From a virus, in IMG/VR virus record IMGVR_UViG_3300032285_003393, positions 1 to 64,000 of that record: a DNA stretch of 64,000 bases. The stretch is one strand, 5' to 3'. The notes beneath the pieces were generated by a model. That model was not told the DNA's origin and searched no databases. It worked only from the letters and a program-made list of their open reading frames with translations. A program made the position numbers and the translations under genes. This document shows positions 1 to 64,000 of this stretch, in pieces; the first letter of the stretch is position 1; every line of letters begins with the position of its first letter.

Positions 1-99
1 GCATTTTCTACACTAGAAAAGGCTCAAGCCTTTATCGCCAACAACGAGCATATAGCGGACATGCTTAGTGTGATTAGTATCACAGTAGATGAAGTCTAA
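1..99 (+). CDS. C-terminal fragment of unknown protein
   Basis: The window opens inside this gene. Thirty-two codons remain, ending ...VISITVDEV before TAA. No function can be read from so short a tail. A perfect TGTGA-N6-TCACA palindrome lies in the coding DNA at 69-84, 52.5 bp upstream of the next -10 box, so the gene end doubles as regulatory DNA. Confidence 0.6.
   Translation, partial: AFSTLEKAQAFIANNEHIADMLSVISITVDEV
69..84. promoter_or_regulatory. CRP/GlxR-like operator
   Basis: TGTGATTAGTATCACA, a perfect TGTGA-N6-TCACA palindrome. Its centre is 52.5 bp upstream of the -10 at 129, within a coding sequence. The match to the CRP/GlxR consensus is seen directly; binding is inferred. Confidence 0.7.
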
Positions 100-111
100 A
101 AACACCCCAAT

Positions 112-134
112 TTGTCAGTCCCCCATGCTATAAT
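112..134 (+). promoter_or_regulatory. TGTCAG-class promoter
   Basis: TTGTCA-N11-TATAAT with an extended -10 (TGCTATAAT). There is no -35 hexamer at the usual 17-bp spacing. It reads into the gene at 185. Confidence 0.8.
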
Positions 135-184
135 TCCATTATAAAGAAAATCAAGAAAGTTTCTTGATAAAGAAAGGACATAAA

Positions 185-346
185 ATGTCACTAGTAAAAA
201 ATATAGTAGATGAACTACTAGCCGAATTCTCATGGCTAGATATCTCAGACTTAACAGATGAGATGATAGAAAACGCTTTCTATTGTGAGATAGACGGGCA
301 TTGGTCTACAGAGATAGACGGCTCGCTATGGTGTAATTGCGATTAA
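185..346 (+). CDS. small acidic protein, unknown function
   Basis: A 53-residue acidic protein (MSLVKNIVDELLAEF...) with a predicted amphipathic N-terminal helix and a WCNCD C-terminus. The start is ATG at 185, eight bases after AGAAAGGA; an in-frame ATG at 164 has no such site. It is the only gene of its cassette before the unit starting at 444. I do not recognise the family. Confidence 0.7.
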   Translation: MSLVKNIVDELLAEFSWLDISDLTDEMIENAFYCEIDGHWSTEIDGSLWCNCD

Positions 347-443
347 AGTAATTACAATTAAAAATTAAATAAAAATCCTGTGAGCCTTAGAAATAAGCAA
401 ATAATCAGGTCAACAAAAACTAACAAAAAGAAAGGTCGTCAAA

Positions 444-536
444 ATGACACTTGAAGAATATAAAGAAATGGTAGAGGCTCAACGTAAAGCCAGCCTTGCC
501 ACCGCCCTATCCCTACTAACAAAAGAGGTTAAGTAA
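444..536 (+). CDS. 30-residue helical peptide, EYK..V..QRK family
   Basis: MTLEEYKEMVEAQRKASLA... is a short charged helix. It resembles the peptide at 2767 (LDEYKAYVTEQRKKSMAEA), so the window holds two paralogs. A ribosome site (AGAAAGG) precedes the ATG, and the stop TAA directly abuts the ATG of the next gene, suggesting translational coupling. Function unknown. Confidence 0.6.
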   Translation: MTLEEYKEMVEAQRKASLATALSLLTKEVK

Positions 537-731
537 ATGAAATTAGATTTTGAACAGACTTTTGAATTAAAGCAAATTTTTGATGAGGCACTAGACGAAT
601 CATGGGATAGTGTCACTATTGCGGGAATGACTTTTTTCCCGTCACAAATTCTACGAGAGTGCGACCCGATTGCTTATCGTGTTGCCTTAGCAGATTTTGA
701 ATCCGATTATTTAGAAAGTTTGGAGAATTAA
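537..731 (+). CDS. small acidic protein, unknown function
   Basis: A 64-residue acidic protein starting immediately after the stop of the upstream peptide gene, in an operon of four (444-958). It is rich in Glu, Asp and aromatic residues with one central Cys. No domain is recognised. Confidence 0.65.
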   Translation: MKLDFEQTFELKQIFDEALDESWDSVTIAGMTFFPSQILRECDPIAYRVALADFESDYLESLEN

Positions 732-735
732 ATAA

Positions 736-852
736 ATGGAAAAAACAATTCAAGAATTAGAAAATTTAATTATTTACTATGGTGGAGATCATAACGCAAT
801 AATAGCAATTAAACAATGTATTGAAATTATCAAAAAGAATAAAGGAGAATAA
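736..852 (+). CDS. 38-residue small protein, unknown
   Basis: MEKTIQELENLIIYYGG... is a predicted two-helix peptide ending KKNKGE. It lies four bases after the upstream stop. Its own 3' end (AAAGGAGAATAAATA) supplies the ribosome site of the next gene. Function unknown. Confidence 0.55.
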   Translation: MEKTIQELENLIIYYGGDHNAIIAIKQCIEIIKKNKGE

Positions 853-856
853 ATAA

Positions 857-958
857 ATGGAAAAAGATATTTTTGGTTTTGCTGATGCAATTCAAATTGA
901 TAACTTAAGCGATGAACAAATAAATATTTTAGAAAAAATATTTGAAGATTTTGAATAG
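857..958 (+). CDS. 33-residue acidic peptide, unknown
   Basis: MEKDIFGFADAIQID... is a small acidic peptide and the last gene of the 444-958 unit. The ribosome site AAAGGAG ends the preceding gene. A 10-bp AT-rich hairpin follows at 973-998. Confidence 0.55.
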   Translation: MEKDIFGFADAIQIDNLSDEQINILEKIFEDFE

Positions 959-972
959 CTGAGATCGGTAAG

Positions 973-998
973 TTTTTATGCATGAGAGTGCATAAAAA
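973..998 (+). terminator. AT-rich hairpin after operon 444-958
   Basis: TTTTTATGCA / TGCATAAAAA form a perfect 10-bp stem with a 6-nt loop, followed by TTTGC. It may be a terminator or an RNA end-stabiliser. Confidence 0.5.
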
Positions 999-1005
999 TT
1001 TGCTG

Positions 1006-1022
1006 CGCCCCGCACTCGGGCG
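1006..1022 (+). repeat. GCGCCC...GGGCG intergenic hairpin, copy 1
   Basis: A CGCCC/GGGCG stem inside the recurring string GCGCCCCG...CGGGCGTGTCG. It precedes a CRP-like site. Close copies lie at 1981, 2600, 3982 and 5603. Confidence 0.65.
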
Positions 1023-1034
1023 TGTCGCCTACGA

Positions 1035-1050
1035 TGTGGGCTAAATCACA
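1035..1050. promoter_or_regulatory. CRP/GlxR-like operator (one mismatch)
   Basis: TGTGGGCTAAATCACA has one mismatch to TGTGA-N6-TCACA. Its centre is 71.5 bp upstream of the -10 at 1114. Confidence 0.5.
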
Positions 1051-1090
1051 AAGCCCACGCTCCATATATTGAGACTACTGGCGAGTATAC

Positions 1091-1119
1091 TAGACAGTAG
1101 CGATTTTGTGTGTTATAAT
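1091..1119 (+). promoter_or_regulatory. sigma70-like promoter
   Basis: TAGACA-N17-TATAAT with an extended TGT before the -10. Unlike its neighbours it lacks the TGTCAG box. It drives the structured leader at 1151-1207. Confidence 0.65.
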
Positions 1120-1150
1120 TCCATTATAGAAAATTAAATAAGAAAAAAAA

Positions 1151-1207
1151 GTTAGTTAATCAACGGCGTGTCGCCTTGATTTTTGGCAGAAAGTCTGCTA
1201 AACTAAC
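1151..1207 (+). ncRNA. three-way-junction 5' leader (candidate cis-regulatory RNA)
   Basis: P1 pairs 1151-1157 with 1201-1207 (7 bp). P2 pairs 1158-1163 with 1176-1181 and 1165-1168 with 1172-1175, with one bulged C and a 3-nt loop. P3 pairs 1185-1190 with 1194-1199. All helices are consecutive and compatible. The leader is about 115 nt, much longer than the roughly 30 nt usual on this arm, and ends in AGAAAGG before the ATG at 1240. The fold is seen; a regulatory role is inferred. Confidence 0.5.
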
Positions 1208-1239
1208 GATAGTTAAACAATAAAGAAAGGTGGTCTCAA

Positions 1240-1431
1240 ATGACTACACTAAATAAAACAAATATCGGTCTTGCTCTTGGAATTTCAGGAGCATTAGAAA
1301 ATCGTATTCTTCACGATTGGAATAATGGTGGTGCTAAATCCACTTACGGCTTATCCGTATGGCAACGAAAAGTGTTGCTAAAAGTTCTTATTAGTGAAAA
1401 TCCTAAGTGTGAATGTGTGGTGTGTTTATAA
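1240..1431 (+). CDS. small protein behind the structured leader, unknown
   Basis: A 63-residue protein with a neutral N-terminus and a Cys-rich tail (CECVVCL) that could bind a metal. ATG at 1240 follows AAGAAAGGTGG. The stop overlaps the next start (TAATG), giving an operon 1240-1938. It is the only gene here behind a three-helix leader, so its expression may be specially controlled. No family recognised. Confidence 0.65.
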   Translation: MTTLNKTNIGLALGISGALENRILHDWNNGGAKSTYGLSVWQRKVLLKVLISENPKCECVVCL

Positions 1432-1637
1432 TGGCTACAATTAAAATTGGTGGATTAGGGCAAGAAATTTCTTGCTATTGCCCCGTGTGTTCCGTAAAAA
1501 TGTCCCATATGTGTATCGCTACACTAGGGACAGGAAAAACAATTCGCTATGAATGGCAATGTAATTCTTGCGAACTCTCTCTCAAATCAGATAGATTTGG
1601 AAATGCTAAATTGCTTAAAGAAATGGAAGTGCTATAA
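1431..1637 (+). CDS. zinc-ribbon-like small protein
   Basis: Sixty-eight residues from the ATG at 1431, which overlaps the upstream stop. CYCPVC and CNSC pairs about 30 residues apart suggest a zinc ribbon. An in-frame ATG at 1413 lies inside the preceding gene and is less likely. The stop overlaps the start at 1637. Function unknown. Confidence 0.65.
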   Translation: MATIKIGGLGQEISCYCPVCSVKMSHMCIATLGTGKTIRYEWQCNSCELSLKSDRFGNAKLLKEMEVL

Positions 1638-1831
1638 TGGCAACTATGACAGATAGATATATTCCCTCTTGGGAAAAAAAGTATGACCCTTGGGATTTAG
1701 AACCCGATACAACTTTAGATTTTGGCTATGATGAAGATGAAGAATCTGAAAATGCTAAAAATGAAGATGAACTATCTCTAGAAAATCTAGCAGATGAAGA
1801 ATTAGAATTAGAAGAGGATTTTGACCTATGA
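1637..1831 (+). CDS. very acidic small protein
   Basis: A 64-residue protein whose C-terminal half is mostly Glu and Asp. The N-terminus has YIPSWEKKYDPWDLEPD. Translationally coupled on both sides (TAATGG upstream, ATGA downstream). Such phage proteins sometimes mimic DNA, but nothing here proves that. Confidence 0.6.
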   Translation: MATMTDRYIPSWEKKYDPWDLEPDTTLDFGYDEDEESENAKNEDELSLENLADEELELEEDFDL

Positions 1832-1938
1832 CAATGAATAGACTAATAACATCACTAGTACAGTTAATGCTTTGGCTCCCGATTTTTTATTTTATAAAAT
1901 TAGAAATAAAAAGTAGAAAACAAAAAAACAAAAGCTAG
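1828..1938 (+). CDS. 36-residue single-pass membrane peptide
   Basis: Starts in a 4-bp ATGA overlap with the preceding gene. One hydrophobic segment (LVQLMLWLPIFYFI) is followed by a lysine-rich tail, giving a likely N-out, C-in topology by the positive-inside rule. Last gene of the 1240-1938 unit. Function unknown. Confidence 0.5.
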   Translation: MTMNRLITSLVQLMLWLPIFYFIKLEIKSRKQKNKS

Positions 1939-1980
1939 ATCGTGTAAAACAAAATGGTTGACATTTCAACTATTTTGCTG

Positions 1981-1995
1981 CGCCGTTGTCGGGCG
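1981..1995 (+). repeat. GC hairpin, diverged copy 2
   Basis: CGCC/GGCG stem in GCGCCGTTGTCGGGCGTGTCG, a diverged copy of the recurring intergenic hairpin, again just upstream of CRP-like sites. Confidence 0.55.
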
Positions 1996-2007
1996 TGTCG
2001 CCTACGA

Positions 2008-2023
2008 TGTGGCTTGAATCACA
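2008..2023. promoter_or_regulatory. CRP/GlxR-like operator, distal of a tandem pair
   Basis: TGTGGCTTGAATCACA, one mismatch. Its centre is 73.5 bp upstream of the -10 at 2089. It directly abuts a second site. Confidence 0.5.
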
Positions 2024-2039
2024 TGTGACTAATCTCACA
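2024..2039. promoter_or_regulatory. CRP/GlxR-like operator, proximal of a tandem pair
   Basis: TGTGACTAATCTCACA, a perfect TGTGA-N6-TCACA. Its centre is 57.5 bp upstream of the -10, the one site near a promoter that is out of the roughly 10-bp phase. Confidence 0.6.
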
Positions 2040-2071
2040 AAGTCCGAAATGTCCGATTTGTTACCACCAAT

Positions 2072-2094
2072 TTGTCAGACCCCCCTGCTATAAT
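2072..2094 (+). promoter_or_regulatory. TGTCAG-class promoter
   Basis: TTGTCA-N11-TATAAT with TGC before the -10 and a CCCCC spacer identical to the copies at 6265 and 7462. Drives 2125-2576. Confidence 0.8.
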
Positions 2095-2124
2095 GGTGGC
2101 ATATCAAAAAGAAAGGACAATAAA

Positions 2125-2445
2125 ATGTCATTAGAAATTTTTAGAATAAATGAAAATGGTGCTGGTTGGGTATCATTAGAAAATGCTACAATAGCAGAAA
2201 AATTAGAATTAGAATTAGCATTGGCGTTTAATGCTGAGATGAAAGTCTTGTGCGTTACTTGCCATATTGAAATTCCTGCTGGAACAGGAAATGCTTGTGC
2301 TAAGCATAGTTCATATCGTGTTTGCCAAATTTGCGAATTGCCTCACGATGGTTTGTATTGCTCAAATTGTTTTACTGGTGAACGAGTGCGAGTCGGTGCT
2401 CGTAAGTTTGCTAAAGTAATTCGCTTACAAGAAATTATAAAATGA
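2125..2445 (+). CDS. multi-zinc-finger-like protein
   Basis: A 106-residue protein. The first 45 residues are a charged helical region. The rest holds CVTC, CAKH, CQIC and CSNC, enough ligands for two zinc sites. The basic C-terminus (VRVGARKFAKVIRLQ) could contact nucleic acid. ATG at 2125 follows AAGAAAGGA. Specific function unknown. Confidence 0.7.
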   Translation: MSLEIFRINENGAGWVSLENATIAEKLELELALAFNAEMKVLCVTCHIEIPAGTGNACAKHSSYRVCQICELPHDGLYCSNCFTGERVRVGARKFAKVIRLQEIIK

Positions 2446-2459
2446 AAGGACTAACTAAA

Positions 2460-2576
2460 ATGGTTACTGAAAAAGTAAAACGAGTTCAAGAGTTGCGTCG
2501 TAGTAATGCAGCAACTGCAATTCCGTCAAAGAAAAAATATTCACGAAAAAGAAAATATAAAAATAAATTTGATTAG
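2460..2576 (+). CDS. 38-residue lysine/arginine-rich peptide
   Basis: A strongly basic peptide with tail KKKYSRKRKYKNKF, preceded by GAAAGGACTAACTAAA and cotranscribed with the gene upstream. The charge suggests nucleic-acid binding; this is inference. Confidence 0.5.
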   Translation: MVTEKVKRVQELRRSNAATAIPSKKKYSRKRKYKNKFD

Positions 2577-2599
2577 CTTGCAGATCGCAAAAAAAACTG

Positions 2600-2614
2600 C
2601 GCCCCGTTCGGGCG
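2600..2614 (+). repeat. GC hairpin, copy 3
   Basis: CGCCC-CGTTC-GGGCG stem-loop inside CTGCGCCCCGTTCGGGCG. It is the same sequence as copies 3982 and 5603. A lone DnaA-box-like TTATCCACA lies just downstream at 2629-2637. Confidence 0.7.
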
Positions 2615-2647
2615 TGTCGTACACAGGATTATCCACAGGGTTACGAA

Positions 2648-2663
2648 TGTGAGATTAATCACA
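2648..2663. promoter_or_regulatory. CRP/GlxR-like operator
   Basis: TGTGAGATTAATCACA, a perfect match. Its centre is 73.5 bp upstream of the -10 at 2729. Preceded by the recurring TTACGAA. Confidence 0.7.
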
Positions 2664-2711
2664 GCATTTGAGCGTCTCAAAATATGGAATTACTCGCTAG
2701 TAAGTAGAAAA

Positions 2712-2734
2712 ATGTCAGTGGGTTATGTTATACT
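2712..2734 (+). promoter_or_regulatory. TGTCAG-class promoter
   Basis: ATGTCA-N11-TATACT with TGT before the -10. Drives the gene at 2767. Confidence 0.75.
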
Positions 2735-2766
2735 TACGGCATAACGAAAAAGAAAGAAGGTCTTAA

Positions 2767-2886
2767 ATGAACCTAGATGAATATAAGGCGTATGTTACCG
2801 AACAACGCAAAAAGTCAATGGCGGAAGCAATGTCAGTGCTATCTGCTACAATTACAGACAATAAAGAAAAGGAAGGTGCTAACTAA
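2767..2886 (+). CDS. 39-residue peptide, paralog of 444-536
   Basis: MNLDEYKAYVTEQRKKSMAEA... matches the peptide at 444 in its first half. The ribosome site is AAAGAAGG. The codons for M-S-V-L-S-A-T-I at 2830-2853 are at the same time a complete TGTCAG-class promoter, so the second half of the peptide appears shaped by the promoter. The stop overlaps the ATG at 2886. Confidence 0.55.
   Translation: MNLDEYKAYVTEQRKKSMAEAMSVLSATITDNKEKEGAN
2830..2852 (+). promoter_or_regulatory. TGTCAG-class promoter inside coding sequence
   Basis: ATGTCA-N11-TACAAT with TGC before the -10, wholly inside the gene at 2767. Likely a second start for the operon 2886-3611. Confidence 0.65.
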
Positions 2887-3095
2887 TGGCAACTAAATTA
2901 TACACAATAGAGGATTTACTAATTGGTAAAACCTATCGTTCTCGTTCCCGATTTTTTGAGGGTGAAATTATCTCCGCTGAAAAGCGTGAAGGCGTTTGGT
3001 ATGGCGATAATACCGAAGCCTATCTAATCGGAATAAACTACAAGGGTAGTATCCGCACTAAGTATGCGACTATCGCAGTTAAGGTTGGTGAGTAA
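2886..3095 (+). CDS. 69-residue small protein, unknown
   Basis: Mixed alpha/beta composition with several aromatic residues (LYTIEDLLIGKTYRS). Preceded by AAAGGAAGGTG and coupled at both ends (TAATG). First of four genes 2886-3611. A small beta-barrel is conceivable. No family recognised. Confidence 0.65.
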   Translation: MATKLYTIEDLLIGKTYRSRSRFFEGEIISAEKREGVWYGDNTEAYLIGINYKGSIRTKYATIAVKVGE

Positions 3096-3259
3096 TGAAT
3101 ACAGCAAATGAAATTGTAGAAATACAAGGCGTGTGGTGCGATTCCTGCGATAGTGCAGGTTTCGTAATGCTACACGAAAATGGTGATACACAAGTCCTTG
3201 CGTGTAATTGCGAGGATAAAGAAAATGAATATTTATTTTTTGGAAAGGAAAACAACTAA
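3095..3259 (+). CDS. zinc-knuckle-like small protein
   Basis: A 54-residue protein with CDSC and CNC motifs about 25 residues apart, consistent with one zinc site. It starts in a TAATG overlap, and its end GGAAAGGAAAACAAC is the ribosome site for the next gene. Function unknown. Confidence 0.6.
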   Translation: MNTANEIVEIQGVWCDSCDSAGFVMLHENGDTQVLACNCEDKENEYLFFGKENN

Positions 3260-3417
3260 TGAAAAAAAATGTGTTGATTAGTTTTGTAACGGAAGCAGAT
3301 ACGGATTTAGAAGCCGTATTTAATCTTAATAAAATTCTGTATAAATTGTCAGATGAGGAATTATCTCAATTTAATGCGTTTGATGTAACTAATGTAGAGG
3401 GTGGGTATCTAGACTAA
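3259..3417 (+). CDS. 52-residue small protein, unknown
   Basis: A compact protein with a likely beta strand (KKNVLISFVTEA) followed by a charged helix. Coupled by TAATG at both ends. No family recognised. Confidence 0.6.
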   Translation: MKKNVLISFVTEADTDLEAVFNLNKILYKLSDEELSQFNAFDVTNVEGGYLD

Positions 3418-3611
3418 TGATGACTCGCAAAGACTACGTTGAAGTAGCACGAATTCTAAATACTTATATGAAACTAAATAATGACAATGAATATCCTGCA
3501 CTGGTAGATGAATTTGAAGTTCATTTAGTAGAACCATTCATTGAAATGTTTGAAAAAGATAATCCAAATTTTAATGCAGATAAATTTTGGGAAGCGTGTT
3601 TTAGCGAATAA
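3417..3611 (+). CDS. 64-residue helical acidic protein, unknown
   Basis: Begins with two ATGs (3417 and 3420); the first overlaps the upstream stop. Helical and acidic with several aromatics (FIEMFEKDNPNFNADKFWEA). Last gene of the 2886-3611 operon, followed by a terminator hairpin at 3619-3648. Confidence 0.6.
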   Translation: MMTRKDYVEVARILNTYMKLNNDNEYPALVDEFEVHLVEPFIEMFEKDNPNFNADKFWEACFSE

Positions 3612-3618
3612 AAAAAAG

Positions 3619-3648
3619 ATTTGCAGTTTGAAAAAGCTGCAAATTTTT
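3619..3648 (+). terminator. rho-independent terminator
   Basis: ATTTGCAG / CTGCAAAT stem (8 bp) followed by a T run. Confidence 0.7.
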
Positions 3649-3658
3649 GGCGCAGCGA

Positions 3659-3674
3659 TGTGATCTAGATCATG
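3659..3674. promoter_or_regulatory. CRP-like operator, distal
   Basis: TGTGATCTAGATCATG carries the core TGTGATCTAGATCA of the E. coli CRP consensus. Its centre is 74.5 bp upstream of the -10 at 3741. Confidence 0.65.
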
Positions 3675-3681
3675 TTACGAA

Positions 3682-3697
3682 TGTGATATTAATCACC
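3682..3697. promoter_or_regulatory. CRP-like operator, proximal
   Basis: TGTGATATTAATCACC, one mismatch at the last base. Its centre is 51.5 bp upstream of the -10 and 23 bp from the distal site, about two helical turns. Confidence 0.65.
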
Positions 3698-3723
3698 GAA
3701 AATAATCCCTAATTAACTTGATA

Positions 3724-3746
3724 ATGTCAGCAGGATATGTTATACT
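3724..3746 (+). promoter_or_regulatory. TGTCAG-class promoter
   Basis: ATGTCA-N11-TATACT. A -35-like TTGATA (3718-3723) directly abuts the box, 17 bp from the -10. Confidence 0.75.
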
Positions 3747-3775
3747 TCCATTATTCACCAAACGAAAGGGTCAAT

Positions 3776-3961
3776 ATGTCCACTCAAACAACACACGAAA
3801 TTGCTTGCGATTTATATGAAATCTGCGGTAGTACAATTCTAGTAGAATCTGATGAATTAGATTTCTATGATGGTTATATGTGCCCAGAATGCTATGACCA
3901 ATCTGAGGACTATATCTGGGATGATTCTTTCCCTATGTCTCTAGAGTATGATGAAGGGTGA
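3776..3961 (+). CDS. small zinc-binding-like acidic protein
   Basis: A 61-residue protein with Cys at two places (ACDLYEIC and MCPEC) and an acidic, Tyr-rich rest. ATG at 3776 follows AACGAAAGGG; an in-frame ATG at 3737 lies in the promoter and is rejected. The stop codon is part of a palindrome resembling a CRP site (3957-3972). Confidence 0.65.
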   Translation: MSTQTTHEIACDLYEICGSTILVESDELDFYDGYMCPECYDQSEDYIWDDSFPMSLEYDEG

Positions 3962-3972
3962 TATTTATCACA
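3957..3972. promoter_or_regulatory. CRP-like palindrome overlapping a stop codon
   Basis: GGTGATATTTATCACA within a longer palindrome of GGGTGA and TCACACCC. It may be a terminator stem for the gene ending at 3961 rather than an operator; its centre lies 110.5 bp from the next -10. Confidence 0.4.
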
Positions 3973-3981
3973 CCCGCCCTG

Positions 3982-3996
3982 CGCCCCGTTCGGGCG
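3982..3996 (+). repeat. GC hairpin, copy 4
   Basis: CGCCC-CGTTC-GGGCG, identical to copies 2600 and 5603, followed by TGTCGTTACGAA and a CRP-like site. Confidence 0.7.
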
Positions 3997-4008
3997 TGTC
4001 GTTACGAA

Positions 4009-4024
4009 TGTGAGATTTATCACT
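4009..4024. promoter_or_regulatory. CRP/GlxR-like operator
   Basis: TGTGAGATTTATCACT, one mismatch at the last base. Its centre is 51.5 bp upstream of the -10 at 4068. Confidence 0.65.
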
Positions 4025-4050
4025 GGAAAATAGGGGCTTTTGGATTGAAA

Positions 4051-4073
4051 ATGTCAGTGCAACCTGCTATAAT
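4051..4073 (+). promoter_or_regulatory. TGTCAG-class promoter
   Basis: ATGTCA-N11-TATAAT, TGC before the -10, with TTGAAA at 4045-4050 giving a full -35/N17/-10 geometry. Confidence 0.8.
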
Positions 4074-4102
4074 TCCCATATCACCAAACGAAAGGACAAC
4101 TT

Positions 4103-4252
4103 ATGTCATGCAATATTTGCTATGCTAATCTCATGGGTCTATCTATGATTGATTCCAACCCGTCTACTATGTGCGATACCCATTATTTTGAGTGGGCTCA
4201 GGAAAAAATCTATAATGATTTAGATATGTCTACTGAGGATATGTACCTCTAG
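4103..4252 (+). CDS. 49-residue small protein, unknown
   Basis: MSCNICYANLMGLSM... has CNIC near the start and one more Cys at position 25. ATG at 4103 follows AACGAAAGGA. It is a single-gene cassette between two TGTCAG promoters; the stop TAG lies two bases before the next promoter box. Function unknown. Confidence 0.6.
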   Translation: MSCNICYANLMGLSMIDSNPSTMCDTHYFEWAQEKIYNDLDMSTEDMYL

Positions 4253-4253
4253 T

Positions 4254-4276
4254 CTGTCAGTCCTATCTGCTATAAT
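4254..4276 (+). promoter_or_regulatory. TGTCAG-class promoter
   Basis: CTGTCA-N11-TATAAT with TGC before the -10. No CRP-like site is found upstream. Confidence 0.75.
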
Positions 4277-4306
4277 TACAACTCTCAACCCGAAAGAAGG
4301 AAAAAT

Positions 4307-4588
4307 ATGTCCGATATTGTAACCGCAATTAGAATTCAACAAGCAACTTCCGAAAGTCTACACGATGAAACAGTTATGGATACTGCTCGTGCCTTAATGC
4401 TAACATTAACAGGTAATGAAATGCCTAGCGATGAAGCAATTCACGCACTCTTTACTTATTCCGCATTACTTTCTGCTAATGTCGCAACTCGTATCACAAG
4501 TGTGTTGCTAACCGAAAGTCAATTTGATTCTATGTGTCAAGAAATTCAAGAATTTGATGATATGGAAAAGGGCGTGTTAGGTGACTAA
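4307..4588 (+). CDS. 93-residue helical protein, unknown
   Basis: A mainly alpha-helical acidic protein with no Cys except one near the end. ATG at 4307 follows CGAAAGAAGGA. It overlaps the next gene by 8 bp (GTGACTAA), so the two are probably coupled. Function unknown. Confidence 0.65.
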   Translation: MSDIVTAIRIQQATSESLHDETVMDTARALMLTLTGNEMPSDEAIHALFTYSALLSANVATRITSVLLTESQFDSMCQEIQEFDDMEKGVLGD

Positions 4589-5303
4589 ATTAAAACGCTC
4601 AAACGATAGAAAAGTGGCTAATGCCGTTTCGCCTAATGGTAAAACGGCTACCATTGCCAACACTTTCGGTCTGCCTGCAGGTAAAAATTATTCATGTCCT
4701 GGAGCCACTGCAACATGCGAAAGTGTGTGTTATGCAGGAAAACTAGAAAAATTATTCAAGGGTGTTAAGGCTAACCTCTTACACAATTGGGAATTACTTA
4801 AAGACGCAGACTATGAAACTATGGTTACACTACTTAATGAAATGATTATTGATTTCAAAAAGGATTGTGCTAAGAAAGACGCTCCATTGCTATTCCGCAT
4901 TCATTGGGACGGCGATTTCTTTAACGATACTTATTCATATGCATGGAAGCAAGTAATCATGGACAATTCCACCGTTCAATTTTGGGTTTATACTCGTGTT
5001 AAGTCTGCTGCATTAATGCTTAAGGATATCCCTAATCTTTCACTATATTATTCTACGGATGATGATAACGCAAATGTCGGGGCGGAATTAAAAACTCTTC
5101 ATGGAATACGCCTAGCATACCTAGGGAAGACATTCACCGCAACCGAAAGCAAGATGAAAGAATTAACTGGCAAGGTTGGTGCTAAGTGTCCTGAAAACAA
5201 TAAGCAAATTCCATTAATTTCACAAAACGGCTCCGCCTGCGTCTCGTGTGGTTTATGCGTGTACGGTAAAGCGGACATTAGATTTTCTGCGACTAAAAAA
5301 TAA
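4581..5303 (+). CDS. Gp88-family phage protein
   Basis: A 240-residue protein with the hallmarks of the mycobacteriophage gene-88 family: an N-terminal SCPGATATCESVCYAG cluster, an RIHWDGDFF motif and C-terminal CVSCGLC. The Cys clusters suggest a metal or Fe-S site; the family role is not established. The start is GTG in an 8-bp overlap with the upstream gene. Followed by a small gene 10 bp downstream. Confidence 0.75.
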   Translation: MTKLKRSNDRKVANAVSPNGKTATIANTFGLPAGKNYSCPGATATCESVCYAGKLEKLFKGVKANLLHNWELLKDADYETMVTLLNEMIIDFKKDCAKKDAPLLFRIHWDGDFFNDTYSYAWKQVIMDNSTVQFWVYTRVKSAALMLKDIPNLSLYYSTDDDNANVGAELKTLHGIRLAYLGKTFTATESKMKELTGKVGAKCPENNKQIPLISQNGSACVSCGLCVYGKADIRFSATKK

Positions 5304-5313
5304 AGGGGATGAA

Positions 5314-5517
5314 ATGCGAAAGATAAAAAACGGAAATATATTTACTGTCATGATTGCGGACCTACTGGACGTGACTGATGATGTAGCCTTGCGTGTACAC
5401 AATTACATAGATGAAAACTATAATTGTGATTGGTCTGAAGCTGATGAAGAAGAAATTAAATTTTATGCATTCATGGCATATGAAGATTTAAACGAAGAAG
5501 TTAATTCAAGCTTTTAG
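5314..5517 (+). CDS. 67-residue acidic protein, unknown
   Basis: ATG at 5314 follows AAAGGGGATGAA. Acidic C-terminal half; one Cys. Third gene of the 4307-5517 operon. A GC-rich hairpin at 5536-5563 ends the unit. Confidence 0.6.
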   Translation: MRKIKNGNIFTVMIADLLDVTDDVALRVHNYIDENYNCDWSEADEEEIKFYAFMAYEDLNEEVNSSF

Positions 5518-5535
5518 TGTGCGGGTGAGAGAGCG

Positions 5536-5563
5536 GGCCCAGGATCTGCAAAGGTCCTGGGCC
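5536..5563 (+). terminator. GC-rich hairpin after operon 4307-5517
   Basis: GGCCCAGGA / TCCTGGGCC, a 9-bp perfect stem with a 10-nt loop and no T run. Terminator or 3'-end stabiliser. Confidence 0.6.
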
Positions 5564-5602
5564 TGTATAAAATTTAATATGTGTGCATAAGTATGCAGGC
5601 TG

Positions 5603-5617
5603 CGCCCCGTTCGGGCG
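5603..5617 (+). repeat. GC hairpin, copy 5
   Basis: CGCCC-CGTTC-GGGCG within CTGCGCCCCGTTCGGGCG, same as copies 2600 and 3982. Confidence 0.7.
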
Positions 5618-5630
5618 TGTCGTTTACGAA

Positions 5631-5646
5631 TGTGACTAAAGTCACC
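5631..5646. promoter_or_regulatory. CRP/GlxR-like operator
   Basis: TGTGACTAAAGTCACC, one mismatch at the last base. Its centre is 72.5 bp upstream of the -10 at 5711. Confidence 0.65.
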
Positions 5647-5693
5647 GAACTTTTTGTCTTACGATATGGGATATACGGCGTGTCGGATTGAAA

Positions 5694-5716
5694 ATGTCGG
5701 TGGGATTTGCTATAAT
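5694..5716 (+). promoter_or_regulatory. TGTCAG-class promoter (TGTCGG variant)
   Basis: ATGTCG-N11-TATAAT with TGC before the -10 and TTGAAA at 5688-5693. Confidence 0.75.
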
Positions 5717-5747
5717 TGCTCCATTCACCCAACGAAAGGAAAACTAA

Positions 5748-6245
5748 ATGGGACTAGATATGTATCTCCACGCTAAGAAATATGTGGAAAAAGTTAATTG
5801 GAAAAAGTTACAGGAGAATGATGAATTATCTTATGATTCTCCCGAAGCAGTTTATCCAAAGTTTAATGAGTTAATAACTCTTACTAATATGAATAATGTC
5901 GCAACAGATATTTATGGTGCGAGTATTGAAGTTACTTGTGCATATTGGCGTAAGGCTAATCAAATTCATAAATGGTTTGTAGATAATGTACAAAATGGAG
6001 AAGATGATTGTGATTCTTATTATGTATCGCAAGATAAACTAAAGGAATTGCTTACTACTTGCCGTCAAGCATTATTTACTAAAGACCCTAATTTAATCCC
6101 GCCATCGGCAGGTTTCTTTTTTGGGTCATATGATATTGACGAGTATTATTGGAACGATATCAAAAACACAATTAAGCAAATTGACCGAATTCTTAATTTG
6201 CCCGAATTGTCCCAATTATCCTTTTCATACCAAAGTTCTTGGTAA
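5748..6245 (+). CDS. MGLDMYL-family phage protein
   Basis: A 165-residue protein opening with MGLDMYLHAKKYVEKV, the signature start of a widespread phage and bacterial family of unknown function. The middle (CAYWRKANQIHKWF) and the C-terminal region (DIDEYYWNDI) are aromatic-rich as in that family. ATG at 5748 follows AACGAAAGGA. Single-gene cassette. Confidence 0.7.
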   Translation: MGLDMYLHAKKYVEKVNWKKLQENDELSYDSPEAVYPKFNELITLTNMNNVATDIYGASIEVTCAYWRKANQIHKWFVDNVQNGEDDCDSYYVSQDKLKELLTTCRQALFTKDPNLIPPSAGFFFGSYDIDEYYWNDIKNTIKQIDRILNLPELSQLSFSYQSSW

Positions 6246-6264
6246 GACCCCTGCAGGGGGGAAT

Positions 6265-6287
6265 TTGTCAGACCCCCCTGCTATAAT
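6265..6287 (+). promoter_or_regulatory. TGTCAG-class promoter
   Basis: TTGTCA-N11-TATAAT with a CCCCCC spacer. A 12-bp palindrome CCCCTGCAGGGG (6248-6259) lies immediately upstream. Confidence 0.8.
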
Positions 6288-6318
6288 AGGACACTCAACA
6301 ACCCGAAAGGAAAAAACA

Positions 6319-6570
6319 ATGCACAACCTAGATACTAATGGATGGAATGAATTTCCATTCTCCGCACAGGGCTACAATTTTATTTCTAAAGTTGCCCCTA
6401 ACTCTCCGTTTATGTCACAAATTGCTCGCCTGCCTAAAGGAATTTTTGAGCAAATGAATAAGTCTGCAATTGCAGATTTAGTAGGTACAGGACTTACTCG
6501 TGATGAAGTGTTAAATAAACTTTCATTCATAAATGAAGGTGGCACTCACGCAGTAGTTGAATTAGCCTAG
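6319..6570 (+). CDS. 83-residue protein, unknown
   Basis: ATG at 6319 follows CCGAAAGGA. Mixed composition, no Cys. A possible helix-turn-helix around TRDEVLNKLSF is weak. An upstream in-frame start inside the preceding gene is ignored because it precedes the promoter. Single-gene cassette. Confidence 0.65.
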   Translation: MHNLDTNGWNEFPFSAQGYNFISKVAPNSPFMSQIARLPKGIFEQMNKSAIADLVGTGLTRDEVLNKLSFINEGGTHAVVELA

Positions 6571-6591
6571 CAAATAGGGTAGGGCTGATAA

Positions 6592-6614
6592 ATGTCAGCC
6601 CTACCTGCTACAAT
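6592..6614 (+). promoter_or_regulatory. TGTCAG-class promoter
   Basis: ATGTCA-N11-TACAAT with TGC before the -10. CTGATAAATGTCAG upstream is a small inverted repeat (CTGA/TCAG). Confidence 0.7.
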
Positions 6615-6639
6615 TACTCTCCCGACCAAAGAAAGGCAA

Positions 6640-6855
6640 ATGCCAATGGAATACAATTATGTCCTAACTACTCACTATGACGGAAATTATTATTCTTCGC
6701 ATAGATTTACAGATGCACTAACAGCCGTTAATGCGTTTAACAAATGCGTAGATTGGGGAGATGCGAAAGAATACGCAACCTATAATCTACTAGAACCTAA
6801 TGGAAAAATGCACACACTTAATTTTTATAGAAATGGAGAAGTAAATGGGAAGTAA
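6640..6855 (+). CDS. 71-residue protein, unknown
   Basis: MPMEYNYVLTTHYDGNYYSSHRF... is rich in Tyr and His and likely beta-rich at its start. ATG at 6640 after AAAGAAAGGC; the ATG six bases later is also possible. Overlaps the next gene by 11 bp. Function unknown. Confidence 0.6.
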   Translation: MPMEYNYVLTTHYDGNYYSSHRFTDALTAVNAFNKCVDWGDAKEYATYNLLEPNGKMHTLNFYRNGEVNGK

Positions 6856-7129
6856 TTTTGCAACAGAATTAGCGGATAACGATTTATTCCCTGATTTAAC
6901 TATGGAAGATGCTATTGCAATACACTTGCAAGGTAATCACTATCCACCCGTCCCCCGTTCAATGGTAAAGCCTTGCATGGAAGCAATACAAAACTACAAC
7001 GAAGGGTATCACAACGAACCCGTAGAATTGCCCGAAGGCGTATCATGGCGTGGAGATACTATTGCTCCATCGTGGGCAATTATTGAATCACACCACTTAG
7101 AAGCTTGGCTAGACCAAGACGAATTCTAA
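6845..7129 (+). CDS. 94-residue acidic protein, unknown
   Basis: Starts within the end of the upstream gene with GGAGAAGTAA before the ATG. Pro- and Trp-containing acidic protein (FPDLTMEDAIAIHL). A palindrome at 7142-7167 follows and may end the transcript. Confidence 0.65.
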   Translation: MGSNFATELADNDLFPDLTMEDAIAIHLQGNHYPPVPRSMVKPCMEAIQNYNEGYHNEPVELPEGVSWRGDTIAPSWAIIESHHLEAWLDQDEF

Positions 7130-7141
7130 GATCAAGATTAG

Positions 7142-7167
7142 CTAAGTGTGACGAAGGTCACACTTAG
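7142..7167. promoter_or_regulatory. CRP/GlxR-like operator within an 11-bp stem
   Basis: TGTGACGAAGGTCACA (7147-7162) is a perfect TGTGA-N6-TCACA. Arms extend to 11 bp (CTAAGTGTGAC / GTCACACTTAG, loop GAAG). Its centre is 62.5 bp upstream of the -10 at 7217. It may be operator, terminator or both. Confidence 0.6.
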
Positions 7168-7199
7168 TTTATCTCAAATACTGAGATAGGGTTGGACAA

Positions 7200-7222
7200 A
7201 TGTCAGACCCAAATGCTATAAT
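7200..7222 (+). promoter_or_regulatory. TGTCAG-class promoter
   Basis: ATGTCA-N11-TATAAT with TGC before the -10 and TGGACA at 7193-7198 (N18 to the -10). Confidence 0.8.
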
Positions 7223-7269
7223 AAGACCCTAGTTAGCAAGTTGCTAATTATTTAATGAAAGGAAGCAAA

Positions 7270-7431
7270 ATGACCGCAAACGGAAAGACTTATCAAGTAG
7301 GGGATTTATTCACTACACAGAAGTCAAAGGTTACAGGAACTATCAAGGAGATTGTTCCGCAAGCATCTGGCTCGGTGCGTGTTAAACTTGAAGTTGATGG
7401 CGAAAATCGCTGGACTACTTTCAAGGCATAA
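7270..7431 (+). CDS. 53-residue VGDLFTT-family protein
   Basis: YQVGDLFTTQKSKVTGTIKEIVPQ is shared with the protein at 8043 (YQIGDLFTTSKTGVTGRIEKFVPQ), so the two are paralogs. Strand-rich pattern, probably a small SH3-like beta barrel (inference). ATG at 7270 follows ATGAAAGGAAG. Function unknown. Confidence 0.65.
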   Translation: MTANGKTYQVGDLFTTQKSKVTGTIKEIVPQASGSVRVKLEVDGENRWTTFKA

Positions 7432-7461
7432 CTAAATAGTTATTCAGGGCGGGTCTGATAA

Positions 7462-7484
7462 ATGTCAGACCCCCCTGCTATAAT
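7462..7484 (+). promoter_or_regulatory. TGTCAG-class promoter
   Basis: ATGTCA-N11-TATAAT with the CCCCC spacer and CTGATA upstream. Confidence 0.8.
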
Positions 7485-7524
7485 TACTCTCTCAAACAAA
7501 CCCAAACCCGAAAGAAGGAAATAA

Positions 7525-7941
7525 ATGTCAAGAGCAATTACAGTAAAGGTGGCAACACCAAAAGTAATCAAGGCTTTGGAAACAAAGTTGGAAACAATCA
7601 AGAAGTCTTATTCTGAGCAATCAGCAAATGAAGCAAAGTATCAAGAGGCTCGCACCGCTTGGGCAAAGGAAATTGGCAAGTGGGCTATGGAACACTTCTC
7701 AAAGGCTGAAAACATCAGAACAAATTATCGCAGTTGGAACAACACTCTCAATGTTGATTTTGACATCATCACTAAAGAAACTGACTTTCCTGTTGAGCCT
7801 GTAAAGGACTACGAGGAAATTGGTGGATACCAATACAAGGAAATAGTAGAGGAACTTACTAACGCCCTATCTATCCTTCGTATGACAGATGAGGAAACAG
7901 TAAATGCTTCTACAATGAAGCAGATTGCTAAGTATCTCTAA
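7525..7941 (+). CDS. 138-residue helical protein, unknown
   Basis: An N-terminal half of long charged helices (KALETKLETIKKSYSEQ), probably coiled coil, then a mixed middle and a helical C-terminus. ATG at 7525 after CGAAAGAAGGA. A GCCCC/GGGGC hairpin (7953-7969) follows. No family recognised. Confidence 0.65.
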   Translation: MSRAITVKVATPKVIKALETKLETIKKSYSEQSANEAKYQEARTAWAKEIGKWAMEHFSKAENIRTNYRSWNNTLNVDFDIITKETDFPVEPVKDYEEIGGYQYKEIVEELTNALSILRMTDEETVNASTMKQIAKYL

Positions 7942-7952
7942 GTTTCCTACAC

Positions 7953-7969
7953 GCCCCTAATGGTGGGGC
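7953..7969 (+). terminator. GC hairpin after 7525-7941
   Basis: GCCCC-TAATGGT-GGGGC stem-loop, no T run. Followed by a TGAGCA...TGCTCA hairpin at 7988-8010. Confidence 0.45.
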
Positions 7970-7987
7970 ATACAGGAATAAATGACC

Positions 7988-8010
7988 TGAGCAAGTCTAT
8001 AAACTGCTCA
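7988..8010 (+). repeat. TGAGCA-N11-TGCTCA hairpin, copy 1
   Basis: Six-bp inverted repeat with an 11-nt loop, preceded by ACC. Copies at 8265-8287 and 9594-9615 keep the same geometry and all follow genes. Confidence 0.55.
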
Positions 8011-8042
8011 CACACAAAACCCGAAAGAATAGGAAAATATAA

Positions 8043-8210
8043 ATGACACTAGGCGGATACACTTACCAAATCGGTGATTTATTCACAACAAGCAAGACAG
8101 GCGTTACAGGCAGAATTGAAAAGTTTGTGCCACAATCTAAAAATGTAACTCGTGTTATGTTGCGTTTGGCAAATAACCAAACACGATTTGCAATGGTAAA
8201 AACATACTAG
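8043..8210 (+). CDS. 55-residue VGDLFTT-family protein, paralog
   Basis: Paralog of the protein at 7270 (about half of the residues identical in the first 30). ATG at 8043 after CGAAAGAATAGGA. No TGTCAG promoter precedes it, so it probably depends on read-through from 7462. Confidence 0.6.
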   Translation: MTLGGYTYQIGDLFTTSKTGVTGRIEKFVPQSKNVTRVMLRLANNQTRFAMVKTY

Positions 8211-8264
8211 AATTGCAAGAACCAAAAAATTGGATTTAATCCAAAATCTTGGTAGCAATAATCC

Positions 8265-8287
8265 TGAGCATGATTCAAAACTGCTCA
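8265..8287 (+). repeat. TGAGCA-N11-TGCTCA hairpin, copy 2
   Basis: Same inverted repeat and loop length as at 7988, here after the gene 8043-8210. Confidence 0.55.
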
Positions 8288-8297
8288 AGCTTTAAAT

Positions 8298-8313
8298 CCC
8301 CGCAAATGCGGGG
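8298..8313 (+). repeat. GC hairpin, variant
   Basis: CCCCGC-AAAT-GCGGGG stem followed by GCAG; GGGGCGCAG is the reverse complement of the start of the other GC hairpins. It again sits just upstream of a CRP-like site. Confidence 0.55.
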
Positions 8314-8320
8314 CGCAGCC

Positions 8321-8336
8321 TGTGATCTAAATCACC
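8321..8336. promoter_or_regulatory. CRP/GlxR-like operator
   Basis: TGTGATCTAAATCACC, one mismatch. Its centre is 42.5 bp upstream of the -10 at 8371, the closest of the phased set. Confidence 0.6.
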
Positions 8337-8346
8337 TTACGAAGGG

Positions 8347-8376
8347 TTGACAAAGCCCCTGAGTTTACGATATACT
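8347..8376 (+). promoter_or_regulatory. sigma70-like promoter, near-leaderless
   Basis: TTGACA-N18-TATACT. The ATG at 8385 lies eight bases after the -10, predicting an almost leaderless mRNA. Confidence 0.7.
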
Positions 8377-8384
8377 GGAAGGCT

Positions 8385-8483
8385 ATGGAGACCCTACTTA
8401 TCGTGCCAATTGTGATTTTACTCACACCACCTCTAACCCTGCTTGGGTTATACTTATTTATTAAAACTATCCGTCTCAAATAG
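8385..8483 (+). CDS. 32-residue single-pass membrane peptide
   Basis: METLLIVPIVILLTPPLT... is hydrophobic through residue 24 with a central Pro-Pro, then a basic tail (KTIRLK). It has its own consensus promoter and no ribosome site, as expected for a leaderless gene. A perfect TGTGA-N6-TCACA lies inside the coding sequence at 8411. Possible roles (superinfection exclusion, envelope signalling) are speculation. Confidence 0.55.
   Translation: METLLIVPIVILLTPPLTLLGLYLFIKTIRLK
8411..8426. promoter_or_regulatory. CRP-like palindrome inside a coding sequence
   Basis: TGTGATTTTACTCACA, perfect match. Its centre is 98.5 bp from the -10 at 8517, which is out of the phase seen elsewhere; it may repress the peptide gene or be chance. 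Confidence 0.4.
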
Positions 8484-8499
8484 TGGACGGACTGGACAA

Positions 8500-8522
8500 A
8501 TGTCAGTGCAATCTGTTATACT
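8500..8522 (+). promoter_or_regulatory. TGTCAG-class promoter
   Basis: ATGTCA-N11-TATACT, TGT before the -10, TGGACA at 8493-8498. Confidence 0.8.
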
Positions 8523-8551
8523 TAGCCTTAATCTAATAGAAAGAAGGAAAT

Positions 8552-9583
8552 ATGTCAAATCTAGCACATGCTCGTGAAATTGAAGATAACTCAGTTTCAT
8601 TCGCATTCGTTGATTCCCGCTCCAATCCCGCTTGGCACTCTGCTGCTAATAAAGTTTGGAATTCTGATGAAGAGACTCCTACAATTTCACAAATTATGGA
8701 TTCTGCTCATCTATCTAATTGGAATTTGCGTTTGGAAGATGTCGCACCAGCGTTTCCAAATCATAATTTCATCTCTAATTCTCACCTTGTTGTTCGTGAT
8801 AATCCTTTCAATGCTGGAGAAACTGATGTTCTCTCTGTTGTAGGTTCACGCTATAAGGTCGTGCAGAATGAAGAATTGTTTGCGTTTGCACAAAATCTTC
8901 ATGATTCTAACCCTGATGTCAAAATTGACTCGGCTGGTTCTTTCAAGAATGGTCGTGTTGTGTTTGGTACATGGACAGTTCCAAATACTTTGATTCTTGA
9001 CCCTAATGGTGCTAATGACCAAACCAATCTATACCTAGTTGTTTATACTAGCCATGATGGTTCGGTTGCTGTTCAGGCTGCAATTACACCTGTTCGTGTT
9101 CGTTGCCAAAACACTCTAAACTTTGCAATGTCTCGTGCTAAGCAAAGTTTCAAGATTCGCCATACCGCTACGGCAGAAGGTAAAATTGCCTCTGCTCGTG
9201 AGGCTCTTGGTTTATCTGTTGCATACTTTGACGAGTTCTCAAAGCAGGCTAACGAGTTATTTACTCGTGAAGTTACTAATGCTGAGTTCTCTAAGATTAT
9301 CAACACACTCTATCCTAAGCCTGAATTGGATAAAAAGGGTTCTCTAACTAAATGGGAAAATAAAGTTGTATTGCTTGATGAGTTGTACCATAACTCACCT
9401 ACCAATGCAAATATCAAGGGTACTGCATGGGGCGTTGTAAATGCTCTAACCGAACGCCTTGATTATTTCCGCACTGCTCGCAAGGGTGGAGAATCACTTA
9501 CTTATTCTGCAAGTGGTTTTGACCCTGTGATTACCGCAGAAAAAAATAAAATTGTTAAGCAAGTGTTAGCACTTACCGCTTAA
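8552..9583 (+). CDS. DUF932-family protein
   Basis: A 343-residue protein resembling the DUF932 phage/plasmid family: an N-terminal region with VVGSRYKVVQNEELFAFA and a conserved VRCQNTLNFAM segment around residue 190. The family is common on phages and plasmids but its biochemical role is not established. ATG at 8552 follows AGAAAGAAGGA. Largest gene of the rightward arm. Confidence 0.8.
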   Translation: MSNLAHAREIEDNSVSFAFVDSRSNPAWHSAANKVWNSDEETPTISQIMDSAHLSNWNLRLEDVAPAFPNHNFISNSHLVVRDNPFNAGETDVLSVVGSRYKVVQNEELFAFAQNLHDSNPDVKIDSAGSFKNGRVVFGTWTVPNTLILDPNGANDQTNLYLVVYTSHDGSVAVQAAITPVRVRCQNTLNFAMSRAKQSFKIRHTATAEGKIASAREALGLSVAYFDEFSKQANELFTREVTNAEFSKIINTLYPKPELDKKGSLTKWENKVVLLDELYHNSPTNANIKGTAWGVVNALTERLDYFRTARKGGESLTYSASGFDPVITAEKNKIVKQVLALTA

Positions 9584-9593
9584 TAATAATTCC

Positions 9594-9615
9594 TGAGCAT
9601 GAATTAAAACTGCTC
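9594..9615 (+). repeat. TGAGCA-N11-TGCTC hairpin, copy 3
   Basis: Third copy of the inverted repeat, between the DUF932 gene and tRNA-Asp. Confidence 0.55.
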
Positions 9616-9620
9616 CGCAT

Positions 9621-9692
9621 GGAATCGTAGTTCAATGGTTAGAATGCAGGCTTGTCACGCCTGAGACGAGAGTTCAATTCTCTTCGGTTCCG
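9621..9692 (+). tRNA. tRNA-Asp (GUC)
   Basis: A full cloverleaf: acceptor GGAATCG/CGGTTCC, D-loop with GG, anticodon loop TTGTCAC, T arm with TTCAATT. No CCA is encoded. The only tRNA on the rightward arm. Its 3' half is overlapped by the antisense HNH gene. Confidence 0.92.
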
Positions 9693-10020
9693 CTTTATTT
9701 TTATCCCATTGTTTTATGTTATTGCAATTGGCACATAAAATTTGATAACCATTTGGCAAATCTTGTTTAATTAAATATCTGTAAAATTTTACACCTGAAA
9801 ATTTTTGACCACCTAATTCTTTTCTTTCTTGTGATCCATTGTCTTCTATGTGATCAAGCTGCAAAGCTCTTATATCGTCAAAACCACATATAGCACACTC
9901 TTTGCCATAACGTTCTAGAATGATTTGCTTATCTTGCATTCTTCTAGCTGTTGTATCTGCTCTTAGCTTCTCCCGATTTTTTTCACGATATCTTGCTTGA
10001 GCTTCTTTTTTATTATTCAT
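9655..10020 (-). CDS. HNH endonuclease (antisense, tRNA-associated)
   Basis: A 121-residue HNH protein: basic N-terminal helix, then CAICG ... LQLDHIEDNG ... YQILCANCNNIK, the classic Cys-pair HNH core, and a short basic tail. It opposes all neighbouring genes and its last 38 bases lie in tRNA-Asp. TACAAT-N6-ATG predicts a leaderless mRNA. Free-standing HNH genes of this type usually behave as homing elements; a similar gene sits in the tRNA array at 27875. Confidence 0.85.
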   Translation of the reverse strand: MNNKKEAQARYREKNREKLRADTTARRMQDKQIILERYGKECAICGFDDIRALQLDHIEDNGSQERKELGGQKFSGVKFYRYLIKQDLPNGYQILCANCNNIKQWDKNKAEPKRIELSSQA

Positions 10021-10072
10021 ATATAAATTGTATCACTGGGGTGCAACAATGCATAAATAAACGGGGCGCAGA

Positions 10073-10088
10073 TATGATCAATATCACA
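10073..10088. promoter_or_regulatory. CRP/GlxR-like operator (one mismatch)
   Basis: TATGATCAATATCACA. Its centre is 74.5 bp upstream of the -10 at 10155. A GGGGCGCAG hairpin-arm remnant precedes it at 10063-10071. Confidence 0.5.
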
Positions 10089-10137
10089 ATTACGATAGGG
10101 GTATATTTCCCCTGAAATTGGAATTACGATTGGACAA

Positions 10138-10160
10138 ATGTCAGTCGGGCATGCTATAAT
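10138..10160 (+). promoter_or_regulatory. TGTCAG-class promoter
   Basis: ATGTCA-N11-TATAAT, TGC before the -10, TGGACA at 10131-10136. Confidence 0.8.
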
Positions 10161-10198
10161 TTACCCATATTATCCCTACCACTAGAAAGTAATCATAT

Positions 10199-10624
10199 AT
10201 GTCTAATAGAACTAAAGGTTATATGGGCCAAATTGTAGATGGCAAGAAGCTTGCTGAATTGGCCAATAAAATATATTCAATTCAATATAATGATAATGCC
10301 ACTAAATGCACAGTAGATAATTTGTTATTTATTGAATTAAATGAAAAGAACGTATTTGGGGATTCTAAGTATGCTCTTGTATGTTCTGAAGGTGTAGGTT
10401 GGGAACAAGATGAATATGGATGTCTTGAAGTCCCCACAAATGTTGGACAAATGGGTTTATGGAATGGGCATGTATTTATTTCAGTAGATGTCGTAAAGTC
10501 TTGTTTAACTGATCAATATGAAGATATCTCTGACTATATTCGTGTCTTTGGTTCCCGCCTTGATTCTAATTGTTGGTTGTGGCAGAACAAAATGTCAGTG
10601 GCATCTGCTACAATATCCCTCTAA
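10199..10624 (+). CDS. 141-residue protein, unknown
   Basis: A mixed alpha/beta protein with several Cys. Ribosome site AGAAAGTAATC before the ATG at 10199. The last ten residues (MSVASATISL) are encoded by the next TGTCAG promoter. No family recognised. Confidence 0.65.
   Translation: MSNRTKGYMGQIVDGKKLAELANKIYSIQYNDNATKCTVDNLLFIELNEKNVFGDSKYALVCSEGVGWEQDEYGCLEVPTNVGQMGLWNGHVFISVDVVKSCLTDQYEDISDYIRVFGSRLDSNCWLWQNKMSVASATISL
10592..10614 (+). promoter_or_regulatory. TGTCAG-class promoter inside coding sequence
   Basis: ATGTCA-N11-TACAAT at the 3' end of the gene at 10199. Drives 10642. Confidence 0.7.
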
Positions 10625-10641
10625 TAACGAAAGGATATAAA

Positions 10642-11427
10642 ATGCCAAATTGGGTATATAATACCTTGACAATTCAAGGTCCAAAAGATGAAATAGATAT
10701 GATTAAAGATAGACTGAATAAGCCTTTTACATTAGCACAAGAGACTTATGGTATGGGTGATATTAGTTCTATGGGTTTCCCCACCAAAATTAAAGAAGTA
10801 ACTTATTCTAATCCTGTCTTTGCTTTCTTCAACATTCATTCATATAAAGATGACGGCATTACTGATGAGGAATATGCCTGCCAGCCAACACGTTCAGGTG
10901 CAGACATGAAAGACCCTAATTGGTTTGCACAAGAGGTAGCACATGCCAAGACACAGAAGGATTGGTATTCTTGGAACAATTCTAATTGGGGAACCAAATG
11001 GGATGTTGCTGTTTCAGATGATGACAAATATCCAAATACAGAATTGCTTGAATATAAATCAGAAGGTGATGACAACTGGGTTGTATATAAATATGAAACT
11101 GCTTGGTCGCCTGCCGTAACTGTTTTAACTAAACTAAGTAATCTTGTTCCTAATTGTGTGCTTACTTTAGAGTTTGAAGAAGAAACAGGTTGGGGTGGGG
11201 AATATGAGATTGTTCGTGGTAATGTAACAGAATTAGTTGAATATGATAATCAATGCAGAGATTGTGATTCATATAATACATTAGATTACTGCGAAAATGA
11301 ATGTGGTGAAATCTGTAGTAACTGCAATTGGCTTGGCGAGGCAGACCTAGAAGCAGTGGCAGAATGTCAGACCCATAGTGTATACTTGGACACCAAAGTC
11401 CCTGAATATAGAAAGTTGGAAGCATGA
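10642..11427 (+). CDS. Api92-like / DUF1281-like protein
   Basis: A 261-residue protein. MPNWVYNTLTIQG is the typical start of Api92-like phage proteins with a ferredoxin-like fold, followed by an AWSPAVTVLTKLS segment seen in that group. The C-terminal 50 residues carry a Cys cluster (CRDCDSYNTLDYCENEC ... CSNC), a likely zinc ribbon. ATG at 10642 after AACGAAAGGA. Ends with an ATGA overlap into the next gene. Confidence 0.7.
   Translation: MPNWVYNTLTIQGPKDEIDMIKDRLNKPFTLAQETYGMGDISSMGFPTKIKEVTYSNPVFAFFNIHSYKDDGITDEEYACQPTRSGADMKDPNWFAQEVAHAKTQKDWYSWNNSNWGTKWDVAVSDDDKYPNTELLEYKSEGDDNWVVYKYETAWSPAVTVLTKLSNLVPNCVLTLEFEEETGWGGEYEIVRGNVTELVEYDNQCRDCDSYNTLDYCENECGEICSNCNWLGEADLEAVAECQTHSVYLDTKVPEYRKLEA
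11364..11386 (+). promoter_or_regulatory. TGTCAG-class promoter inside coding sequence
   Basis: ATGTCA-N11-TATACT near the 3' end of 10642-11427. The next ATG is at 11424. Confidence 0.6.
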
Positions 11428-11705
11428 TAGAGCAAGCAAGTAAGTTGCCTGATAATGTCCAGCGTCTTGTAGACGCTGGTGTTAAAGGTATTGATGTAAT
11501 GCATGGTCAATTAAAGATTGATATGCTAGAAGCAGAAATTGAATATACTAAGTCTGTAGAGATTGAAGAGGAAAATGATTATTCTGACGCAATGGAATCT
11601 ATGGATAGAAAGTATAATGAAGGCTTTCTAGACGCTTTGACATATTGCTATAAATTGACATATGACATTTCATTTGCTGAATCTATAAAGGAAGCGGGGG
11701 AATAA
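11424..11705 (+). CDS. 93-residue helical acidic protein, unknown
   Basis: ATGA overlap with the upstream gene; GAAAGTTGGAAGC serves as ribosome site. Acidic, mainly helical, with two Tyr-rich stretches near the C-terminus. Function unknown. Confidence 0.6.
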   Translation: MIEQASKLPDNVQRLVDAGVKGIDVMHGQLKIDMLEAEIEYTKSVEIEEENDYSDAMESMDRKYNEGFLDALTYCYKLTYDISFAESIKEAGE

Positions 11706-12334
11706 TGGATCTGCTAAGCTGGACTAAATATACATATGTATGTGACCCTGATGAATGTGATTCTCTAATTGAGTATACATGTTCAGATAAGTTTGGATTC
11801 CCGTCTGGAAGTGTGACTAACATCACATGCCCGTGTGGTCGGAAACCCAACCTTTTGTCAGTGGAAGATGCTACAATTACACCTATTAACCAACCCGAAC
11901 AGAAAGAAGAAAAAATGGAAACAATGTACAACTCAATCCAGCAGGAACTTGACTTGACTAACGGTAACGAAATTACTGAACTCAAGAATAAGTTGTCTGC
12001 ATCAGAAAATCTAGTAGAGAGATATCGTGATATGGTTTCAAGTGCTAATTCGCAACTTGGAAAAATCATTGATAATCTTACAGAAGATTATTGGTATTCA
12101 TCATCAGTTGATAAGTCTGAGATTTTAACTGAACTCTGCGACATCCTTGAACATAATCCAGTTAAAGAGATTTCTTTCACTGCGACTATTTCCTTTAATG
12201 GTCGTCTAGAGATTCCATTGGATGAGGCAGAAGACTTTGACCTTACCGCCGTCCTTGAAGATGCTTATGTAGATATCAACAACGGCAATGTCGTTATTGA
12301 TGGCTATGAACTCTATGATGCAGAGGAGTGCTAA
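11705..12334 (+). CDS. two-part protein with an internal promoter and start
   Basis: A 209-residue frame. Residues 1-55 hold CDPDEC, CSD and CPCG and look like a zinc ribbon. A CRP-like site (11812-11827), a TGTCAG promoter (11855-11877) and an AGAAAGAAGA ribosome site then lead to ATG at 11915, inside the frame. The downstream 139-residue part (METMYNSIQQELDL...) is helical, then beta-rich, and is probably also made alone. Function unknown. Confidence 0.65.
   Translation: MDLLSWTKYTYVCDPDECDSLIEYTCSDKFGFPSGSVTNITCPCGRKPNLLSVEDATITPINQPEQKEEKMETMYNSIQQELDLTNGNEITELKNKLSASENLVERYRDMVSSANSQLGKIIDNLTEDYWYSSSVDKSEILTELCDILEHNPVKEISFTATISFNGRLEIPLDEAEDFDLTAVLEDAYVDINNGNVVIDGYELYDAEEC
11812..11827. 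promoter_or_regulatory. CRP/GlxR-like operator inside coding sequence
   Basis: TGTGACTAACATCACA, perfect match. Its centre is 52.5 bp upstream of the -10 at 11872, the same spacing as at 69-84. Confidence 0.65.
11855..11877 (+). promoter_or_regulatory. TGTCAG-class promoter inside coding sequence
   Basis: TTGTCA-N11-TACAAT, TGC before the -10, about 38 bp before the internal ATG at 11915. Confidence 0.7.
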
Positions 12335-12534
12335 TGATAGTAACTGTTGATGCAGGTACAAATAGAATTAGAGGGGCTGTTATCTTCGCTGCATGGAAAC
12401 ATGGGGTGGAGATAGAGCCTCTCGTAAATAACCAGTTAGAGATTTGGTCAGGACGGGAAGATAAGATTGATATGCTACTTAAAGACTTCCCTTCTGTTAA
12501 AGTCTTACACCGTGAACTATTCAAGGAAGTATAA
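12334..12534 (+). CDS. 66-residue protein, unknown
   Basis: MIVTVDAGTNRIRGAVIFAAW starts with a strand-loop pattern (VDAGTN) like the start of the ribonuclease-H/actin fold, but the protein is far too short for it. ATG in a TAATG overlap, ribosome site GAGGAG. Coupled to the next gene. Confidence 0.6.
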   Translation: MIVTVDAGTNRIRGAVIFAAWKHGVEIEPLVNNQLEIWSGREDKIDMLLKDFPSVKVLHRELFKEV

Positions 12535-12707
12535 TGGACAAAGCTAAAGCGATCATTGAATATATGAATATACATCTAATTAGTTTGGAGCAGGATTTGG
12601 AACAAATTGATTATGTAAATGCTCATCATTTTTATAAGGTCAAGCAAGCAGAAATTGAGAATACCAAGCATTTAATGTCAGTGGTAGAGGATATAATGGC
12701 CTCATGA
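12534..12707 (+). CDS. 57-residue helical protein, unknown
   Basis: A charged, probably helical-hairpin protein starting at a TAATG overlap. Its C-terminus (MSVVEDIMAS) is encoded by the TGTCAG promoter at 12675. The stop overlaps the next ATG (ATGA). Confidence 0.55.
   Translation: MDKAKAIIEYMNIHLISLEQDLEQIDYVNAHHFYKVKQAEIENTKHLMSVVEDIMAS
12675..12697 (+). promoter_or_regulatory. TGTCAG-class promoter, leaderless arrangement
   Basis: ATGTCA-N11-TATAAT, with ATG exactly six bases after the -10, so a transcript would begin at or next to the start codon of 12704. Confidence 0.6.
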
Positions 12708-12913
12708 ATACACCATTAGAGATATTAGAGATAGATTATTCAGTCAGCCCAGGTGGAGTTAATTCATTTGAAGTATATGATGTGGAGAATGACTTTTTCT
12801 CCCCACCCATTTACGAAACAGAGGATTTGACGGATGCCGTTCAGTTCTGCTATAATTTGGGAATTAACTTTACCGTCCGAACACTAGCACGATGGAATAG
12901 AGAGAATATCTAA
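12704..12913 (+). CDS. 69-residue protein, unknown
   Basis: Acidic, aromatic-rich small protein (NSFEVYDVENDFFSPP). No ribosome site; start at a 4-bp overlap and a TATAAT-N6-ATG arrangement, so it could be translated leaderless or by coupling. Coupled to the next gene through TAATG. Confidence 0.6.
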   Translation: MNTPLEILEIDYSVSPGGVNSFEVYDVENDFFSPPIYETEDLTDAVQFCYNLGINFTVRTLARWNRENI

Positions 12914-13248
12914 TGTCACGACTACAACTACTTGAAGAGGCTTATGCAAAGGTTCATGAGTATACAACTACTCAGCCATGGAGACCAGGACTTGTGGACC
13001 TTTGGGTTTACAATATTCTAATTAACTTTCATGAGTCTGACTATGACAATGGAACTAATATCCCAGATTTCATTTGGACTGCTACTCCAGACGAAGTCAT
13101 GCAACATATTATTGACTCCAGCCGTATCTTTGATTTAGAATATGGTTGGGACCAACTAGACGAAGACATCCGTGACTATCTGAAAGATAATAAGTTTATC
13201 TCAGACCCAATGGATATAGAAGACGAAACCGAAGAAGAAGGAGAATAA
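12913..13248 (+). CDS. 111-residue acidic protein, unknown
   Basis: Aromatic and acidic protein (YTTTQPWRPGLVDLWVYNIL) with a poly-acidic C-terminus. Starts in a TAATG overlap. The end GAAGAAGAAGGAGAATAAA supplies the ribosome site of the next gene. Confidence 0.6.
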   Translation: MSRLQLLEEAYAKVHEYTTTQPWRPGLVDLWVYNILINFHESDYDNGTNIPDFIWTATPDEVMQHIIDSSRIFDLEYGWDQLDEDIRDYLKDNKFISDPMDIEDETEEEGE

Positions 13249-13249
13249 A

Positions 13250-13423
13250 ATGGAAAAAGCAAATGCAAGAGAGTATCTAATCAGCAAGGGATTTAATCCT
13301 GGGGCCCGTGGTCGTTTCTCTGCAGAAATGATTAAGGTTCTTCAAGACAGCGGATTGGAATTCACTCGTCCCGTTAAGGAGCCAAAAGAGCGTTCTAAGG
13401 TAACCTCTATCCCTTTAACGTAA
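13250..13423 (+). CDS. Lsr2-tail-like DNA-binding protein (tentative)
   Basis: A 57-residue protein. NAREYLISKGFNPGARGRFS resembles the C-terminal DNA-binding domain of actinobacterial Lsr2, where an RGR motif enters the minor groove of AT-rich DNA. The remainder is a basic tail (KEPKERSK). Related domains occur in phages. The match is by eye and short. Confidence 0.45.
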   Translation: MEKANAREYLISKGFNPGARGRFSAEMIKVLQDSGLEFTRPVKEPKERSKVTSIPLT

Positions 13424-13456
13424 ACCCCTACTCATCAGAGATCCCTTTGCGTCCTT

Positions 13457-13473
13457 CCCGTACACTGTACGGG
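13457..13473. promoter_or_regulatory. perfect palindrome (operator or hairpin)
   Basis: CCCGTACA-C-TGTACGGG: 8-bp arms around a single base, followed by TTGGACA. Symmetry suggests a dimeric-repressor site or an intergenic hairpin. Confidence 0.45.
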
Positions 13474-13506
13474 TTGGACAGCTTAGGAACAAAGATTGGG
13501 TACGTC

Positions 13507-13614
13507 ATGTGCGGGGAATGCCAAAAGCATATGACATATTGTAATTGTGAAGGTGGAGTAAAGGCTCCATCTCAAATAGTGAAAGGCCTTGACAGGCTTG
13601 TCAGAATAGGGTAG
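13507..13614 (+). CDS. 35-residue Cys-rich peptide
   Basis: MCGECQKHMTYCNCEGG... places four Cys in 14 residues, so a metal site is likely. No ribosome site is seen. Its stop codon is the TAG of the next -10 (TAGAAT). Small Cys-rich genes of this kind are common in actinophages. Confidence 0.45.
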   Translation: MCGECQKHMTYCNCEGGVKAPSQIVKGLDRLVRIG

Positions 13615-13617
13615 AAT
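13589..13617 (+). promoter_or_regulatory. sigma70 promoter with embedded palindrome
   Basis: TTGACA-N17-TAGAAT. TGACAGGCTTGTCA is an inverted repeat covering the -35 and a TTGTCAG. The ATG follows the -10 after eight bases. Confidence 0.7.
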
Positions 13618-13625
13618 GGGACACT

Positions 13626-13943
13626 ATGAAAAGATTCGTTGCAATCAATGAACCACAATCGGCTAGTCCGAATTTAAAATATGTAAAACAAACTACAGAA
13701 GCACTTACAAACGTTAGTATTAATCTAGAATTAGTTGCCTCTCAAATTGCACAATTACCCGTGCGAGAGCAACACAAGTTCTTCCGATTACTGCTTAACT
13801 ATATAGACATCACATCACAAAAGTCATTGCACCTGAATGCAACATTTCAAGATGTAATTATACTTTGTGAGAGATTAATGGAAACTGCAAATGACTACTA
13901 TGAAGAGCAAGAGAAACTACAAATGGTACTGGAAGGAATGTAA
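13626..13943 (+). CDS. 105-residue helical protein, unknown
   Basis: A largely helical protein (TNVSINLELVASQIAQLP) and the first gene of a four-gene unit 13626-14704. No ribosome site; the start lies eight bases after the -10, predicting a near-leaderless mRNA. Coupled downstream by TAATG. Confidence 0.65.
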   Translation: MKRFVAINEPQSASPNLKYVKQTTEALTNVSINLELVASQIAQLPVREQHKFFRLLLNYIDITSQKSLHLNATFQDVIILCERLMETANDYYEEQEKLQMVLEGM

Positions 13944-14164
13944 TGCCAACATATAACGTAAAGGTCAGAGTTGATTTTGACTATGAAGTTGAAGCTGAAA
14001 ATCAAGAGCAGGCAATTGAAGAAGGCTGGAAGTGGGAAGATTATAAGTACCATGGAGATGTCTATTCAATTGATGTAGAAGAAGAGTATGAAGAAGACGA
14101 AGATGATGAAGATGAATATGAAGAAGATGACGAAGATGAAGAGTATGATGAGGATGAAGAGTAA
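13943..14164 (+). CDS. 73-residue protein with poly-acidic tail
   Basis: The N-terminal 40 residues form a likely beta-alpha-beta unit (YNVKVRVDFDYEVEAENQEQA). The C-terminal 30 are almost only Asp, Glu and Tyr. Such a tail could mimic DNA or bind a basic partner; untested. TAATG overlaps at both ends. Confidence 0.65.
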   Translation: MPTYNVKVRVDFDYEVEAENQEQAIEEGWKWEDYKYHGDVYSIDVEEEYEEDEDDEDEYEEDDEDEEYDEDEE

Positions 14165-14355
14165 TGCCTAAAGTAACTGTGATGATCGCTCAGACATGGG
14201 ATACAGATGATTTCTTAGATGAGTATAGTCCAGAGGATTTAGATCTAGATACCTTAGTTGATTTAGCATATAACCGATTTGACGAAGACATGTCTTATCT
14301 GGTAAAATATGACGAAGTTCGTTCAGCCATTACACACATAGTAGAAGAGGAATAA
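14164..14355 (+). CDS. 63-residue acidic protein, unknown
   Basis: Small acidic protein (SPEDLDLDTLVDLAYNRFD), coupled by TAATG to the upstream gene. No family recognised. Confidence 0.6.
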   Translation: MPKVTVMIAQTWDTDDFLDEYSPEDLDLDTLVDLAYNRFDEDMSYLVKYDEVRSAITHIVEEE

Positions 14356-14356
14356 C

Positions 14357-14704
14357 ATGGGAGCAAGAACCAATTATACAATTGTCACAACTGACAATCC
14401 CGACCAAAATATCAATGTCTATGCACATTGGGACGGGGATGATTCAGAATACATTCTACGTCATGCTATAGAGAAAGCAATGCCTAGAATCAACATGGGA
14501 GATACTTCCTATTCCGTCCATATCATTATAGACCAATTAACTAAAGAAGGAAGAGATTCTGAAACTGGTTATGGCATTTATATTGGTTCTGAAATAACTC
14601 ATGAAGAGCAGTATGAATACAAAGAAGTAAATTTAACTAATAATACAGTAACAATTAGTGGCACTACTTATGCAATTGACAAGTGGTTACTTGCAGTGGT
14701 ATAA
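14357..14704 (+). CDS. 115-residue protein, unknown
   Basis: Last rightward gene before the convergent region. Beta-rich N-terminus with YAHWDGD, a motif shape seen in several phage small proteins. Ribosome site AAGAGGAATAAC. Followed by an inverted repeat TTGTCTAA/TTAGACAA (14710-14730) and a strong terminator. Confidence 0.65.
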   Translation: MGARTNYTIVTTDNPDQNINVYAHWDGDDSEYILRHAIEKAMPRINMGDTSYSVHIIIDQLTKEGRDSETGYGIYIGSEITHEEQYEYKEVNLTNNTVTISGTTYAIDKWLLAVV

Positions 14705-14769
14705 TAATATTGTCTAATCGGGTTAGACAAAAGATAGGGCGTTCAGGCAATCAGCCAAGTCCAATTAAG

Positions 14770-14800
14770 CCCCCACGGATTCGGGACCGTGGGGGTTTTT
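14770..14800 (+). terminator. rho-independent terminator of the rightward arm
   Basis: CCCCCACGG / CCGTGGGGG (9-bp perfect stem, 8-nt loop) followed by TTTTT. Confidence 0.92.
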
Positions 14801-14802
14801 CT

Positions 14803-14883
14803 ATGCCAAAATATTTTAACATTGATCCATGTACACCGCTTACCGCTGAATGGCTTAAAAACAACATTACGAAGGGGTCATAA
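14803..14883 (+). CDS. 26-residue ORF after the terminator (doubtful)
   Basis: MPKYFNIDPCTPLTAEW... starts three bases after the terminator T run, without ribosome site or promoter. Listed because the frame looks protein-like, but it may not be expressed. Confidence 0.2.
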   Translation: MPKYFNIDPCTPLTAEWLKNNITKGS

Positions 14884-15117
14884 AACCCCCGAACTTTTGA
14901 GGCGGGATTACGAAAGACCCCAATTCCCCTAGTAATAAACACATTACGAAAAGCTTTATATTTCCCTGGATAATGATTAAAAAGATATATATAATTAAAC
15001 ATATTGATCAAATTTGTCCACATTCTGGTCAATTTTGGTCATATTTTTTATGCATTATTTTGACCATAAAAGACCTTGACATGGAATATATTGTGTGATA
15101 TGGGAGTTATTAACAAG
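14884..15117. other. AT-rich convergent intergenic region
   Basis: No convincing gene. Three TTACGAA strings (near 14870, 14910 and 14943) echo the string next to the CRP-like sites. TTGACA at 15076 has only a weak -10. Confidence 0.5.
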
Positions 15118-15257
15118 TTATACACAGATATGTGCAAAGTTATCCACAGGGATATATTAAGATATGCACAAGTTTTCCACAGATATTACGATTTGACACG
15201 GAAAATGTTATATGGTTTATTACATGTATACTAAATCTGTGGATAACCTGTGGATAA
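15118..15257. other. putative replication origin (DnaA-box cluster)
   Basis: Boxes on the + strand at 15118 (TTATACACA), 15140 (TTATCCACA), 15162 (ATATGCACA) and 15173 (TTTTCCACA), spaced 22, 22 and 11 bp. Inverted boxes TGTGGATAA at 15238 and 15249 are 11 bp apart. The two groups flank an AT-rich segment that could unwind. It sits in the gene-free region between the two transcription arms. The phage carries its own polymerase, primase and helicase, but I saw no DnaA, so host DnaA would be used. Confidence 0.65.
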
Positions 15258-15511
15258 ATAATCTCTATTAGTGTATTTATTCTCCACTTTTAGCTAAGAA
15301 AACGGGATATGAGCGTAGCGAATCTATTTTAAAATGGATAATTATCCTTATATTTTCTATCAAATTTATAGATAAATAGTTGCCAGACATAATATCTATG
15401 GATCTTCCTTAACGCCTTACGCATATATCTAGGCATACCTCTAGTATTCTTATAGGTACTTATATATAGTCTTATATAGGGGATTATGGGTAACATCTCT
15501 CAACTCCCGCC
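15258..15511. other. AT-rich gene-free region
   Basis: No gene seen. Contains the palindrome GGATAATTATCC (15336-15347) and several short AT-rich repeats (TATATA, TTATAT). Confidence 0.5.
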
Positions 15512-15697
15512 TTATTTACAAATATAACAGTAAAATGGATTTCTTTGATGCTTTTTATCTATCCAATAATATCTTGAACATTTAGCACAAATTGCTTTAA
15601 CATTGTTATTTGATTCATCATGAATCTCTAAAGTCATTTTACCTGTGTAGTATAGCTTTGTTATATACCATGTAAGTACTATTAATAGTATTATCAT
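15512..15697 (-). CDS. small membrane protein with zinc ribbon
   Basis: A 61-residue protein: N-terminal membrane segment (IILLIVLTWYITKLYY), then CAKC and CYIC pairs for one zinc. Ribosome site GGGTGGGA. Last gene of a leftward operon ending near the origin. Confidence 0.6.
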   Translation of the reverse strand: MIILLIVLTWYITKLYYTGKMTLEIHDESNNNVKAICAKCSRYYWIDKKHQRNPFYCYICK

Positions 15698-15706
15698 TTC
15701 CCACCC

Positions 15707-15829
15707 TTAATATTGCCTATGTCTCTTGCTTTTACCCTGAGCTTTTACTTCAGCCTTGATTTTATCTACAATAGCTTTGGTAATTTCTTCTACATTAAAT
15801 TCATCATCAAAATCTGATTCAGTTGTCAT
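15707..15829 (-). CDS. 40-residue peptide, unknown
   Basis: MTTESDFDDEFNVEEI... has an acidic N-terminal half and a basic C-terminal half. Starts in a 4-bp ATGA overlap with the gene upstream (15826-15921) and ends 10 bp before the next start. Confidence 0.5.
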   Translation of the reverse strand: MTTESDFDDEFNVEEITKAIVDKIKAEVKAQGKSKRHRQY

Positions 15830-15921
15830 TTAATACACCATATCTCTCTATTACTCATAGTCTGGTGATTTTCCCAGTATTCTATATTCTCTTTATCCAT
15901 CCCGCATTTATTGCAGATCAT
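15826..15921 (-). CDS. 31-residue zinc-binding-like peptide
   Basis: MICNKCGMDKENIEYW... has a CNKC pair at the start and one more Cys near the end. Ribosome site GACGGGAAG. Coupled to the next gene by ATGA. Confidence 0.5.
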   Translation of the reverse strand: MICNKCGMDKENIEYWENHQTMSNREIWCIK

Positions 15922-15974
15922 TGCTTCCCGTCTCTTTTATTTAATAATATTATACTACTATATATATTTTGACG

Positions 15975-16109
15975 CTATTCCTGGTCAGTATCCCATAGAT
16001 CATCATTCTCAAATGCCTCAGATAAGCCTTGTAAGGCTTTATAGGCCATATATGACCCAAGTGCTAAGGTTATTACGAGTATCGTAAGGGTGTTTCTTTT
16101 TCGGCTCAT
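15975..16109 (-). CDS. 44-residue membrane peptide
   Basis: MSRKRNTLTILVITLALGS...: basic N-terminus, one membrane segment, acidic C-terminus. ATGA overlap with the HAD gene fixes the start at 16109. Confidence 0.55.
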   Translation of the reverse strand: MSRKRNTLTILVITLALGSYMAYKALQGLSEAFENDDLWDTDQE

Positions 16110-16573
16110 TCTTCTCCATCCCAATCTCCTATTTTTGTGGTAGATATTCCATTTTCTTCCCAAAGCTTAATTACTTTTGGATTGTCATCTACTGCGTGAA
16201 CTACATCCCAGAATAAGTTAATGTGTTCTAGGATATCTTTTTTAATTTCATAATCTGGGCGAAAGTCTTTATTTCCTCTCATGAATAATGCATCATGTGG
16301 AATAAGGTTCTTCTTTAGCCAGAAGGAAGTATGTGCTCTCCATTCTTCCCGCCTTGCTGTAACTACAATAATATCATAGTTGTGATTTTCAGCCATTTCC
16401 CATAGCATATCTACAACTTCTTTATGTGGTGGAACATTGATAGACTCTCCATGAAACTTATCAAAATCTTTCTTAAACTCAGGAAGATCATTAATATTCT
16501 GTACATAATGTAAGATAGAATCAACATTGGCTAATGTGCCATCTACATCAAATATCCATGCTTTGCGTTTCAT
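16106..16573 (-). CDS. HAD-family phosphatase (polynucleotide 3'-phosphatase-like)
   Basis: A 155-residue HAD protein. FDVDGTLA near residue 8 carries the nucleophile and acid/base Asp pair, VVTARR is motif II, and VHAVDDNPKVIKLW the C-terminal DD motif. Size and layout match the phosphatase domain of T4 Pnk-type enzymes, which remove 3'-phosphates in RNA or DNA repair; no kinase domain is attached. ATGA overlaps at both ends. Confidence 0.8.
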   Translation of the reverse strand: MKRKAWIFDVDGTLANVDSILHYVQNINDLPEFKKDFDKFHGESINVPPHKEVVDMLWEMAENHNYDIIVVTARREEWRAHTSFWLKKNLIPHDALFMRGNKDFRPDYEIKKDILEHINLFWDVVHAVDDNPKVIKLWEENGISTTKIGDWDGEE

Positions 16574-16803
16574 GACAGTTCCTTCTCAATAGCCTGAATG
16601 GTTTCGCAAGGATAAGCAATATACCTGTCAGAATAATCTGTGTGTAGTGTGCAAGTTTCGCACTCTTTGGCATTTACCGAAGAAGGCTTATGCAATTCCA
16701 CCACTGCAAGAAGGGCTATTTTTACTGGTTTCTCAAAAGAATTCAATATTTTAAGTCGTAATTCATCAAACTTATCTGTTTGATATGTTTCGTCGTGTGT
16801 CAT
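16570..16803 (-). CDS. 77-residue conserved-type actinophage protein
   Basis: C-terminal ECETCTLHTDYSDRYIAYPC resembles a Cys-pair motif common in actinophage proteins (CxxC ... YPC.TI). Helical N-terminus. ATGA overlap both sides. Function unknown. Confidence 0.6.
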   Translation of the reverse strand: MTHDETYQTDKFDELRLKILNSFEKPVKIALLAVVELHKPSSVNAKECETCTLHTDYSDRYIAYPCETIQAIEKELS

Positions 16804-17021
16804 TTTCCATCTCTTTCATACATAACGCCTCTAAGATATACACAAAGATCTAAAGCTTCTTCATATGCATCTAATAGCATATCCCTGCCATTATCTGCCT
16901 GCAATCCCGTCCCATATCGCTCTATACCTAATTTGAGGCGTTGAGCCATATCATCCATGACGAGTTCCTGAAGTATAGGCTTATCATTAATTGTTGGCAT
17001 GGGTTGTTCTTTTTCGCTCAC
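16800..17021 (-). CDS. MazG/dATP-dGTP diphosphohydrolase-like small protein
   Basis: A 73-residue helical protein with RLKLGIERYGTGLQADNGRD and YEEALDLCVYLR. The RYG.GL..NGRD and EE.LD pattern recalls phage all-alpha nucleotide pyrophosphohydrolases. It is short for the family, so the call is tentative. Neighbouring thyX supports a nucleotide-metabolism role. Confidence 0.5.
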   Translation of the reverse strand: MSEKEQPMPTINDKPILQELVMDDMAQRLKLGIERYGTGLQADNGRDMLLDAYEEALDLCVYLRGVMYERDGK

Positions 17022-17230
17022 TATTCGTCCCTTTTCCAGTGTAAGTATGATTTAATATATGTTGCTGCATATGCAAGTGATGCAAATATAAATCCGTATT
17101 GTTTAGTTGTAATGGCGTAGACCATCCATAAACATTCGTTAAATAGTAATACAAACCATCCCCAGATCGTTTTGCGACCTACGAAGAATATGCCTGTTAC
17201 TCCTACACAAGCCAATACCCATGACCACAT
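17021..17230 (-). CDS. three-helix membrane protein (paralog of 31910-32194)
   Basis: A 69-residue protein with three hydrophobic segments, sharing WSWVL..IGV.G, the E..W..Y.I.TKQ.GFIF core and a Tyr-rich end with the protein at 31910. The shape recalls half-size PQ-loop or PnuC-like transporters; holin-like action is possible too. Coupled to thyX by overlap. Confidence 0.6.
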   Translation of the reverse strand: MWSWVLACVGVTGIFFVGRKTIWGWFVLLFNECLWMVYAITTKQYGFIFASLAYAATYIKSYLHWKRDE

Positions 17231-17940
17231 TACGATTCATCCTTAAATATAGCATTATAACTGTGTGGGAATGCTGACTGTACAATCTGTTTTACAGCCC
17301 CAGCATACTCTCTGATTTCAAACTGTGCATCATGAGGTAGTCTTTGCTGAAGGAATGTGATTACTCCTTGAAGGCTAGTTGTCCATCGCCATCTAACATA
17401 CATTCCGTATGCAGGAAGAAATAATCTAGCAAGTTCTGGTGCTACTCCGTGGTCAATTGCTTCGTGATAAAGCTTAATACCATGCTCCACTAAATCAAAT
17501 AACTTATTGCTAAAGTCTCTACCCATATCAGAATTTAATGCAGGTCCAGATCCCTGTTTAGAATTTTCAGGTTTTGATCTCCATGAATATGCATTAGGAA
17601 TATAGAACTCTTCTTGTTCTGTAATATATCTACGAGAGGATTCGTTCCATCCATTTTGATCATCAATATGTGTAGATGCAACCGCATACTTCCACCATTG
17701 ACGAGCAACCATTAATGGAGCATAAATCTCAAATGTCATAGAAGCATGTCTAAATGGGGATGTATGTCCTTCTCTAATTAAAAAGTCTAGCAATTTCTGG
17801 TCTATTATTGTTAATGAACCATCATCTCTAAATTTTGATTCTTTGTCGTATGAAACCCTTGCTGCATTTACTATAGACAGGTCATTACCCATCTTATCTG
17901 AAAGGATAATATATCCTTTGTCTAACAAATCAATTTTCAC
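17230..17940 (-). CDS. thyX: flavin-dependent thymidylate synthase
   Basis: A 236-residue ThyX, which makes dTMP from dUMP using FAD, NADPH and methylene-tetrahydrofolate. SFRHAS-like TSPFRHASMTFEI and the ThyX signature are present, but as RQWWKYAVASTHIDD...NESSRRY, with an insertion between the Ser and NE compared with the bacterial RHRxxSxNExSxRY. The same altered form occurs in other actinophage ThyX proteins. ATGA overlap upstream. Confidence 0.92.
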   Translation of the reverse strand: MKIDLLDKGYIILSDKMGNDLSIVNAARVSYDKESKFRDDGSLTIIDQKLLDFLIREGHTSPFRHASMTFEIYAPLMVARQWWKYAVASTHIDDQNGWNESSRRYITEQEEFYIPNAYSWRSKPENSKQGSGPALNSDMGRDFSNKLFDLVEHGIKLYHEAIDHGVAPELARLFLPAYGMYVRWRWTTSLQGVITFLQQRLPHDAQFEIREYAGAVKQIVQSAFPHSYNAIFKDES

Positions 17941-18305
17941 TTATTCTTCTTTCTAATTATCTTAAATGCATCACCAGTATTTTCATCTTCAAAATCCCAC
18001 GGCTGAACATAGTTATTTGATTCCCAATATGGGATTCCATCTTTATCATAATCTGAGCCTATTTGTTTTAGCACATCATCATCCCAGTATTTTATAACCT
18101 TGTAATAAGTCCCCCACTTTTTATATACTTTGTAAGTCCAATCCCACATAAATGAATGATAGTTCCAAATAAAACCAGAATTGATTCCCAGCTCTTCTTG
18201 CATTCTTAACATCTTAATAAGATGAGGGGATCCGATACGGTTGCAAAAATTAGCAAACCATCTTAGGGGCAATATCTTTGTTTTATTTACCTTGTGAGTT
18301 ATCAT
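17937..18305 (-). CDS. conserved-type phage protein, unknown
   Basis: A 122-residue protein from MITHKVN at 18305, aromatic and basic (IWNYHSFMWDWTYKVYKKWG), ending in KKNK. It overlaps the end of the small gene at 18283 by 23 bp. A longer reading from 18335 would lie wholly within that gene. No family recognised. Confidence 0.55.
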   Translation of the reverse strand: MITHKVNKTKILPLRWFANFCNRIGSPHLIKMLRMQEELGINSGFIWNYHSFMWDWTYKVYKKWGTYYKVIKYWDDDVLKQIGSDYDKDGIPYWESNNYVQPWDFEDENTGDAFKIIRKKNK

Positions 18306-18429
18306 TATCAATCCAATCTTTATGCATTTCAGCAATCAATGCCCAATTAATATCATGGGTTTCTTTGCCACACTCTGGGCAAGGGTTGGCATGTATATAT
18401 TTATAAACATGTTCGCAGTATATTGACAT
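18283..18429 (-). CDS. 48-residue zinc-ribbon-like protein, leaderless
   Basis: MSIYCEHVYKYIHANPCPECG... has a C...CPEC arrangement typical of small actinophage proteins that share an HDINWALI-like segment. Promoter TTGACA-N17-TATTAT ends six bases before the ATG, so the mRNA should start at the start codon. First gene of the leftward operon down to 15512. Confidence 0.65.
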   Translation of the reverse strand: MSIYCEHVYKYIHANPCPECGKETHDINWALIAEMHKDWIDNDNSQGK

Positions 18430-18435
18430 TAACCA

Positions 18436-18464
18436 ATAATATCAAATAAAAAAATAACTGTCAA
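18436..18464 (-). promoter_or_regulatory. sigma70 promoter, leaderless
   Basis: TTGACA (18464-18459), N17, TATTAT (18441-18436), then N6 and ATG. Lies just downstream of the terminator of the previous unit. Confidence 0.8.
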
Positions 18465-18470
18465 TAGAAA

Positions 18471-18500
18471 ACCCGCATAGCCCTTGTAAACTATGCGGGT
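18471..18500 (-). terminator. rho-independent terminator (leftward)
   Basis: ACCCGCATAG / CTATGCGGGT perfect 10-bp stem, 10-nt loop, followed on the minus strand by TTTTC. Confidence 0.88.
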
Positions 18501-18519
18501 CTATCATATTCTACAAGGA

Positions 18520-18687
18520 TTAGTTAGACTTATTATCCTTATGGCACTTCTTTCTGACTTCTGCAATATCTGTGAGGACATTTTCCATCATATAAATATG
18601 CTCTTTAAAAAGATCTTTATGTCTAATGTTTAACCTCATATAGGATTGTAATAAAACAATGATGATACCTAAATATATAATGGTCAC
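18520..18687 (-). CDS. 55-residue membrane-anchored helical peptide
   Basis: GTG start in a 4-bp GTGA overlap with the DUF1003 gene. Membrane segment (IIYLGIIIVLLQSY), then a charged helix. Its coupling to the DUF1003 gene suggests a joint membrane function (inference). Confidence 0.55.
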   Translation of the reverse strand: MTIIYLGIIIVLLQSYMRLNIRHKDLFKEHIYMMENVLTDIAEVRKKCHKDNKSN

Positions 18688-19049
18688 TTTTCAGATTCCC
18701 CCTCGCCAGTTATATGACTTTTAATCTCAACTAGCTCTTCGTGCATATGCTCTAATAAAACCTGAGTTTCCTTGGAGATTCTCAAGTCTCTGTTCATGAC
18801 CTGACGATCACGTTCAGATTCCCTGTCAGTTGCACTTAAGATTAAGCCAGATAATAAGATAGCTTCTAAAGAAACTATCATAGTCAACAAACCGTATGGA
18901 AAGGATTCAATTTTGAACTCTATCCATGCTGCAAACCAAACAACATGGACTATTAAGAACCACGGTGTTCCGAATGCATGAGCAGCCAAATCAGATAGCT
19001 CCTCTGTGCGTTTTTCTATATATTTAATTAACTTTTTGATATTCATCAC
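18684..19049 (-). CDS. DUF1003 membrane protein
   Basis: A 121-residue protein with FGTPWFLIVHVVWFAAWI and FPYGLLTMIVSLEAILLS, the two membrane helices typical of DUF1003, then a charged coiled-coil-like tail. Its function is unknown. Start GTG at 19049 or ATG at 19046, behind AAAAGG. A TATAAT -10 about 40 bp upstream and an AGTGATAT/ATATCACT hairpin in the leader precede it. Confidence 0.75.
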   Translation of the reverse strand: MMNIKKLIKYIEKRTEELSDLAAHAFGTPWFLIVHVVWFAAWIEFKIESFPYGLLTMIVSLEAILLSGLILSATDRESERDRQVMNRDLRISKETQVLLEHMHEELVEIKSHITGEGESEK

Positions 19050-19072
19050 CTTTTCAGTGATATGTTGCCCAT
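19050..19072. promoter_or_regulatory. inverted repeat in the DUF1003 leader
   Basis: AGTGATAT / ATATCACT, 8-bp arms around 7 nt, between the -10 and the ribosome site. Could be an operator or a leader hairpin. Its half sites resemble, but are spaced differently from, the CRP-like sites. Confidence 0.4.
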
Positions 19073-19135
19073 ATCACTACTACTATTATATCAATAATTA
19101 GTTAAATATATGTAATCGTATTGTATTGCTATATT

Positions 19136-19366
19136 TTATTTAAGATCAATTTTTGATGCTGCATTTAAATTAACATTAGACATTAATTCATTAATGTAAC
19201 TCATGTATCGTTCAACAATAAATATAACATCTTGTGTAGTTTCTTTAATTAACTTTTCATCAATATCAGAAACAATTCCATTGATTGCTTTTTCTTCTAT
19301 AAAGTCTTTTGTTACTTTAAAGATTACTTCATCAAGATCTTTATTTGAAACTGGTACTTCCGCCAT
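19136..19366 (-). CDS. 76-residue helical protein, unknown
   Basis: A mostly helical acidic protein (KDFIEEKAINGIVSDIDEKL). Neighbour of a similar-sized helical protein 2 bp upstream (19369). The two share a two-helix layout and may be distant relatives. Function unknown. Confidence 0.55.
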   Translation of the reverse strand: MAEVPVSNKDLDEVIFKVTKDFIEEKAINGIVSDIDEKLIKETTQDVIFIVERYMSYINELMSNVNLNAASKIDLK

Positions 19367-19368
19367 GA

Positions 19369-19587
19369 TTACCCCCTTGCTATCCTTGCTGCTTCACTTA
19401 TAAGCAATTTTGCCATGTATTCATTGTCAAAAGGCTTTCGTGGATTTGCAGCAATAATTTTTTCATAGTCAATTTTTTCTATAGCAGAAGCTATGCCTTC
19501 TTTTATAGATTTGTCATGCATTTCTTGAGTTAAAGTAATGCTCTTGTGCATGTGAGATTCATAATACAATTCGTTATTCCCGTTCAT
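19369..19587 (-). CDS. 72-residue helical protein, unknown
   Basis: Helical protein ending LLISEAARIARG. Overlaps the membrane protein gene upstream by 14 bp. Same layout as 19136-19366. Function unknown. Confidence 0.55.
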   Translation of the reverse strand: MNGNNELYYESHMHKSITLTQEMHDKSIKEGIASAIEKIDYEKIIAANPRKPFDNEYMAKLLISEAARIARG

Positions 19588-19768
19588 TTAAAGACCTTCC
19601 ATGATTAAAGGCGAGTGCAATTGTATTTAAAATTAAAGCTATTGTGAATGCGTTTCTGTAGGAAATTGGATTAAATATGCTAATTACAAGCATATAAACC
19701 CATCCTGAAAACAACATTGCCGATATCATAAATGATACCGCTAAGACCCAATTCATATAATTTTTCAT
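19574..19768 (-). CDS. 64-residue two-helix membrane protein
   Basis: From MKNYMNWVLAV at 19768, fixed by an ATGA overlap and a GAGAGGA ribosome site. Two hydrophobic segments with a basic tail. Earlier in-frame starts lie in the upstream gene. Confidence 0.55.
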   Translation of the reverse strand: MKNYMNWVLAVSFMISAMLFSGWVYMLVISIFNPISYRNAFTIALILNTIALAFNHGRSLNERE

Positions 19769-19914
19769 TGTTTTTTTAATTCCTCTCGTATGAACATTAC
19801 CGCTTTGTGCCAAGAATAAATGATATCCGTATCATCTAATATTTCTTTTAATTGTTTTAATACTGATTCTGTAGATTGATTGCAGGTTCCGTTACAATGA
19901 TCTAATTTAGCCAT
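19765..19914 (-). CDS. 49-residue protein, unknown
   Basis: MAKLDHCNGTCNQSTESV... has two Cys near the start, then an acidic helix. Overlaps XapX upstream by 8 bp and the membrane gene downstream by 4 bp. Function unknown. Confidence 0.5.
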   Translation of the reverse strand: MAKLDHCNGTCNQSTESVLKQLKEILDDTDIIYSWHKAVMFIREELKKQ

Positions 19915-20056
19915 TTATTACTTTATAGCCTAACCATAAACCAAAAATACCCATCAATCCTGAAATAACTGGTGGTGCTGGAACTGGAAGCTTAAATATT
20001 GCAAATACAACTCCACATGCTGCACCAGTTAATAATGATAATACAATATCCTTCAT
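19907..20056 (-). CDS. XapX-family membrane protein
   Basis: A 49-residue protein with the XapX hallmark LPVPAPPVISGLMGIFGLWL after a small-residue membrane helix. XapX proteins are short two-helix membrane proteins of unknown function found in many bacteria. ATG at 20056 overlaps the end of the DUF6378 gene. Confidence 0.75.
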   Translation of the reverse strand: MKDIVLSLLTGAACGVVFAIFKLPVPAPPVISGLMGIFGLWLGYKVING

Positions 20057-20418
20057 TAGTCTACCGTTCCCCAATCTTCAAGACTGTTTACTCCAAATAA
20101 ATCTTTATTCTTCATATGCCAATCATAGGAAGGATGTCTTGTCATGGCTTCTCTACGAGCACGTTCAGATTTAACCATGTCAAGATTTTCAAAGTATCCC
20201 GCTCCATCTACAACATTATCACGTTTTGGGCGATTACATTCACGACTAATCTTTAGACCAACCATGCACAAAGCAACTTGCTCTGGCTCAACTTTAATTC
20301 CTAGAATTGCAGACCAGATTTGTGCTGTGCGTGAAAAGTCTTCAAATGGATGACCATAGTTTTCTCCACGCTCACCGTATACTATACGCTTTGCTTCATC
20401 AAGAATCGTTTCTTGCAT
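20056..20418 (-). CDS. DUF6378-family protein
   Basis: A 120-residue protein from ATG at 20418 (AGAGGTTGAAG before it). ENYGHPFEDFSRTAQIWSAI and VALCMVGLKISREC...DNVVDGAGY match the DUF6378 pattern common in actinophages. Its function is unknown. A start at 20439 would lie deeper in the upstream gene. Confidence 0.7.
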   Translation of the reverse strand: MQETILDEAKRIVYGERGENYGHPFEDFSRTAQIWSAILGIKVEPEQVALCMVGLKISRECNRPKRDNVVDGAGYFENLDMVKSERARREAMTRHPSYDWHMKNKDLFGVNSLEDWGTVD

Positions 20419-20665
20419 CTTCAACCTCTTTTGTGTCAACTAAACTTTCAGTAACTTCAGGCAAACTTTTCTGTTGCTCTAGCTCTAGGCGAATTTCTTC
20501 TGGAGTTTTCCCAGGATTGATTCCAAGCATTTCATTCATCCATCGTGAATAATTTCCTTCATACTTACTTTGATCGCTAGGGTATCTCTTTAGCTTGCGA
20601 TTAATAACTTTTTGACTTCGCTTTTGTCCACGAATTTGTTGTGCTAGTCCTTGACCTTTACGCAT
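20399..20665 (-). CDS. 88-residue basic protein, unknown
   Basis: Start at 20665, in an 8-bp overlap with groES and behind GAGGAG. Basic N-terminal half (QQIRGQKRSQKVINRKLKR), acidic C-terminal half. Function unknown. Confidence 0.55.
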   Translation of the reverse strand: MRKGQGLAQQIRGQKRSQKVINRKLKRYPSDQSKYEGNYSRWMNEMLGINPGKTPEEIRLELEQQKSLPEVTESLVDTKEVEDARNDS

Positions 20666-20972
20666 TTTGCTCCTCATATCCAAATAGCATTCCGCTATTT
20701 ACAAAATAATATTTATCTCCATTGCTATCTTTAATTTCTGTAGCATGATTTGGAGAATAATATACTAACATTCCAATTTTAATACTTTCAACAGGATACA
20801 AAGTTCCATTGAATGAACTTACTTCCCCTGGTCCAATGTCTATGACAGTTGCTTTTTTCAAATCTTGTTCTGTTGATGTTGCAGTTAAGATTAACCCAGT
20901 ACTTGTTTTTGATTCAGTTACTTCAATTTCTTTTACAAGCAAAAGCTTACCTAATGGTTTAATGTTCGTCAT
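20658..20972 (-). CDS. groES: GroES-like co-chaperonin
   Basis: A 104-residue cpn10: IKPLGKLLLVKEIEV at the start, SKTSTGLIL as the mobile-loop region, IGPGEVSSFNG and GMLVYYSPNHATEI as the beta-barrel body. No GroEL is in the window, so it would work with host GroEL, as T4 gp31 does for capsid folding. Overlaps both neighbours. Confidence 0.85.
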   Translation of the reverse strand: MTNIKPLGKLLLVKEIEVTESKTSTGLILTATSTEQDLKKATVIDIGPGEVSSFNGTLYPVESIKIGMLVYYSPNHATEIKDSNGDKYYFVNSGMLFGYEEQNA

Positions 20973-21195
20973 CTTCTTCTTCCTTTTCTGTATATGGGTT
21001 TATCATTTCATCAATCATATCTGGATGCTCCGAAGGAACTCCAATAGTATATTTAGTTTTACATCCTAGACAATGTCCATCTGTTCCGTACATACCAATT
21101 TCATAATCATCAGGGTCTAGTACAATCCATGTAACAAATTCCCTAGCCCCGCAATTAGGACAGTACGGACTTGGTATTCCAGTAAAATCAATCAT
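20959..21195 (-). CDS. zinc-ribbon protein
   Basis: A 78-residue protein with CPNCG and CLGC about 30 residues apart around a beta-rich segment, then an acidic tail. Overlaps groES by 14 bp. Probable nucleic-acid- or protein-binding ribbon; exact role unknown. Confidence 0.65.
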   Translation of the reverse strand: MIDFTGIPSPYCPNCGAREFVTWIVLDPDDYEIGMYGTDGHCLGCKTKYTIGVPSEHPDMIDEMINPYTEKEEEDDEH

Positions 21196-21374
21196 CCTAA
21201 GTATGTAATCCTAGCAACAGTCATGCAAGGATCTCCCCCTGCTTCCCATTCTTGTGCTTCTTCATCTGTCCAATATTCCATTCCCCCATCATGGGTAGAA
21301 CAAAAGGATGGTGTTATCCATCCTTTATTAATACCAGATTGAAACCATTCCCAAAAGGCTTTATCTTCACTCAT
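21192..21374 (-). CDS. 60-residue small actinophage-type protein, leaderless
   Basis: AFWEWFQSGINKGWITPSFCSTHDGG resembles a small conserved actinophage protein of unknown function. TACACT-N6-ATG predicts a leaderless mRNA. It heads the unit that includes groES. Confidence 0.6.
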   Translation of the reverse strand: MSEDKAFWEWFQSGINKGWITPSFCSTHDGGMEYWTDEEAQEWEAGGDPCMTVARITYLG

Positions 21375-21398
21375 AATACTAGTGTATCACTTTCTATA

Positions 21399-21935
21399 TT
21401 ATTTTTTTATTTTTTGTTGTTTTACAATTTGAAATGGAGCAGAAGTATAAATATCTTTTTTAGCAGCAATCTCTAACGCTTCTTGAACCGAAGCTCCTGC
21501 ATGTAACGCTCCCATAGCCCACTTTGCACCATTACCTACGCCATAAATTCCATCATCACTTACGACAACACTAAAATCATCTCCAATATCAAAAAGTTCT
21601 CCGTCAAATGCTATGAGCATACTAAACCCAGAGTCTTCTTTTGAATCAATTTTATAATCATTTTCTTCCAAGCATTCTTTCATGGCTGGAACAAACTTGG
21701 TGATCATAAACTTATAAAGATTTTTTCTTTCAGCAACAGTTGGAACTGGGGGAATAAAAATGTGTTGTAAGATGTCACACGGAGCTGAATCTCCACTTCC
21801 TGCAATCAGGTATCCGTTGTTCTTAGTTATTTTTTCCATAGATAAACTTGTGATTATTGTAGAGTCATCAGTTACCTGACTATCTGCTCCCAAGGTTACA
21901 TTTCCATTTTTACATACGCCAACTATAGTTGTCAT
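21399..21935 (-). CDS. HslV/proteasome-like Ntn-hydrolase peptidase
   Basis: A 178-residue protein starting MTTIVGVCKNGNVTLGADSQ, nearly the HslV N-terminus, with Thr2 exposed as nucleophile after Met removal, an Asp in GADS and a Lys in MEKI at the expected active-site positions. The rest has the alternating strand and helix pattern of the fold (VGNGAKWAMGALHAG near the C-terminus). No HslU partner is seen. Likely a threonine peptidase acting on host or phage proteins. Confidence 0.8.
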   Translation of the reverse strand: MTTIVGVCKNGNVTLGADSQVTDDSTIITSLSMEKITKNNGYLIAGSGDSAPCDILQHIFIPPVPTVAERKNLYKFMITKFVPAMKECLEENDYKIDSKEDSGFSMLIAFDGELFDIGDDFSVVVSDDGIYGVGNGAKWAMGALHAGASVQEALEIAAKKDIYTSAPFQIVKQQKIKK

Positions 21936-21942
21936 TCTTCTC

Positions 21943-22245
21943 CTATTGTGACTCGTTAACTTGTTTTATTATATCTTCAGTTGTACGAGCAGTGATTTTT
22001 GCCTTGATAGCCCCGTTTTCCATTTTATAGACAGTAGGTACACTCTTTATATTATACAGGTCAAGGAACTCTTTGTCAATAGACTCAATATCTATAACAA
22101 AATAAGTATTGATTTCATCAGCCATCCCCGCCTTTGCATACAAGGGCTTCAATTGCTTGCACGGTTGACACCATGTGGCGGTAAAATAAGCTACTGCCTT
22201 TTCTGTTTCAATAACTTCCTGCATATTGTCAGTAATTTTAAGCAT
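21943..22245 (-). CDS. thioredoxin
   Basis: A 100-residue thioredoxin: AYFTATWCQPCKQLKPLY with the redox pair CQPC, IKSVPTVYKMENG with the cis-Pro. It could supply reducing power, for example to a ribonucleotide reductase outside the window. Directly upstream of the HslV-like gene. Confidence 0.9.
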   Translation of the reverse strand: MLKITDNMQEVIETEKAVAYFTATWCQPCKQLKPLYAKAGMADEINTYFVIDIESIDKEFLDLYNIKSVPTVYKMENGAIKAKITARTTEDIIKQVNESQ

Positions 22246-22252
22246 ATTTATC

Positions 22253-22483
22253 CTAAGCTATTAGTTCATTGGCTAATATCTCTTTGCCATCATATCTGCG
22301 TTTTACAATAAAGTCTCTAACCTTGTCTGCCCCAAAAGTTCTTCCAGCCAAAACGATTACCCATCTAGGCTCAAACTTTTGATCTATACATGACTGACAC
22401 ATTAATGTAGTTACTCCGTCTAAAAGAGATGATTTGCAAGGATGCAATTCATTCTTTGTCTTTCCGCAAGAATAACAGTTCAT
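22253..22483 (-). CDS. zinc-binding protein
   Basis: A 76-residue protein from MNCYSCG at 22483, fixed by an ATGA overlap and GGAAGAGG. CYSC and CQSC about 28 residues apart. Ends just before the thioredoxin gene. Found in several actinophages in similar form, as far as I can recall; role unknown. Confidence 0.6.
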   Translation of the reverse strand: MNCYSCGKTKNELHPCKSSLLDGVTTLMCQSCIDQKFEPRWVIVLAGRTFGADKVRDFIVKRRYDGKEILANELIA

Positions 22484-22659
22484 TCTTCCTCTTCCCATTC
22501 ATTAGTTTCGTTTAGTTCAAGATACTCGTCAGATTCAATCCAGACATCATATAATACTCCGCCGTACACATACTGTACTCTGGACATATATAATCCTTCT
22601 GAGACTAAATCAGCAAAGATGCCTTCCTTAATCAGGAAGACCTTTCGGTGTGGAGACAT
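22480..22659 (-). CDS. 59-residue acidic protein, unknown
   Basis: MSPHRKVFLIKEGIFADL... is beta-rich with an acidic C-terminus (NETNEWEEEE). Overlaps the upstream gene by 32 bp and the next by 4 bp. Function unknown. Confidence 0.55.
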   Translation of the reverse strand: MSPHRKVFLIKEGIFADLVSEGLYMSRVQYVYGGVLYDVWIESDEYLELNETNEWEEEE

Positions 22660-22897
22660 ATTTGATCCCTTCTATTTCGCACGGTACTCCATAAGACATA
22701 ATCAAATTTCTACATAATAGAAGATAGTCCATGATATCTACTCTTCTATCAACTTCATACTGCATGATATTTTCTTCATAAACAGTTAAAGCTAAGTAAT
22801 TTGGCCTTGCCCTAATATCTAGTTTGAAATCTTTTACAGGCTTTTTTATCTCTCTTATCTTTTTAGCCATCTCTAAGTTATAAAAAATTTTTGCCAT
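22628..22897 (-). CDS. 89-residue protein, unknown
   Basis: Basic N-terminal half (MAKKIREIKKPVKDFKLDIRA), then a mixed segment with two Cys. Overlaps the whiB gene by 20 bp. Function unknown. Confidence 0.55.
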   Translation of the reverse strand: MAKIFYNLEMAKKIREIKKPVKDFKLDIRARPNYLALTVYEENIMQYEVDRRVDIMDYLLLCRNLIMSYGVPCEIEGIKYVSTPKGLPD

Positions 22898-23198
22898 GTA
22901 TTTTCCTCAACTTCGCCCACGTTTCTTTATCTTTGTGGGAATTATTTAATTTATCCGTGCGACCTATGTTAAGGTAGATTCCTCCCCATACGCCTCTCTC
23001 TTTGTCCTTTACACCTTCTTTATAGCACATCTTGACAACTGGGCATGATAAACAAACTTGATCTGTAGTATTTGCCAAGATCTTATCGTTTTCATAGTCA
23101 TCATAAAACCAGTTTATAGGCATGTTTTGACATGCTGCTAGATGATACCATTTGACATCTTCTTCATCAATCCCTAGGTGTTTAAGTATGTTTGACAT
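22878..23198 (-). CDS. whiB: WhiB-family iron-sulfur transcription factor
   Basis: A 106-residue WhiB-like protein: a first Cys at AACQNM, then CLSCPVVKMC giving the remaining three cluster ligands, and GVWGGI, the turn that touches sigma region 4. WhiB proteins are restricted to actinobacteria and their phages. Some phage copies shut down a host WhiB2 promoter and block septation or superinfection. A likely regulator of host or phage transcription here. Confidence 0.92.
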   Translation of the reverse strand: MSNILKHLGIDEEDVKWYHLAACQNMPINWFYDDYENDKILANTTDQVCLSCPVVKMCYKEGVKDKERGVWGGIYLNIGRTDKLNNSHKDKETWAKLRKIHGKNFL

Positions 23199-23415
23199 AA
23201 TTGGCTGGAATTAACCATGTACCCTTACTTGTCATATTAAATTTGCTTGAATAACCCCATTGATTATTGCGATACATTCCATTTGTCTGCAGGAAACCTT
23301 TATTTCCTGGAGACCATTTAACAACAGTGTATTGATCCCAGAAGAAGCCATTTGACTTATTCTTGTTAACAAAGTTGTGAATTTGATCGTAATTCATTTC
23401 AATTAGTTTTGACAT
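23182..23415 (-). CDS. 77-residue protein, unknown
   Basis: Aromatic, Asn- and Lys-rich protein (NGFFWDQYTVVKWSPGNKGF), probably all beta. Overlaps whiB by 17 bp. Function unknown. Confidence 0.55.
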   Translation of the reverse strand: MSKLIEMNYDQIHNFVNKNKSNGFFWDQYTVVKWSPGNKGFLQTNGMYRNNQWGYSSKFNMTSKGTWLIPANYVKHT

Positions 23416-23522
23416 TATATCCTTTTTGGTAGTTTGTTATTTTGGGCATCTTCCTGCCTCTTTAGCAGGTCCCGAATCTCTCGTAGTAAAGAGATAATCT
23501 CTATTGTATCATCTTGATTCAT
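23415..23522 (-). CDS. 35-residue helical peptide
   Basis: MNQDDTIEIISLLREIRDL... is a single amphipathic, leucine-rich helix, perhaps a coiled coil. It ends in a TAATG overlap with the next gene. Confidence 0.45.
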   Translation of the reverse strand: MNQDDTIEIISLLREIRDLLKRQEDAQNNKLPKRI

Positions 23523-23528
23523 TTTCTG

Positions 23529-23897
23529 TCAAACCTCTTCTATTAATCTGAACGGGATTTCATAAGCTTCTAATACCTTTTTAGCTTTATAGGCTCTGGC
23601 ATCTCCCGTTGAAAATACCAAAGCATAATCAATTCCAGATTCAATGATCTTGATATCTGAAAGATTGCTTTTATCTCTAAACCATTCTTCTTTTATCTTA
23701 AAACCATTATGACGAAGCATTTTTTCTACTTTACCAACATATTCAGTAATCATATTTTCTGCACCACGTTTACCAGTATGCACAAATATAATCTCTTTGT
23801 GTCCGACTTCATTCACTTCTTGAATAAAAACAGTCAAAGATCTAATTATATCGTTATAGTTTTGCCAGCTTGTGCTGCCAAATACTGCTATCTTCAT
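23529..23897 (-). CDS. SLOG/YspA-like nucleotide-binding protein
   Basis: A 122-residue Rossmann-like protein. MKIAVFGSTSW and FVHTGKRGAENMITEYVG resemble the first strand and the GGArGaD motif of the YspA/DprA-like SLOG fold, which binds nucleotide ligands. Ribosome site AAGGAGATG. Role in this phage unknown. Confidence 0.6.
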   Translation of the reverse strand: MKIAVFGSTSWQNYNDIIRSLTVFIQEVNEVGHKEIIFVHTGKRGAENMITEYVGKVEKMLRHNGFKIKEEWFRDKSNLSDIKIIESGIDYALVFSTGDARAYKAKKVLEAYEIPFRLIEEV

Positions 23898-23921
23898 ATT
23901 AAAACATCTCCTTAAATGAAA

Positions 23922-23942
23922 CAGCGGGGGGATCCCCCGCTG
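23922..23942 (-). terminator. GC-rich terminator
   Basis: CAGCGGGGG / CCCCCGCTG, 9-bp perfect stem with a 3-nt loop, followed on the minus strand by TTTCATTT. Confidence 0.8.
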
Positions 23943-23967
23943 CCTCTAATTATATCAAAAGAAAAAT

Positions 23968-24666
23968 TTAAATTCCTCTTTTAATGTTTGGTGCAAAAGA
24001 ACCGCCCCAAATAGACTTTGTCATTTCTTCTTTCTTTTCGTCTTCTTTAGTTTCTGCTGCTTCTTCTTCTGCTGATTCTGGTTCATCTGCCTTCTTCATC
24101 TCTTCTGGCATTGATTGTCCACAATGTGGGCACTTTGCTGCCTTAGACATTCCAGCACACTCACATAGTGTCATTGCTCTATTGCAATCAGGGCAATTGT
24201 CTCCATCTGCTTTTGCAGTTGGTTCTGTTGTATCTCCTGCTGCAGGAGCTTGCTCTGTTGTGTTAGCAGTTGTGCTGTATGTGCTTTTTCCTTCTAAATC
24301 TTGAGATCCCATAGGAACTTCCGCCTTTGTAATAGCGATTTCGCTTTGTGGGTCTGGCTCTGTTGTTGATACTCCAGGATTATTATACTGTTGTTCTGTT
24401 GTTGTAGATGAATCTACATTTAATGCTTTGTCTTCCATTTTTTCACCACCGTTCGTCCAAAAATTTGAGTTAAATATTTCTGCAATTGCATCCTTAATTG
24501 GCTTTTTTGTATCAGGCTGAACATAATATTCAGTATGATTATCGCTTATTTCTGAATGCATACTTGAGCTAGAAGAAAATGGAGAAACTTTTCCAGGTTC
24601 TGGAATCCACGACTTATTTAAAATTTCTGCAGTTAACTTTACTACTTTATCGTAAATGCTCTCCAT
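23968..24666 (-). CDS. low-complexity protein with C-terminal zinc ribbon
   Basis: A 232-residue protein. Residues 1-80 are mixed; 80-150 are Thr/Ser/Glu-rich and probably disordered; then CPDC, CECAG and CPHCG form a likely zinc region, followed by a Glu/Lys-rich stretch and a basic end. Such a composition fits a scaffold-like or assembly factor, but no family is recognised. Ribosome site GGAGATAAAA. Confidence 0.6.
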   Translation of the reverse strand: MESIYDKVVKLTAEILNKSWIPEPGKVSPFSSSSSMHSEISDNHTEYYVQPDTKKPIKDAIAEIFNSNFWTNGGEKMEDKALNVDSSTTTEQQYNNPGVSTTEPDPQSEIAITKAEVPMGSQDLEGKSTYSTTANTTEQAPAAGDTTEPTAKADGDNCPDCNRAMTLCECAGMSKAAKCPHCGQSMPEEMKKADEPESAEEEAAETKEDEKKEEMTKSIWGGSFAPNIKRGI

Positions 24667-24679
24667 TTTTATCTCCTAA

Positions 24680-24928
24680 CTAAGGGCGTGTTGCGTTATC
24701 TACGCTACCCTGTTCTGTTGAAACAATTGGTCCACCGAAAGTTTGTCCAGTTGTCATTGAGACATCTGTTCCTGTAAGTGGGCTTTGTACTGATGCACCT
24801 GTCATAGTCTTTGGCTCATGTACGCCAAGGTTTGTTACTGTTGGTGCAACTGTGTGATCAGGAGAAGTTGCTGATGCTACTTCTGGCTTTGATGCTGCCT
24901 GATCAGGAGTTTGTTGATTGTTGTCCAT
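24680..24928 (-). CDS. 82-residue disordered Thr/Ser-rich protein
   Basis: No hydrophobic core; rich in Thr, Ser, Pro, Gln. Its composition is like the middle of the protein downstream, so the two may work together. Leadered: TATAAT near 24961, then GGAGGTGACCT before the ATG. Confidence 0.55.
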   Translation of the reverse strand: MDNNQQTPDQAASKPEVASATSPDHTVAPTVTNLGVHEPKTMTGASVQSPLTGTDVSMTTGQTFGGPIVSTEQGSVDNATRP

Positions 24929-24986
24929 AGGTCACCTCCATAGTGATTGTAGTTATATTATAGCGTATATTCCCGTAATCTAGGAA

Positions 24987-25292
24987 TCACTCTTCAAAAT
25001 TCTTAAAAAATTCTTCTGGATTGATATTTTCAAATACTTCTTTTCCCTTTTCGGATATCTTAAACATGGCATTTAAATTATCATCATATTCAAGATCAAC
25101 CAGACCTTCCTTATAAAGGAGCATTAAATCCTCATCAATATCCTGCATAATTTGATCATATAGTGGGGGCATTACTTGCTTAAGTATTTCCAGATTAAAT
25201 TTAAAAACAGCTTCGCCAGTTTTATCAACCCCGTCCCAGATTAGAGCACCTTGCTCCTCAAGATAGGCTATTACCTCTTTATCGTCAAACAT
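24987..25292 (-). CDS. 101-residue acidic helical protein, unknown
   Basis: From MFDDKEVIAYLEEQ at 25292, behind AAGGAGA and overlapping the glycosylase-like gene by 8 bp. A winged-helix-like layout is possible (KEGLVDLEYDDNLNAMFKI). Function unknown. Confidence 0.6.
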   Translation of the reverse strand: MFDDKEVIAYLEEQGALIWDGVDKTGEAVFKFNLEILKQVMPPLYDQIMQDIDEDLMLLYKEGLVDLEYDDNLNAMFKISEKGKEVFENINPEEFFKNFEE

Positions 25293-25764
25293 TTTTCTCC
25301 TTATGGGTAGGCCAGTAGTATTGGCATTTTTCACAACATGGTTTGTTGTATGGACTATCTAAAGAACCTGAAAACTCTGCATAGGCAATTGGATCTTTGC
25401 GATATAAATTAACTCTGTGAGTTACTATAGTACGGTTTTTTGATTCTTGATTTTTTCTAAATGCTGGCATACTATTGCCCCATTTTGACTTGAACTTAGA
25501 TTGTAGTTCTTTTAAGTTGGCTACGTTGTTGATAGTTTTAATACCACGCTTGTTGGCTTCTTCAACCATAGCCATAGTATAATTCCACAACTCATTCTCA
25601 GCACCTTCCCACATTAGCACTGCTGGGTGATTACGCCAAGCTTTGCCTTCAGTGGAAATAACTTTAAGAATTTGATAGCACTCTAGGATTTGTTTATTTA
25701 AACGTTTATTGTCAAGAACCTCTGCACACTTGGCAGGATTATTGAATGGTAGAAATGTTTGCAT
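25285..25764 (-). CDS. pyrimidine-dimer glycosylase-like protein
   Basis: A 159-residue protein. MQTFLPFNNPAKCAEVLDNKRLNKQILE resembles the N-terminus of T4 DenV and related glycosylases, where N-terminal residues and a KQ motif form the active site. IVTHRVNLYRKDPIAY closes the domain, followed by a CCEKCQYY zinc-like tail. Would excise UV dimers. TTGACA-N18-TATAAT-N6-ATG makes it leaderless. Confidence 0.75.
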   Translation of the reverse strand: MQTFLPFNNPAKCAEVLDNKRLNKQILECYQILKVISTEGKAWRNHPAVLMWEGAENELWNYTMAMVEEANKRGIKTINNVANLKELQSKFKSKWGNSMPAFRKNQESKNRTIVTHRVNLYRKDPIAYAEFSGSLDSPYNKPCCEKCQYYWPTHKEKNV

Positions 25765-25800
25765 ATGCCTATTATAGCAATATAGTATTTACTTTGTCAA
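25765..25800 (-). promoter_or_regulatory. sigma70 promoter, leaderless
   Basis: TTGACA (25800-25795), N18, TATAAT (25776-25771), then exactly six bases to the ATG at 25764. Confidence 0.85.
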
Positions 25801-25802
25801 GA

Positions 25803-26246
25803 CTATGCAATGGTTGTCTTTATTGTTGAAGACAACTGCCAGTTCCATTTTTGATGCATGGATTCTCTAATTTCTAGATCACTAGCAATACCAATTTGGC
25901 CTGCTTCTTCTGCAGCTTTATGTGCTTGTCTTAAATCATTAATTATAATTTCATTTGAGACTAAGAAACTTTCAATTTGATCTTTTGCATTTGCACCTGA
26001 ATAGATGCCATTAATTGCAGAATTCTGAATAAACTCTGTTAATTGAAATGGTGCAAGACTATTAAGCTTTCTTAACATTTCAGAGATATCATCAATTGAA
26101 CCATAAATATCTTCATAGACTTCTAACCACTTCTCATGCATTTCTGGGAATAACATTCCTTCTACATTCCAGTGATACCCGTGTGATTGAAAATATGTTA
26201 CAACTACATCTGCTTGTAGTTTTTTTAATGCTGTTACTAAATCCAT
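25803..26246 (-). CDS. dps: Dps/ferritin-like protein
   Basis: A 147-residue four-helix protein with HGYHWNVEG and EVYEDIYGSIDDISEMLR, the ferroxidase-interface His/Asp/Glu pattern of Dps. Dps oxidises and stores iron and protects DNA from peroxide. Length and motif agree with the family. In a phage it may protect replicating DNA or compact host DNA (inference). Confidence 0.88.
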   Translation of the reverse strand: MDLVTALKKLQADVVVTYFQSHGYHWNVEGMLFPEMHEKWLEVYEDIYGSIDDISEMLRKLNSLAPFQLTEFIQNSAINGIYSGANAKDQIESFLVSNEIIINDLRQAHKAAEEAGQIGIASDLEIRESMHQKWNWQLSSTIKTTIA

Positions 26247-26254
26247 TTTATCTC

Positions 26255-26380
26255 CTACTTGCTTATTTTGGCGTAGCCAGTCTTTTTCTTATTCATACTT
26301 CCAGGCTTTTTTGTTCCTGGTTCCATCTTTGCTTGGCGGATTGCCAATGCTGCTTTAATTTTTTCTGTATTCTTCCCCAT
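26255..26380 (-). CDS. 41-residue basic peptide, leaderless
   Basis: MGKNTEKIKAALAIRQ... has about a third Lys/Arg. TATAAT-N6-ATG, extended -10 (TGG). Directly upstream of dps and probably cotranscribed. Function unknown. Confidence 0.5.
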   Translation of the reverse strand: MGKNTEKIKAALAIRQAKMEPGTKKPGSMNKKKTGYAKISK

Positions 26381-26403
26381 ATACTTATTATACCATTTCT
26401 TTT

Positions 26404-26640
26404 TTAATTGCTAGACTGAGAGGGTTTTTCATTGATAGAATCCCGCTCATCTATGATTTCATATGATTGATTATCTAGTTTTGCTTGATATTTTTTATAA
26501 TGATGTCCACAAAATAACAATTCTCCAGCCAACATCTTTACCGAAACAAAAGCTTGAACACCACAAGCATCACAACGATCAATAACTTTTAATTGTCTTT
26601 CTTTAACTGCGGGAACTTCTTTTTCTTCTGTCAATGTCAT
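26404..26640 (-). CDS. DUF7455-like protein
   Basis: A 78-residue protein with CDACGVQAFVSVKMLAGELL and FCGHHYKK, the pattern of the actinobacterial DUF7455 family, probably one zinc site. Family function unknown, but it supports an actinobacterial host. Confidence 0.7.
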   Translation of the reverse strand: MTLTEEKEVPAVKERQLKVIDRCDACGVQAFVSVKMLAGELLFCGHHYKKYQAKLDNQSYEIIDERDSINEKPSQSSN

Positions 26641-26699
26641 ATGTTTCCTTTGTTAGTAGTTATAGTACTATTATACAGTAAAGGATAAAAGATTACCAG

Positions 26700-27209
26700 T
26701 TACCCAACGTTATAGATTGTTAAGTTTGCAGAAGGTGAAGCTGGTCTTGTTGGATTTGTTCCTGCTGCTGTTGCAATAAGTGACATTCCTGTTGCTGCAG
26801 CCCACCAATGAAACTGAATATAATCTCCAGAATTAACTTGAATTGGAGCTTCAATGTTTGCAAGAACTTGTGAATTTTGAGCACTAGCAGTTGTAAATGT
26901 AAAAGCAGACGATGGTACATTTACTCCATTTTTAGAGTACCAAGTTGTAATATGATAATCACTTGTTCCACCAGTAAAGTTAAACTGACCCAAAAAATTA
27001 AAATTATAAGTTCCTGGATTTGTAAAAACAATTTTGCTTGCGTCTGTATCGTTTATTGACATGCCCTTACTTAAAGTTGTTATATCCCAAGTAATAATAT
27101 TGTCAGTTGTTGACCCACCATTTGCCATGCTTGTAGATCTTGCAAAGTTTCCATAATAAAGAACCTGAGCGGGCACTGGTGAAGTGTAAAATGAAATTGA
27201 TGTACTCAT
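26700..27209 (-). CDS. virion-like jelly-roll protein
   Basis: A 169-residue beta-rich protein. TYNFNFLGQFNFTGG, SSAFTFTTASA and YIQFHWWA recall C1q/TNF-like trimer domains found in phage fibres and decorations. No signal peptide. Placed with another small beta protein (27211), suggesting a head or tail decoration pair. Confidence 0.6.
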   Translation of the reverse strand: MSTSISFYTSPVPAQVLYYGNFARSTSMANGGSTTDNIITWDITTLSKGMSINDTDASKIVFTNPGTYNFNFLGQFNFTGGTSDYHITTWYSKNGVNVPSSAFTFTTASAQNSQVLANIEAPIQVNSGDYIQFHWWAAATGMSLIATAAGTNPTRPASPSANLTIYNVG

Positions 27210-27210
27210 A

Positions 27211-27504
27211 TTAAAGCCTCTTTAGCCAAATAACTGCGACTTTAACTGCTTGTCCAGAATCACATACTGCATAAAGATCTTCATTTGGAAGAAGATCTCC
27301 AGAAAATACCCCGCCTGGCAACAACTGATATCCAAAGGAAGTTGTTGATACAGATGAAGAACCCAAATACACATTATAAAGTGCATCTAAATTTTGAACT
27401 GTAAGCGTAAGATGATATTCATCTTCTTGATTGGCTGGAACTGTCAACAAAGTTGGAGTTGTTGAATTTAATGTAAAGTTGTTATGCGATAAACCTAGTG
27501 TCAT
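27211..27504 (-). CDS. small virion-like beta protein
   Basis: A 97-residue beta protein (TLTVQNLDALYNVYLGSSSV) with the look of a head-fibre or decoration protein. Leadered promoter: TGTATAAT near 27540 and AAAAGGAGA before the ATG. Confidence 0.6.
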   Translation of the reverse strand: MTLGLSHNNFTLNSTTPTLLTVPANQEDEYHLTLTVQNLDALYNVYLGSSSVSTTSFGYQLLPGGVFSGDLLPNEDLYAVCDSGQAVKVAVIWLKRL

Positions 27505-27554
27505 TTAATTTCTCCTTTTAAGGTATTCCCTTTACTTATATTATACAGTAATTG

Positions 27555-27636
27555 TGCCCATAATCAGACTTGAACTGATACGATTTTATTCGGAAGATTT
27601 TAAGTCTTCTGTGTCTGCCGATTCCACCATACGGGC
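27555..27636 (-). tRNA. tRNA-Leu (UAA)
   Basis: Acceptor GCCCGTA/TATGGGC, anticodon TAA in loop CTTAAAA, long variable arm, T loop TTCAAGT. No CCA encoded. Confidence 0.9.
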
Positions 27637-27637
27637 G

Positions 27638-27709
27638 TGTCCCCAGCAAGGATTGCACTTGCGACCCAATGGTTAAAAGCCATTTGCTCTACTTCTGAGC
27701 TATAGGGAC
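27638..27709 (-). tRNA. tRNA-Lys (UUU)
   Basis: Acceptor GTCCCTA/TGGGGAC, D stem AGCTC/GAGC, anticodon TTT in loop CTTTTAA. One base from tRNA-Leu. Confidence 0.9.
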
Positions 27710-27719
27710 TTGCATATTG

Positions 27720-27790
27720 CTCTCTCGTCTAGATTTGAACTAAAACTAGAGGATTCAAAGTCCCCTGTGCTGCCATTACACCACGAGAGA
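27720..27790 (-). tRNA. tRNA-Gln (UUG)
   Basis: Acceptor TCTCTCG/CGAGAGA, D loop with GTGTAATGG, anticodon TTG in loop CTTTGAA. Confidence 0.9.
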
Positions 27791-27795
27791 ATAGC

Positions 27796-27870
27796 CTCCG
27801 TGACAGGGGTTGAACCTGCATGTATCCATTAACCTTTCAAGTGGGTAGAAACCACAGGGTATACACGGAG
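27796..27870 (-). tRNA. tRNA-like gene, anticodon uncertain
   Basis: Acceptor CTCCGTG/CACGGAG (7 bp) and a normal T arm (GCAGG-TTCAACC-CCTGT) are clear. Between them no normal D stem plus anticodon stem forms. Candidate loops are CTTGAAA (TGA, Ser) with unpaired flanks, or TTTCTAC (TCT, Arg) on a GTGG/CCAC stem. It may be degenerate, unusual or in need of a different fold. Confidence 0.5.
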
Positions 27871-27874
27871 AAAA

Positions 27875-28192
27875 TTATTTTATAAAAGATTTATATCTTT
27901 TAAAATTTCCTCTTTCCATTGTTCTTATTTTATGACAATTTGAACAAACTATCTCACATTTATTAATTTCTGACAAAATTAATACCCAAGATCTAGTACT
28001 CCCAGAAATTGCTTTTGCTATTTCAAATTTTTTTTCATACTGCGGTAAATGATCAAACTCTAAAACTCTTGGATCTTTGAGATTGCAATCAGTGCAACAT
28101 TTATCAGACAGATATTCCCAAAGATTATTATGGTTTCTATCTCTAATCTTTTGCTGACTTTTATACAGATCTTCTTTATTTTTATAAGGCAT
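27875..28192 (-). CDS. HNH endonuclease inside the tRNA array
   Basis: A 105-residue protein: basic start, CCTDC, VLEFDHLPQYEKKF and IVCSNCHKIRT, the Cys-pair HNH core. TATACT-N6-ATG with TGG before the -10 makes it leaderless. It splits the tRNA array and resembles the HNH gene at 9655 next to tRNA-Asp, so tRNA loci seem to be its niche. Confidence 0.85.
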   Translation of the reverse strand: MPYKNKEDLYKSQQKIRDRNHNNLWEYLSDKCCTDCNLKDPRVLEFDHLPQYEKKFEIAKAISGSTRSWVLILSEINKCEIVCSNCHKIRTMERGNFKRYKSFIK

Positions 28193-28233
28193 AAGGTTAG
28201 TATACCATATTCTAACCCTAAATCATTTTATAG

Positions 28234-28320
28234 CGGAAGATACAGGATTTGAACCTGTGGTAAGTTTTACCCTACGATCAGTTAGCAACCGATTGCTTTA
28301 AGCCACTCAGCCAATCTTCC
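28234..28320 (-). tRNA. tRNA-Ser (GCU)
   Basis: Acceptor GGAAGAT/ATCTTCC, anticodon GCT, long variable arm, T loop TTCAAAT. Confidence 0.9.
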
Positions 28321-28321
28321 A

Positions 28322-28396
28322 TGGAGCCTCGTATCCGATTTGAACGGATGACCCTCGCTTTACAAGAGCGATGCTCTACCACTGAGCTAACAAGGC
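28322..28396 (-). tRNA. tRNA-Thr (UGU), CCA encoded
   Basis: Acceptor GCCTTGT/ACGAGGC, anticodon TGT in loop CTTGTAA, encoded CCA. Confidence 0.9.
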
Positions 28397-28397
28397 T

Positions 28398-28471
28398 TGG
28401 AGCGGATGATGGGAATTGAACCCACCCCTTCTGCTTGGAAGGCAGAGGCACTACCAATATGCAACATCCGC
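28398..28471 (-). tRNA. tRNA-Gly (UCC), CCA encoded
   Basis: Acceptor GCGGATG/CATCCGC, anticodon TCC in loop CTTCCAA, encoded CCA. Confidence 0.9.
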
Positions 28472-28475
28472 ATTG

Positions 28476-28547
28476 CACCCCCAGAGAGAATTGAACTCTC
28501 TTCAACAAGATGAAAGCCTGTTATCCTAACCAATAGACGATGGGGGC
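28476..28547 (-). tRNA. tRNA-Glu (UUC)
   Basis: Acceptor GCCCCCA/TGGGGGT, anticodon TTC in loop CTTTCAT. Confidence 0.9.
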
Positions 28548-28551
28548 ATAG

Positions 28552-28626
28552 TCCGACAGGCTGGATTTGAACCAGCGATACATACCTTATAAGAGTACTT
28601 CCAAAACCAAGCTAGGATACTGTCGG
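28552..28626 (-). tRNA. tRNA-Ile (UAU)
   Basis: Acceptor CCGACAG/CTGTCGG, anticodon stem GTACT/GGTAT, loop CTTATAA, anticodon TAT. It would read the rare codon AUA directly, which most bacteria read with a modified CAU anticodon. Confidence 0.8.
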
Positions 28627-28630
28627 TTAG

Positions 28631-28702
28631 CTCTCCTACCAAGATTTGAACTTAGAATAAGCGATTAACAGTCGCTTGTGTTGCCGATTACACCATAGGA
28701 GA
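28631..28702 (-). tRNA. tRNA-Asn (GUU)
   Basis: Acceptor TCTCCTA/TAGGAGA, anticodon GTT in loop CTGTTAA. First tRNA of the leftward array. Confidence 0.9.
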
Positions 28703-28736
28703 ATATTTACTTTTTTATATTTATGTCAAATAAAAG

Positions 28737-28850
28737 GTACGGTAAGCAATTCCATCTGCACAGGCGTTGCTGTCTATTACACCGCAAACGCTATAGCCGA
28801 GTATGTGTATATGTAACTATAACATCCTAAGAAAGTGTTGCTTACCGTAC
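28737..28850 (-). ncRNA. structured small RNA candidate with own promoter
   Basis: Ends 28737-28749 and 28838-28850 form a perfect 13-bp stem (GTACGGTAAGCAA/TTGCTTACCGTAC). Inside, GCGTTtGC and GCAACGC (28763-28769 with 28782-28789) form a bulged hairpin. A consensus promoter (28858-28887) places the start at about 28851, the first base of the stem. CTTTTATTT follows the 3' arm. No reading frame is evident. The closed-rod outline recalls 6S RNA, but no homology is claimed. Confidence 0.6.
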
Positions 28851-28857
28851 TTGTATT

Positions 28858-28887
28858 ATTATACTATGTGGTGATTTTTAATGTCAA
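28858..28887 (-). promoter_or_regulatory. sigma70 promoter of the small RNA
   Basis: TTGACA (28887-28882), N18, TATAAT (28863-28858). The -35 begins one base after the end of the hsp20 gene. Confidence 0.8.
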
Positions 28888-29310
28888 TTACTTGATTTTA
28901 ATTGATTTTGGCTTTTTTTCTTCTGGAACAATTCTTTCAACTGTTACAGAAAGCATGCCATTTTCAAATTCAGCACTAGTAACTTCCATATACTCTCCAA
29001 GAGCAAATGAACGAGTGAATGAACGTGTAGCAATTCCTTTATGCTGGAATTCTGCTTCTTTCTTTTCTGTTTCACCCTTGACAATTAAATTACCATTGTC
29101 TACTGTTACTGAAATGTCTGACTTGTCAAATCCCGCCAATGCAAGTTCAACGATATATGTATCATCGTCTTCTTTAATTACATTATATGGTGGGTAATTG
29201 TCCTGTCTTGTGACATGTGACCAAGTGTTGATATTTGGGCCGAAGCCAATAAAAAAGGGATCATTGAAAAGCGAATTCCAAGTCCCGTTTGCTGTGTATG
29301 TGTGATTCAT
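28888..29310 (-). CDS. small heat-shock protein (Hsp20/alpha-crystallin)
   Basis: A 140-residue Hsp20: YPPYNVIKEDDDTYIVELALAGF opens the crystallin domain, NLIVKGETEKKEAEF and GMLSVTVERIVPEEKK follow. A holdase chaperone for unfolded proteins. ATG at 29310 after AAAAGGAGA; a start at 29334 lies before that site. Own promoter at 29374-29403 and a hairpin in the leader. Confidence 0.9.
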   Translation of the reverse strand: MNHTYTANGTWNSLFNDPFFIGFGPNINTWSHVTRQDNYPPYNVIKEDDDTYIVELALAGFDKSDISVTVDNGNLIVKGETEKKEAEFQHKGIATRSFTRSFALGEYMEVTSAEFENGMLSVTVERIVPEEKKPKSIKIK

Positions 29311-29345
29311 ACTATTCTCCTTTTCTTTAAGCAAGTTAGTTTTGT

Positions 29346-29403
29346 TAGACCCCCATTTGGGCGGTCTGATACTATTATATCAAATTTTATAGGGTTTTGT
29401 CAA
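29346..29403 (-). promoter_or_regulatory. hsp20 promoter and leader hairpin
   Basis: TTGACA (29403-29398), N18, TATAAT (29379-29374). Downstream, AGACC...GGTCT with an inner CCC-AAAT-GGG forms a leader hairpin (about 29346-29366) that might act as a thermometer or attenuator. Confidence 0.7.
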
Positions 29404-30566
29404 GGCGTAGTGTTGTTTGAGGATCTATTCCCGTACCCCGCAGATGGCTGTCCATCATTCTCATATGTAGCTTTTGCTGGATAGTAAAATCTACTATCTT
29501 GCATTAATGTTCCATAATTTGTTCCAGATAAAGCTTCTCCTGAAGTAACAAATATTCCATCCCAAAAAGACATGGAAGGTTGATTGTTTTCAGCCATTGC
29601 TTTATTAATTTGAACAACATTACTTTCTTTAAATTCTTCAGGAGTTTTAGTTGTTCTAACTTCATCTCCTAATATATTAATCTCTTCATTCTTTAAACCT
29701 TCAAGTGCTTTTTCTGCTTCTTCTTTAGTTAAATAACAACCAATGCTTTGAGCAGTCCCACCTTTTAATATAGACCAGCCGTGTTGACAATCAGGCGTAG
29801 AAAATTCAATTGACCAATCTGATCCACCTGCAATAATGGTTTTATTTATTTTTTTTTTACTTTGAGGAACACAATTTGGAACTTCTTTGCCATTCTGATC
29901 TTTAGTTCCAATATATTCATATCCATCCCAGCAAGGTCCTTGACCTTTTACAAAACAATACAAGCACTTCTCTTCATCTGAAATGTAATGATGATCATTT
30001 CCTAAATCTTCGCAACCACATGTCATGCATTTTGCTACTTCATCACTCTTTTGTATTGGGGAAAATGCTCCATCCCATCCTTTATTAACTTTTTTTGCTC
30101 TATTTACAATTGCACGAGACCAGGAAAATCCTGCATCTCCGCCCCATGCAAGCCACATGATGTACCCATTAGAAGGGTCTGATTGACTTCCCCAGTTCTC
30201 ACCTTTTTTATCTACTTCATGGCGAGAAAAAAAAGAAAACATTCTCTTAACAGTATCAAGAGATAATGATTCTCCATTTACAAGTTGATGTGCTCTTGTC
30301 CAACCAACATTTGTTCCAGCACCAGCAGCCTTACCATCTTCTTTAAATTTAATTGCTTTACGAGCAGCAGCCTTCATACTTGATGTTGGCTTGTACCCAT
30401 CTTCAGATTTAATCATTTTTTCTTCCTTTGCATCTGGAACATTTGCATATAAAGCTCCTAGTTGAGCCTGTGCTTTAGACTTAGTTGGATGTGTTCCAAC
30501 CACCTTTCCAGTGTCCTGTGTTACTACTGAAAATTTGTCTCCGTGTTGAACTATTTTGTATGGCAT
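29400..30566 (-). CDS. multi-domain phage protein (structural or maturation-linked)
   Basis: A 388-residue protein. Residues 1-45 (YKIVQHGDKFSVVTQDTGKV) form a short repeat-like unit; about 60-160 holds NVGWTRAHQLVNG, KRMFSFFSRHEVDKKG and IMWLAWGGDAGFSWSRAI, a domain seen in many phage proteins, often near portal or head genes, of unknown function. Then a Cys region (CMTCGCE, CLYC) and GTKDQNGKEVPNCVP. TATAAT-N6-ATG: leaderless. Confidence 0.65.
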   Translation of the reverse strand: MPYKIVQHGDKFSVVTQDTGKVVGTHPTKSKAQAQLGALYANVPDAKEEKMIKSEDGYKPTSSMKAAARKAIKFKEDGKAAGAGTNVGWTRAHQLVNGESLSLDTVKRMFSFFSRHEVDKKGENWGSQSDPSNGYIMWLAWGGDAGFSWSRAIVNRAKKVNKGWDGAFSPIQKSDEVAKCMTCGCEDLGNDHHYISDEEKCLYCFVKGQGPCWDGYEYIGTKDQNGKEVPNCVPQSKKKINKTIIAGGSDWSIEFSTPDCQHGWSILKGGTAQSIGCYLTKEEAEKALEGLKNEEINILGDEVRTTKTPEEFKESNVVQINKAMAENNQPSMSFWDGIFVTSGEALSGTNYGTLMQDSRFYYPAKATYENDGQPSAGYGNRSSNNTTP

Positions 30567-30578
30567 ATGCTTATTATA

Positions 30579-30860
30579 TCACTTTCTTATATGAAATTCA
30601 GAGCTACCTTTAGCTATTTCATTAATGATCTCATCGTCTGGAATATTTGGATCATTGTCTGAGTAAAGAGCCATTCTGGTCTTTTTGTTTTCTAGTCTTT
30701 GAGATGATTCTCCAAGTCCAATCATCAACATTACTGAAGGAATAACTATATCCAGAGGTAGGTCTGGAAAATGTTTATTTACATACATAACAAGAGCAGA
30801 TAAGTAACCTGCTATTCTTGCTGGATTTTTTCTAGTATATATTGCTATTCTGTTCCACAT
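30579..30860 (-). CDS. small membrane protein, holin candidate
   Basis: A 93-residue protein: RIAGYLSALVMYVNKHF and LDIVIPSVMLMIGLG are two membrane segments, with a charged C-terminus. Position upstream of the endolysin cluster and size fit a holin. TATAAT-N6-ATG, leaderless, extended -10. Confidence 0.5.
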   Translation of the reverse strand: MWNRIAIYTRKNPARIAGYLSALVMYVNKHFPDLPLDIVIPSVMLMIGLGESSQRLENKKTRMALYSDNDPNIPDDEIINEIAKGSSEFHIRK

Positions 30861-30886
30861 ATAGCAATTATACCATGTAAACTGGA

Positions 30887-31384
30887 TTACTTATACTTAT
30901 TGTACGCCAAAACCCAATTTGTTGCTATTGCCTTTTGAGCATCTTTTAAACTTATCTCTCCAGAACAAATTAACACTTTTAGCCTTGTTTCAATGACATC
31001 TTTTGTTCTAGCATTTAATCCAGCATAAGGTTGTGGGAATAAATTTTTGGGATCTGTTGGATTTCCGCCTAATTGTAAACTAATCAAATGATCTTCTTCA
31101 TAAGCAGATAAATCTGTTCCCCATTTTTTAGCAAAAGATTTATAAGTAGTTGCCAACTGATCTGTTTTTAATTTATTTGTATATGATGTTGATGGCCTGA
31201 CTGTACTAGTCCATCCAGATTTACATATAGTTGATTGAATGTTGCTTTGAGTAACTGCTGGGTTTATTGCACCTGGAGTATATTTTTTAATTGGTAAAAC
31301 CCAATCAAGTTGTGCTCCAGATGCACTTCCCATCATTGCAAGAATTGTTACAACTGCAAATAAAACTTTTTTACTTTGTTGCAC
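30887..31384 (-). CDS. secreted HNH-like nuclease-type protein
   Basis: A 165-residue protein with a signal peptide (MQQSKKVLFAVVTILAMM, small residues GSASGA before the cut). The mature part has TICKSGWTSTVRP and EEDHLISLQLGG...NLFPQPY, resembling secreted actinobacterial HNH-type proteins where DH and N are catalytic. Overlaps the endolysin gene by 14 bp. Role uncertain: degradation of released DNA or a moron. Confidence 0.6.
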   Translation of the reverse strand: MQQSKKVLFAVVTILAMMGSASGAQLDWVLPIKKYTPGAINPAVTQSNIQSTICKSGWTSTVRPSTSYTNKLKTDQLATTYKSFAKKWGTDLSAYEEDHLISLQLGGNPTDPKNLFPQPYAGLNARTKDVIETRLKVLICSGEISLKDAQKAIATNWVLAYNKYK

Positions 31385-31913
31385 TTGTTACCAGCTTAAG
31401 ATACTTATCCCAAGGGAAGTTCTTGCCTGGATCTGTGTGTCCGCCTGCAATTTTCTTTGCAGCAGTAATATCATTATGTCCGCAAAAACCAGACTTACCA
31501 GCAAGAATATCCGCTGGAGAAAGTTTTACTGCTGGAATGTTGTACTTTTTTGCCAATTCTGCAGATAGTTTAGCACTTAGTTTAAGTTCTGCATTTGAAT
31601 ATGCATCATTCCATTGTGCTGTAGTTTGACTTGCCTGACCTGCATGTTCAATTGAAATGCTTGTTTGATTAAGTAAAGAGTCTGCAACTGCCCATGCTGT
31701 ATCTTCATCTTTAACTGATTGTAAAATTTCTTTATTATCAACCATATAGTGTGCTGATGCATGTGGAGCTGTCTTTCCTGCGAACCAATTCCAGACCTGA
31801 CGGGCTCTAGAAGGGGTCTCTGGGGTTTCCATAGTATGAATTACTATAAGCTTGATCTTTTTACCGCCACGGCCTTTTGTAAAGCTTTGAGCTTGATTGA
31901 ATGGATATGTCAT
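31371..31913 (-). CDS. endolysin, N-acetylmuramoyl-L-alanine amidase
   Basis: A 180-residue amidase-2/PGRP-type enzyme: LIVIHTMET (zinc His), ASAHYMVD, SISIEHAG and GHTDPGKNFPWD with the second His and its Lys/Asp partners. Cuts the peptide stem from muramic acid. No cell-wall-binding domain follows. Coupled by ATGA to the membrane protein upstream, as in lysis cassettes. Confidence 0.9.
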   Translation of the reverse strand: MTYPFNQAQSFTKGRGGKKIKLIVIHTMETPETPSRARQVWNWFAGKTAPHASAHYMVDNKEILQSVKDEDTAWAVADSLLNQTSISIEHAGQASQTTAQWNDAYSNAELKLSAKLSAELAKKYNIPAVKLSPADILAGKSGFCGHNDITAAKKIAGGHTDPGKNFPWDKYLKLVTSATK

Positions 31914-32194
31914 TTTTTAACCTTCCTTGTGTTAAATATATTAATATGTATTCTGCTTTTAAATGCTTTTAACTTGCTTTCTTCCCACCACTGCTTAATA
32001 TTGAATACATAAACTGCTATATATATAGTAGCACCAAATATAAATCCCCATTGTTTGGTTATAATGCTATACCAAACCCAAGCAATTTCTGATGCTACCC
32101 CGATGGCAAATCCCTGCCATTTTTTTTGACCAGTTATGTATAATCCAATTACCCCAATAATTGAAAGAACCCAAGACCAATAAACACTTTCCAT
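31910..32194 (-). CDS. three-helix membrane protein (holin candidate, paralog of 17021)
   Basis: A 94-residue protein with three hydrophobic segments and a basic tail. Shares WSWVL..IGV.GLY.TG and ITKQWGFIFG with the protein at 17021. Overlap with the endolysin supports a holin role; the PQ-loop/PnuC-like pattern argues for a transporter. TATAAT-N8-ATG, near-leaderless. Confidence 0.6.
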   Translation of the reverse strand: MESVYWSWVLSIIGVIGLYITGQKKWQGFAIGVASEIAWVWYSIITKQWGFIFGATIYIAVYVFNIKQWWEESKLKAFKSRIHINIFNTRKVKK

Positions 32195-32210
32195 ATGCTT
32201 ATATTATACC

Positions 32211-32242
32211 AAAAGGGATGGTATTTTCATACCATCCCTTTT
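32211..32242 (-). terminator. rho-independent terminator
   Basis: A 14-bp perfect stem (AAAAGGGATGGTAT / ATACCATCCCTTTT, 4-nt loop). Ends the secreted protein gene; the -10 of the next promoter overlaps it. Confidence 0.85.
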
Positions 32243-32267
32243 GCGTTATTAAATTGTTATTAAGTTA

Positions 32268-33395
32268 TTACTTAATCAGTGCAACCTTAGACTTTGGATG
32301 AGCCTTGTTCCACTTTGTAGCAGCCTTGTTCCACTTTGTAGCAAGAGCATTATACTTTGCCTTATATGTTGCGTTAGCAGTTGCTAGTGCAAGGTCTGCT
32401 GCTGCCTTTGCAGTTGCTGCATCTGTTGATGCCTTTGCAAGTGCGTCTGCGAGTACCTTATCTGAAGCAATCTTTGCGTCTGCAAGTGCCTTATCTGAAG
32501 CAATCTTTGCGTCTGCAAGTGCCTTATCTGAAGCTGCCTTATCTGAAGCACGTCCTGCAACTTCTGCTGCAAGCTGTGCCTTGAGTCCAGTGATTTGTGC
32601 ATCAAGATCTGCAACTGGGAATGTAATCATTGCAGTTTTTACTGCTGCAGGCAAGCCTACTGCTGTATCTGCAATTGTTACATCTGTTGCAACAACTGTT
32701 ACATTTCCTGCTGAAACTGTAGCAAGTGTTGCTGATGCTGAGCCAAGTACTGTAACTGGAAGAACTCCTGGAAGAGAACTTACTGATGCAGTTGTCAACG
32801 ACTTTGTAACTGTATTGTCAGAGAACAATGCTCCGATAAGAGTTACAGCGATTGTTTCGCATGGAACTGCGTTACCAAAAACGTCAGTAGCAGAAACAGA
32901 GATTGTTGGTGCAGTATTTACTGCAACAGAGCCTGGGACAGAAGCAATAACTTTTGCTGCTGGTCCAGCAGTACCCTTAATATAAACAATTGTTGAATAT
33001 GCACCATTAACAATGGTTACAGATCCAGTTGATGTAGAAGTTGTATATGCATATACAGTGATTGCAGTTCCAGCAGATACTGCTGAAAGTGCTGATGCAC
33101 CACTTGTAACATTCTTTGGTGAATCTACTGTATTAAGAGCAGCAACCAATTTTACTGTTGACGAAGCGGTAAAAGACACTGATGTGCCTGTATCTGCAGT
33201 TGCTGCAAGTGCCACTGAGTGACCTGCATCAATTACATTTAGTGATGGAACTGCGACTGTAGCAGGTGCTACAGCAGTAGTTGCATTTGCTCCACCCGAT
33301 ACTGTGACTGCAAGTGATGCAGCGTTAGCTGATGTAGCGACAATAGAAGTTCCTGCAATAAGTGCAGCAACTAGGATTGATAGTTTCTTTTTCAT
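32268..33395 (-). CDS. secreted Ig-like protein with coiled-coil repeats
   Basis: A 375-residue protein: signal peptide (KKKLSILVAALIAGTSIV, cut after SANA), about 230 residues of Ala/Thr/Val-rich beta sequence with a bacterial Ig-like look (PTISVSATDVFGNAV), then a helix with near-identical 11-residue repeats (ASDKALADAKI) and a basic C-terminus (WNKAHPKSK). It looks like a host-derived surface protein and by eye is less AT-rich than its neighbours. Likely a moron or virion/surface adhesin. Confidence 0.65.
   Translation of the reverse strand: MKKKLSILVAALIAGTSIVATSANAASLAVTVSGGANATTAVAPATVAVPSLNVIDAGHSVALAATADTGTSVSFTASSTVKLVAALNTVDSPKNVTSGASALSAVSAGTAITVYAYTTSTSTGSVTIVNGAYSTIVYIKGTAGPAAKVIASVPGSVAVNTAPTISVSATDVFGNAVPCETIAVTLIGALFSDNTVTKSLTTASVSSLPGVLPVTVLGSASATLATVSAGNVTVVATDVTIADTAVGLPAAVKTAMITFPVADLDAQITGLKAQLAAEVAGRASDKAASDKALADAKIASDKALADAKIASDKVLADALAKASTDAATAKAAADLALATANATYKAKYNALATKWNKAATKWNKAHPKSKVALIK
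32441..32551 (-). repeat. 33-bp tandem repeats
   Basis: About three nearly identical 33-bp units coding the ASDKALADAKI helix repeats. A likely site of length variation. Confidence 0.75.
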
Positions 33396-33416
33396 GTTTT
33401 CCTTTTCTTTGTTAGG

Positions 33417-33665
33417 TTATTTTCCTAGGTTTTTACCTAATAGTTTAGGCAAATCTAATAAACTCTTGTTTAGAGAGTCTAACTCTTTTTTAAGTTTTGA
33501 GTTTTCCTGTCTCAATTCTGAGGCAATATACTCTATTCTATCACATTGTATTTGTTTTGTCTCTAGGGCATCCATGTACCAGCTTAATTTTTGCTGAGAA
33601 TCATGGTATAAAGACTCATAATCTATTTCAGTTTTATTACTGAATAGTAACTTAAACCATTTCAT
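33417..33665 (-). CDS. 82-residue coiled-coil protein
   Basis: Leu-rich heptads over residues 25-75 (YIASELRQENSKLKKELDSL) after a short basic start. No membrane segment. Lies between terL and the secreted protein. Function unknown. Confidence 0.6.
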   Translation of the reverse strand: MKWFKLLFSNKTEIDYESLYHDSQQKLSWYMDALETKQIQCDRIEYIASELRQENSKLKKELDSLNKSLLDLPKLLGKNLGK

Positions 33666-33673
33666 CTTATTCC

Positions 33674-35515
33674 CTAAAGTATCGTAAAGTTGTCTATAAA
33701 TTTTGTTTCTGGATCTTGTTCTTCTTCCAGACCAAGGTAATCTCTTAGGCTTGAAGGCATACTAGGTCTTGGAGTATTTCTAATTACTCCATCATCTTTA
33801 TGTCCCGCAGCCATCTCACTCATAACCTCATCTTCATATTGATCGTATGAATAAACATGAACTTCAGAATCACCTTTAGGTGTTAATGATATCGCATTAT
33901 AAATTGCACCGCAAGTAGCATCCGCTAAGTCTTTTGAACCTTTGCGGGGGTGATCTACTTTATCACGCTTAACAATTCTTAATTCAAGAAGCTCATCAAT
34001 TAATAAATTAAGGCGTGGACCACTAACTCTTTCTTCCATAACTCCAAGCAACATGTCTTCATAATGTTTTTTTGCTACAGATAAAATTTCACTATTCATT
34101 CCATAAGACTTAATTTGTTCCATCATATCAAATGAATTCCAACGGTCAAATGTTACACGTTTAATATTAAATCCTCTTTGTTTTAAACTAATTATATAGT
34201 TTTTAACTTCTGTAAAATCAACTGTTTTCTCCTTGGTTGGGGTCCAATATCTGACTGCATCTACTACTACATGGGGTTGGGCATTTGTGTATGCTCCCGA
34301 CATTTTCATAGTAACCCATTTATCAACATGAGCCATAGAAACAGCACAATGGTCATGCTTCTGAGCTAAGTCCACATGGACATAGTAAAACTTATCTGGT
34401 TCTGGTTGAAACCAATCTTTAAACTGTCCGCTTTCATCTACAGCAATATTTAAATTATTAAATGCTTTTTCTACCTTTTCACGGGATGAAAATAAAGCAT
34501 CTACTGCTTCAGGTGGCATGCAAGCAAAACGAGAAAGTGCATCAATTGGATCAGAATAAAAATTCATAGCAAGATTTTCAATCTTGATAGTTGGATTAAT
34601 TTCCCATGTTGGTCTCTTTAAAGCAAAAACCCTTGGGGTTGTATAACTAATTATATGATCTTCTTCCCATTCAATATGAAATTCATTGCCTTCTGTTCCG
34701 TCAGGCAAATCTTCATCTACCTTAAAGGTATGCTTTCTTATTACAACTTCCTTATCAGCAATGACTTCATTATATCTTTGTTGGATATAATCATTTTTAA
34801 AGCGTGGGAAAGATAGTAAAATAAGCTTGCCAAATTGCGGGAAACGAGAGTCTACAGAGCCTCTAAACATCTTATAGATAGCAGAAGCTGTTTTAGCCTG
34901 TTCATTTCCACTTGTAGATTCTAAATCAAATCCAGAGATCTCATCAAGAACTGCAAATAAAAGGTTATAACCTTCCCAAGATTCTCTTTGGGAGTGACCT
35001 GAGTGGACCGTAACGCTTTTAACAAACTCTACACTGCCAACCTTTTCGTTGTATTTGCCAACAAACCATGGGCATCTTGTAATTCTATTTTTAAAACCTT
35101 TGAAGAAAACCTGTTGTGCTTGAACAGCATTAACAGCCACGTTGATAATATCAATTGCATCTCCTGGGGGTTTTCCATAATATCTTGCAGGATCTTTAAG
35201 ACATAGTAACAAATAAACCACATAAGCACAAGCAATAGTAGATGTATAGTCTTTACCAGAACCTTTACCTAATTGAAAGATAACTTCATTACAAGTTTGC
35301 TTCCAGCGTTTATCACCTTCTTCTTCCCCATATAGTTTAATTAAAGTCTCATGTTTGTAGATTTGCGTTGAAGCTTTAATCATTTGATACTGATAAGTTG
35401 ATAGTGGTGGAAGGGCTAGGTAATCGTTTGAAGTAACAAATTCTTCAATATCTACAGGAGTTTCTTCAAAAGCATCTTCTTCAAGTGCTTCTAGAAAATC
35501 ACTAAAATCATTCAA
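33674..35515 (-). CDS. terL: terminase large subunit
   Basis: A 613-residue terminase. N-terminal ATPase with Walker A GKGSGKDYTST near residue 85 and Walker B LFAVLDE near residue 190. C-terminal RNase H-like nuclease with YVHVDLAQKHDHCAV (first catalytic Asp) and DLADATCGAIYN near the end. Cuts and pumps DNA into proheads. Overlaps the small subunit gene by 8 bp. Confidence 0.93.
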   Translation of the reverse strand: MNDFSDFLEALEEDAFEETPVDIEEFVTSNDYLALPPLSTYQYQMIKASTQIYKHETLIKLYGEEEGDKRWKQTCNEVIFQLGKGSGKDYTSTIACAYVVYLLLCLKDPARYYGKPPGDAIDIINVAVNAVQAQQVFFKGFKNRITRCPWFVGKYNEKVGSVEFVKSVTVHSGHSQRESWEGYNLLFAVLDEISGFDLESTSGNEQAKTASAIYKMFRGSVDSRFPQFGKLILLSFPRFKNDYIQQRYNEVIADKEVVIRKHTFKVDEDLPDGTEGNEFHIEWEEDHIISYTTPRVFALKRPTWEINPTIKIENLAMNFYSDPIDALSRFACMPPEAVDALFSSREKVEKAFNNLNIAVDESGQFKDWFQPEPDKFYYVHVDLAQKHDHCAVSMAHVDKWVTMKMSGAYTNAQPHVVVDAVRYWTPTKEKTVDFTEVKNYIISLKQRGFNIKRVTFDRWNSFDMMEQIKSYGMNSEILSVAKKHYEDMLLGVMEERVSGPRLNLLIDELLELRIVKRDKVDHPRKGSKDLADATCGAIYNAISLTPKGDSEVHVYSYDQYEDEVMSEMAAGHKDDGVIRNTPRPSMPSSLRDYLGLEEEQDPETKFIDNFTIL

Positions 35516-36032
35516 CGTTAATTACCTCTACCTTATTTGTAACCTGAGATAGTCTACGAGCAACTTCTTGCTTACAATTTGGGCAAGATGAAGTTACATC
35601 TCTCAATATTCCAACCAATACTTCTTGCTTTCTTTCAGTTTCAAGAATCTGATCTGCCATATCGTTCTTTTCAAGAACTCCCGCTTTTTGAAGCATATCA
35701 ATACGCTTTTGTTCAACATCAGCAATAAGCTTGAGAGATTGAGCTTTTACGTTTAGTGCATCCTGAGCATCTGCCTGATGAACTGTATTCCAAGCTTCAT
35801 TGATAATCATTGAATAGTGTTGATCTGCAGCACCTAGTGCTTCTCTTGCTCTTTCTTTAATCCCAGAGTCGCCTTGAATAAGTTCACGCCAATTATTTAA
35901 TAATTGGGTAACCTGAGCAGGTTTAATTGCAAGTTGTTTAGCAATTTGATTTGGATTATTACCTTTAATAAACTCAGAAACAACTTTGTTCATTTGTTCA
36001 AAGTGATCTGATAATTCTACTACATTGTCCAT
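35508..36032 (-). CDS. terS: terminase small subunit-like protein
   Basis: A 174-residue protein with a helix-turn-helix near residues 24-50 (NPNQIAKQLAIKPAQVTQL), a helical oligomerisation region and a late CPNC. Its position directly upstream of terL supports the call: DNA recognition for packaging. Confidence 0.75.
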   Translation of the reverse strand: MDNVVELSDHFEQMNKVVSEFIKGNNPNQIAKQLAIKPAQVTQLLNNWRELIQGDSGIKERAREALGAADQHYSMIINEAWNTVHQADAQDALNVKAQSLKLIADVEQKRIDMLQKAGVLEKNDMADQILETERKQEVLVGILRDVTSSCPNCKQEVARRLSQVTNKVEVINVE

Positions 36033-36272
36033 TTATCCTCCTGTTGAATAAAAGCCTGGACCATTAAAATGTATTCCAAATGTTCCATATACTCTTATCA
36101 TTTTACATGCACATGAGGGGCATTCTGGAAGCACTTCCTCATCGTTAAATCCCCGTGTTATTTCTTGCTTCTTATCGCATTCAATGCATGCGTATTCATA
36201 AATTGGAATTTTATTTTTCTCCCTTACAACTGCAGGTTGCACAATGTGGTGGCAACCAAGTTCTTCTAACAT
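36033..36272 (-). CDS. FmdB-like zinc-ribbon protein with displaced start
   Basis: IPIYEYACIECDKKQE ... CPSC ... GPGFYSTGG is the full FmdB-family zinc ribbon. FmdB proteins normally begin MPIYEY; here the equivalent codon is ATT at 36209, three bases after the stop of the HNH gene and behind AAGGGAGA. The only in-frame ATG (36272) lies inside the HNH gene. The HNH element seems to have landed at the native start. Starts at 36209 (ATT) or, less likely, 36272. Confidence 0.65.
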   Translation of the reverse strand: MLEELGCHHIVQPAVVREKNKIPIYEYACIECDKKQEITRGFNDEEVLPECPSCACKMIRVYGTFGIHFNGPGFYSTGG

Positions 36273-36648
36273 TTTCTGATTGCGTAACTGCCTCTAAGTG
36301 ATCTGGATTTATGCAAGATCTTTTTCTACAAGAATGGTCTATTACCAATCCTTTTTCTATTTTGCCCTTTGCCAATTCATACGAAACTCTATGAGCAGGA
36401 TAGCTATGCTGTTGCATATAAAATATTCCATAGCCAAGATGACTTTTAGCTCCAGTATATATCCAACATCCAACTTCATCAATGGAATATCTTTTAAGAA
36501 TGTCTTCTGGATAATTTCTTTTTTTGCCTTTTTGAGAACATTCTTTGCAAGTGGTTCTATATTTATCAGAATCACTTTTTACAGGATAAAAGTTTTTTCT
36601 ACTTTCTTCCTTAGATATCCCACATTTTTTACATATTCTATAATTCAT
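36211..36648 (-). CDS. HNH homing endonuclease
   Basis: A 145-residue protein: CKKCGISKEESR zinc ribbon, then GCWIYTGAKSHLGYGIF, YPAHRVSYELAKGKIEKG and VIDHSCRKRSCINPDHLE, the HNH_3 pattern with the catalytic DH and N/H. The last residues (CATCSC) overlap the FmdB-like gene. TATAAT nine bases before the ATG. Behaves like a free-standing homing gene. Confidence 0.88.
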   Translation of the reverse strand: MNYRICKKCGISKEESRKNFYPVKSDSDKYRTTCKECSQKGKKRNYPEDILKRYSIDEVGCWIYTGAKSHLGYGIFYMQQHSYPAHRVSYELAKGKIEKGLVIDHSCRKRSCINPDHLEAVTQSENVRRTWLPPHCATCSCKGEK

Positions 36649-36669
36649 AATATCACAATTATAACATAT

Positions 36670-36694
36670 ATGCCTATACTGGCATAATAGGCAT
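36670..36694 (-). terminator. hairpin between the sugar and HNH genes
   Basis: ATGCCTAT / ATAGGCAT stem (8 bp) with an inner GCC/GGC. Possible terminator of the sugar cluster. Confidence 0.45.
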
Positions 36695-36710
36695 AGTTAA
36701 TTATACTCCT

Positions 36711-37253
36711 TTATTCCTGCCCTGTCAATGCCTTTAGACTTGGAGCATTTCTATCTTTTTCAGATAAAATAGGATTTTCAGTCACCCAATCAATGTTTAT
36801 GTCTGCATCAAGTGGATTAATTTCTTTTTCAAAAAATGGAGAATATTTAGATGATAGCAAATAAACTATAGTTGCTGATTCACTTAATACTTCAAATCCA
36901 TGTGCTAATCCCACATCTATAAAGGATACTTTACCTGACCCGCCTTCAAGCTCTATGACATCATATTCTCCAAAAGTAGGAGAATCTAATCTAATATCTA
37001 CTGCTACATCTCTAATTTTTCCATGTACACAAATAACCATTTTTGCTTGACCATCTAAGGAAGAGCTGTAATGCATTCCACGAATAACACCCTTTTTAGA
37101 AGTTGATGTATTTGCCTGTACTGGTTGAAAATCACCAATCTCATCGTCATTTTCATATTGAGTAAACCATTGTTCAAAGTATCCACGCTCATCTAAATGC
37201 ACAGGTACATCAATTTCATAAAAGCCAGCGATCTTGGTATTTTTAATAGACAT
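36711..37253 (-). CDS. rmlC: dTDP-4-dehydrorhamnose 3,5-epimerase
   Basis: A 180-residue RmlC: LDERGYFEQWF, GVIRGMHYSS with the catalytic His, and YLLSSKYSPFFEKEINPLD with the conserved Tyr. Epimerises the 4-keto sugar on the route to dTDP-rhamnose. Follows rmlB with no gap. RmlA and RmlD are not in the window, so host enzymes or a different end sugar are implied. Confidence 0.9.
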   Translation of the reverse strand: MSIKNTKIAGFYEIDVPVHLDERGYFEQWFTQYENDDEIGDFQPVQANTSTSKKGVIRGMHYSSSLDGQAKMVICVHGKIRDVAVDIRLDSPTFGEYDVIELEGGSGKVSFIDVGLAHGFEVLSESATIVYLLSSKYSPFFEKEINPLDADINIDWVTENPILSEKDRNAPSLKALTGQE

Positions 37254-38270
37254 CTAGAGTGCCAACCATTCTGAATGGGCAAGTGTCCAATCTACAGTTT
37301 TTTGAAGTGATTCTTCAAATGAATATGGTGGAGTCCATCCTGCATCTGCCATTTTTTGTCCACTTAATGCATATCTCAAATCATGACCTGGACGTGATTG
37401 ATTAAAGTCTACAATTTCATATTTCAATTCTCTGTTCATACATTTAGCAACCGCTTGAGCAATTTCTAAATTAGTAAGTTCGTCTTTCCCAACAATGTTC
37501 CACTTTTCAGGAACTGATGCTTCACCATATTTAGGAAAAGGTTGCTTTAGAACATGAAGAATTCCATCTGCTTGATTCCTAGCATGCAAGAAATATCTAC
37601 TTCCAATTTCTCCAGTTTTTGAATCCCCGTGAACTGTTACAGTTTCATTGTTAAAAATCTTTTTAATAATCATTGGAACATATTTCTCAGAATCTTGAGT
37701 TTCACCAATTATATTCATTGTATTGGTAATTGCTATAGGTAACCCATAGGTTCTCCAGTATGAAAAACAAATATCTTCTTGTGCTGCTTTTGATGCAGCA
37801 TATGGATTACTTGGAAGATGTAAGTCAACCCACTCTTTATGCTCATAACCTTCTTCAGCTGGGCCGTAAACCTCATCTGTTGATACTTGAACAATCTTTT
37901 CAATTGAAGGCTGTGTTCTTGCCCAGTCTAGAAGATGACAAATTAAAGCAACATTATTAAGAATAAAATTTGCTGGATCTTCAATACTACGCTTAACGTG
38001 GCTTTCACTTGCTACATTAACTACATAATCAATTCGTCCCCACATTGCTGATGTAACAGGAGACACGGGAGCTGTTAAGTCTGTTTTAATTACTTTAACA
38101 CGTTTAAATGCATCTTCAATTCCATCTGTAGCAACTCTAATTCTATCTTGTATGCCTTTATGAGTAAAGGTTGTTGGACATACTATTTCCCAGTCTGTAT
38201 TAACTAGGAAGTGTCGTAAGACGTGGCTTCCAACAAAGCCTGATGCTCCTGTTAGTAATACTCTTTTCAT
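37254..38270 (-). CDS. rmlB: dTDP-glucose 4,6-dehydratase-like enzyme
   Basis: A 338-residue short-chain dehydrogenase: GASGFVGSH NAD-binding loop, NVASESHVKRS, VSTDEVYG and YAASKAAQE with the YxxxK dyad. Typical RmlB length and motif order. Makes dTDP-4-keto-6-deoxyglucose. Directly upstream of rmlC. Confidence 0.9.
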   Translation of the reverse strand: MKRVLLTGASGFVGSHVLRHFLVNTDWEIVCPTTFTHKGIQDRIRVATDGIEDAFKRVKVIKTDLTAPVSPVTSAMWGRIDYVVNVASESHVKRSIEDPANFILNNVALICHLLDWARTQPSIEKIVQVSTDEVYGPAEEGYEHKEWVDLHLPSNPYAASKAAQEDICFSYWRTYGLPIAITNTMNIIGETQDSEKYVPMIIKKIFNNETVTVHGDSKTGEIGSRYFLHARNQADGILHVLKQPFPKYGEASVPEKWNIVGKDELTNLEIAQAVAKCMNRELKYEIVDFNQSRPGHDLRYALSGQKMADAGWTPPYSFEESLQKTVDWTLAHSEWLAL

Positions 38271-38887
38271 TAAAAATTATCTCCCAAACATTCTTCTATA
38301 TTGACCCATGTGTTTTCTTCACACATTTTTTGATAAATGGATCCATCGCTTGTGCCTTCATAACGATACCAAAAGTTATACTTAGCCCATAAATCTTTAT
38401 GTGCTACTAACTGCATGGCATCAATATTACATAATACTGGTGGAATTCCTCTAAAAGGTTGTCCATTAAAAGCTTTATAATGCCTTACTGTAAAGATTAT
38501 TATATCAGATTTTGTTTCTTCTATTTTGTTTTTAATAGTTTCAAAAGCATTTGTCTCAAATTGATTATCTATATTAAACTGAATATAGTAATCACATTCT
38601 GGCAAATTCTCATATGCATATCTCATAGCATAATCTCTAGAGTAATGACCCCATTCACCTTTCCATTCAGGTGTATTTATTATATTAGGTGTTATGCCTA
38701 ATTCATTAAATCCCGCCTCTTGATCGTAAGGATATTTTTTAGGACCATCATGACAAATAACAATATCAAAGTTTTGATATGTTTGTGCTGCTATTGTTTT
38801 AAGACCTTCAATCATTCCATTTCTAGGGACGTGATTCTCATAATCTACAGCAATAATAGCAAATCTTGGGGGTTTTACCTCCGCCAT
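38270..38887 (-). CDS. glycosyltransferase family 2-like
   Basis: A 205-residue GT-A protein: FAIIAVDYENHV and QTYQNFDIVICHDG start the nucleotide-binding fold, CDYYIQFNIDNQF takes the place of the DxD region. Overlaps neighbours by 1 and 13 bp. Would add a sugar made by the cluster. Confidence 0.75.
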   Translation of the reverse strand: MAEVKPPRFAIIAVDYENHVPRNGMIEGLKTIAAQTYQNFDIVICHDGPKKYPYDQEAGFNELGITPNIINTPEWKGEWGHYSRDYAMRYAYENLPECDYYIQFNIDNQFETNAFETIKNKIEETKSDIIIFTVRHYKAFNGQPFRGIPPVLCNIDAMQLVAHKDLWAKYNFWYRYEGTSDGSIYQKMCEENTWVNIEECLGDNF

Positions 38888-39531
38888 TCGTTTTGTCTCC
38901 TTCTTTCTAATTCCCAGCCTCTACAAGAATAATCTGCAGTTGCTCTTTTTTGATCTAAATAGGCACGGTTTGCTTCAAATGTATAACCATTCCTAATTGC
39001 ATAATGAACATCGCTATTTATTGTTAAGGAATTTCCAAAGCTTTCTACGGGAACAATATCTCCTAGTACACCGCCTTCAGCAATTATTCCTTCCAAGGTC
39101 ATTCTCTCTTCATAATCATTATCTTCAAAATAAGCTGGATAAATATACTCATCAAATAGACCTACACGCTTTACAATATTCTCTCCAAGAGTGAAACAAT
39201 TGTAAGATGCAGTAGATCTTACCATCCTATCTGAATTGCTGAGGTCGTTAAACTTTGGCAATGTTTCAGGTAAGAATTTTGTATCTACAGATGAGAACAT
39301 CCAGTATTGAGCATATGGATAAAGCTTAATACCTAAATTCCAAGAACCAGATACACCTAAGTTTGAAGGAAGATTTAAAACTCTAACATTTAAATCTTCT
39401 CTCTTAGATTCATACTTTTCTTCACCATTGTTAATAATAAGAATTTCTTCTATTGGATAATCAATAGAAGCAAGTGCTTGATCTAATAGGTCATACCTAT
39501 TTAAAATTGGAATTATCAGTACTGGAATCAT
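38875..39531 (-). CDS. glycosyltransferase family 2-like (paralog of 40142)
   Basis: A 218-residue GT2: MIPVLIIPILNRYDLLDQAL, ILIINNGEEKY, NLPSNLGVSGSWNLGI and FDEYIYPAYFEDNDY. About half identical by eye to the protein at 40142, so a duplication. The short C-terminal RRRQNEW is shared. Overlaps the methyltransferase by 4 bp. Confidence 0.8.
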   Translation of the reverse strand: MIPVLIIPILNRYDLLDQALASIDYPIEEILIINNGEEKYESKREDLNVRVLNLPSNLGVSGSWNLGIKLYPYAQYWMFSSVDTKFLPETLPKFNDLSNSDRMVRSTASYNCFTLGENIVKRVGLFDEYIYPAYFEDNDYEERMTLEGIIAEGGVLGDIVPVESFGNSLTINSDVHYAIRNGYTFEANRAYLDQKRATADYSCRGWELERRRQNEWRR

Positions 39532-40151
39532 TTTTGTTTTTGCACAGCCAATACTATATTGTCATACAAGCCATAAATATCATCTTTTACCATATCATTC
39601 ATATTGATTAAAAATACTTTGTGTCCCATTGATTCCAAGCTTTTTGCAAACTCTACTGCCTTTTCTTCATCTTGAAGTTTAATATCTTCAACTATGTACC
39701 AGCCTCCAATATTTAACCATTTTGGAAACGTTTTATTTAAAGTATCAACAATATTTTCCCACATGTGAGAACCATCGTCAACAATCATTTCATATCTTTG
39801 ACCCTTTAGTATATGATAAACATAGTCAAAAGATGGAAGAGAGTTCTGGTCTACAAATAAAGTTCTAATATTATGCTCCTGGAATAAAAATGCTTGATTA
39901 TTATCCAAGCCTACAACATCTACTCCCTGAAAGATTTTTCTCCACGATCTAAGTGAAGCTCCTTGATAAACTCCAACTTCAAGAACATCATTTACAGTAT
40001 CTTCATCTTTAAACAATGCTGCATAAACATCATGATAGTTGTGTCTGTCTGATGATTTATCTGCCCCATATTCTTCAAATACACTTTTAAATCTTTCAAT
40101 TTTTTCTTTTGTTGGGGTCCCTGTATATTCATATAGGTCTTTTAAAACCAT
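39528..40151 (-). CDS. class I SAM-dependent methyltransferase
   Basis: From MVLKDLYEY at 40151 (AGGAGAG before it), 207 residues. DVLEVGVYQGASLRSW is motif I and DVVGLDNN motif II; YEMIVDDGSHMWENIV follows. It resembles the methyltransferases of deoxysugar or glycan pathways. Sits between two paralogous glycosyltransferases. Confidence 0.8.
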   Translation of the reverse strand: MVLKDLYEYTGTPTKEKIERFKSVFEEYGADKSSDRHNYHDVYAALFKDEDTVNDVLEVGVYQGASLRSWRKIFQGVDVVGLDNNQAFLFQEHNIRTLFVDQNSLPSFDYVYHILKGQRYEMIVDDGSHMWENIVDTLNKTFPKWLNIGGWYIVEDIKLQDEEKAVEFAKSLESMGHKVFLINMNDMVKDDIYGLYDNIVLAVQKQK

Positions 40152-40783
40152 TCGTTTTCTCTCCTTCTTTTTAAGTTCCAGCCTTTGCAAGTATAGTCAC
40201 CGCTCAAAACTTTAGAACGATAATAATCTCCATTAAGCTGATATGTTTTATTGTTTTTTATAGCAAAGTTTTCATTGCTTCTAACTGTTTGCGATCCGCC
40301 GTGTGCATCAATTTCTGCTCCATGTACGGGAGTTGTTTCAATTCCCAACTGTGTTGCTCTGTCATTATAATCATTGTCTTCATAATAAGCGGGATATATA
40401 TATTCATCAAATAATCCAACTTTTTCTACTACTTGCTCACCTAATGAAAAACAATGAAATCCTGAAACTAATTTAAATTTATCTGGACCACTTTGAGAAC
40501 AAATTTTTTCTAAAGTCCCAGGCATAAAACTTGTATCGTTTGACGATATTAACCACCAAGGTTTATGAGGATAGCTTTTAATTCCTAAATTCCAAGATCC
40601 CGATGTCCCTAAATTTGATGGCATATTTAAAATTGTTATATTTAAATGTGAGAAATTAGGCTCATATTTTTCAATACCATTATTAATTATTAAAATATCT
40701 TCAATTGGATAGTCAATTGAAGCAAGTGCTTCATCAAGTAAATCATATCTATTTAGCACAGGAATAATTAGTGCTGGAATCAT
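40142..40783 (-). CDS. glycosyltransferase family 2-like (paralog of 38875)
   Basis: A 213-residue GT2 with MIPALIIPVLNRYDLLDEAL, NMPSNLGTSGSWNLGI and FDEYIYPAYYEDNDYND. Clear paralog of 38875, with changes in the middle that could alter acceptor choice. Overlaps the methyltransferase start by 10 bp. Confidence 0.8.
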   Translation of the reverse strand: MIPALIIPVLNRYDLLDEALASIDYPIEDILIINNGIEKYEPNFSHLNITILNMPSNLGTSGSWNLGIKSYPHKPWWLISSNDTSFMPGTLEKICSQSGPDKFKLVSGFHCFSLGEQVVEKVGLFDEYIYPAYYEDNDYNDRATQLGIETTPVHGAEIDAHGGSQTVRSNENFAIKNNKTYQLNGDYYRSKVLSGDYTCKGWNLKRRRENEWF

Positions 40784-40923
40784 TTCTTTTTTAATCCATA
40801 CTTCTCTAGGTATCTTACTATTGTCATATGGCTACATCCCGCTTCTTTAGCAATTGTAACCACATCTTTTCTTTGAACTATATATCTACTATATAGCCAA
40901 TCTTTATTCTCATACAGCTTCAT
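40780..40923 (-). CDS. 47-residue helix-turn-helix protein
   Basis: WLYSRYIVQRKDVVTIAKEAG followed by CSHMTIVRYLEKYG is a homeodomain-like helix-turn-helix, essentially the whole protein. It overlaps the RuvC-like gene by 14 bp and the glycosyltransferase start by 4 bp. A small DNA-binding regulator or a remnant of a homing or recombinase protein. Confidence 0.6.
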   Translation of the reverse strand: MKLYENKDWLYSRYIVQRKDVVTIAKEAGCSHMTIVRYLEKYGLKKK

Positions 40924-41470
40924 TTACTGCCCACCATGCGATCCCTGTTGCATCTGCAACATTGTTGTTGTCTGTATTAACCCCAAGTGTTCTGACAAAG
41001 TCTATTGTTTTTTGTTTTCTTTTTTCTCTGACTTTGTTTTTGTACCAGGAATCTGTTTTTCCTGGGAACTCTTTTTTGACGGCTTCCTTTTCAGATTTTG
41101 TAAAATTAGGATTGTTGATGAAGCCCTGCCATTTAAGCGGGTGGACTTCAATAATTTTGATATCATTATCTATCAACTCCCCTATAATTGTACCAAACAC
41201 ATAGGCCATTTTCAAACCAGTTGCTACTGATTTTACTGAAACTGCTGCTTCTAAAGCTATAAAGTCATAATCTAAATATTGTTTTACAGAATGTACTTTC
41301 TTCTTTGCATCAAGAATTCTTTCATACACACTATCTCCTTCAAAAATAACTTCTCCCCATTTTACAGGTTTGTTTTCATCCATAAGACAAAAAGCTATGC
41401 TATGGGTACTTGCATCTATTCCTAAAACTTTCTTTGCTTTAGGCTTTACTAAGTCAGATAGAGAACCCAT
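40910..41470 (-). CDS. RuvC-like Holliday-junction resolvase
   Basis: A 186-residue RNase H-fold nuclease: KVLGIDASTHSIAFCL (first Asp), DFIALEAAVSVKS (Glu) and NNNVADATGIAWWA (last Asp), the RuvC order. Cuts branched DNA in recombination or before packaging. Confidence 0.8.
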   Translation of the reverse strand: MGSLSDLVKPKAKKVLGIDASTHSIAFCLMDENKPVKWGEVIFEGDSVYERILDAKKKVHSVKQYLDYDFIALEAAVSVKSVATGLKMAYVFGTIIGELIDNDIKIIEVHPLKWQGFINNPNFTKSEKEAVKKEFPGKTDSWYKNKVREKRKQKTIDFVRTLGVNTDNNNVADATGIAWWAVNEAV

Positions 41471-41744
41471 TTAATATCCTCAACACTTCTTGTCTTTCAT
41501 TTTCACGCTCTTTTGATAAGCATGATCCACAAATATCTCCTGCATTATACATGGTTAACTCAAACTCACAGCCTCTATTTTTGCAATACCTTTTCTTGCC
41601 TGCAAGCCTTTGCTTTCTATCTTGATACTTCTTTTTAATATTAAGATTAGTAGCAATCTTGCAACACTCATCTGAGCAATATTTTTGGTTATGAGTTCTA
41701 GGCTCAAATTTATTCTTGCAAGGCTTATATGCACATTTAATCAT
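41454..41744 (-). CDS. double zinc-finger-like protein
   Basis: A 96-residue protein: CAYKPCKNKFEP...YCSDECC and a second CKNRGCEF...CGSC set, basic between. The first half looks like the CxxxC...YCSxxC ribbon common in phage proteins. Probably nucleic-acid binding. Confidence 0.65.
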   Translation of the reverse strand: MIKCAYKPCKNKFEPRTHNQKYCSDECCKIATNLNIKKKYQDRKQRLAGKKRYCKNRGCEFELTMYNAGDICGSCLSKERENERQEVLRILNGFSI

Positions 41745-42526
41745 TTTGGAACCACCATCAAAGGATACTCTACATCCCCAAGATCATTTTTCATTTCTTT
41801 CCAGCAAACTTTCTTGACTGGACAATACGAGCAAGGCATTCTTGTTTTGCTCTCTGAAGGTCTATTTGGAAGAGTTTGATCTTGATAAAGCTTATAAACT
41901 CCACGCAACCAGTCAAAAACATAATCAATAATCTCTTCATTTTTTTTATCAAAATTAATTAAAATCCAAAGTGCTGAATTATCATTTTTATTCTCATAAA
42001 GAAAAGCCCCTTGCTTATATCCTTTTATCTTCATGTAAGTAAGCAATTGAACTCTATGGTTGTCTGTTGGCTGAAGAGTCACTGATTTAGAAGTCCAGAC
42101 TTCGTCTTTAGCAGATTTAATTTCTATTGGGTATTCTGCTTCTCCATCAGTTATAAGTGTATCCATAAATCCATGGATTGGTGGATCATCGTATGTCATA
42201 TCAATTTCATGAGCAACAACTTTATAAGTCTTATCCATCTTACTTAAACGTTCTTGCAAACGATCATGGACATAGTTTCCATTTTCCATGTTTGCTTTAC
42301 CCTGTGCAGTTGCAGTATCTTCAAACTCTGCTCCATTAAAAGCAATATACCAGTACCTAGCACAATTACCATGACCATACCCTATTGTTGATGGGGCAAA
42401 GGTTTTCTTTTGAGTAAATCCCGCTTTGCTTTCGTAAGTACTATTAAACTCTTCTGCAAGCTTATAAACATTAAGACCTTCCTTAACGCTATCTACTCTT
42501 TTATTTACTAATCTTCCAATACCCAA
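41741..42526 (-). CDS. Cas4/RecB-like PD-(D/E)XK nuclease with Fe-S cysteines
   Basis: A 261-residue protein: N-terminal GNCARYWY, a nuclease core with HGFMDTLITDGEAEYPIEIKS (D...ExK), and C-terminal CSYCPVKKVCW. One early and three late Cys form the Cas4-type iron-sulfur pattern. Such phage exonucleases process ends for recombination, here beside RecA and RuvC-like genes. No CRISPR array is present. Confidence 0.8.
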   Translation of the reverse strand: MGIGRLVNKRVDSVKEGLNVYKLAEEFNSTYESKAGFTQKKTFAPSTIGYGHGNCARYWYIAFNGAEFEDTATAQGKANMENGNYVHDRLQERLSKMDKTYKVVAHEIDMTYDDPPIHGFMDTLITDGEAEYPIEIKSAKDEVWTSKSVTLQPTDNHRVQLLTYMKIKGYKQGAFLYENKNDNSALWILINFDKKNEEIIDYVFDWLRGVYKLYQDQTLPNRPSESKTRMPCSYCPVKKVCWKEMKNDLGDVEYPLMVVPK

Positions 42527-42856
42527 TTAAGCACCAAACCTAGCTGAATACTTTAATGCATCAACTAGTTTGTCAATAGCATCTGCTGCAGTATAGTAGG
42601 TATTCTTTCTTTTTGAAGCTTCCCCACCTTTTTCAAAGGTAGTGTAATATCTTGCTTGCATAGCAAACTTAGAACTGATTGCTTGTAACTGGACAATAAG
42701 CGAAGGAGCTTTAGTTGATGGAACATCAGGCTTAGTAATTAATTTAATTATAAGGTCTAACGCTGCATCTAAATCTTTGTCATTCATAAACTCAGACATA
42801 TCGTTGAATTCTGTAACAACACTAACCTGTTCTATGACTGTTGGCTGTTCCGCCAT
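42527..42856 (-). CDS. 109-residue helical protein, unknown
   Basis: Helical protein with an acidic N-terminus and basic centre (AMQARYYTTFEKGGEASKRK). Always flanked here by recombination genes; overlaps the next upstream gene by 25 bp. Function unknown. Confidence 0.6.
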   Translation of the reverse strand: MAEQPTVIEQVSVVTEFNDMSEFMNDKDLDAALDLIIKLITKPDVPSTKAPSLIVQLQAISSKFAMQARYYTTFEKGGEASKRKNTYYTAADAIDKLVDALKYSARFGA

Positions 42857-43143
42857 GCTTCCTCCATCTGTTCAAATAATGACCACTCAATTACTGCAAG
42901 TCTAGTTTTTTGTTTTTCTTCCCCAAGTATTAGTTTTAAGACTGGATACTTTTCACGAGATACTTTAAATGTATCTGTACATATCTTTGCCCAGATTTCT
43001 CTACTGATGGAAATAGACTTTGAATATTCTTTATAATCTACTACAAAATCATTCCAGATAGCATCACCTTTTTGATAAGCTCCACGACCTGAATTTTTTT
43101 GTGCCTTTGCACCGTCACGCTTTACTTCTCCTCTTTCAGACAA
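42832..43143 (-). CDS. small PD-(D/E)XK-like recombination nuclease (tentative)
   Basis: A 103-residue protein: a basic N-terminus with GRGAYQKGD, then FVVDYKEYSKSISIS, a possible D-x-K core, and helices. This resembles compact phage resolvase-like nucleases. The start is TTG at 43143 behind CGGAG, within the end of the gene upstream. Confidence 0.5.
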   Translation of the reverse strand: MSERGEVKRDGAKAQKNSGRGAYQKGDAIWNDFVVDYKEYSKSISISREIWAKICTDTFKVSREKYPVLKLILGEEKQKTRLAVIEWSLFEQMEEAWRNSQQS

Positions 43144-43315
43144 AAGATTGCTCCGATCTGTGATTATTCTTACAGATCCAAAACATTAAACCTTTGTTTG
43201 AATTCCACCAAGCAAAGTCAACATCAAGGTCGCAATATTTACATCCATAACGACCATACAACTTTTCACAACCTGGTTCATCTTTAGGCTGCATGAAATT
43301 ACTAATTTTGCTCAT
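43136..43315 (-). CDS. 59-residue Cys-rich protein
   Basis: MSKISNFMQPKDEPGCEKLYG... with CKYC and a later CKNNH: one likely zinc site. Overlaps the recA stop by 14 bp and the next gene by 8 bp. Function unknown. Confidence 0.55.
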   Translation of the reverse strand: MSKISNFMQPKDEPGCEKLYGRYGCKYCDLDVDFAWWNSNKGLMFWICKNNHRSEQSFV

Positions 43316-44306
43316 AAATTTTTGTTTTCAACTCTTCAACTATTTTTGGGTTCTCTCTTAGATACTCTAAGGTTTTAGCACGTCCTTGAAAACGCTCTTC
43401 CCCTACTGTATACCAAGCTCCACCCTTTTGTATTTTGCCCATCATTTCAGAAACATCAAGGACTTCTCCAACACTGTCAACCCCAAGATTTTCCCCTTGA
43501 TAGTAAAAGTCGTATTGACCAGAAAGGTTAGGGGGTCCAAGCTTATTATAGTCAATGATCCAGTTAACGGGCCTACCGACTTTTTGTTCAATAATCTTAT
43601 CGCCAACTTGTATGCCTGATTTAATAGCATTTGCTTCGGCTTCTGAAGACCAGAGCTTAATGACTGTTGATGAGAAAAACTTAACCGCCATTCCCCCTGT
43701 TGGAATATGAGAGGCATGCATAGATCCAAACTGATTCCTTTGTTGGGAGATAAGAACAAGAAGTGTATTTTTGTTTGCATAATTAAGCATTTTGACTGCA
43801 TGTGTCATATCCTTTGCTTCTGCACCAATTTGCTTGGTGTCTTCAAGTTTCTTTAACTCTGAACTATCTTTTTCAAAATAAATAGCTGGAAGTAATGCTG
43901 ATATAGAATCTACAACAATAATGTCAACTTCTGCTTCCATAAGTTGCTGAGCAATATCAACCATATCATTGATTGTTTTTGCTGGGGAATAGATAAGGGA
44001 AGATGAATCTACTCCCAGCATTTCAGCCCACTTTGGATCGTAAGATGCTTCTGCATCAATCCATGCACAAGTCTTGCCTTCTTTTTGAGCCATTGCAATC
44101 ATTTGCAAACAAAATGATGACTTACCAGCAGACTTGTTGCCCCAAACTAAAATCTGGCGACCAAACCCTAGTCCGCCTTTCAAAGCCATATTTAATCCAA
44201 TACTTGGAGTTTTCTGCTTTTTTGATTCTACGGTTGTTGCTAGCTGGACTCTTTGCCTTGTTTTTGCATCAAGTCTAGCTAAAATATCTTCTGCTAATAT
44301 TGCCAT
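43302..44306 (-). CDS. recA: RecA-family recombinase
   Basis: A 334-residue RecA: Walker A VWGNKSAGKSSF near residue 54, CAWIDAEASYDPKW, Walker B VDIIVVDSISALLP and LVLISQQRNQFG (L2 region). Strand exchange for recombination-dependent replication and repair. Neighbours are nucleases of the same pathway. Confidence 0.92.
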   Translation of the reverse strand: MAILAEDILARLDAKTRQRVQLATTVESKKQKTPSIGLNMALKGGLGFGRQILVWGNKSAGKSSFCLQMIAMAQKEGKTCAWIDAEASYDPKWAEMLGVDSSSLIYSPAKTINDMVDIAQQLMEAEVDIIVVDSISALLPAIYFEKDSSELKKLEDTKQIGAEAKDMTHAVKMLNYANKNTLLVLISQQRNQFGSMHASHIPTGGMAVKFFSSTVIKLWSSEAEANAIKSGIQVGDKIIEQKVGRPVNWIIDYNKLGPPNLSGQYDFYYQGENLGVDSVGEVLDVSEMMGKIQKGGAWYTVGEERFQGRAKTLEYLRENPKIVEELKTKIYEQN

Positions 44307-44320
44307 TTTATTCCTAACTA

Positions 44321-44641
44321 TTAAAATTTGTTGCCATGCAGATTTGCACGACTTTTATTGATATTATTCTTTTCTTTAATGATTGAATCAATATCGTGTG
44401 TTATATCTCCATGTTCTAGCATGGCAGCATATAGATCAAGAAGTCTGATGATTACATCAGCCATCTCTTCTACAATTTGTTGAGACCCTTTATCTTTACG
44501 GATAGCTTCCAAAACTTCAGTAACTTCCGAATGCACAAGAGCAAGTTTATTACCCACCTTGTCATAGTTATATTCGCCATCCCAAAAACCTTTTGATACA
44601 GATACTTGGTGAAAATTACTTGCTAGCCTGTTCAGCTTCAA
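44321..44641 (-). CDS. MazG-like nucleotide pyrophosphohydrolase
   Basis: A 106-residue all-alpha protein: GNKLALVHSEVTEVLEAIRK supplies the ExxE pair and EEMADVIIRLLDL the second ExxD pair that bind Mg2+. Hydrolyses non-standard or alarmone nucleotides. Sits with recA and the polymerase. Confidence 0.8.
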   Translation of the reverse strand: MKLNRLASNFHQVSVSKGFWDGEYNYDKVGNKLALVHSEVTEVLEAIRKDKGSQQIVEEMADVIIRLLDLYAAMLEHGDITHDIDSIIKEKNNINKSRANLHGNKF

Positions 44642-44885
44642 TTGCTACCTCTTCTTGTACAGGTAAATCAGTAAGATCAAACTTTACAGAGCCGTCTTCA
44701 AACTGTTCAACTTTAATTGTCTTTGCACCGTAATTTGCAACAAGGTCTTCAACCTTAATTGTTACAGAACCAATTGTGTGCAAAATAGCAGCCAAGATTT
44801 GGTCTACAGAAATGTTTACATTTTGATTTTCTGGAGCTTGCTCTACTGCTTCTTGTGTTACTTCTGTTGTTGTCTCTTCAGACAT
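44616..44885 (-). CDS. 89-residue acidic protein, unknown
   Basis: Acidic, Thr- and Gln-rich start, then a beta-rich core (KTIKVEQFEDGSVKFDL). Ends abutting dnaE by one base and overlaps the MazG-like gene by 26 bp. May accompany the polymerase; unproven. Confidence 0.55.
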   Translation of the reverse strand: MSEETTTEVTQEAVEQAPENQNVNISVDQILAAILHTIGSVTIKVEDLVANYGAKTIKVEQFEDGSVKFDLTDLPVQEEVAIEAEQASK

Positions 44886-47800
44886 TATGATATCTCCTTT
44901 ATGAATTTAGTACCATCATCTAGCATCCCGATGGTTGGAATGCAGAAAGAACCTGGTTTCATTTTCCCAAGTGCCAGTGTGTAAGTTTTTGGAAACGCAA
45001 TCACACGAAACATTTCTTTCTGCTCGTTGCAATATATGATGTGTGCCATCATTTTATTTGCCTTTGTTTTGTAATGGGTAAAGTCCACAACATAACTCTT
45101 ATTTTCTGGAATACCCAAATCTTTATTGTGTAGATAGTTTACAAAAGGATCATCCTTTTTGTTTACTATGTCCTCTATTGTAACATACTTATGAATTCTA
45201 TTATCGCCAACAAGGAAAAAATACATGACTCCCGTCTCAATTTGTGTATTTTCTGTATGGAAAATACCAATAGAACCTGTATCATCTACCAGCTCAACAC
45301 GGGACCAGCCCTTGCCCTTCTTAATAGATTTTACCATAGCACATAATACGAAAACGCCTTCTTCAAGAAAATCTTCTAGTGGGTTAATCTGAGATTTAAT
45401 ATATGGAGTAATCCCACGAGTATCAAACTTAGGTATACTTAGATATTCGTAATACTTCTCAGATTCTTCACCAGTTCGTGGATTATCCTCAAACGTTGCT
45501 GCTCCGATAATGTTGAGCGTAGATACTGCTCTTGAGTTGATTCCTGATCTTTTTGTTCCAGCCACTTCCAAAAGGTGAGCATATGACTTGAATGGTCTTG
45601 CATTTATAATCTTCTTTCCTATATTTTCTGATATGTATTTTACATTAGAAAGACCAAATCTAATAGAATTACCTTGAATAATAAAGTCCAGCTCAGATTC
45701 ATTTACATGTGGCAATAGTACTTTAATGCCAAGTCTCTTTGCTTCCAGCAAGTATTCTGTTCTGGTATCCTTATTGCCTTCGTTTTTCAACAAAGCAAAT
45801 ACAAATTCAAGTGGATAATAATGCTTTAGCCAAGCTGTCCAATAGGAAAGCATTGAATATGCTACAGCATGCGAACGGTTAAATGAATACCCAGCGTGTG
45901 CTTCAAAATCATGCCATAGATGCTCAGCATCTTCTTTGCTGATATATTGACGAGCACCCTCAATAAACTTATCTTTAAATACGTCAAACTCTCTTGCATC
46001 TTTCTTTTTACCAATAATCTTACGAACCTTATCAGCTTCAGACCATGACATCCCACCCAAGTGTACGCAAGCTTGCATAACCTGTTCCTGATAAATAATA
46101 ACTCCATAGGTACGTTCTGTAAATGGTTGCATTATTGGATGAACATATTTAACTATTTTCTCCCCACGCTTGCGAGCAAGGTATTCGGCTCCAACAGTGT
46201 TCATAGCACCTGGACGAACAAGAGCATTTGAAGCAACCATGTCTTCAAACTTATCTACACCCATTTTAATAAGAAGATTTGTGTATGGAGTTGCTTCTGC
46301 CTGAAACACACCTTTGGTAAAACCATTTGATAAATCTTCAAATACTGCTTTATCATCTAGTGATAAACTATTTAAATTAATATTCTTATTATGTCTATCT
46401 TTAACTATCTTTAATGTATCTTGAATAACAGATAAAGTTTTAAGTCCAAGTACGTCAAATTTAATAAGACCTATCTCAGCAGCTTGATCCATATCATAAG
46501 CAACAACAGGAACTCTTCCACTAACGTCATCGCTATTATCACTTCTGGTTTCAATCGGGGCATAAGTTGAAATTGGATCTTTAGCAACAACAACGCCTGC
46601 AGCATGAATACCCACGCTACGGATGCGACCACGAAGATTAGAGGCAAACTCAATAACTTCAGGATATTTTTGCTTAAACCAGTCAACATTGCTATTAGAT
46701 TCAAACTCTTCAAATGTCTCAACTCCTTTTAATGCTTTGTTAACTTCGCCAAGTGGAACATTAAATACACGAGCAGCATCACGAACAACACCTTTATCTT
46801 TAAAATATTGGTATGTTGAGATTGATGCTACATTTTTAAACTTCTTGCGAAGGAATTCTTTTACTTCTCCACGTCTACGATCCATAAAGTCTGTATCAAT
46901 ATCAGGAAAGTCATTACGCTCAGGATTAATAAAACGGAAAAATAGCAAGTCATATTCAATTGGATCTACTTCCGTAATTCCAAGTAAATAGCATACCAAA
47001 GAGCCTGCTGCTGAACCACGTCCTGGGCCAACCATAATTTCATTTTCTTTTGCCCAGCTAACCATGTCACTAACAACAAGGAAGTAACTGCTAAAATCTT
47101 TATCCTTGATAACTTTTAATTCTTCTTCAAGTCTTTCTTTGTACACTTCACTATCTAATTTCTTTTCTGAAAGAGATAGATTACACAATTCAACTAACTG
47201 ATTATGTGCATCCTTTTTAGGTTTTGGAAGTAGTTGCAAATTCTCATGAAAATCATAGTCTCCAACTTTTTCTGCAACTTCCATTGTGTTTAAGTAAATA
47301 TCTTCAGGCCACTCTTTTCCAAAGTCAGACTTAATCTCATCATAGGTTTGGATATAAACATTGATATCCTGAAAACTGATAGGACGATCTGGATAAAGAT
47401 GATTAAATCTGTCAAAGATATTTTTAATCTTTTTACCAGAGTCGTAGTCTGTTCCTTCTGCTTGGTTTGGCTTAGTTGATAAAATTAGAAGTGCTTCTTC
47501 AAGTGCTTTTTGGTCTTTTGTTGCATAATGGCAATCGCCAGTAGCAATAAGTTTAATACCCAACTTATCTGATATTTGTCGCAATCCATCATTAACTATT
47601 TTGTCATTATGTGATTGAACTTCAAGATAAAAGTCGTCACCAAATCTATTAACAAACCAGTTAGCATATACCATTGCTTTATCAATATCATCATTTTGTA
47701 AGGCTTTAGCAATAAGCCCATTCATACATCCAGATAATACGATGAGCCCATCCCCATATTCATCAAGAACTTCTAGGTCAATTCTAGGCTTACGGTAATA

Positions 47801-48154
47801 TCCTTCTGTCCATGCAATTTCAGATAACTTCTGAAGATTCTTTAAACCCTCATTATCCTTAGCAAGTAAAATAATGTGATTAAATACCTGAGTATTATCA
47901 TCACGACTTTTAATATCACGCTTATCAAAACGATCTGTAGCCGATATATAGGCTTCTAGACCGAGTATTGGCTTCATCCCCAGCTTTTTAGCTGCAATCT
48001 GCATATCTCTATGAGATGACAGTGTTCCATGATCTGTAATAGCTAACGCCGTTTGCCCTGCATTTTTTGCAGCAGTCAATAACTCTTCAGGGGAACACAA
48101 GCCATCCATTAATGAATAGTGCGAGTGCACATGTAGATGTGTGAAATTCACCAA
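44885..48154 (-). CDS. dnaE: DNA polymerase III alpha subunit (DnaE-type)
   Basis: A 1089-residue C-family polymerase: PHP domain with THLHVHSHYSLMDG at the N-terminus, catalytic palm with FPDIDTDFMDRR near residue 400, GPGRGSAAGSLVCYLLGI before it, helix-hairpin-helix and OB-like regions at the C-terminus. Slightly shorter than bacterial DnaE. The phage replicase, acting with the primase, helicase and SSB nearby. Confidence 0.95.
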   Translation of the reverse strand: MVNFTHLHVHSHYSLMDGLCSPEELLTAAKNAGQTALAITDHGTLSSHRDMQIAAKKLGMKPILGLEAYISATDRFDKRDIKSRDDNTQVFNHIILLAKDNEGLKNLQKLSEIAWTEGYYRKPRIDLEVLDEYGDGLIVLSGCMNGLIAKALQNDDIDKAMVYANWFVNRFGDDFYLEVQSHNDKIVNDGLRQISDKLGIKLIATGDCHYATKDQKALEEALLILSTKPNQAEGTDYDSGKKIKNIFDRFNHLYPDRPISFQDINVYIQTYDEIKSDFGKEWPEDIYLNTMEVAEKVGDYDFHENLQLLPKPKKDAHNQLVELCNLSLSEKKLDSEVYKERLEEELKVIKDKDFSSYFLVVSDMVSWAKENEIMVGPGRGSAAGSLVCYLLGITEVDPIEYDLLFFRFINPERNDFPDIDTDFMDRRRGEVKEFLRKKFKNVASISTYQYFKDKGVVRDAARVFNVPLGEVNKALKGVETFEEFESNSNVDWFKQKYPEVIEFASNLRGRIRSVGIHAAGVVVAKDPISTYAPIETRSDNSDDVSGRVPVVAYDMDQAAEIGLIKFDVLGLKTLSVIQDTLKIVKDRHNKNINLNSLSLDDKAVFEDLSNGFTKGVFQAEATPYTNLLIKMGVDKFEDMVASNALVRPGAMNTVGAEYLARKRGEKIVKYVHPIMQPFTERTYGVIIYQEQVMQACVHLGGMSWSEADKVRKIIGKKKDAREFDVFKDKFIEGARQYISKEDAEHLWHDFEAHAGYSFNRSHAVAYSMLSYWTAWLKHYYPLEFVFALLKNEGNKDTRTEYLLEAKRLGIKVLLPHVNESELDFIIQGNSIRFGLSNVKYISENIGKKIINARPFKSYAHLLEVAGTKRSGINSRAVSTLNIIGAATFEDNPRTGEESEKYYEYLSIPKFDTRGITPYIKSQINPLEDFLEEGVFVLCAMVKSIKKGKGWSRVELVDDTGSIGIFHTENTQIETGVMYFFLVGDNRIHKYVTIEDIVNKKDDPFVNYLHNKDLGIPENKSYVVDFTHYKTKANKMMAHIIYCNEQKEMFRVIAFPKTYTLALGKMKPGSFCIPTIGMLDDGTKFIKEIS

Positions 48155-48170
48155 TACTCCGTCTATTTAA

Positions 48171-48842
48171 TTACCACTCAACTGATGATGATGTTGCTGA
48201 TTCTGGAGAACTGTCTGAAGTCACTCCAAAATAAAAGTTTTCTTGATCTGTATAAGGAACATCACGAACTGCTGTCTTTTCCAAGTCAAACAATTCATAC
48301 TTATCAAAATCAATTGGCTTTACGTCTGCAGTTGGAAGAGGAATGATTGAATAATTTGTATCAGTCTTTTCCCCAGTACGCTTTAGCTTCCAAATAAGGT
48401 TTGTGATGCTTCCAGTTTCAGTTGCATATGAACTAATTTCAGGGGTAGCAGACTTTGGTCCAGTACCTTGAGAGAAAATTGCAACGTATGGCTCTTCTGC
48501 ACCATCGTCAACAAGTACGTTCATATAAAAACGTGGACGACCTTTCCAACCTGCTTTAGGGTCTTTTCTATGCTGCTCGCAACCAAAGCATGAACCTTGG
48601 TCTTCAATTGTGCATAGTGCCTTACGGCGGTAGTCTTTTGGATTTGTATGTTCAATTGCAATAAATCCTAGTCCTGCGTTTTGATTATAATTTGCAGAGT
48701 CTGGATCAATTTCTTGCAAGAAACGAATTTTAACTGATTGTCCATCTTTTAATGCTAACCATCTTCCCTTTGGACCATCGGAAGATGATGCTGGCTTGTC
48801 CATTGCCTTATTAATTGCTTGTAGACCTTTTACTATTCCCAT
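48171..48842 (-). CDS. gp32-like single-stranded DNA-binding protein
   Basis: A 223-residue protein: basic start, LKDGQSVKIRFLQE, a CTIEDQGSCFGCEQH zinc region, RFYMNVLVDDG, ending in a Ser-rich acidic tail (SPESATSSSVEW). This layout matches gp32-like SSBs of actinophages: OB fold with zinc and an acidic tail for partner contacts. Leader with ribosome site AAAGGAGAT. Confidence 0.75.
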   Translation of the reverse strand: MGIVKGLQAINKAMDKPASSSDGPKGRWLALKDGQSVKIRFLQEIDPDSANYNQNAGLGFIAIEHTNPKDYRRKALCTIEDQGSCFGCEQHRKDPKAGWKGRPRFYMNVLVDDGAEEPYVAIFSQGTGPKSATPEISSYATETGSITNLIWKLKRTGEKTDTNYSIIPLPTADVKPIDFDKYELFDLEKTAVRDVPYTDQENFYFGVTSDSSPESATSSSVEW

Positions 48843-48893
48843 ATATATATCTCCTTTGTAATGGGCTATATGATGCCCTGTATACCTATTATA

Positions 48894-49856
48894 TCACCAA
48901 TTAATATATTCAAAATTGGTTACAGCATTTTTAATGCATTGTTTTATTTCTTCCTCTGTGAGATCTCCCACATCTTTTGCATCATTTGGATAGACAATGC
49001 CTTCTGCATATGCTGCCCACATGATATTTTTATTCTTGAGTTTTGAAGAAATTTCTCTACCCAATTTTCTACCTGCTTCATCTGCATCTGTTGCAATTAT
49101 AATTGATGAAGAATACTTGTTTAGATTCATTAGATTTTCTTTAGATAAACTTCCACCCAGGGTTGCAATAACATTTGGATACCCTGCCTGATGAATTCTA
49201 ATTGCATCAAAACTAGACTCACATACAATTATTGTTGAGCTTGTTTTCTTTGCTCTGTGCAAATTAAACATTGTCTGGCTTCTAGGGAGGTTTGTACTGT
49301 TTTTAAAACGCTTACCCTCTATAGATCTTCCAACAACTCCCACAGGAATCCCTGTTGGACTATGTACAGGAACAATTACCATATCTTGGTTATCTGAATA
49401 ACCTAACTGGAAGTGTGCCATTGATTCCTGAGTTATACCACGAGATTCAAAATACTCTTGTGCTCTTTGAGAACCTACTAGATTGCTATATAAACTATCA
49501 AGTAATTCTTGAGAGAAAGGTTCAAACTCTGGTTTTTCTGCAAGTAGTTCTGCCAAGTCTTCATCAAAAGTATTGTCTGCTTCTTTTTTCATTGTAGCAA
49601 TTAAACGTAGGGCTTGGAAATAATTAAGTTCCCCCACCTTTTGAATAAGATCCATTAGACTACCTCTAGCATCGCAAGATGGGTTGTAACAGACATATAA
49701 ACCTTTTTCGTATGAGATTGCAAAAGAAGGCGTATAGTGATTATTGTGGAATGGGCATAAGCATAAAAAATCTGTGCTTGTCTCTGATGATATACGCAGA
49801 CCAATAATATTTAAGATTTCTTTTAATTGTTTTTTATTGTAGGTTTCTGTCATCAT
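48894..49856 (-). CDS. dnaG: DnaG-type primase
   Basis: A 320-residue primase: zinc-binding CHC2 start (CLCPFHNNHYTPSFAIS, CDARGSLMDLI), then Toprim with VCESSFDAIRIHQAG and SIIIATDADEAGRKLG. Shorter than bacterial DnaG, with no C-terminal helicase-binding domain. TATGAT-N6-ATG: leaderless. Confidence 0.88.
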   Translation of the reverse strand: MMTETYNKKQLKEILNIIGLRISSETSTDFLCLCPFHNNHYTPSFAISYEKGLYVCYNPSCDARGSLMDLIQKVGELNYFQALRLIATMKKEADNTFDEDLAELLAEKPEFEPFSQELLDSLYSNLVGSQRAQEYFESRGITQESMAHFQLGYSDNQDMVIVPVHSPTGIPVGVVGRSIEGKRFKNSTNLPRSQTMFNLHRAKKTSSTIIVCESSFDAIRIHQAGYPNVIATLGGSLSKENLMNLNKYSSSIIIATDADEAGRKLGREISSKLKNKNIMWAAYAEGIVYPNDAKDVGDLTEEEIKQCIKNAVTNFEYINW

Positions 49857-49889
49857 GAGACTATCATATCAGACAAAGATATTACTTGT

Positions 49890-50168
49890 CTACCTCTTAT
49901 AAAATTGTTGTCCAGAAAAGCCTTCAATATCAAGTGCTTTTTTCTTTCCAACGTAAACTCCAAACATTTCTAGGTAAAAGCTATAATTATCTTTTTTTTC
50001 ATTATATGTTAATGAGAACTGTGATTCTAAATCCAGAACTGGGACATAGCCACGATCACGCATTTCTTGCAAAAGCAATTTTTCATGCATTTCTCTGACT
50101 CTGATTACTGCTGCATCATCTTTAAAAACTCCAGAACGTATGAAGCTTCTAATATTTTTCTTTAACAT
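49890..50168 (-). CDS. 92-residue protein, unknown
   Basis: A basic helical N-terminus (LKKNIRSFIRSGVFKDD), then a beta-rich half with several Tyr. Its place between helicase and primase genes suggests a replication accessory. TATAAT nine bases before the ATG. Confidence 0.55.
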   Translation of the reverse strand: MLKKNIRSFIRSGVFKDDAAVIRVREMHEKLLLQEMRDRGYVPVLDLESQFSLTYNEKKDNYSFYLEMFGVYVGKKKALDIEGFSGQQFYKR

Positions 50169-50210
50169 AATAAGATAATTATACTAAAGAGTAAGTATAT
50201 TACATAGATT

Positions 50211-51443
50211 TTATTGCTGTTGTATATCCATTTCGTAGATTTCGTTTACAACACCACGATTTAAATCCCAATCTAAATAAAATGCAAAATCTGTACCATG
50301 ACGATTTTTACGAGATACAATCTCCATAATGTTTGATTGTGGATTCTTATGAACTGCAATAGCCATATCAGCATCGTATTCAATTGCTTTTGACCATGCA
50401 ACTTGTGATAGCAATGGTGGAGCATCTTGATCTGAAATATCATCCATAGTTGCAGCGGTGATATCAATTACTGGAATGTTATTACGCATTGCAAGTAATT
50501 TGAAGTCACGAGAAATATTACGGTTACGCTCAACTTCTGACTTTGCACCAGATGAATCATTAAACAACTGATGGTAATCAAGAATAACCAAGTCTGGCTT
50601 ATACTGGTCAATCTTAGCTTGAACAGTATTTGGAGTTACTTGACCTTGGCCTTCATTTGATATAAGAATAAATTGTTGCTTATCAGTAAACTTATTTTCA
50701 GCCCATGAATGGAAATCGTCTGTGCTCACCATACCTCTAGAAAAATCTGAAGCTCTAAATAATCCAGAACCCATCATGGTATAGATACGGTCACGCATAT
50801 TTTCAGGTGACATTTCAAGAGAAATGATCATAGGCTTAAAACCCTGTTCCCAAGCCTTACAAGCCAAATAAGAGGAGAACCATGTCTTACCCCTACCTGC
50901 CCATCCAATCATGACGATAAGGTGTCCTGGAGCCATTCCTGTAGGGTAAGCAAGGTCTAGTGCCTTAAACCCTGTCTTAATTCCTGGACTACCGCCCATG
51001 ATTGCAGAACGCTCACGAACCTTTTCAAAATGATCTTCTGCAAGCTTGAAGTCAGTTAAATCAATATCTCTAACTTCACCAGTCATTCTAGACAGGCCGT
51101 ACAATTCTGATTGAATATCTAGAAGGACTCTTTTAGCAGAATTATTCTTTAGACTTACTCCATTACGCATAAGTATATCTTTTAATCTTGAAGTCAAGAA
51201 TTCATTCTTAAGTGTATCTAAGTAATAACCTGTTTCTCCTTGTACGGATTCAGGCTCAAAATCTTTAAACTTTTCTTGTATGACAGAAATATCAGGAACA
51301 GCACGAAACTTTAGATAATAAGACTTTAGTCCTTCCCACACATCTCTGTGGGAAATAAAAATTTCATCTACATTATCTGTAAGAACTGTTGCAATGTCTT
51401 TATTCTTACAAACTGCTGAGATTACGGCTGCTTCACTGTTCAT
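50211..51443 (-). CDS. dnaB: DnaB-type replicative helicase
   Basis: A 410-residue helicase: small N-terminal domain, then Walker A GWAGRGKTWFSSY near residue 180, PMIISLEMSPENM, DLVILDYHQLF (Walker B) and a C-terminal RKNRHGTD. Unwinds DNA at the fork. Overlaps the small gene upstream by 11 bp. Confidence 0.9.
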   Translation of the reverse strand: MNSEAAVISAVCKNKDIATVLTDNVDEIFISHRDVWEGLKSYYLKFRAVPDISVIQEKFKDFEPESVQGETGYYLDTLKNEFLTSRLKDILMRNGVSLKNNSAKRVLLDIQSELYGLSRMTGEVRDIDLTDFKLAEDHFEKVRERSAIMGGSPGIKTGFKALDLAYPTGMAPGHLIVMIGWAGRGKTWFSSYLACKAWEQGFKPMIISLEMSPENMRDRIYTMMGSGLFRASDFSRGMVSTDDFHSWAENKFTDKQQFILISNEGQGQVTPNTVQAKIDQYKPDLVILDYHQLFNDSSGAKSEVERNRNISRDFKLLAMRNNIPVIDITAATMDDISDQDAPPLLSQVAWSKAIEYDADMAIAVHKNPQSNIMEIVSRKNRHGTDFAFYLDWDLNRGVVNEIYEMDIQQQ

Positions 51444-51765
51444 TAAATTCCTGTTCTACTAGTAACTTTGTATTCTTTCGTAGTGTTTCTCTATACTTTT
51501 GATCTTCAATAAGATTGATTAAACTAATATCTAGCTTGTCAAAATTATACAAGAACCAATTTAACGGATGGCCGTATCTACTACATTTGAAATAATATTC
51601 AAGCAATTCTTTTGCACGATTAAATCCTACGGTATCAATAACATCTTGCATAGCCCATTTTTCTCTATAACGATTAATTATAGGAACCTTGTTGTATTTG
51701 CTTTTGTAAAGAGCAACATACAGGGATACTAGAGCGTAGGCCTGTTTTGCATCCTCTTTAGACAT
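51433..51765 (-). CDS. possible helicase-loader protein
   Basis: A 110-residue helical protein (AYALVSLYVALYKSKYNKVP). It overlaps dnaB by 11 bp and is the gene just upstream, the usual place of phage helicase loaders. No family signature recognised, so the role is inferred from position. Confidence 0.5.
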   Translation of the reverse strand: MSKEDAKQAYALVSLYVALYKSKYNKVPIINRYREKWAMQDVIDTVGFNRAKELLEYYFKCSRYGHPLNWFLYNFDKLDISLINLIEDQKYRETLRKNTKLLVEQEFNEQ

Positions 51766-51974
51766 TATTTATTCCTTTTTAGTTCCGACTCTATTTCAGT
51801 TACTTTTTCAACTAATTTCTCTTCAACAAATTTATATACACGATCAGTTGCGGTACTTGTATTTTCTCCGCTTCGGACAAAGTCTTCTACTCCGATACCT
51901 ATCTTAATGCTTTCATAATTACCTAAATTACGAGTAAATTGTAATTCTACCTTAACGCTAGTCTGATTCGTCAT
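51765..51974 (-). CDS. 69-residue protein, unknown
   Basis: From MTNQTSVKVELQFTRNLG at 51974; earlier in-frame ATGs lie within the upstream gene. Beta-rich start, helical acid/basic end. Abuts the putative loader (TAATG). Function unknown. Confidence 0.5.
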   Translation of the reverse strand: MTNQTSVKVELQFTRNLGNYESIKIGIGVEDFVRSGENTSTATDRVYKFVEEKLVEKVTEIESELKRNK

Positions 51975-52206
51975 CAACATCCTCACTTGATTTCTTTGGT
52001 TCAATATCCATTATACCGAATCCCGTTTTAAATTTCTTCACACTCTTATCAGATAAATGTTGATATAACATCATCAATCTGTCTGAGATAGCAATTATAG
52101 CATCTAGGTCTTCCTTTTGTAAAGCCAATTCCATAGCTTCTTCTAAAACTTTTAAAGCCAAATGTAAGGCATGCTTTGCTTCTTTATTTATTTTATCATT
52201 TACCAT
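51958..52206 (-). CDS. 82-residue helical protein, unknown
   Basis: From MVNDKINKEAKHALHLAL at 52206. Two long helices (HALHLALKVLEEAMELALQK) and an acidic tail. Overlaps both neighbours. Function unknown. Confidence 0.5.
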   Translation of the reverse strand: MVNDKINKEAKHALHLALKVLEEAMELALQKEDLDAIIAISDRLMMLYQHLSDKSVKKFKTGFGIMDIEPKKSSEDVDDESD

Positions 52207-52715
52207 TCTGGTGCTTTCCAAACTGGGACAAATTCCCCATCTTTATTTTTTGCGTATAAAACTGTTTCATTTCTAAGCATAGCCTCTAACTCCGCTTTTG
52301 AAGGAATATTGCTTGCAGTGATCTCTCCATCTTTTCTAGGTCTTCCTATATGAATTGTTTTAAAGAATTCCCGCATTTCCTTAATATCCTCATCTGTAAA
52401 GTAATATCTGCCTAGTCTAGTCTTATCCTCTAGGGCATGTGCCTGTTGTGGTCTTTTAATTTCGCCACTTCTTAAGTGTCTTTTAATTGTATCAGAATGC
52501 CTATTAAGAAGCTTTGCAGCTTCTGAGATGGAGTAAGCGTGTTGTTTATTTCTTAATACATCAGAATAATTATAAGCAACACGCTTCTCTTCAGCAAAGT
52601 TCCACGCAATCATAACGTCATCAGGACGGTTAACATGAAGTGCTTTATGCAAATCTCCGTTTAAATAAAAATACAGGATTGTCTGTTTAATATTTTTTCT
52701 TTTTTTTGTAACCAT
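52200..52715 (-). CDS. helix-turn-helix (excisionase/MerR-like) protein
   Basis: From MVTKKRKNIKQT at 52715, 171 residues. YSISEAAKLLNRHSDTIKRH and LRSGEIKRPQ form a MerR-like winged helix near the middle. Lacks the MerR effector domain. Candidate phage transcription regulator. A start at 52772 lies inside the gene upstream. Confidence 0.65.
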   Translation of the reverse strand: MVTKKRKNIKQTILYFYLNGDLHKALHVNRPDDVMIAWNFAEEKRVAYNYSDVLRNKQHAYSISEAAKLLNRHSDTIKRHLRSGEIKRPQQAHALEDKTRLGRYYFTDEDIKEMREFFKTIHIGRPRKDGEITASNIPSKAELEAMLRNETVLYAKNKDGEFVPVWKAPEW

Positions 52716-52846
52716 ACCGTAAATTCGTTTGCGTCTTTCTTTACTATCCACCTTTTGCCACATGCAACGCAAAAGAGATCAAATCTAAGTTTTTGAGATA
52801 AAACCCGATCTATAAAAACCCTGCCATTGCACTTGCTACAGAACAT
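52661..52846 (-). CDS. 61-residue zinc ribbon
   Basis: MFCSKCNGRVFIDRVLSQKL... CVACGKRW...: one zinc site of two Cys pairs. Overlaps the helix-turn-helix gene by 55 bp, an unusually long overlap, so its true end may be earlier or the other start later. Confidence 0.55.
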   Translation of the reverse strand: MFCSKCNGRVFIDRVLSQKLRFDLFCVACGKRWIVKKDANEFTVWLQKKEKILNRQSCIFI

Positions 52847-52851
52847 TTTGC

Positions 52852-53142
52852 CTACTTAGCAGACTTCTTTGTTGTCTTAGTTGCTACACTGTCAATCTTT
52901 TTGGTAACAGTAGATGTAGCCTGCTCTGCGACCCAACCGAAAGCTGGATCCTTCTTATTCACAAATCGTAGAACGACTGGAACAAGTGATGCCCATAATG
53001 TGTTTGCAACAAGTGCCCACTCATGTGTACCAAAGCTAAATAGTCCTACATGTGTTGCACTTGAAACGATTGCTGCTGATACAACAACCTGACCAAGCAA
53101 ATTACGAACATAAGATTCAATCATAGCTTGATTAATCTTCAT
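52852..53142 (-). CDS. membrane protein, holin-like
   Basis: A 96-residue protein with two membrane segments (VVVSAAIVSSATHV and LWASLVPVVLRFV), a basic Lys-rich tail. Similar small proteins in actinophages are annotated as holins. Far from the endolysin here, so the call is tentative. Ribosome site AAAGGAGA. Confidence 0.5.
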   Translation of the reverse strand: MKINQAMIESYVRNLLGQVVVSAAIVSSATHVGLFSFGTHEWALVANTLWASLVPVVLRFVNKKDPAFGWVAEQATSTVTKKIDSVATKTTKKSAK

Positions 53143-53157
53143 ATTATTTTGTCTCCT

Positions 53158-53913
53158 TTAGACACTAAATATCTTACCATCAACCACACAAGTGTAATCT
53201 CTAGTAATTTGTATTAACTGCATATGCGGATAATCATTAACCACATGGGCTATTGCGAACCCCGCCTGCCAGTTTTTTTGTATGCTATAGTCCATTTGAT
53301 CTTCATCACAAAGATGACCAATCTCATAACCACGCAATTCCTGACCAGATAAATTGTACGTCTGGTAGTATGCTCCCATTCTATGGGAATGTCCACGAAC
53401 TAAGGAAATTCCCCAGTTGTTTACATCGTTACGCACAGATTCTCCAGAGTGTTTAGATATGGACTCGCCATGGTGACCGTACATGTCGCCAAAACGTTTA
53501 ACTGGAGGTTCATTGTAATGATGCCAGTTAAAGCCATGCTTTGTATATTCGTAGAGTGTATCTGGTGTAACGAAATCTAAAAATGTGGGAGCCTTTTTTG
53601 CAAGGTAATCCCCGTGTCTTGTCCATCCATGATTACCATCGTGAAAATGGCAATCAGCTTTTGGAACAATTTCTCTAATATCTGATAGGAACTGTCTTGT
53701 TCCAGCAACTCCGCCTTCCATTATAGAGGCAAGTTCATCTGGTGTTCCATCAGCCCAACGTGATGTAGAATCAGCATCATCTATATCGCCAAGCAGATCT
53801 ACTGCTTCTGGCTTCCACCACTTCATAACTTTTAAGAAAAGCTCAACTTTTCTAGCATCATGACGTGGAAAGTGAACATCTGAGACCATCATCCATTTGA
53901 GGTCATTTGTCAT
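53158..53913 (-). CDS. calcineurin-like metallophosphoesterase
   Basis: A 251-residue enzyme with all metal motifs in order: VSDVHFPRHD (DxH), LGDIDD (GD), HDGNHGW (GNH), YGHHGES and RGHSHRMG (GHxH). Two-metal phosphoesterase; substrate unknown, possibly nucleic-acid or cyclic nucleotides. Leadered: GAAGGG before the ATG. Confidence 0.85.
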   Translation of the reverse strand: MTNDLKWMMVSDVHFPRHDARKVELFLKVMKWWKPEAVDLLGDIDDADSTSRWADGTPDELASIMEGGVAGTRQFLSDIREIVPKADCHFHDGNHGWTRHGDYLAKKAPTFLDFVTPDTLYEYTKHGFNWHHYNEPPVKRFGDMYGHHGESISKHSGESVRNDVNNWGISLVRGHSHRMGAYYQTYNLSGQELRGYEIGHLCDEDQMDYSIQKNWQAGFAIAHVVNDYPHMQLIQITRDYTCVVDGKIFSV

Positions 53914-53976
53914 TTAAAACCCTTCAGTTTTTATTGTTAGATATTATTATGTACTATTATATTTTATAAGTCAATA

Positions 53977-54411
53977 CTACTCGTAGCAAATTGCAGTAAT
54001 ATGAACATATGCAGAGATTCCACCTTGTGGAATTGTGCTTGTTGTAATTGTATGAACATCAAAGCTCATAGCAAAAGATGTAGTATCAATACTTGTTAAT
54101 ATTGGAATCATTGGTCCAGGAGCACTTGAGCATTCTACAATAGCACTAACAACTGGTTTATTTTTAAATGAATTTGGTGGAACTACAAGATCCAGCGTCT
54201 CTTTTGCACCATTAATTGTAATTGGGACTGTTGTTTGAAAAACAGACATTGACTGGATAGTTCCAGTTCTTAAAAATGGAAATACAGACGCAGAAGCATA
54301 TTCTCTACCCTTATAATAATATTGCCCAGTATTCAAATACTGCTCAACTGTTGCAACCTTTGACTGGATAGAACTTATTGTTGTTGCATCTATAACTACG
54401 TTACTTGCCAT
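53977..54411 (-). CDS. tail-fibre-associated protein
   Basis: A 144-residue beta-rich protein: short helix with SSIQSKVATVEQYLNTGQYY, then a beta domain ending HITAICYE. Last gene of the fibre cluster. Likely a distal fibre component. Leader: GTGTATAAT then AAAAAGGAGAA. Confidence 0.55.
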   Translation of the reverse strand: MASNVVIDATTISSIQSKVATVEQYLNTGQYYYKGREYASASVFPFLRTGTIQSMSVFQTTVPITINGAKETLDLVVPPNSFKNKPVVSAIVECSSAPGPMIPILTSIDTTSFAMSFDVHTITTSTIPQGGISAYVHITAICYE

Positions 54412-54436
54412 TTTTCTCCTTTTTGTATATTATACA

Positions 54437-54628
54437 CTATGTTAAATTAGGGACTACAAATATATACCCTACAGACCAATCTGAGACAGCATTATTGTCC
54501 GCCCCGACAGCCTGTACCTGAACTACATAAGAAACTCCAGGTTTTAAATTTTGTAATGTTACAGCAGATGACGGGATTATTTTTCCGCTAGCGTCTACTC
54601 TGTTTTGTCCAGGAACTGAAAGTACCAT
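54437..54628 (-). CDS. fibronectin type III-like small protein
   Basis: SAVTLQNLKPGVSYVVQVQA is the FN3 core strand pattern (LxPxxxYxVxVxA). At 63 residues it lacks the early FN3 strands, so it may be a remnant or complete its fold with the preceding fibre protein, to which it is joined stop-to-start. Confidence 0.55.
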   Translation of the reverse strand: MVLSVPGQNRVDASGKIIPSSAVTLQNLKPGVSYVVQVQAVGADNNAVSDWSVGYIFVVPNLT

Positions 54629-56610
54629 TATGTCACCTGCAGATGATATTCAATGTCCATCTGCTGACCAGTATTTTTTATAATTGGATTAGTAAACAAA
54701 GATCTACTTGTAAGTTGATATTCTGGAGGCATAATAACAGTAGTAGAAGAAACAGCTTGGGCTGGAGCTGTTAATGTTGCAGAACCTGTAGTTGAATTAG
54801 AAACTACAAATGTATTTCTAGCTGTTATTGAATAAATGCTGAATGTTCCACTGTATCCTGTTCCAGTTCCGCCAGATACTCCTGAGATAGCAACATTATT
54901 TCCAGCAGCAAAGTTGTGAGATCCTGCAGTTGTATATGTTACAAAACCTGCTGATGGAGTTGATGGAGATACAGATGTTATAGAAAGAGTTCCTGCATAA
55001 GGATGTCCAGTCCAATAATCATTTGTTATTATTTTTAATGAATCTAAATAAATATACGATGGGCCACCAGTTAAAAGATTTATACTCATCTGATTAATTG
55101 TTATTCCATTAATTGGATAATTAGATGGCAGCGGGATTCTTGCAACATTTAAACCAATATTGGTTACTATTCCAGTTGCACTGCATACGAATGGAGAAGA
55201 AGAGTTGTTATTATCTGATAAGTTAATAGTTATAGAAGTGCTGTTAGAAGCAGTTGGAGAATAATATAGTAGCAATAAACTATCTGAAGATGAAAATTGT
55301 GTAGCATCAACAACAATATTATTTAATGTTACCGTATCTGTTGAATTTAATTTAATGTTGAATGCTCCATACGAACTTGGTTGAATAATAGATGTTGAAT
55401 TTAATGATAATGTACCAGCGTATCCATATTGAGTTGATCCAGTTGTATTTGATGTACCCATTGTAACAACAACCTGATAGTTACCATTTACCTGATAAAC
55501 AACACCTGAACCTGAAGGAGCTAAGGTGCTTCCTGTTGCTGCAACTGTACTATCTATATAAACGTTACTTCCAACTTTTAATCCCGCCGTATTACCAACA
55601 TTGAATACAACATTTGTTGTTCCTGTATACCATGTATATCCTGATTGTTGAGATAGAGAAGATCCATTAATCTGGGTTTGACCAACTACTGGAACTTGGG
55701 ACGATGTTGCTGTACTTGTCCATTGGCTCAAAGATGAATCTGTATTTGATTTTTCTGAGAACCCCGTAATATTTTTTATAGCAGCATTATTTGCTTGCTT
55801 TAAGTTAATTGGCAAAGCTCCTACTTCATATATTCTTGCAGAAAGATTTGGGTCTAGTGATGCTTTTAAAACTATTTCATTATTATAAATTGCATTACCC
55901 AGTTCGTCTGAGACTACAGAAAGAATTGCACTGTTTCCGCTAATTGATGTCAATGAAACATCTGTTGAAGTTTTAGAATATACAGCTTGATAAGCATATT
56001 TTTGAACAGCGGTTCCGCCTGAAACATAAGATCCCGTAGCTGAATTAACAACTGTAAATTGAGTTGTAGAAGCACTAGCTATAGTTCCAGTAATATTATA
56101 CTGAGTTGGATTTACTCCAGATACAATCACAGTCTCGCCTGCTACAAATGAATTATCTGCAGTAAACGTTACTGTTCCAGCAGTTTCTGAAATATTAGTA
56201 ATATTTGCTTGTAGTGCAGAGTATGATGTTAGATTGTAAGTTCCATTAAATGTTGAATCAACACCAGTGACTTGCACCTTATAGCTATTATTAAGAATAG
56301 GAGTTGTTATTGATTTAAATGACAAATATGCAATATTTGAAGATATCTTTTTATTTAACAAAGTATATCTAGGGCTCATCTTTACATATGATTTTAATGT
56401 AATTGGCATTCTATCAATTTCATAATACAGCTCTTTATCTGAAATAGATGGGGCAACTGCCATTGCACCAATTGCAATAGATCCCGCCCAGTCAATGCTT
56501 GACTTAACAAGATGTCTATTAATCAAATAGAAACCATTAGTTGTTATTAGGTTATCCCTTTCAGCAACTATCTCGCCATCTACCTTTATTACATATCTAC
56601 CTTTTATCAT
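54628..56610 (-). CDS. tail fibre protein with repeated E1-FCCH-like modules
   Basis: A 660-residue beta-rich fibre. Two modules (about residues 135-205 and 545-620) share the VTFT..NSF.AGE.V.VSGV...Y..T pattern of the FCCH-like domain common in phage tails; a further copy is in 61898-62650. No catalytic motif. Likely host-binding. Ends coupled to the FN3-like gene. Confidence 0.7.
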   Translation of the reverse strand: MIKGRYVIKVDGEIVAERDNLITTNGFYLINRHLVKSSIDWAGSIAIGAMAVAPSISDKELYYEIDRMPITLKSYVKMSPRYTLLNKKISSNIAYLSFKSITTPILNNSYKVQVTGVDSTFNGTYNLTSYSALQANITNISETAGTVTFTADNSFVAGETVIVSGVNPTQYNITGTIASASTTQFTVVNSATGSYVSGGTAVQKYAYQAVYSKTSTDVSLTSISGNSAILSVVSDELGNAIYNNEIVLKASLDPNLSARIYEVGALPINLKQANNAAIKNITGFSEKSNTDSSLSQWTSTATSSQVPVVGQTQINGSSLSQQSGYTWYTGTTNVVFNVGNTAGLKVGSNVYIDSTVAATGSTLAPSGSGVVYQVNGNYQVVVTMGTSNTTGSTQYGYAGTLSLNSTSIIQPSSYGAFNIKLNSTDTVTLNNIVVDATQFSSSDSLLLLYYSPTASNSTSITINLSDNNNSSSPFVCSATGIVTNIGLNVARIPLPSNYPINGITINQMSINLLTGGPSYIYLDSLKIITNDYWTGHPYAGTLSITSVSPSTPSAGFVTYTTAGSHNFAAGNNVAISGVSGGTGTGYSGTFSIYSITARNTFVVSNSTTGSATLTAPAQAVSSTTVIMPPEYQLTSRSLFTNPIIKNTGQQMDIEYHLQVT

Positions 56611-57476
56611 ATTGTCGCACTTATCCTATAGTTATATTTTATTGCACCATCAACAGAATCAAACTTTAAATCTGCTGAATAAACTGTTGATGAAAAATCA
56701 GTTGTTGACGTAGATGTTCCTATGTGTACACTTTCTGTAATAACAGATGGGTTAAAAGAATTTGGATCTATATATAGATTTTCTGGCGTATCAAGGGCAT
56801 ACACTGGAGCTGGAATTGCTGATGGAGGCTGTGGTGTATCTTGAGTATTAGTAATGATTGAACTATTTTCTTGAATTGATGCTGCTCCACCATTCCCAGC
56901 CATCAGATATGAACTTCCAGTATTTGTATCTATTACTGATGACCCACCCATGTTTGATGATACTAGTATATCACCTAAAGAATTATTTGAATTTAATAAT
57001 GCGGAACCCCACGGACCTGGGCCATAACCCACATCCCAATAAAGCTTCCATCCAGTTTGTGGATAGTACCTATAATGTTGATGAGGCCCAGGGGCTGTGG
57101 TTGGTTGTGGAGGAATCTGAGATATTCTCCAAGCCTGAAAATCTTGACTTGTTGGAACACGACCATATTTTGCTTTAAAAGCTGCACTATTGTGTGGGTC
57201 ATCTGGATTTACAGTACCAACATCTAATACACTGGTAGGGGCTGATACTGGCTGTGTATAACTTGAAACGTTAGTACTACTTGAAGAGGTAGTTTGAGTA
57301 GATGAAGATGTTCCACCATTTGATCCAGATGCTGCTAAAATACCAGATAGGGTTGTTGTATCAACAGTAGTCCCAGATAACTGAGCTGTTAAGTTTGGAT
57401 CTGAAAAAGCAGATACAGGATTATATGGTGTAGGAGTTCCGCCACCATCAACTAACATTGTTCCTGGAAGATACAT
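56607..57476 (-). CDS. tail or fibre linker protein
   Basis: A 289-residue protein, Ser/Thr/Pro-rich in the first third with a Tyr/Trp-rich WKLYWDVGYGPGPWG segment and a beta C-terminus ending IKYNYRISATI. ATGA overlap with the fibre gene. Leader promoter TATAAT and GAAGGAGGG. Structural by context. Confidence 0.6.
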   Translation of the reverse strand: MYLPGTMLVDGGGTPTPYNPVSAFSDPNLTAQLSGTTVDTTTLSGILAASGSNGGTSSSTQTTSSSSTNVSSYTQPVSAPTSVLDVGTVNPDDPHNSAAFKAKYGRVPTSQDFQAWRISQIPPQPTTAPGPHQHYRYYPQTGWKLYWDVGYGPGPWGSALLNSNNSLGDILVSSNMGGSSVIDTNTGSSYLMAGNGGAASIQENSSIITNTQDTPQPPSAIPAPVYALDTPENLYIDPNSFNPSVITESVHIGTSTSTTDFSSTVYSADLKFDSVDGAIKYNYRISATI

Positions 57477-57509
57477 TAGACTCCCTCCTTCATCTTACTA
57501 TTATACCAT

Positions 57510-60500
57510 TTATTCAAAAATCATGGGTTTTAAAACTAAGTGTGTGGTAAGACCTTCATTAGATGTTTGACTTATTGATTTAACAAAATAATAAGCAGTT
57601 TTTTGAGTTCCTATACGCTTTAAAGTATATGTAAACTTACAAAAATCTCCAAGTTGCACTAGTGGATTTCCAAAGACTTGAATGGATATTTCTTTATGGA
57701 ACCCGTTTAAAAGTGCTGCAGAATCAAGAAGAATTCTATAGGCATCTGCTTCTCCTTGAATCCAGTCTGTAGTCATTTGAACAGAAGTATTAGCATATCT
57801 TTTATCAATAACCTTTTGTATTGTCACTGGGTTTGTTAAAAATTGATAATTAGACTGTATCTGTAATGGAAATACTGTTAAGTTCCCCACGCTGTCGCCT
57901 GGGGCTTTTAGCCACAATAATTCATTATGGTTGTTTGAAACTACGAATCTTGATCTAAACGGGGTGACAGCCAAATTAGAATATGACCCATTCCATGCAT
58001 CTACTCTTTGTAGAATTAAATTAGTTAAATTATCTTTAGTTGTAGCAACTCCATAATAAATTTTTTCTATGGTTGCAGTAGTTGGAAGAATAGGAGATAA
58101 AGAATGCTTTACGTCATAGAACTTGATGCCACGAATTTGAGGTTTTGCTTGCCATAAATAATGATCAACAAAATTTGGTAGCCCATGAACAAGATTGTCT
58201 AGGAATGTCTCTGAATTAAAATGATATCTTGGAAGATAATTAAAATCTGCTTTATTATTTAATTTGTCAATTACTGGAAAATTAGAAGCATAAATTTCAG
58301 TAAATTTGACAGAAGCTGTTCCAGCTGCTTTACATTGTACAAATGCTCCAAAATTGGATGAAGTATTTGGAATTAAGCTTGATAGGTTATTTGACAATTG
58401 CAATTTTGCAATTTCTCTTCCATCAATATAAATATATAAAAATGGGTTTGACATGTAGACTGAAATTCTATGATTGTATCCATCAAATAAATCCATTACA
58501 ACTGTTTGGCTATATGTCTTTACAGTTTTATTTATACCATTATCAGAAATATACTTTTGAGCAGTTCCGCCTGGGCTTCCAGATGTTAATTCAATTAATG
58601 TGTTATTCTTACCGTATCTAGAAAATGTCAGGAACTGGGCTGCAGTAGTATCCCCATTGACAACATTAAAGAAAAGACCAGCTTTTGTTTGCCCCGCATG
58701 TCTGTAAGTTGAATTAAACTGAACTGCAAAATAATTATAATGCTTAGAAAGTTCATTTGGAGATAATAGTGTTGAACTATTTATTGTAGAATTTGAAACT
58801 TTGCTTGTGCCATATGTGAATGCCACTCCATCTCCAAGGGTAGATAATGACACTGAAGATGCTCCGCTTGACATCTTGCCAGACAAAAAGTATCCTGATG
58901 GATTAATTGTTCCAGGGATTTCGCTTGTTCCTCCAGCTGCACTGTCATAAATATTATGATCTTTTATTGGAGTATTGTATTTTCCTCTCATAACACCCAC
59001 AGCTTTGCCAGTAGGATAATATCTTATCTCATCAAAAGATTTGCCTAGGGAACTGACGTAGTCTTTTATCTCTTTCACTGCATTGTCAATATCAGAAGGC
59101 ATAGTAATAATTTTATTGATAGTTAAGTTTAGATTATTACTTGGAAAAAATGTATATTCAAGTCCTTCATAAGATATAATCTCTGAGCCTACAAATACAT
59201 CTCCATGGTTATTTCCGATGGTAGTTGCCATATTCAAAATAATTGATGGATCAAAATTAAAATAGTTTTGATAAGAGTTCATTGATTTAGATATTTGTGT
59301 ACATGGCAAGGCTGACTCTGTATCTTCTTGCCAGACAGTCTTTACAGAATCTTTTTTCTTTGATATAAGACCAACTTGAGAATTTAAATCTGAAACATAA
59401 TCACTATATAAAGTATTAGGCATTCTATAACTAATAACTACTTTTCCGACCTTTGGACCAATATTTTCATTAAATGTCCCTGGAATAATATTTGCAGTAT
59501 AACTTATTCCATCTATAGTTTCTGCTCTATCTCCTACAAAAAAGTCTGGAATAAAAGTTGAAGAATTAAATTTATTCATAATTGATTTAAGGCTTATAAA
59601 ATTCAATATCCCATATTCATCAAAAAATCCTGAAATCTGATGAGATATAAATAGACTTTGTAAAATATCAAAAAGTGTTATTGTTTCGTCACACCAGAAA
59701 TAATTAATTTTTGCTTTTTGATCTACAGCCTCAGCTAGGCTATCATAGTTATAATCGCTGAATCCAGAGATGTTTAATAGATCTGTTATGATTTCTAAAA
59801 GCCCCGCATTTGTAGCAGAATACTGAGGTGCTGTCATTGCCATCATTAGATATTTTGCCTGATCAAAGCCATTGATAGCAACTGAATCAATATCATTAAT
59901 GTCCCATGAGTCTGAATAAAATACTCCTGAAGGAATCTTGTCTGAAAATGAATTTAATGGAGATGAATAAAAACATGAGAACTTTACTCCCTGTCTCATT
60001 AAATTATAAAACGTAGCTTCTGTTGAATCGTTTTCAAAAATAGTAAAGGGAAGTCCATTATAGTATACTGGGATATTACTTACTGATAAGTTTAAGTTAT
60101 TAGAACTTATATAGCCAATTGGGAAAGAATTATCTGATCCTTGAGAAACTTCTTTATTAATTGTTTTATTAAGCAACAAAGGAGAAATATCAATTTCTAA
60201 TCTAGGAGATATCTCAACTATGCCGAATGTTGTTGCAGATAAACTATTTTGAGTTTCAATATATACATTATCGGTATTAGGGGTTATACCAGTTATTTGA
60301 AGCTTTATTCCTTTTATTGCTACATATAAGTTTGAACCAGAGTAGGTTTGAATTTGTCCATTTTGGTTTAGCTGTGGGGGAGCTCCCCATTGTGTTTGAG
60401 ACCAGGAAGATCCATTATAATACAATACAGCAGTCCCGTCATTTCCAAAAGTTAAATTAGAAATTATTGTAGTATCGCCCGAAGATGTGGTTATTATTAC

Positions 60501-61898
60501 TGAATTACCAGTAGCCTTTGAATAGAACTTGTCCATCTTCAAAACTATTTTATTTATTTTAAGATAGGTATCATAGTAGGATTGAATTCCTGTTGTTGTT
60601 AAACCTGGTTGAGAAACATAATATTTAAAATTATCATATATAGATGGAAGATATTGTTTAAATGGATATGCATTCTGAACAATAATTTCAGGATTTTGAG
60701 TATAAAAAGAACAAGGTCTTTCAACTTGATTCCATGATCCATAATTAACATATCTTGATTGATCTGTAGAAGGCAATAATGGATTTAATAAAGATTCGCC
60801 TGGACGTGCTGGATTAAAAACAGAATCTGTTGGATAGTAAGAGTTAAATAAACAATCATATTCGGTTACTTCATAAATTTGAAAATTGTCAGCATAAAAA
60901 TCATACCCTTGATATTCCGCATAAGAGTTTAATGTTATCTGAATATTATTAAATGAATTAGTAGCAGAAGATGTTCCAAACCAAACCTCCACCTTTTTCC
61001 AGCTAGACGGGTCTACTAGTGCTGTTCCTGATGGCACATAGTTTTCAGAATTTGCATCGTCAAAAATTTTTGTAAAGTAAAAGGCATTTTTTAATGTTGC
61101 ACCACTATAGCATTTTACCTCTGGACTGATATATACTTTATTAGTAAAGTTTGCAGAAGGATATTTGTTATTATTTTGTCCAGTAACTATATTATCTGTA
61201 AAAGTAACAATATTTCCTGTACTAGCAACAGTAGTTAAATAGATTGGATTATTATCATTTTGTATACTTGATCTGTATATCTCGTATCCAGATGCTCCCG
61301 TTGAAGTTGCTATGTCTAATATTACCTGTGAATTTGAAAGATTAGAAAATGTTATTTGATCTGTAAAACCTGAATAGTCTAGACCATAGGATTCCCCGTC
61401 CGAACCAACAGTTACAACTCTATAATACCAAGTAGTAGTTCCTGTTGGAGATCCAGGGTGTAGGGCTACTGGAGTGCCAGTGTAGTCACCAATTGATATA
61501 GGAGTCCCGTATGTTTGAATAGTTTTTGATTTTAAATAAAAAACAGCTTTGTAGTATTTGCTGCTTGGAGTTGAGGCTACAGTAATTGAAGCAGAAGTTA
61601 TTTTGTCTCCATTGCCTATAACATGAAACTGGGGACAAGTTGCAGATGGTCTAACATCAGTAATTCTTCCTGCTGCTGTTGATACGGTAGAACTATTTAA
61701 AGATGTCCATGAACCACTTTGAGATAAGTTAAGTGATGGATTTAAAGAAGATAATAAATCTCCACTTGTTGATGAAGCAGTAACAGATGGAGAATAGAAA
61801 GTATTATAGTTCCATTCTGCATATACATTTGGAATAAGATTGATTGCTGAAGATGAAGCAAAGACTTGCTTTGCATTAGTATCGGTTACATTTAGCAT
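57510..61898 (-). CDS. large tail protein (likely receptor-binding/tail tip)
   Basis: A 1462-residue protein, the largest in the window. Two FN3-like or jelly-roll regions in the first third (SDGESYGLDYSGFTDQITF, ATGASGYEIYRS), a middle resembling a baseplate or tail-hub domain (NISGFSDYNYDSLAEA), and a lectin/LamG-like segment (RISVYMSNPFLYIYIDGREI) near residue 1170. Overlaps the next tail gene by one base. Candidate host-recognition protein. Confidence 0.75.
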   Translation of the reverse strand: MLNVTDTNAKQVFASSSAINLIPNVYAEWNYNTFYSPSVTASSTSGDLLSSLNPSLNLSQSGSWTSLNSSTVSTAAGRITDVRPSATCPQFHVIGNGDKITSASITVASTPSSKYYKAVFYLKSKTIQTYGTPISIGDYTGTPVALHPGSPTGTTTWYYRVVTVGSDGESYGLDYSGFTDQITFSNLSNSQVILDIATSTGASGYEIYRSSIQNDNNPIYLTTVASTGNIVTFTDNIVTGQNNNKYPSANFTNKVYISPEVKCYSGATLKNAFYFTKIFDDANSENYVPSGTALVDPSSWKKVEVWFGTSSATNSFNNIQITLNSYAEYQGYDFYADNFQIYEVTEYDCLFNSYYPTDSVFNPARPGESLLNPLLPSTDQSRYVNYGSWNQVERPCSFYTQNPEIIVQNAYPFKQYLPSIYDNFKYYVSQPGLTTTGIQSYYDTYLKINKIVLKMDKFYSKATGNSVIITTSSGDTTIISNLTFGNDGTAVLYYNGSSWSQTQWGAPPQLNQNGQIQTYSGSNLYVAIKGIKLQITGITPNTDNVYIETQNSLSATTFGIVEISPRLEIDISPLLLNKTINKEVSQGSDNSFPIGYISSNNLNLSVSNIPVYYNGLPFTIFENDSTEATFYNLMRQGVKFSCFYSSPLNSFSDKIPSGVFYSDSWDINDIDSVAINGFDQAKYLMMAMTAPQYSATNAGLLEIITDLLNISGFSDYNYDSLAEAVDQKAKINYFWCDETITLFDILQSLFISHQISGFFDEYGILNFISLKSIMNKFNSSTFIPDFFVGDRAETIDGISYTANIIPGTFNENIGPKVGKVVISYRMPNTLYSDYVSDLNSQVGLISKKKDSVKTVWQEDTESALPCTQISKSMNSYQNYFNFDPSIILNMATTIGNNHGDVFVGSEIISYEGLEYTFFPSNNLNLTINKIITMPSDIDNAVKEIKDYVSSLGKSFDEIRYYPTGKAVGVMRGKYNTPIKDHNIYDSAAGGTSEIPGTINPSGYFLSGKMSSGASSVSLSTLGDGVAFTYGTSKVSNSTINSSTLLSPNELSKHYNYFAVQFNSTYRHAGQTKAGLFFNVVNGDTTAAQFLTFSRYGKNNTLIELTSGSPGGTAQKYISDNGINKTVKTYSQTVVMDLFDGYNHRISVYMSNPFLYIYIDGREIAKLQLSNNLSSLIPNTSSNFGAFVQCKAAGTASVKFTEIYASNFPVIDKLNNKADFNYLPRYHFNSETFLDNLVHGLPNFVDHYLWQAKPQIRGIKFYDVKHSLSPILPTTATIEKIYYGVATTKDNLTNLILQRVDAWNGSYSNLAVTPFRSRFVVSNNHNELLWLKAPGDSVGNLTVFPLQIQSNYQFLTNPVTIQKVIDKRYANTSVQMTTDWIQGEADAYRILLDSAALLNGFHKEISIQVFGNPLVQLGDFCKFTYTLKRIGTQKTAYYFVKSISQTSNEGLTTHLVLKPMIFE

Positions 61899-62650
61899 TA
61901 AATCTCCGTGAATTGCATTGAAACATTAACATAATCAGTTAAGGTAAAACGTTTTACAACTTCATACTGGAAATTAGTAATAAAAGCTGTATACAATTCT
62001 GTTCCCTTTCTAGGTGTTGCCGTTTTAGTTGTCCCGCTTGGAGTTGCTATGCTTATATTAGAAACTGCAAATTGTGTTGAAGTTACAGCATTAACTATGT
62101 AACTTCCATTATACTCTACTGGAAATATTCCTGCGATGTCTACAACTTGCCCAGCCGATAATCCATGTGCTGAACTTGTTGTATATGTTACTGATCCAGT
62201 TGTAGGGGTAGATAAAGAATACCCTGGAGTTATTGTAGAAATAGTTAAAGGGGTTAATGATGTACCAGATTGAGATGAAGAAAAGTTTCCAGATGCTACT
62301 GTATCTGTTGAATTAATTACTCTCACATATATAGGTTGAAAAACATACTTATTGTAAAATGCTTTCATAAAACCTGCTCCATAATTTCCATCTGTAGTTG
62401 GAGCAAATGGACCTGTTGATCCTCCTCCTGTATAAAGAGTAGATGATGCTGCTGGAATATATTTCCAGGAGACATCTATAACATTCTTACTGGCAATAAC
62501 AAATTTTCTCATAGTTCCGTTTGCCATTCTTTGAGATTGTTCAATTCTCATAGGGTTACTATTGATAGCATCTCTATTGTCATCTGTTAACTTATACCAA
62601 GTGCTGTTATCTGGAGAAATCCAAATTCCTGAGTCTATTGAACGTGCCAT
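61898..62650 (-). CDS. distal tail-type protein with FCCH-like insert
   Basis: A 250-residue protein; the outer parts (SGIWISPDNSTWYKLTDDN at the start, FTLTDYVNVSMQF at the end) look like a tail-tip component, and an FCCH-like module (about 130-205) is inserted between them. The same module is in the fibre at 54628. Confidence 0.65.
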   Translation of the reverse strand: MARSIDSGIWISPDNSTWYKLTDDNRDAINSNPMRIEQSQRMANGTMRKFVIASKNVIDVSWKYIPAASSTLYTGGGSTGPFAPTTDGNYGAGFMKAFYNKYVFQPIYVRVINSTDTVASGNFSSSQSGTSLTPLTISTITPGYSLSTPTTGSVTYTTSSAHGLSAGQVVDIAGIFPVEYNGSYIVNAVTSTQFAVSNISIATPSGTTKTATPRKGTELYTAFITNFQYEVVKRFTLTDYVNVSMQFTEI

Positions 62651-64000
62651 TATACTGTTCTCCTAGTTTGCTGCTTACTAGCAGCTTGATTAAGTTTTGT
62701 AAGTACCAAATTAGCAATATGATTAGAATCTGATCCTTGTGGTGGGAATAGATTTATAACATTTCCACCGACTGAAGTTGAACTATTTACTGCATCTGAA
62801 ATTGATGCTGTTGCAAATGAACCTAGAGATGATGGAACTTTATATGTCTTATTATTTATAGCATCCATAAATGCTGTACCATATTTAGTCACCGAACCTG
62901 CATTAACAACGTATTCTCCATTTGAAAGCATTGCTGGAATTGAATCAGATGTTCCTGTTCCAGCTCCAATTAGCAATCCAGTAGCTGCGTGAATAATTCC
63001 GCCCCTTGCTTTTTTAACAGGGTCAGGAGCTACTACAGTAGTTGATACAGCAACACTTAAGTGGGCTATAGTTACTGGACCAACAATTGTAGAGTTATTT
63101 GCAGCAATTGAACTGCTACCCTTAACAGTAGTATTTGAAGCACCAGTATTTGTTACTGTATGATGTCCTGTATTTGAAACTGTATGATTTCCAGAATTGG
63201 TTGTTTTGTGAGCTCCACTATTTGTTGTTGTATGTGCTCCAGAGTTTGTAGTCTTATGTGCTCCAGAGTTTGTTGTTGTGTGTGCTCCACTATTAGTAGT
63301 CTTGTGAGATCCAGAGTTTGTTGTTGTATGACTTCCTGTATTTGTAGTTGTGTGATTTCCACTATTTGTAGTTTTATGGTTTCCTGCATTAGTGTTTGTT
63401 TGCTCTCCAGTGCTTTTGTTATCTATTTTTCCAGAGTTTGTATTTTCTACTTTACCTTTATTTTCAACTTTTGTTGTTTTTGTAGAATTTCCTTTACCAC
63501 CACTTAATAATAATCCTAATAGTTGACCAGCTAAATCTGTTCCAAATCCCCATGCTCCTCCAGACAAAGCACCTGCAGTAGTTCCTGCTCCAGGAACTAC
63601 TGATCCTACTACAGCTCCTGCTCCTGCTGAAATTGCTGTTGATTTACCAAGTTCTGTAGCACTAAATTTACCAGTTTTCTGTGCATTTTGAAAAGCATCC
63701 CAAGTACTCAGTGCTGCTCCTACTGGACCAAGGACTTTAGTTGTTTTAGCAACTACTTTTCCAACTGTTCCTTTTGCAACTTTTTTAAGAATACTTGTTG
63801 GTTTTGATAATACTTTTTTAGCTGCTGTAATAGGAGCCGAAATCTTTTTAAGAATTCCTTTGCCAGTGTCAAATATTGATTCTAGTGCTGCAGGAACTTT
63901 AATTTCAGGCCACTTTAATTTACCAAACCATTCTTTAAGTCCTACAAGCCATTTTGGTTCTGTAAACTCAGGCCACTTAAATCCTTCTAACCACTTAGGC
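62650..64000 (-). CDS. tape measure protein, C-terminal part
   Basis: The open frame runs off the right edge; 450 codons are visible. Earlier part: Trp/Pro-rich WPEFTEPKWLVGLKEWFG, then Gly/Ala/Val-rich helices (SAGAGAVVGSVVPGAG). Then ten 8-residue repeats (GAHKTTNS-like), followed by GTSDSIPAMLSNGEYVVNAG, a motif near the end of many phage tape measures. Sets tail length. A TTG at 63567 is not the true start. Confidence 0.8.
   Translation of the reverse strand, partial: PKWLEGFKWPEFTEPKWLVGLKEWFGKLKWPEIKVPAALESIFDTGKGILKKISAPITAAKKVLSKPTSILKKVAKGTVGKVVAKTTKVLGPVGAALSTWDAFQNAQKTGKFSATELGKSTAISAGAGAVVGSVVPGAGTTAGALSGGAWGFGTDLAGQLLGLLLSGGKGNSTKTTKVENKGKVENTNSGKIDNKSTGEQTNTNAGNHKTTNSGNHTTTNTGSHTTTNSGSHKTTNSGAHTTTNSGAHKTTNSGAHTTTNSGAHKTTNSGNHTVSNTGHHTVTNTGASNTTVKGSSSIAANNSTIVGPVTIAHLSVAVSTTVVAPDPVKKARGGIIHAATGLLIGAGTGTSDSIPAMLSNGEYVVNAGSVTKYGTAFMDAINNKTYKVPSSLGSFATASISDAVNSSTSVGGNVINLFPPQGSDSNHIANLVLTKLNQAASKQQTRRTV
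63141..63395 (-). repeat. tandem 24-bp repeats in the tape measure gene
   Basis: About ten units coding GxHxTTNS, with alternating T and K at the fourth position. Length variation here would change the protein size. Confidence 0.75.

Follow-up and report, generated by a model that had tools for sequence, protein, structure and literature searches.

Helically phased CRP/GlxR-like sites in one arm of a phage genome suggest that early phage genes may be driven by a cAMP-type master regulator of the host

Why should one arm of a phage genome be crowded with TGTGA-N6-TCACA palindromes, and which protein would read them? The question arises from a window of 64,000 nucleotides, the whole stretch of DNA analyzed here (positions 1 to 64,000 of the IMG/VR record IMGVR_UViG_3300032285_003393). 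A previous sequence-only reading had listed 15 such sites in its rightward arm, most of them at helical-phase distances from promoters, and had proposed that host CRP tunes the early genes. When the window was re-scanned, all 15 sites were found again at the same positions. The sites and the core promoters are given below, with distances from the center of the palindrome to the minus-10.

69–84: CRP-like site TGTGATTAGTATCACA, 52.5 bp to the minus-10 at 129; copy at 101649
113–134, plus strand: core promoter TGTCAG-N7-TGCTATAAT
1035–1050: CRP-like site, one mismatch, 71.5 bp to the minus-10 TATAAT at 1114; promoter without TGTCAG
2008–2039: tandem abutting CRP-like sites, 73.5 bp (in phase, one mismatch) and 57.5 bp (perfect, half a turn out)
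2073–2094, plus strand: core promoter TGTCAG-N7-TGCTATAAT
2648–2663: perfect CRP-like site, 73.5 bp to the minus-10 at 2729
2713–2734, plus strand: core promoter TGTCAG-N7-TGTTATACT
3659–3697: pair of CRP-like sites, 3659 (two mismatches, 74.5 bp) and 3682 (one mismatch, 51.5 bp); minus-10 at 3741, minus-35 TTGATA
3957–4024: pair of CRP-like sites, 3957 (103.5 bp) and 4009 (51.5 bp); minus-10 at 4068, minus-35 TTGAAA
4052–4073, plus strand: core promoter TGTCAG-N7-TGCTATAAT
4255–4276, plus strand: core promoter without CRP site or minus-35
5631–5646: CRP-like site, one mismatch, 72.5 bp to the minus-10 at 5711; minus-35 TTGAAA
7147–7162: perfect CRP-like site, 62.5 bp to the minus-10 at 7217
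8321–8336: CRP-like site, one mismatch, 42.5 bp to TATACT at 8371; TTGACA 18 bp upstream, without TGTCAG
8411–8426: perfect CRP-like site, 98.5 bp to the minus-10 at 8517, out of phase
10073–10088: CRP-like site, one mismatch, 74.5 bp to the minus-10 at 10155
11812–11827: perfect CRP-like site, 52.5 bp to the minus-10 TACAAT at 11872
2831, 6266, 6593, 7463, 10593, 11365 and 12676: starts of further core promoters without CRP site or minus-35
100425 and 101420: far-end CRP-like sites, 72.5 and 62.5 bp to the minus-10, respectively

A chance origin of the sites was rejected by dinucleotide shuffling. With at most one mismatch, 14 TGTGA-N6-TCACA sites fall within 1–12 kb against 0.47 expected, the maximum in 300 shuffles of that region being four, and just three are present between 12 and 100 kb of the record. 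When two mismatches are allowed, as in the site at 3659, the whole window gives no excess over chance (39 found, 39 expected). The claim that the sites are limited to the rightward arm stands as an enrichment in one arm of a 101.7-kb genome that is otherwise almost without them. The far-end sites at 100425 and 101420 extend this arm, and the one at 101649 is the terminal-repeat copy of the site at 69; since the source virus record (101,703 bp) carries a 123-bp terminal repeat, the arm extends across the genome ends, from roughly 100.4 kb to roughly 12.7 kb.

The spacing of the sites is equally regular. The center-to-minus-10 distances reported before were reproduced, except that the site at 3957 lies 103.5 bp, and not 110.5 bp, from its minus-10 (4068), and the helical phasing drawn from them is borne out, the distances grouping at 42.5, 52, 62.5, and 73 bp. 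In this phage alone, 15 distances below 75 bp gave R = 0.79 (with 72.5 in place of 71.5 for the site at 1035), and 0 of 20,000 random sets were as strong. In relatives, 28 sites from 10 regions picked without regard to spacing gave R = 0.85 at 10.4–10.5 bp (p ~1e-9), and among the matches listed, 115 sites in 255 non-redundant promoters, after removal of promoters that resemble one another in the 75 bp preceding the core, gave R = 0.67 at 10.4 bp (p ~5e-23). The pooled loci, again among the matches listed, peak at 42.5, 52.5, 62.5, and 72.5–73.5 bp, with a minor peak at 83.5 bp; they were found via the motif, which biases the N6 and half-site enrichment counts, not the positions within each scanned range. 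The IMG/VR scan, complete for gaps 0–19, found 58 site-plus-promoter stretches, 57 of them at 40.5–43.5 bp, and the unit is present in at least 120 stretches with gaps 20–50 and at least 119 with gaps 51–81. Off-phase sites (57.5, 58.5, 89.5 bp) mostly have an in-phase partner 16–17 or 25 bp away, as is seen for the site at 2024 (57.5 bp), which adjoins the in-phase site at 2008; still off-phase are the 98.5-bp site of this phage and solitary sites at 57.5, 64.5, or 87.5 bp in relatives. At minus-10s that lack TGTCAG the phase is present but weaker (26 cases, p ~0.004), which makes it more likely that the sites are set relative to the polymerase than to the TGTCAG element. In the tandem sites 16 bp apart (2008–2039, and in relatives) one site is in phase and the other half a turn out, the latter often being the better match; a possible role of such abutting sites is that of an occupancy switch.

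One may ask if this regularity is an accident of a single promoter cassette copied within or between phages. Some promoters are clearly related, and one gene family keeps 52.5 bp in 31 of 31 members, but copying predicts one spacing and not five in series, and the phase survives when promoters with similar 75-bp stretches upstream of the core are left out. Between homologous downstream genes of different phages the differences in distance peak at 0–1, 10–11, 20, and 30–31 bp. That related genes keep the phase while the distance shifts by whole turns points to selection on the helical face, and we consider the copying of a cassette very improbable.

The site-plus-promoter unit was found in 29 large records, 27 of which have a DnaE 52–85% identical to that of the phage; perfect sites are present in all 29 and the reversed pattern in none. 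Among 40 records chosen by DnaE only, mostly fragments, 11 contain a perfect site. The phased CRP-site system, present in dozens of relatives of this freshwater phage, is widespread in this phage group, not universal. The DNA polymerase and capsid protease of the phage are nearest to those of Streptomyces phages of the Stanwilliamsviridae (BillNye, EGole, and others; DnaE 54–56%, capsid protease about 40% identical), and the genome contains a whiB-type gene.

22977–23150, minus strand: WhiB domain (PF02467), E = 4e-10

WhiB was used as a marker of actinobacterial hosts in studies of freshwater phages (PMC6802176, PMC10202952). It scores above the cut-off in 9 of 12 phage records, and among 14 control genomes the single match is Corynebacterium glutamicum. 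Since the phage encodes WhiB, its host would be an actinobacterium, and the phage GC content of 36% makes a low-GC host such as the freshwater 'Ca. Nanopelagicales' plausible. The sole match in a scan of genome contigs for the host was a phage-like contig, L207 (CAINGU010000031.1), in a MAG with a cyanobacterial name; the presence there of a contig of this phage group is likely a binning error, and, given WhiB and the kinship with actinophages, the match was not counted toward a host assignment. The minus strand of the window also contains a small protein with a weak match to a proteasome subunit (21399–21935, E = 1e-5) and a sugar-nucleotide/glycosyltransferase cluster (36711–40783) with epimerases and three glycosyltransferase-2 matches.

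What protein recognizes the palindromes? The symmetric consensus of the sites, TGTGAtnTAnaTCACA, with T/A adjoining the half-sites, matches that of CRP/GlxR. A Rex operator (TGTGAA...TTCACA) was rejected, A following TGTGA in 7% of half-sites. Perfect sites occur only at N6 (69 promoters, against none at N2–N5 or N7–N10), and permuted half-sites are found in at most 3 of 255 promoters compared with 109 of 255 for the real motif, both counts coming from loci partly chosen by the motif. TGTGA-N4-TCACA with one mismatch is present in 23 promoters. The absence of a CRP homolog, noted earlier for the window, was confirmed more broadly, as the CRP DNA-binding domain was not found in 28 phage records nor the cNMP domain in 21, and a phage-encoded CRP was rejected as the binder. 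Given the CRP/GlxR consensus and no recognizable phage CRP, host CRP is the best candidate. A phage-encoded protein without the CRP fold, activator or repressor, might bind the palindromes instead: the sites are a common phage feature, for many of the small early proteins no family is assigned, and the 97 kb searched of the relative BillNye (53% GC) contain neither a core promoter nor a perfect site. This is unlikely in our view; the consensus matches CRP in both arms and the center, the searches of phage records for CRP-type DNA-binding and cNMP domains weigh on the same side, and some DnaE relatives are without sites, so the sites are not fixed by descent. Among the open-access papers listed, we found no prior report of CRP-site arrays in phages.

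The candidate sites for host CRP distinguish two classes of promoters. The core TGTCAG-N7-TGnTATAAT is present in 20 copies on the plus strand of the arm (113–12700, and 100489 and 101474 of the record), its seven-base gap being constant in 17 of 17 strict matches. The minus-35 score is 3.65 of 6 in CRP promoters vs. 2.49 in CRP-less ones (p = 1e-10); the former have a TTGAAA/TTGATA-like minus-35 at about 17 bp, and none was seen in the latter. Overlap with coding sequence does not explain the absent minus-35, for the contrast holds inside and outside ORFs. Because they have a minus-35, the CRP promoters look built for host sigma-A polymerase together with CRP upon DNA entry, and would thus fire early. 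Promoters with only the common core probably depend on another factor and would come on later. Sigma region 4 gave no match above the cut-off among 12 phage records, and no precedent for a TGTCAG promoter was found among the open-access titles listed. Middle promoters of phage T4 consist of a MotA box plus a minus-10. They likewise combine a fixed sequence with an extended minus-10 a short set distance below it, a minus-35 frequently being absent, and the MotA box differs in sequence from TGTCAG. In many relatives, a repeated TGTCCGA/T-TTT element lies 40–48 bp before the minus-10, between the CRP site and the promoter. The nonamer GGCGTGTCG, also present in relatives, recurs in the arm at 1019, 1165, 1992, 2611, 3993, 5614, and 5677, and at three of its copies adjoins the hairpin-like GCCCCGTTCGGGC.

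The likely explanation is that host CRP/GlxR activates the early rightward promoters from one face of the helix, which suggests that early phage genes may be driven by a cAMP-type master regulator of the host. In this concept the sites would be operators for CRP/GlxR, the bound protein would touch host RNA polymerase from one side of the DNA, and five successive turns would be usable, with the site center 42.5, 52.5, 62.5, 73, or 83.5 bp upstream of the minus-10. The sequence case consists of the sites, their phase, their conservation, their association with a minus-35, and the lack of a recognizable phage CRP; the transcription starts are predicted ones. Host CRP might also bind and repress or delay the early promoters, a precedent being coliphage T1, in which cAMP-CRP is reported to act in this way on pir (PMC6737242); the phase is close to non-activating positions of E. 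coli, and several tandem pairs have the better site out of phase. We regard this as quite unlikely, since the sites, 42–84 bp ahead of the minus-10, do not overlap polymerase and are mostly one per promoter, and a phase kept over five turns is needless for repression unless a loop forms. Moreover, the data on CRP of Mycobacterium tuberculosis fit a protein that activates when bound upstream and represses when bound close to the start (PMC4117774).

Activation by host CRP invites comparison with E. coli class I (lac type) promoters, to which the sequence-only reading had appealed. There, too, TGTGA-N6-TCACA stands upstream of the minus-35 and minus-10 at successive helical turns, activation peaking at -61.5, -71.5/-72.5, and about -82.5 (PMC6301791). 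The phage sites share the location upstream of the minus-35 with helical phase, as positional phase only; the E. coli phase itself did not hold, since, with the minus-35 as reference, the phage sites are displaced upstream by about 4 bp (PMC6301791, Table 1), which is over a third of a turn from the E. coli optimum. Rescaled to the phage, the best E. coli position is 48.5 and the null positions are 53.5 and 63.5, whereas the phage peaks, taken from predicted promoters, are 52.5 and 62.5. The phage sites are thus near positions where E. coli CRP activates little or not, and the 42.5 class has no counterpart in that data set (PMC6301791). Given this offset, the bound protein probably touches RNA polymerase in another way than in E. 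coli, and a different contact is plausible because, according to one study, only the E. coli clade of CRPs has the E. coli class I contact surface (PMC12531629). The regulons of M. tuberculosis CRP and C. glutamicum GlxR have the consensus and the host phylum in common with the phage sites. M. tuberculosis CRP sites are concentrated between -60 and -40 and between +1 and +20, and the consulted portion of that report describes no helical series (PMC4117774), unlike the phage sites.

It is quite possible, as a tentative model, that actinobacterial CRP works by phase-locked upstream activation through a polymerase contact unlike that of E. coli class I, and that a widespread group of freshwater actinophages has built its early transcription around it, so that the cAMP/energy state of the host would gate infection. 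The phage promoters give strong natural evidence, drawn purely from sequence, for a CRP-type regulator that depends on helical phase in actinobacteria, a group in which the contact surface known from E. coli is reportedly missing (PMC12531629), and the phage set offers a ready-made series of spacing variants. They also point to a phage group whose earliest genes would be wired to the global metabolic regulator of the host, which would tie infection to nutrient state in freshwater bacteria. In coliphage T1, phage transcription is likewise under host cAMP-CRP, which represses pir and also dam and recE (PMC6737242). Compared with T1, the genome described here has about 13 promoters linked to CRP-like sites; these sites are phased and conserved in many phages, and they probably serve activation.
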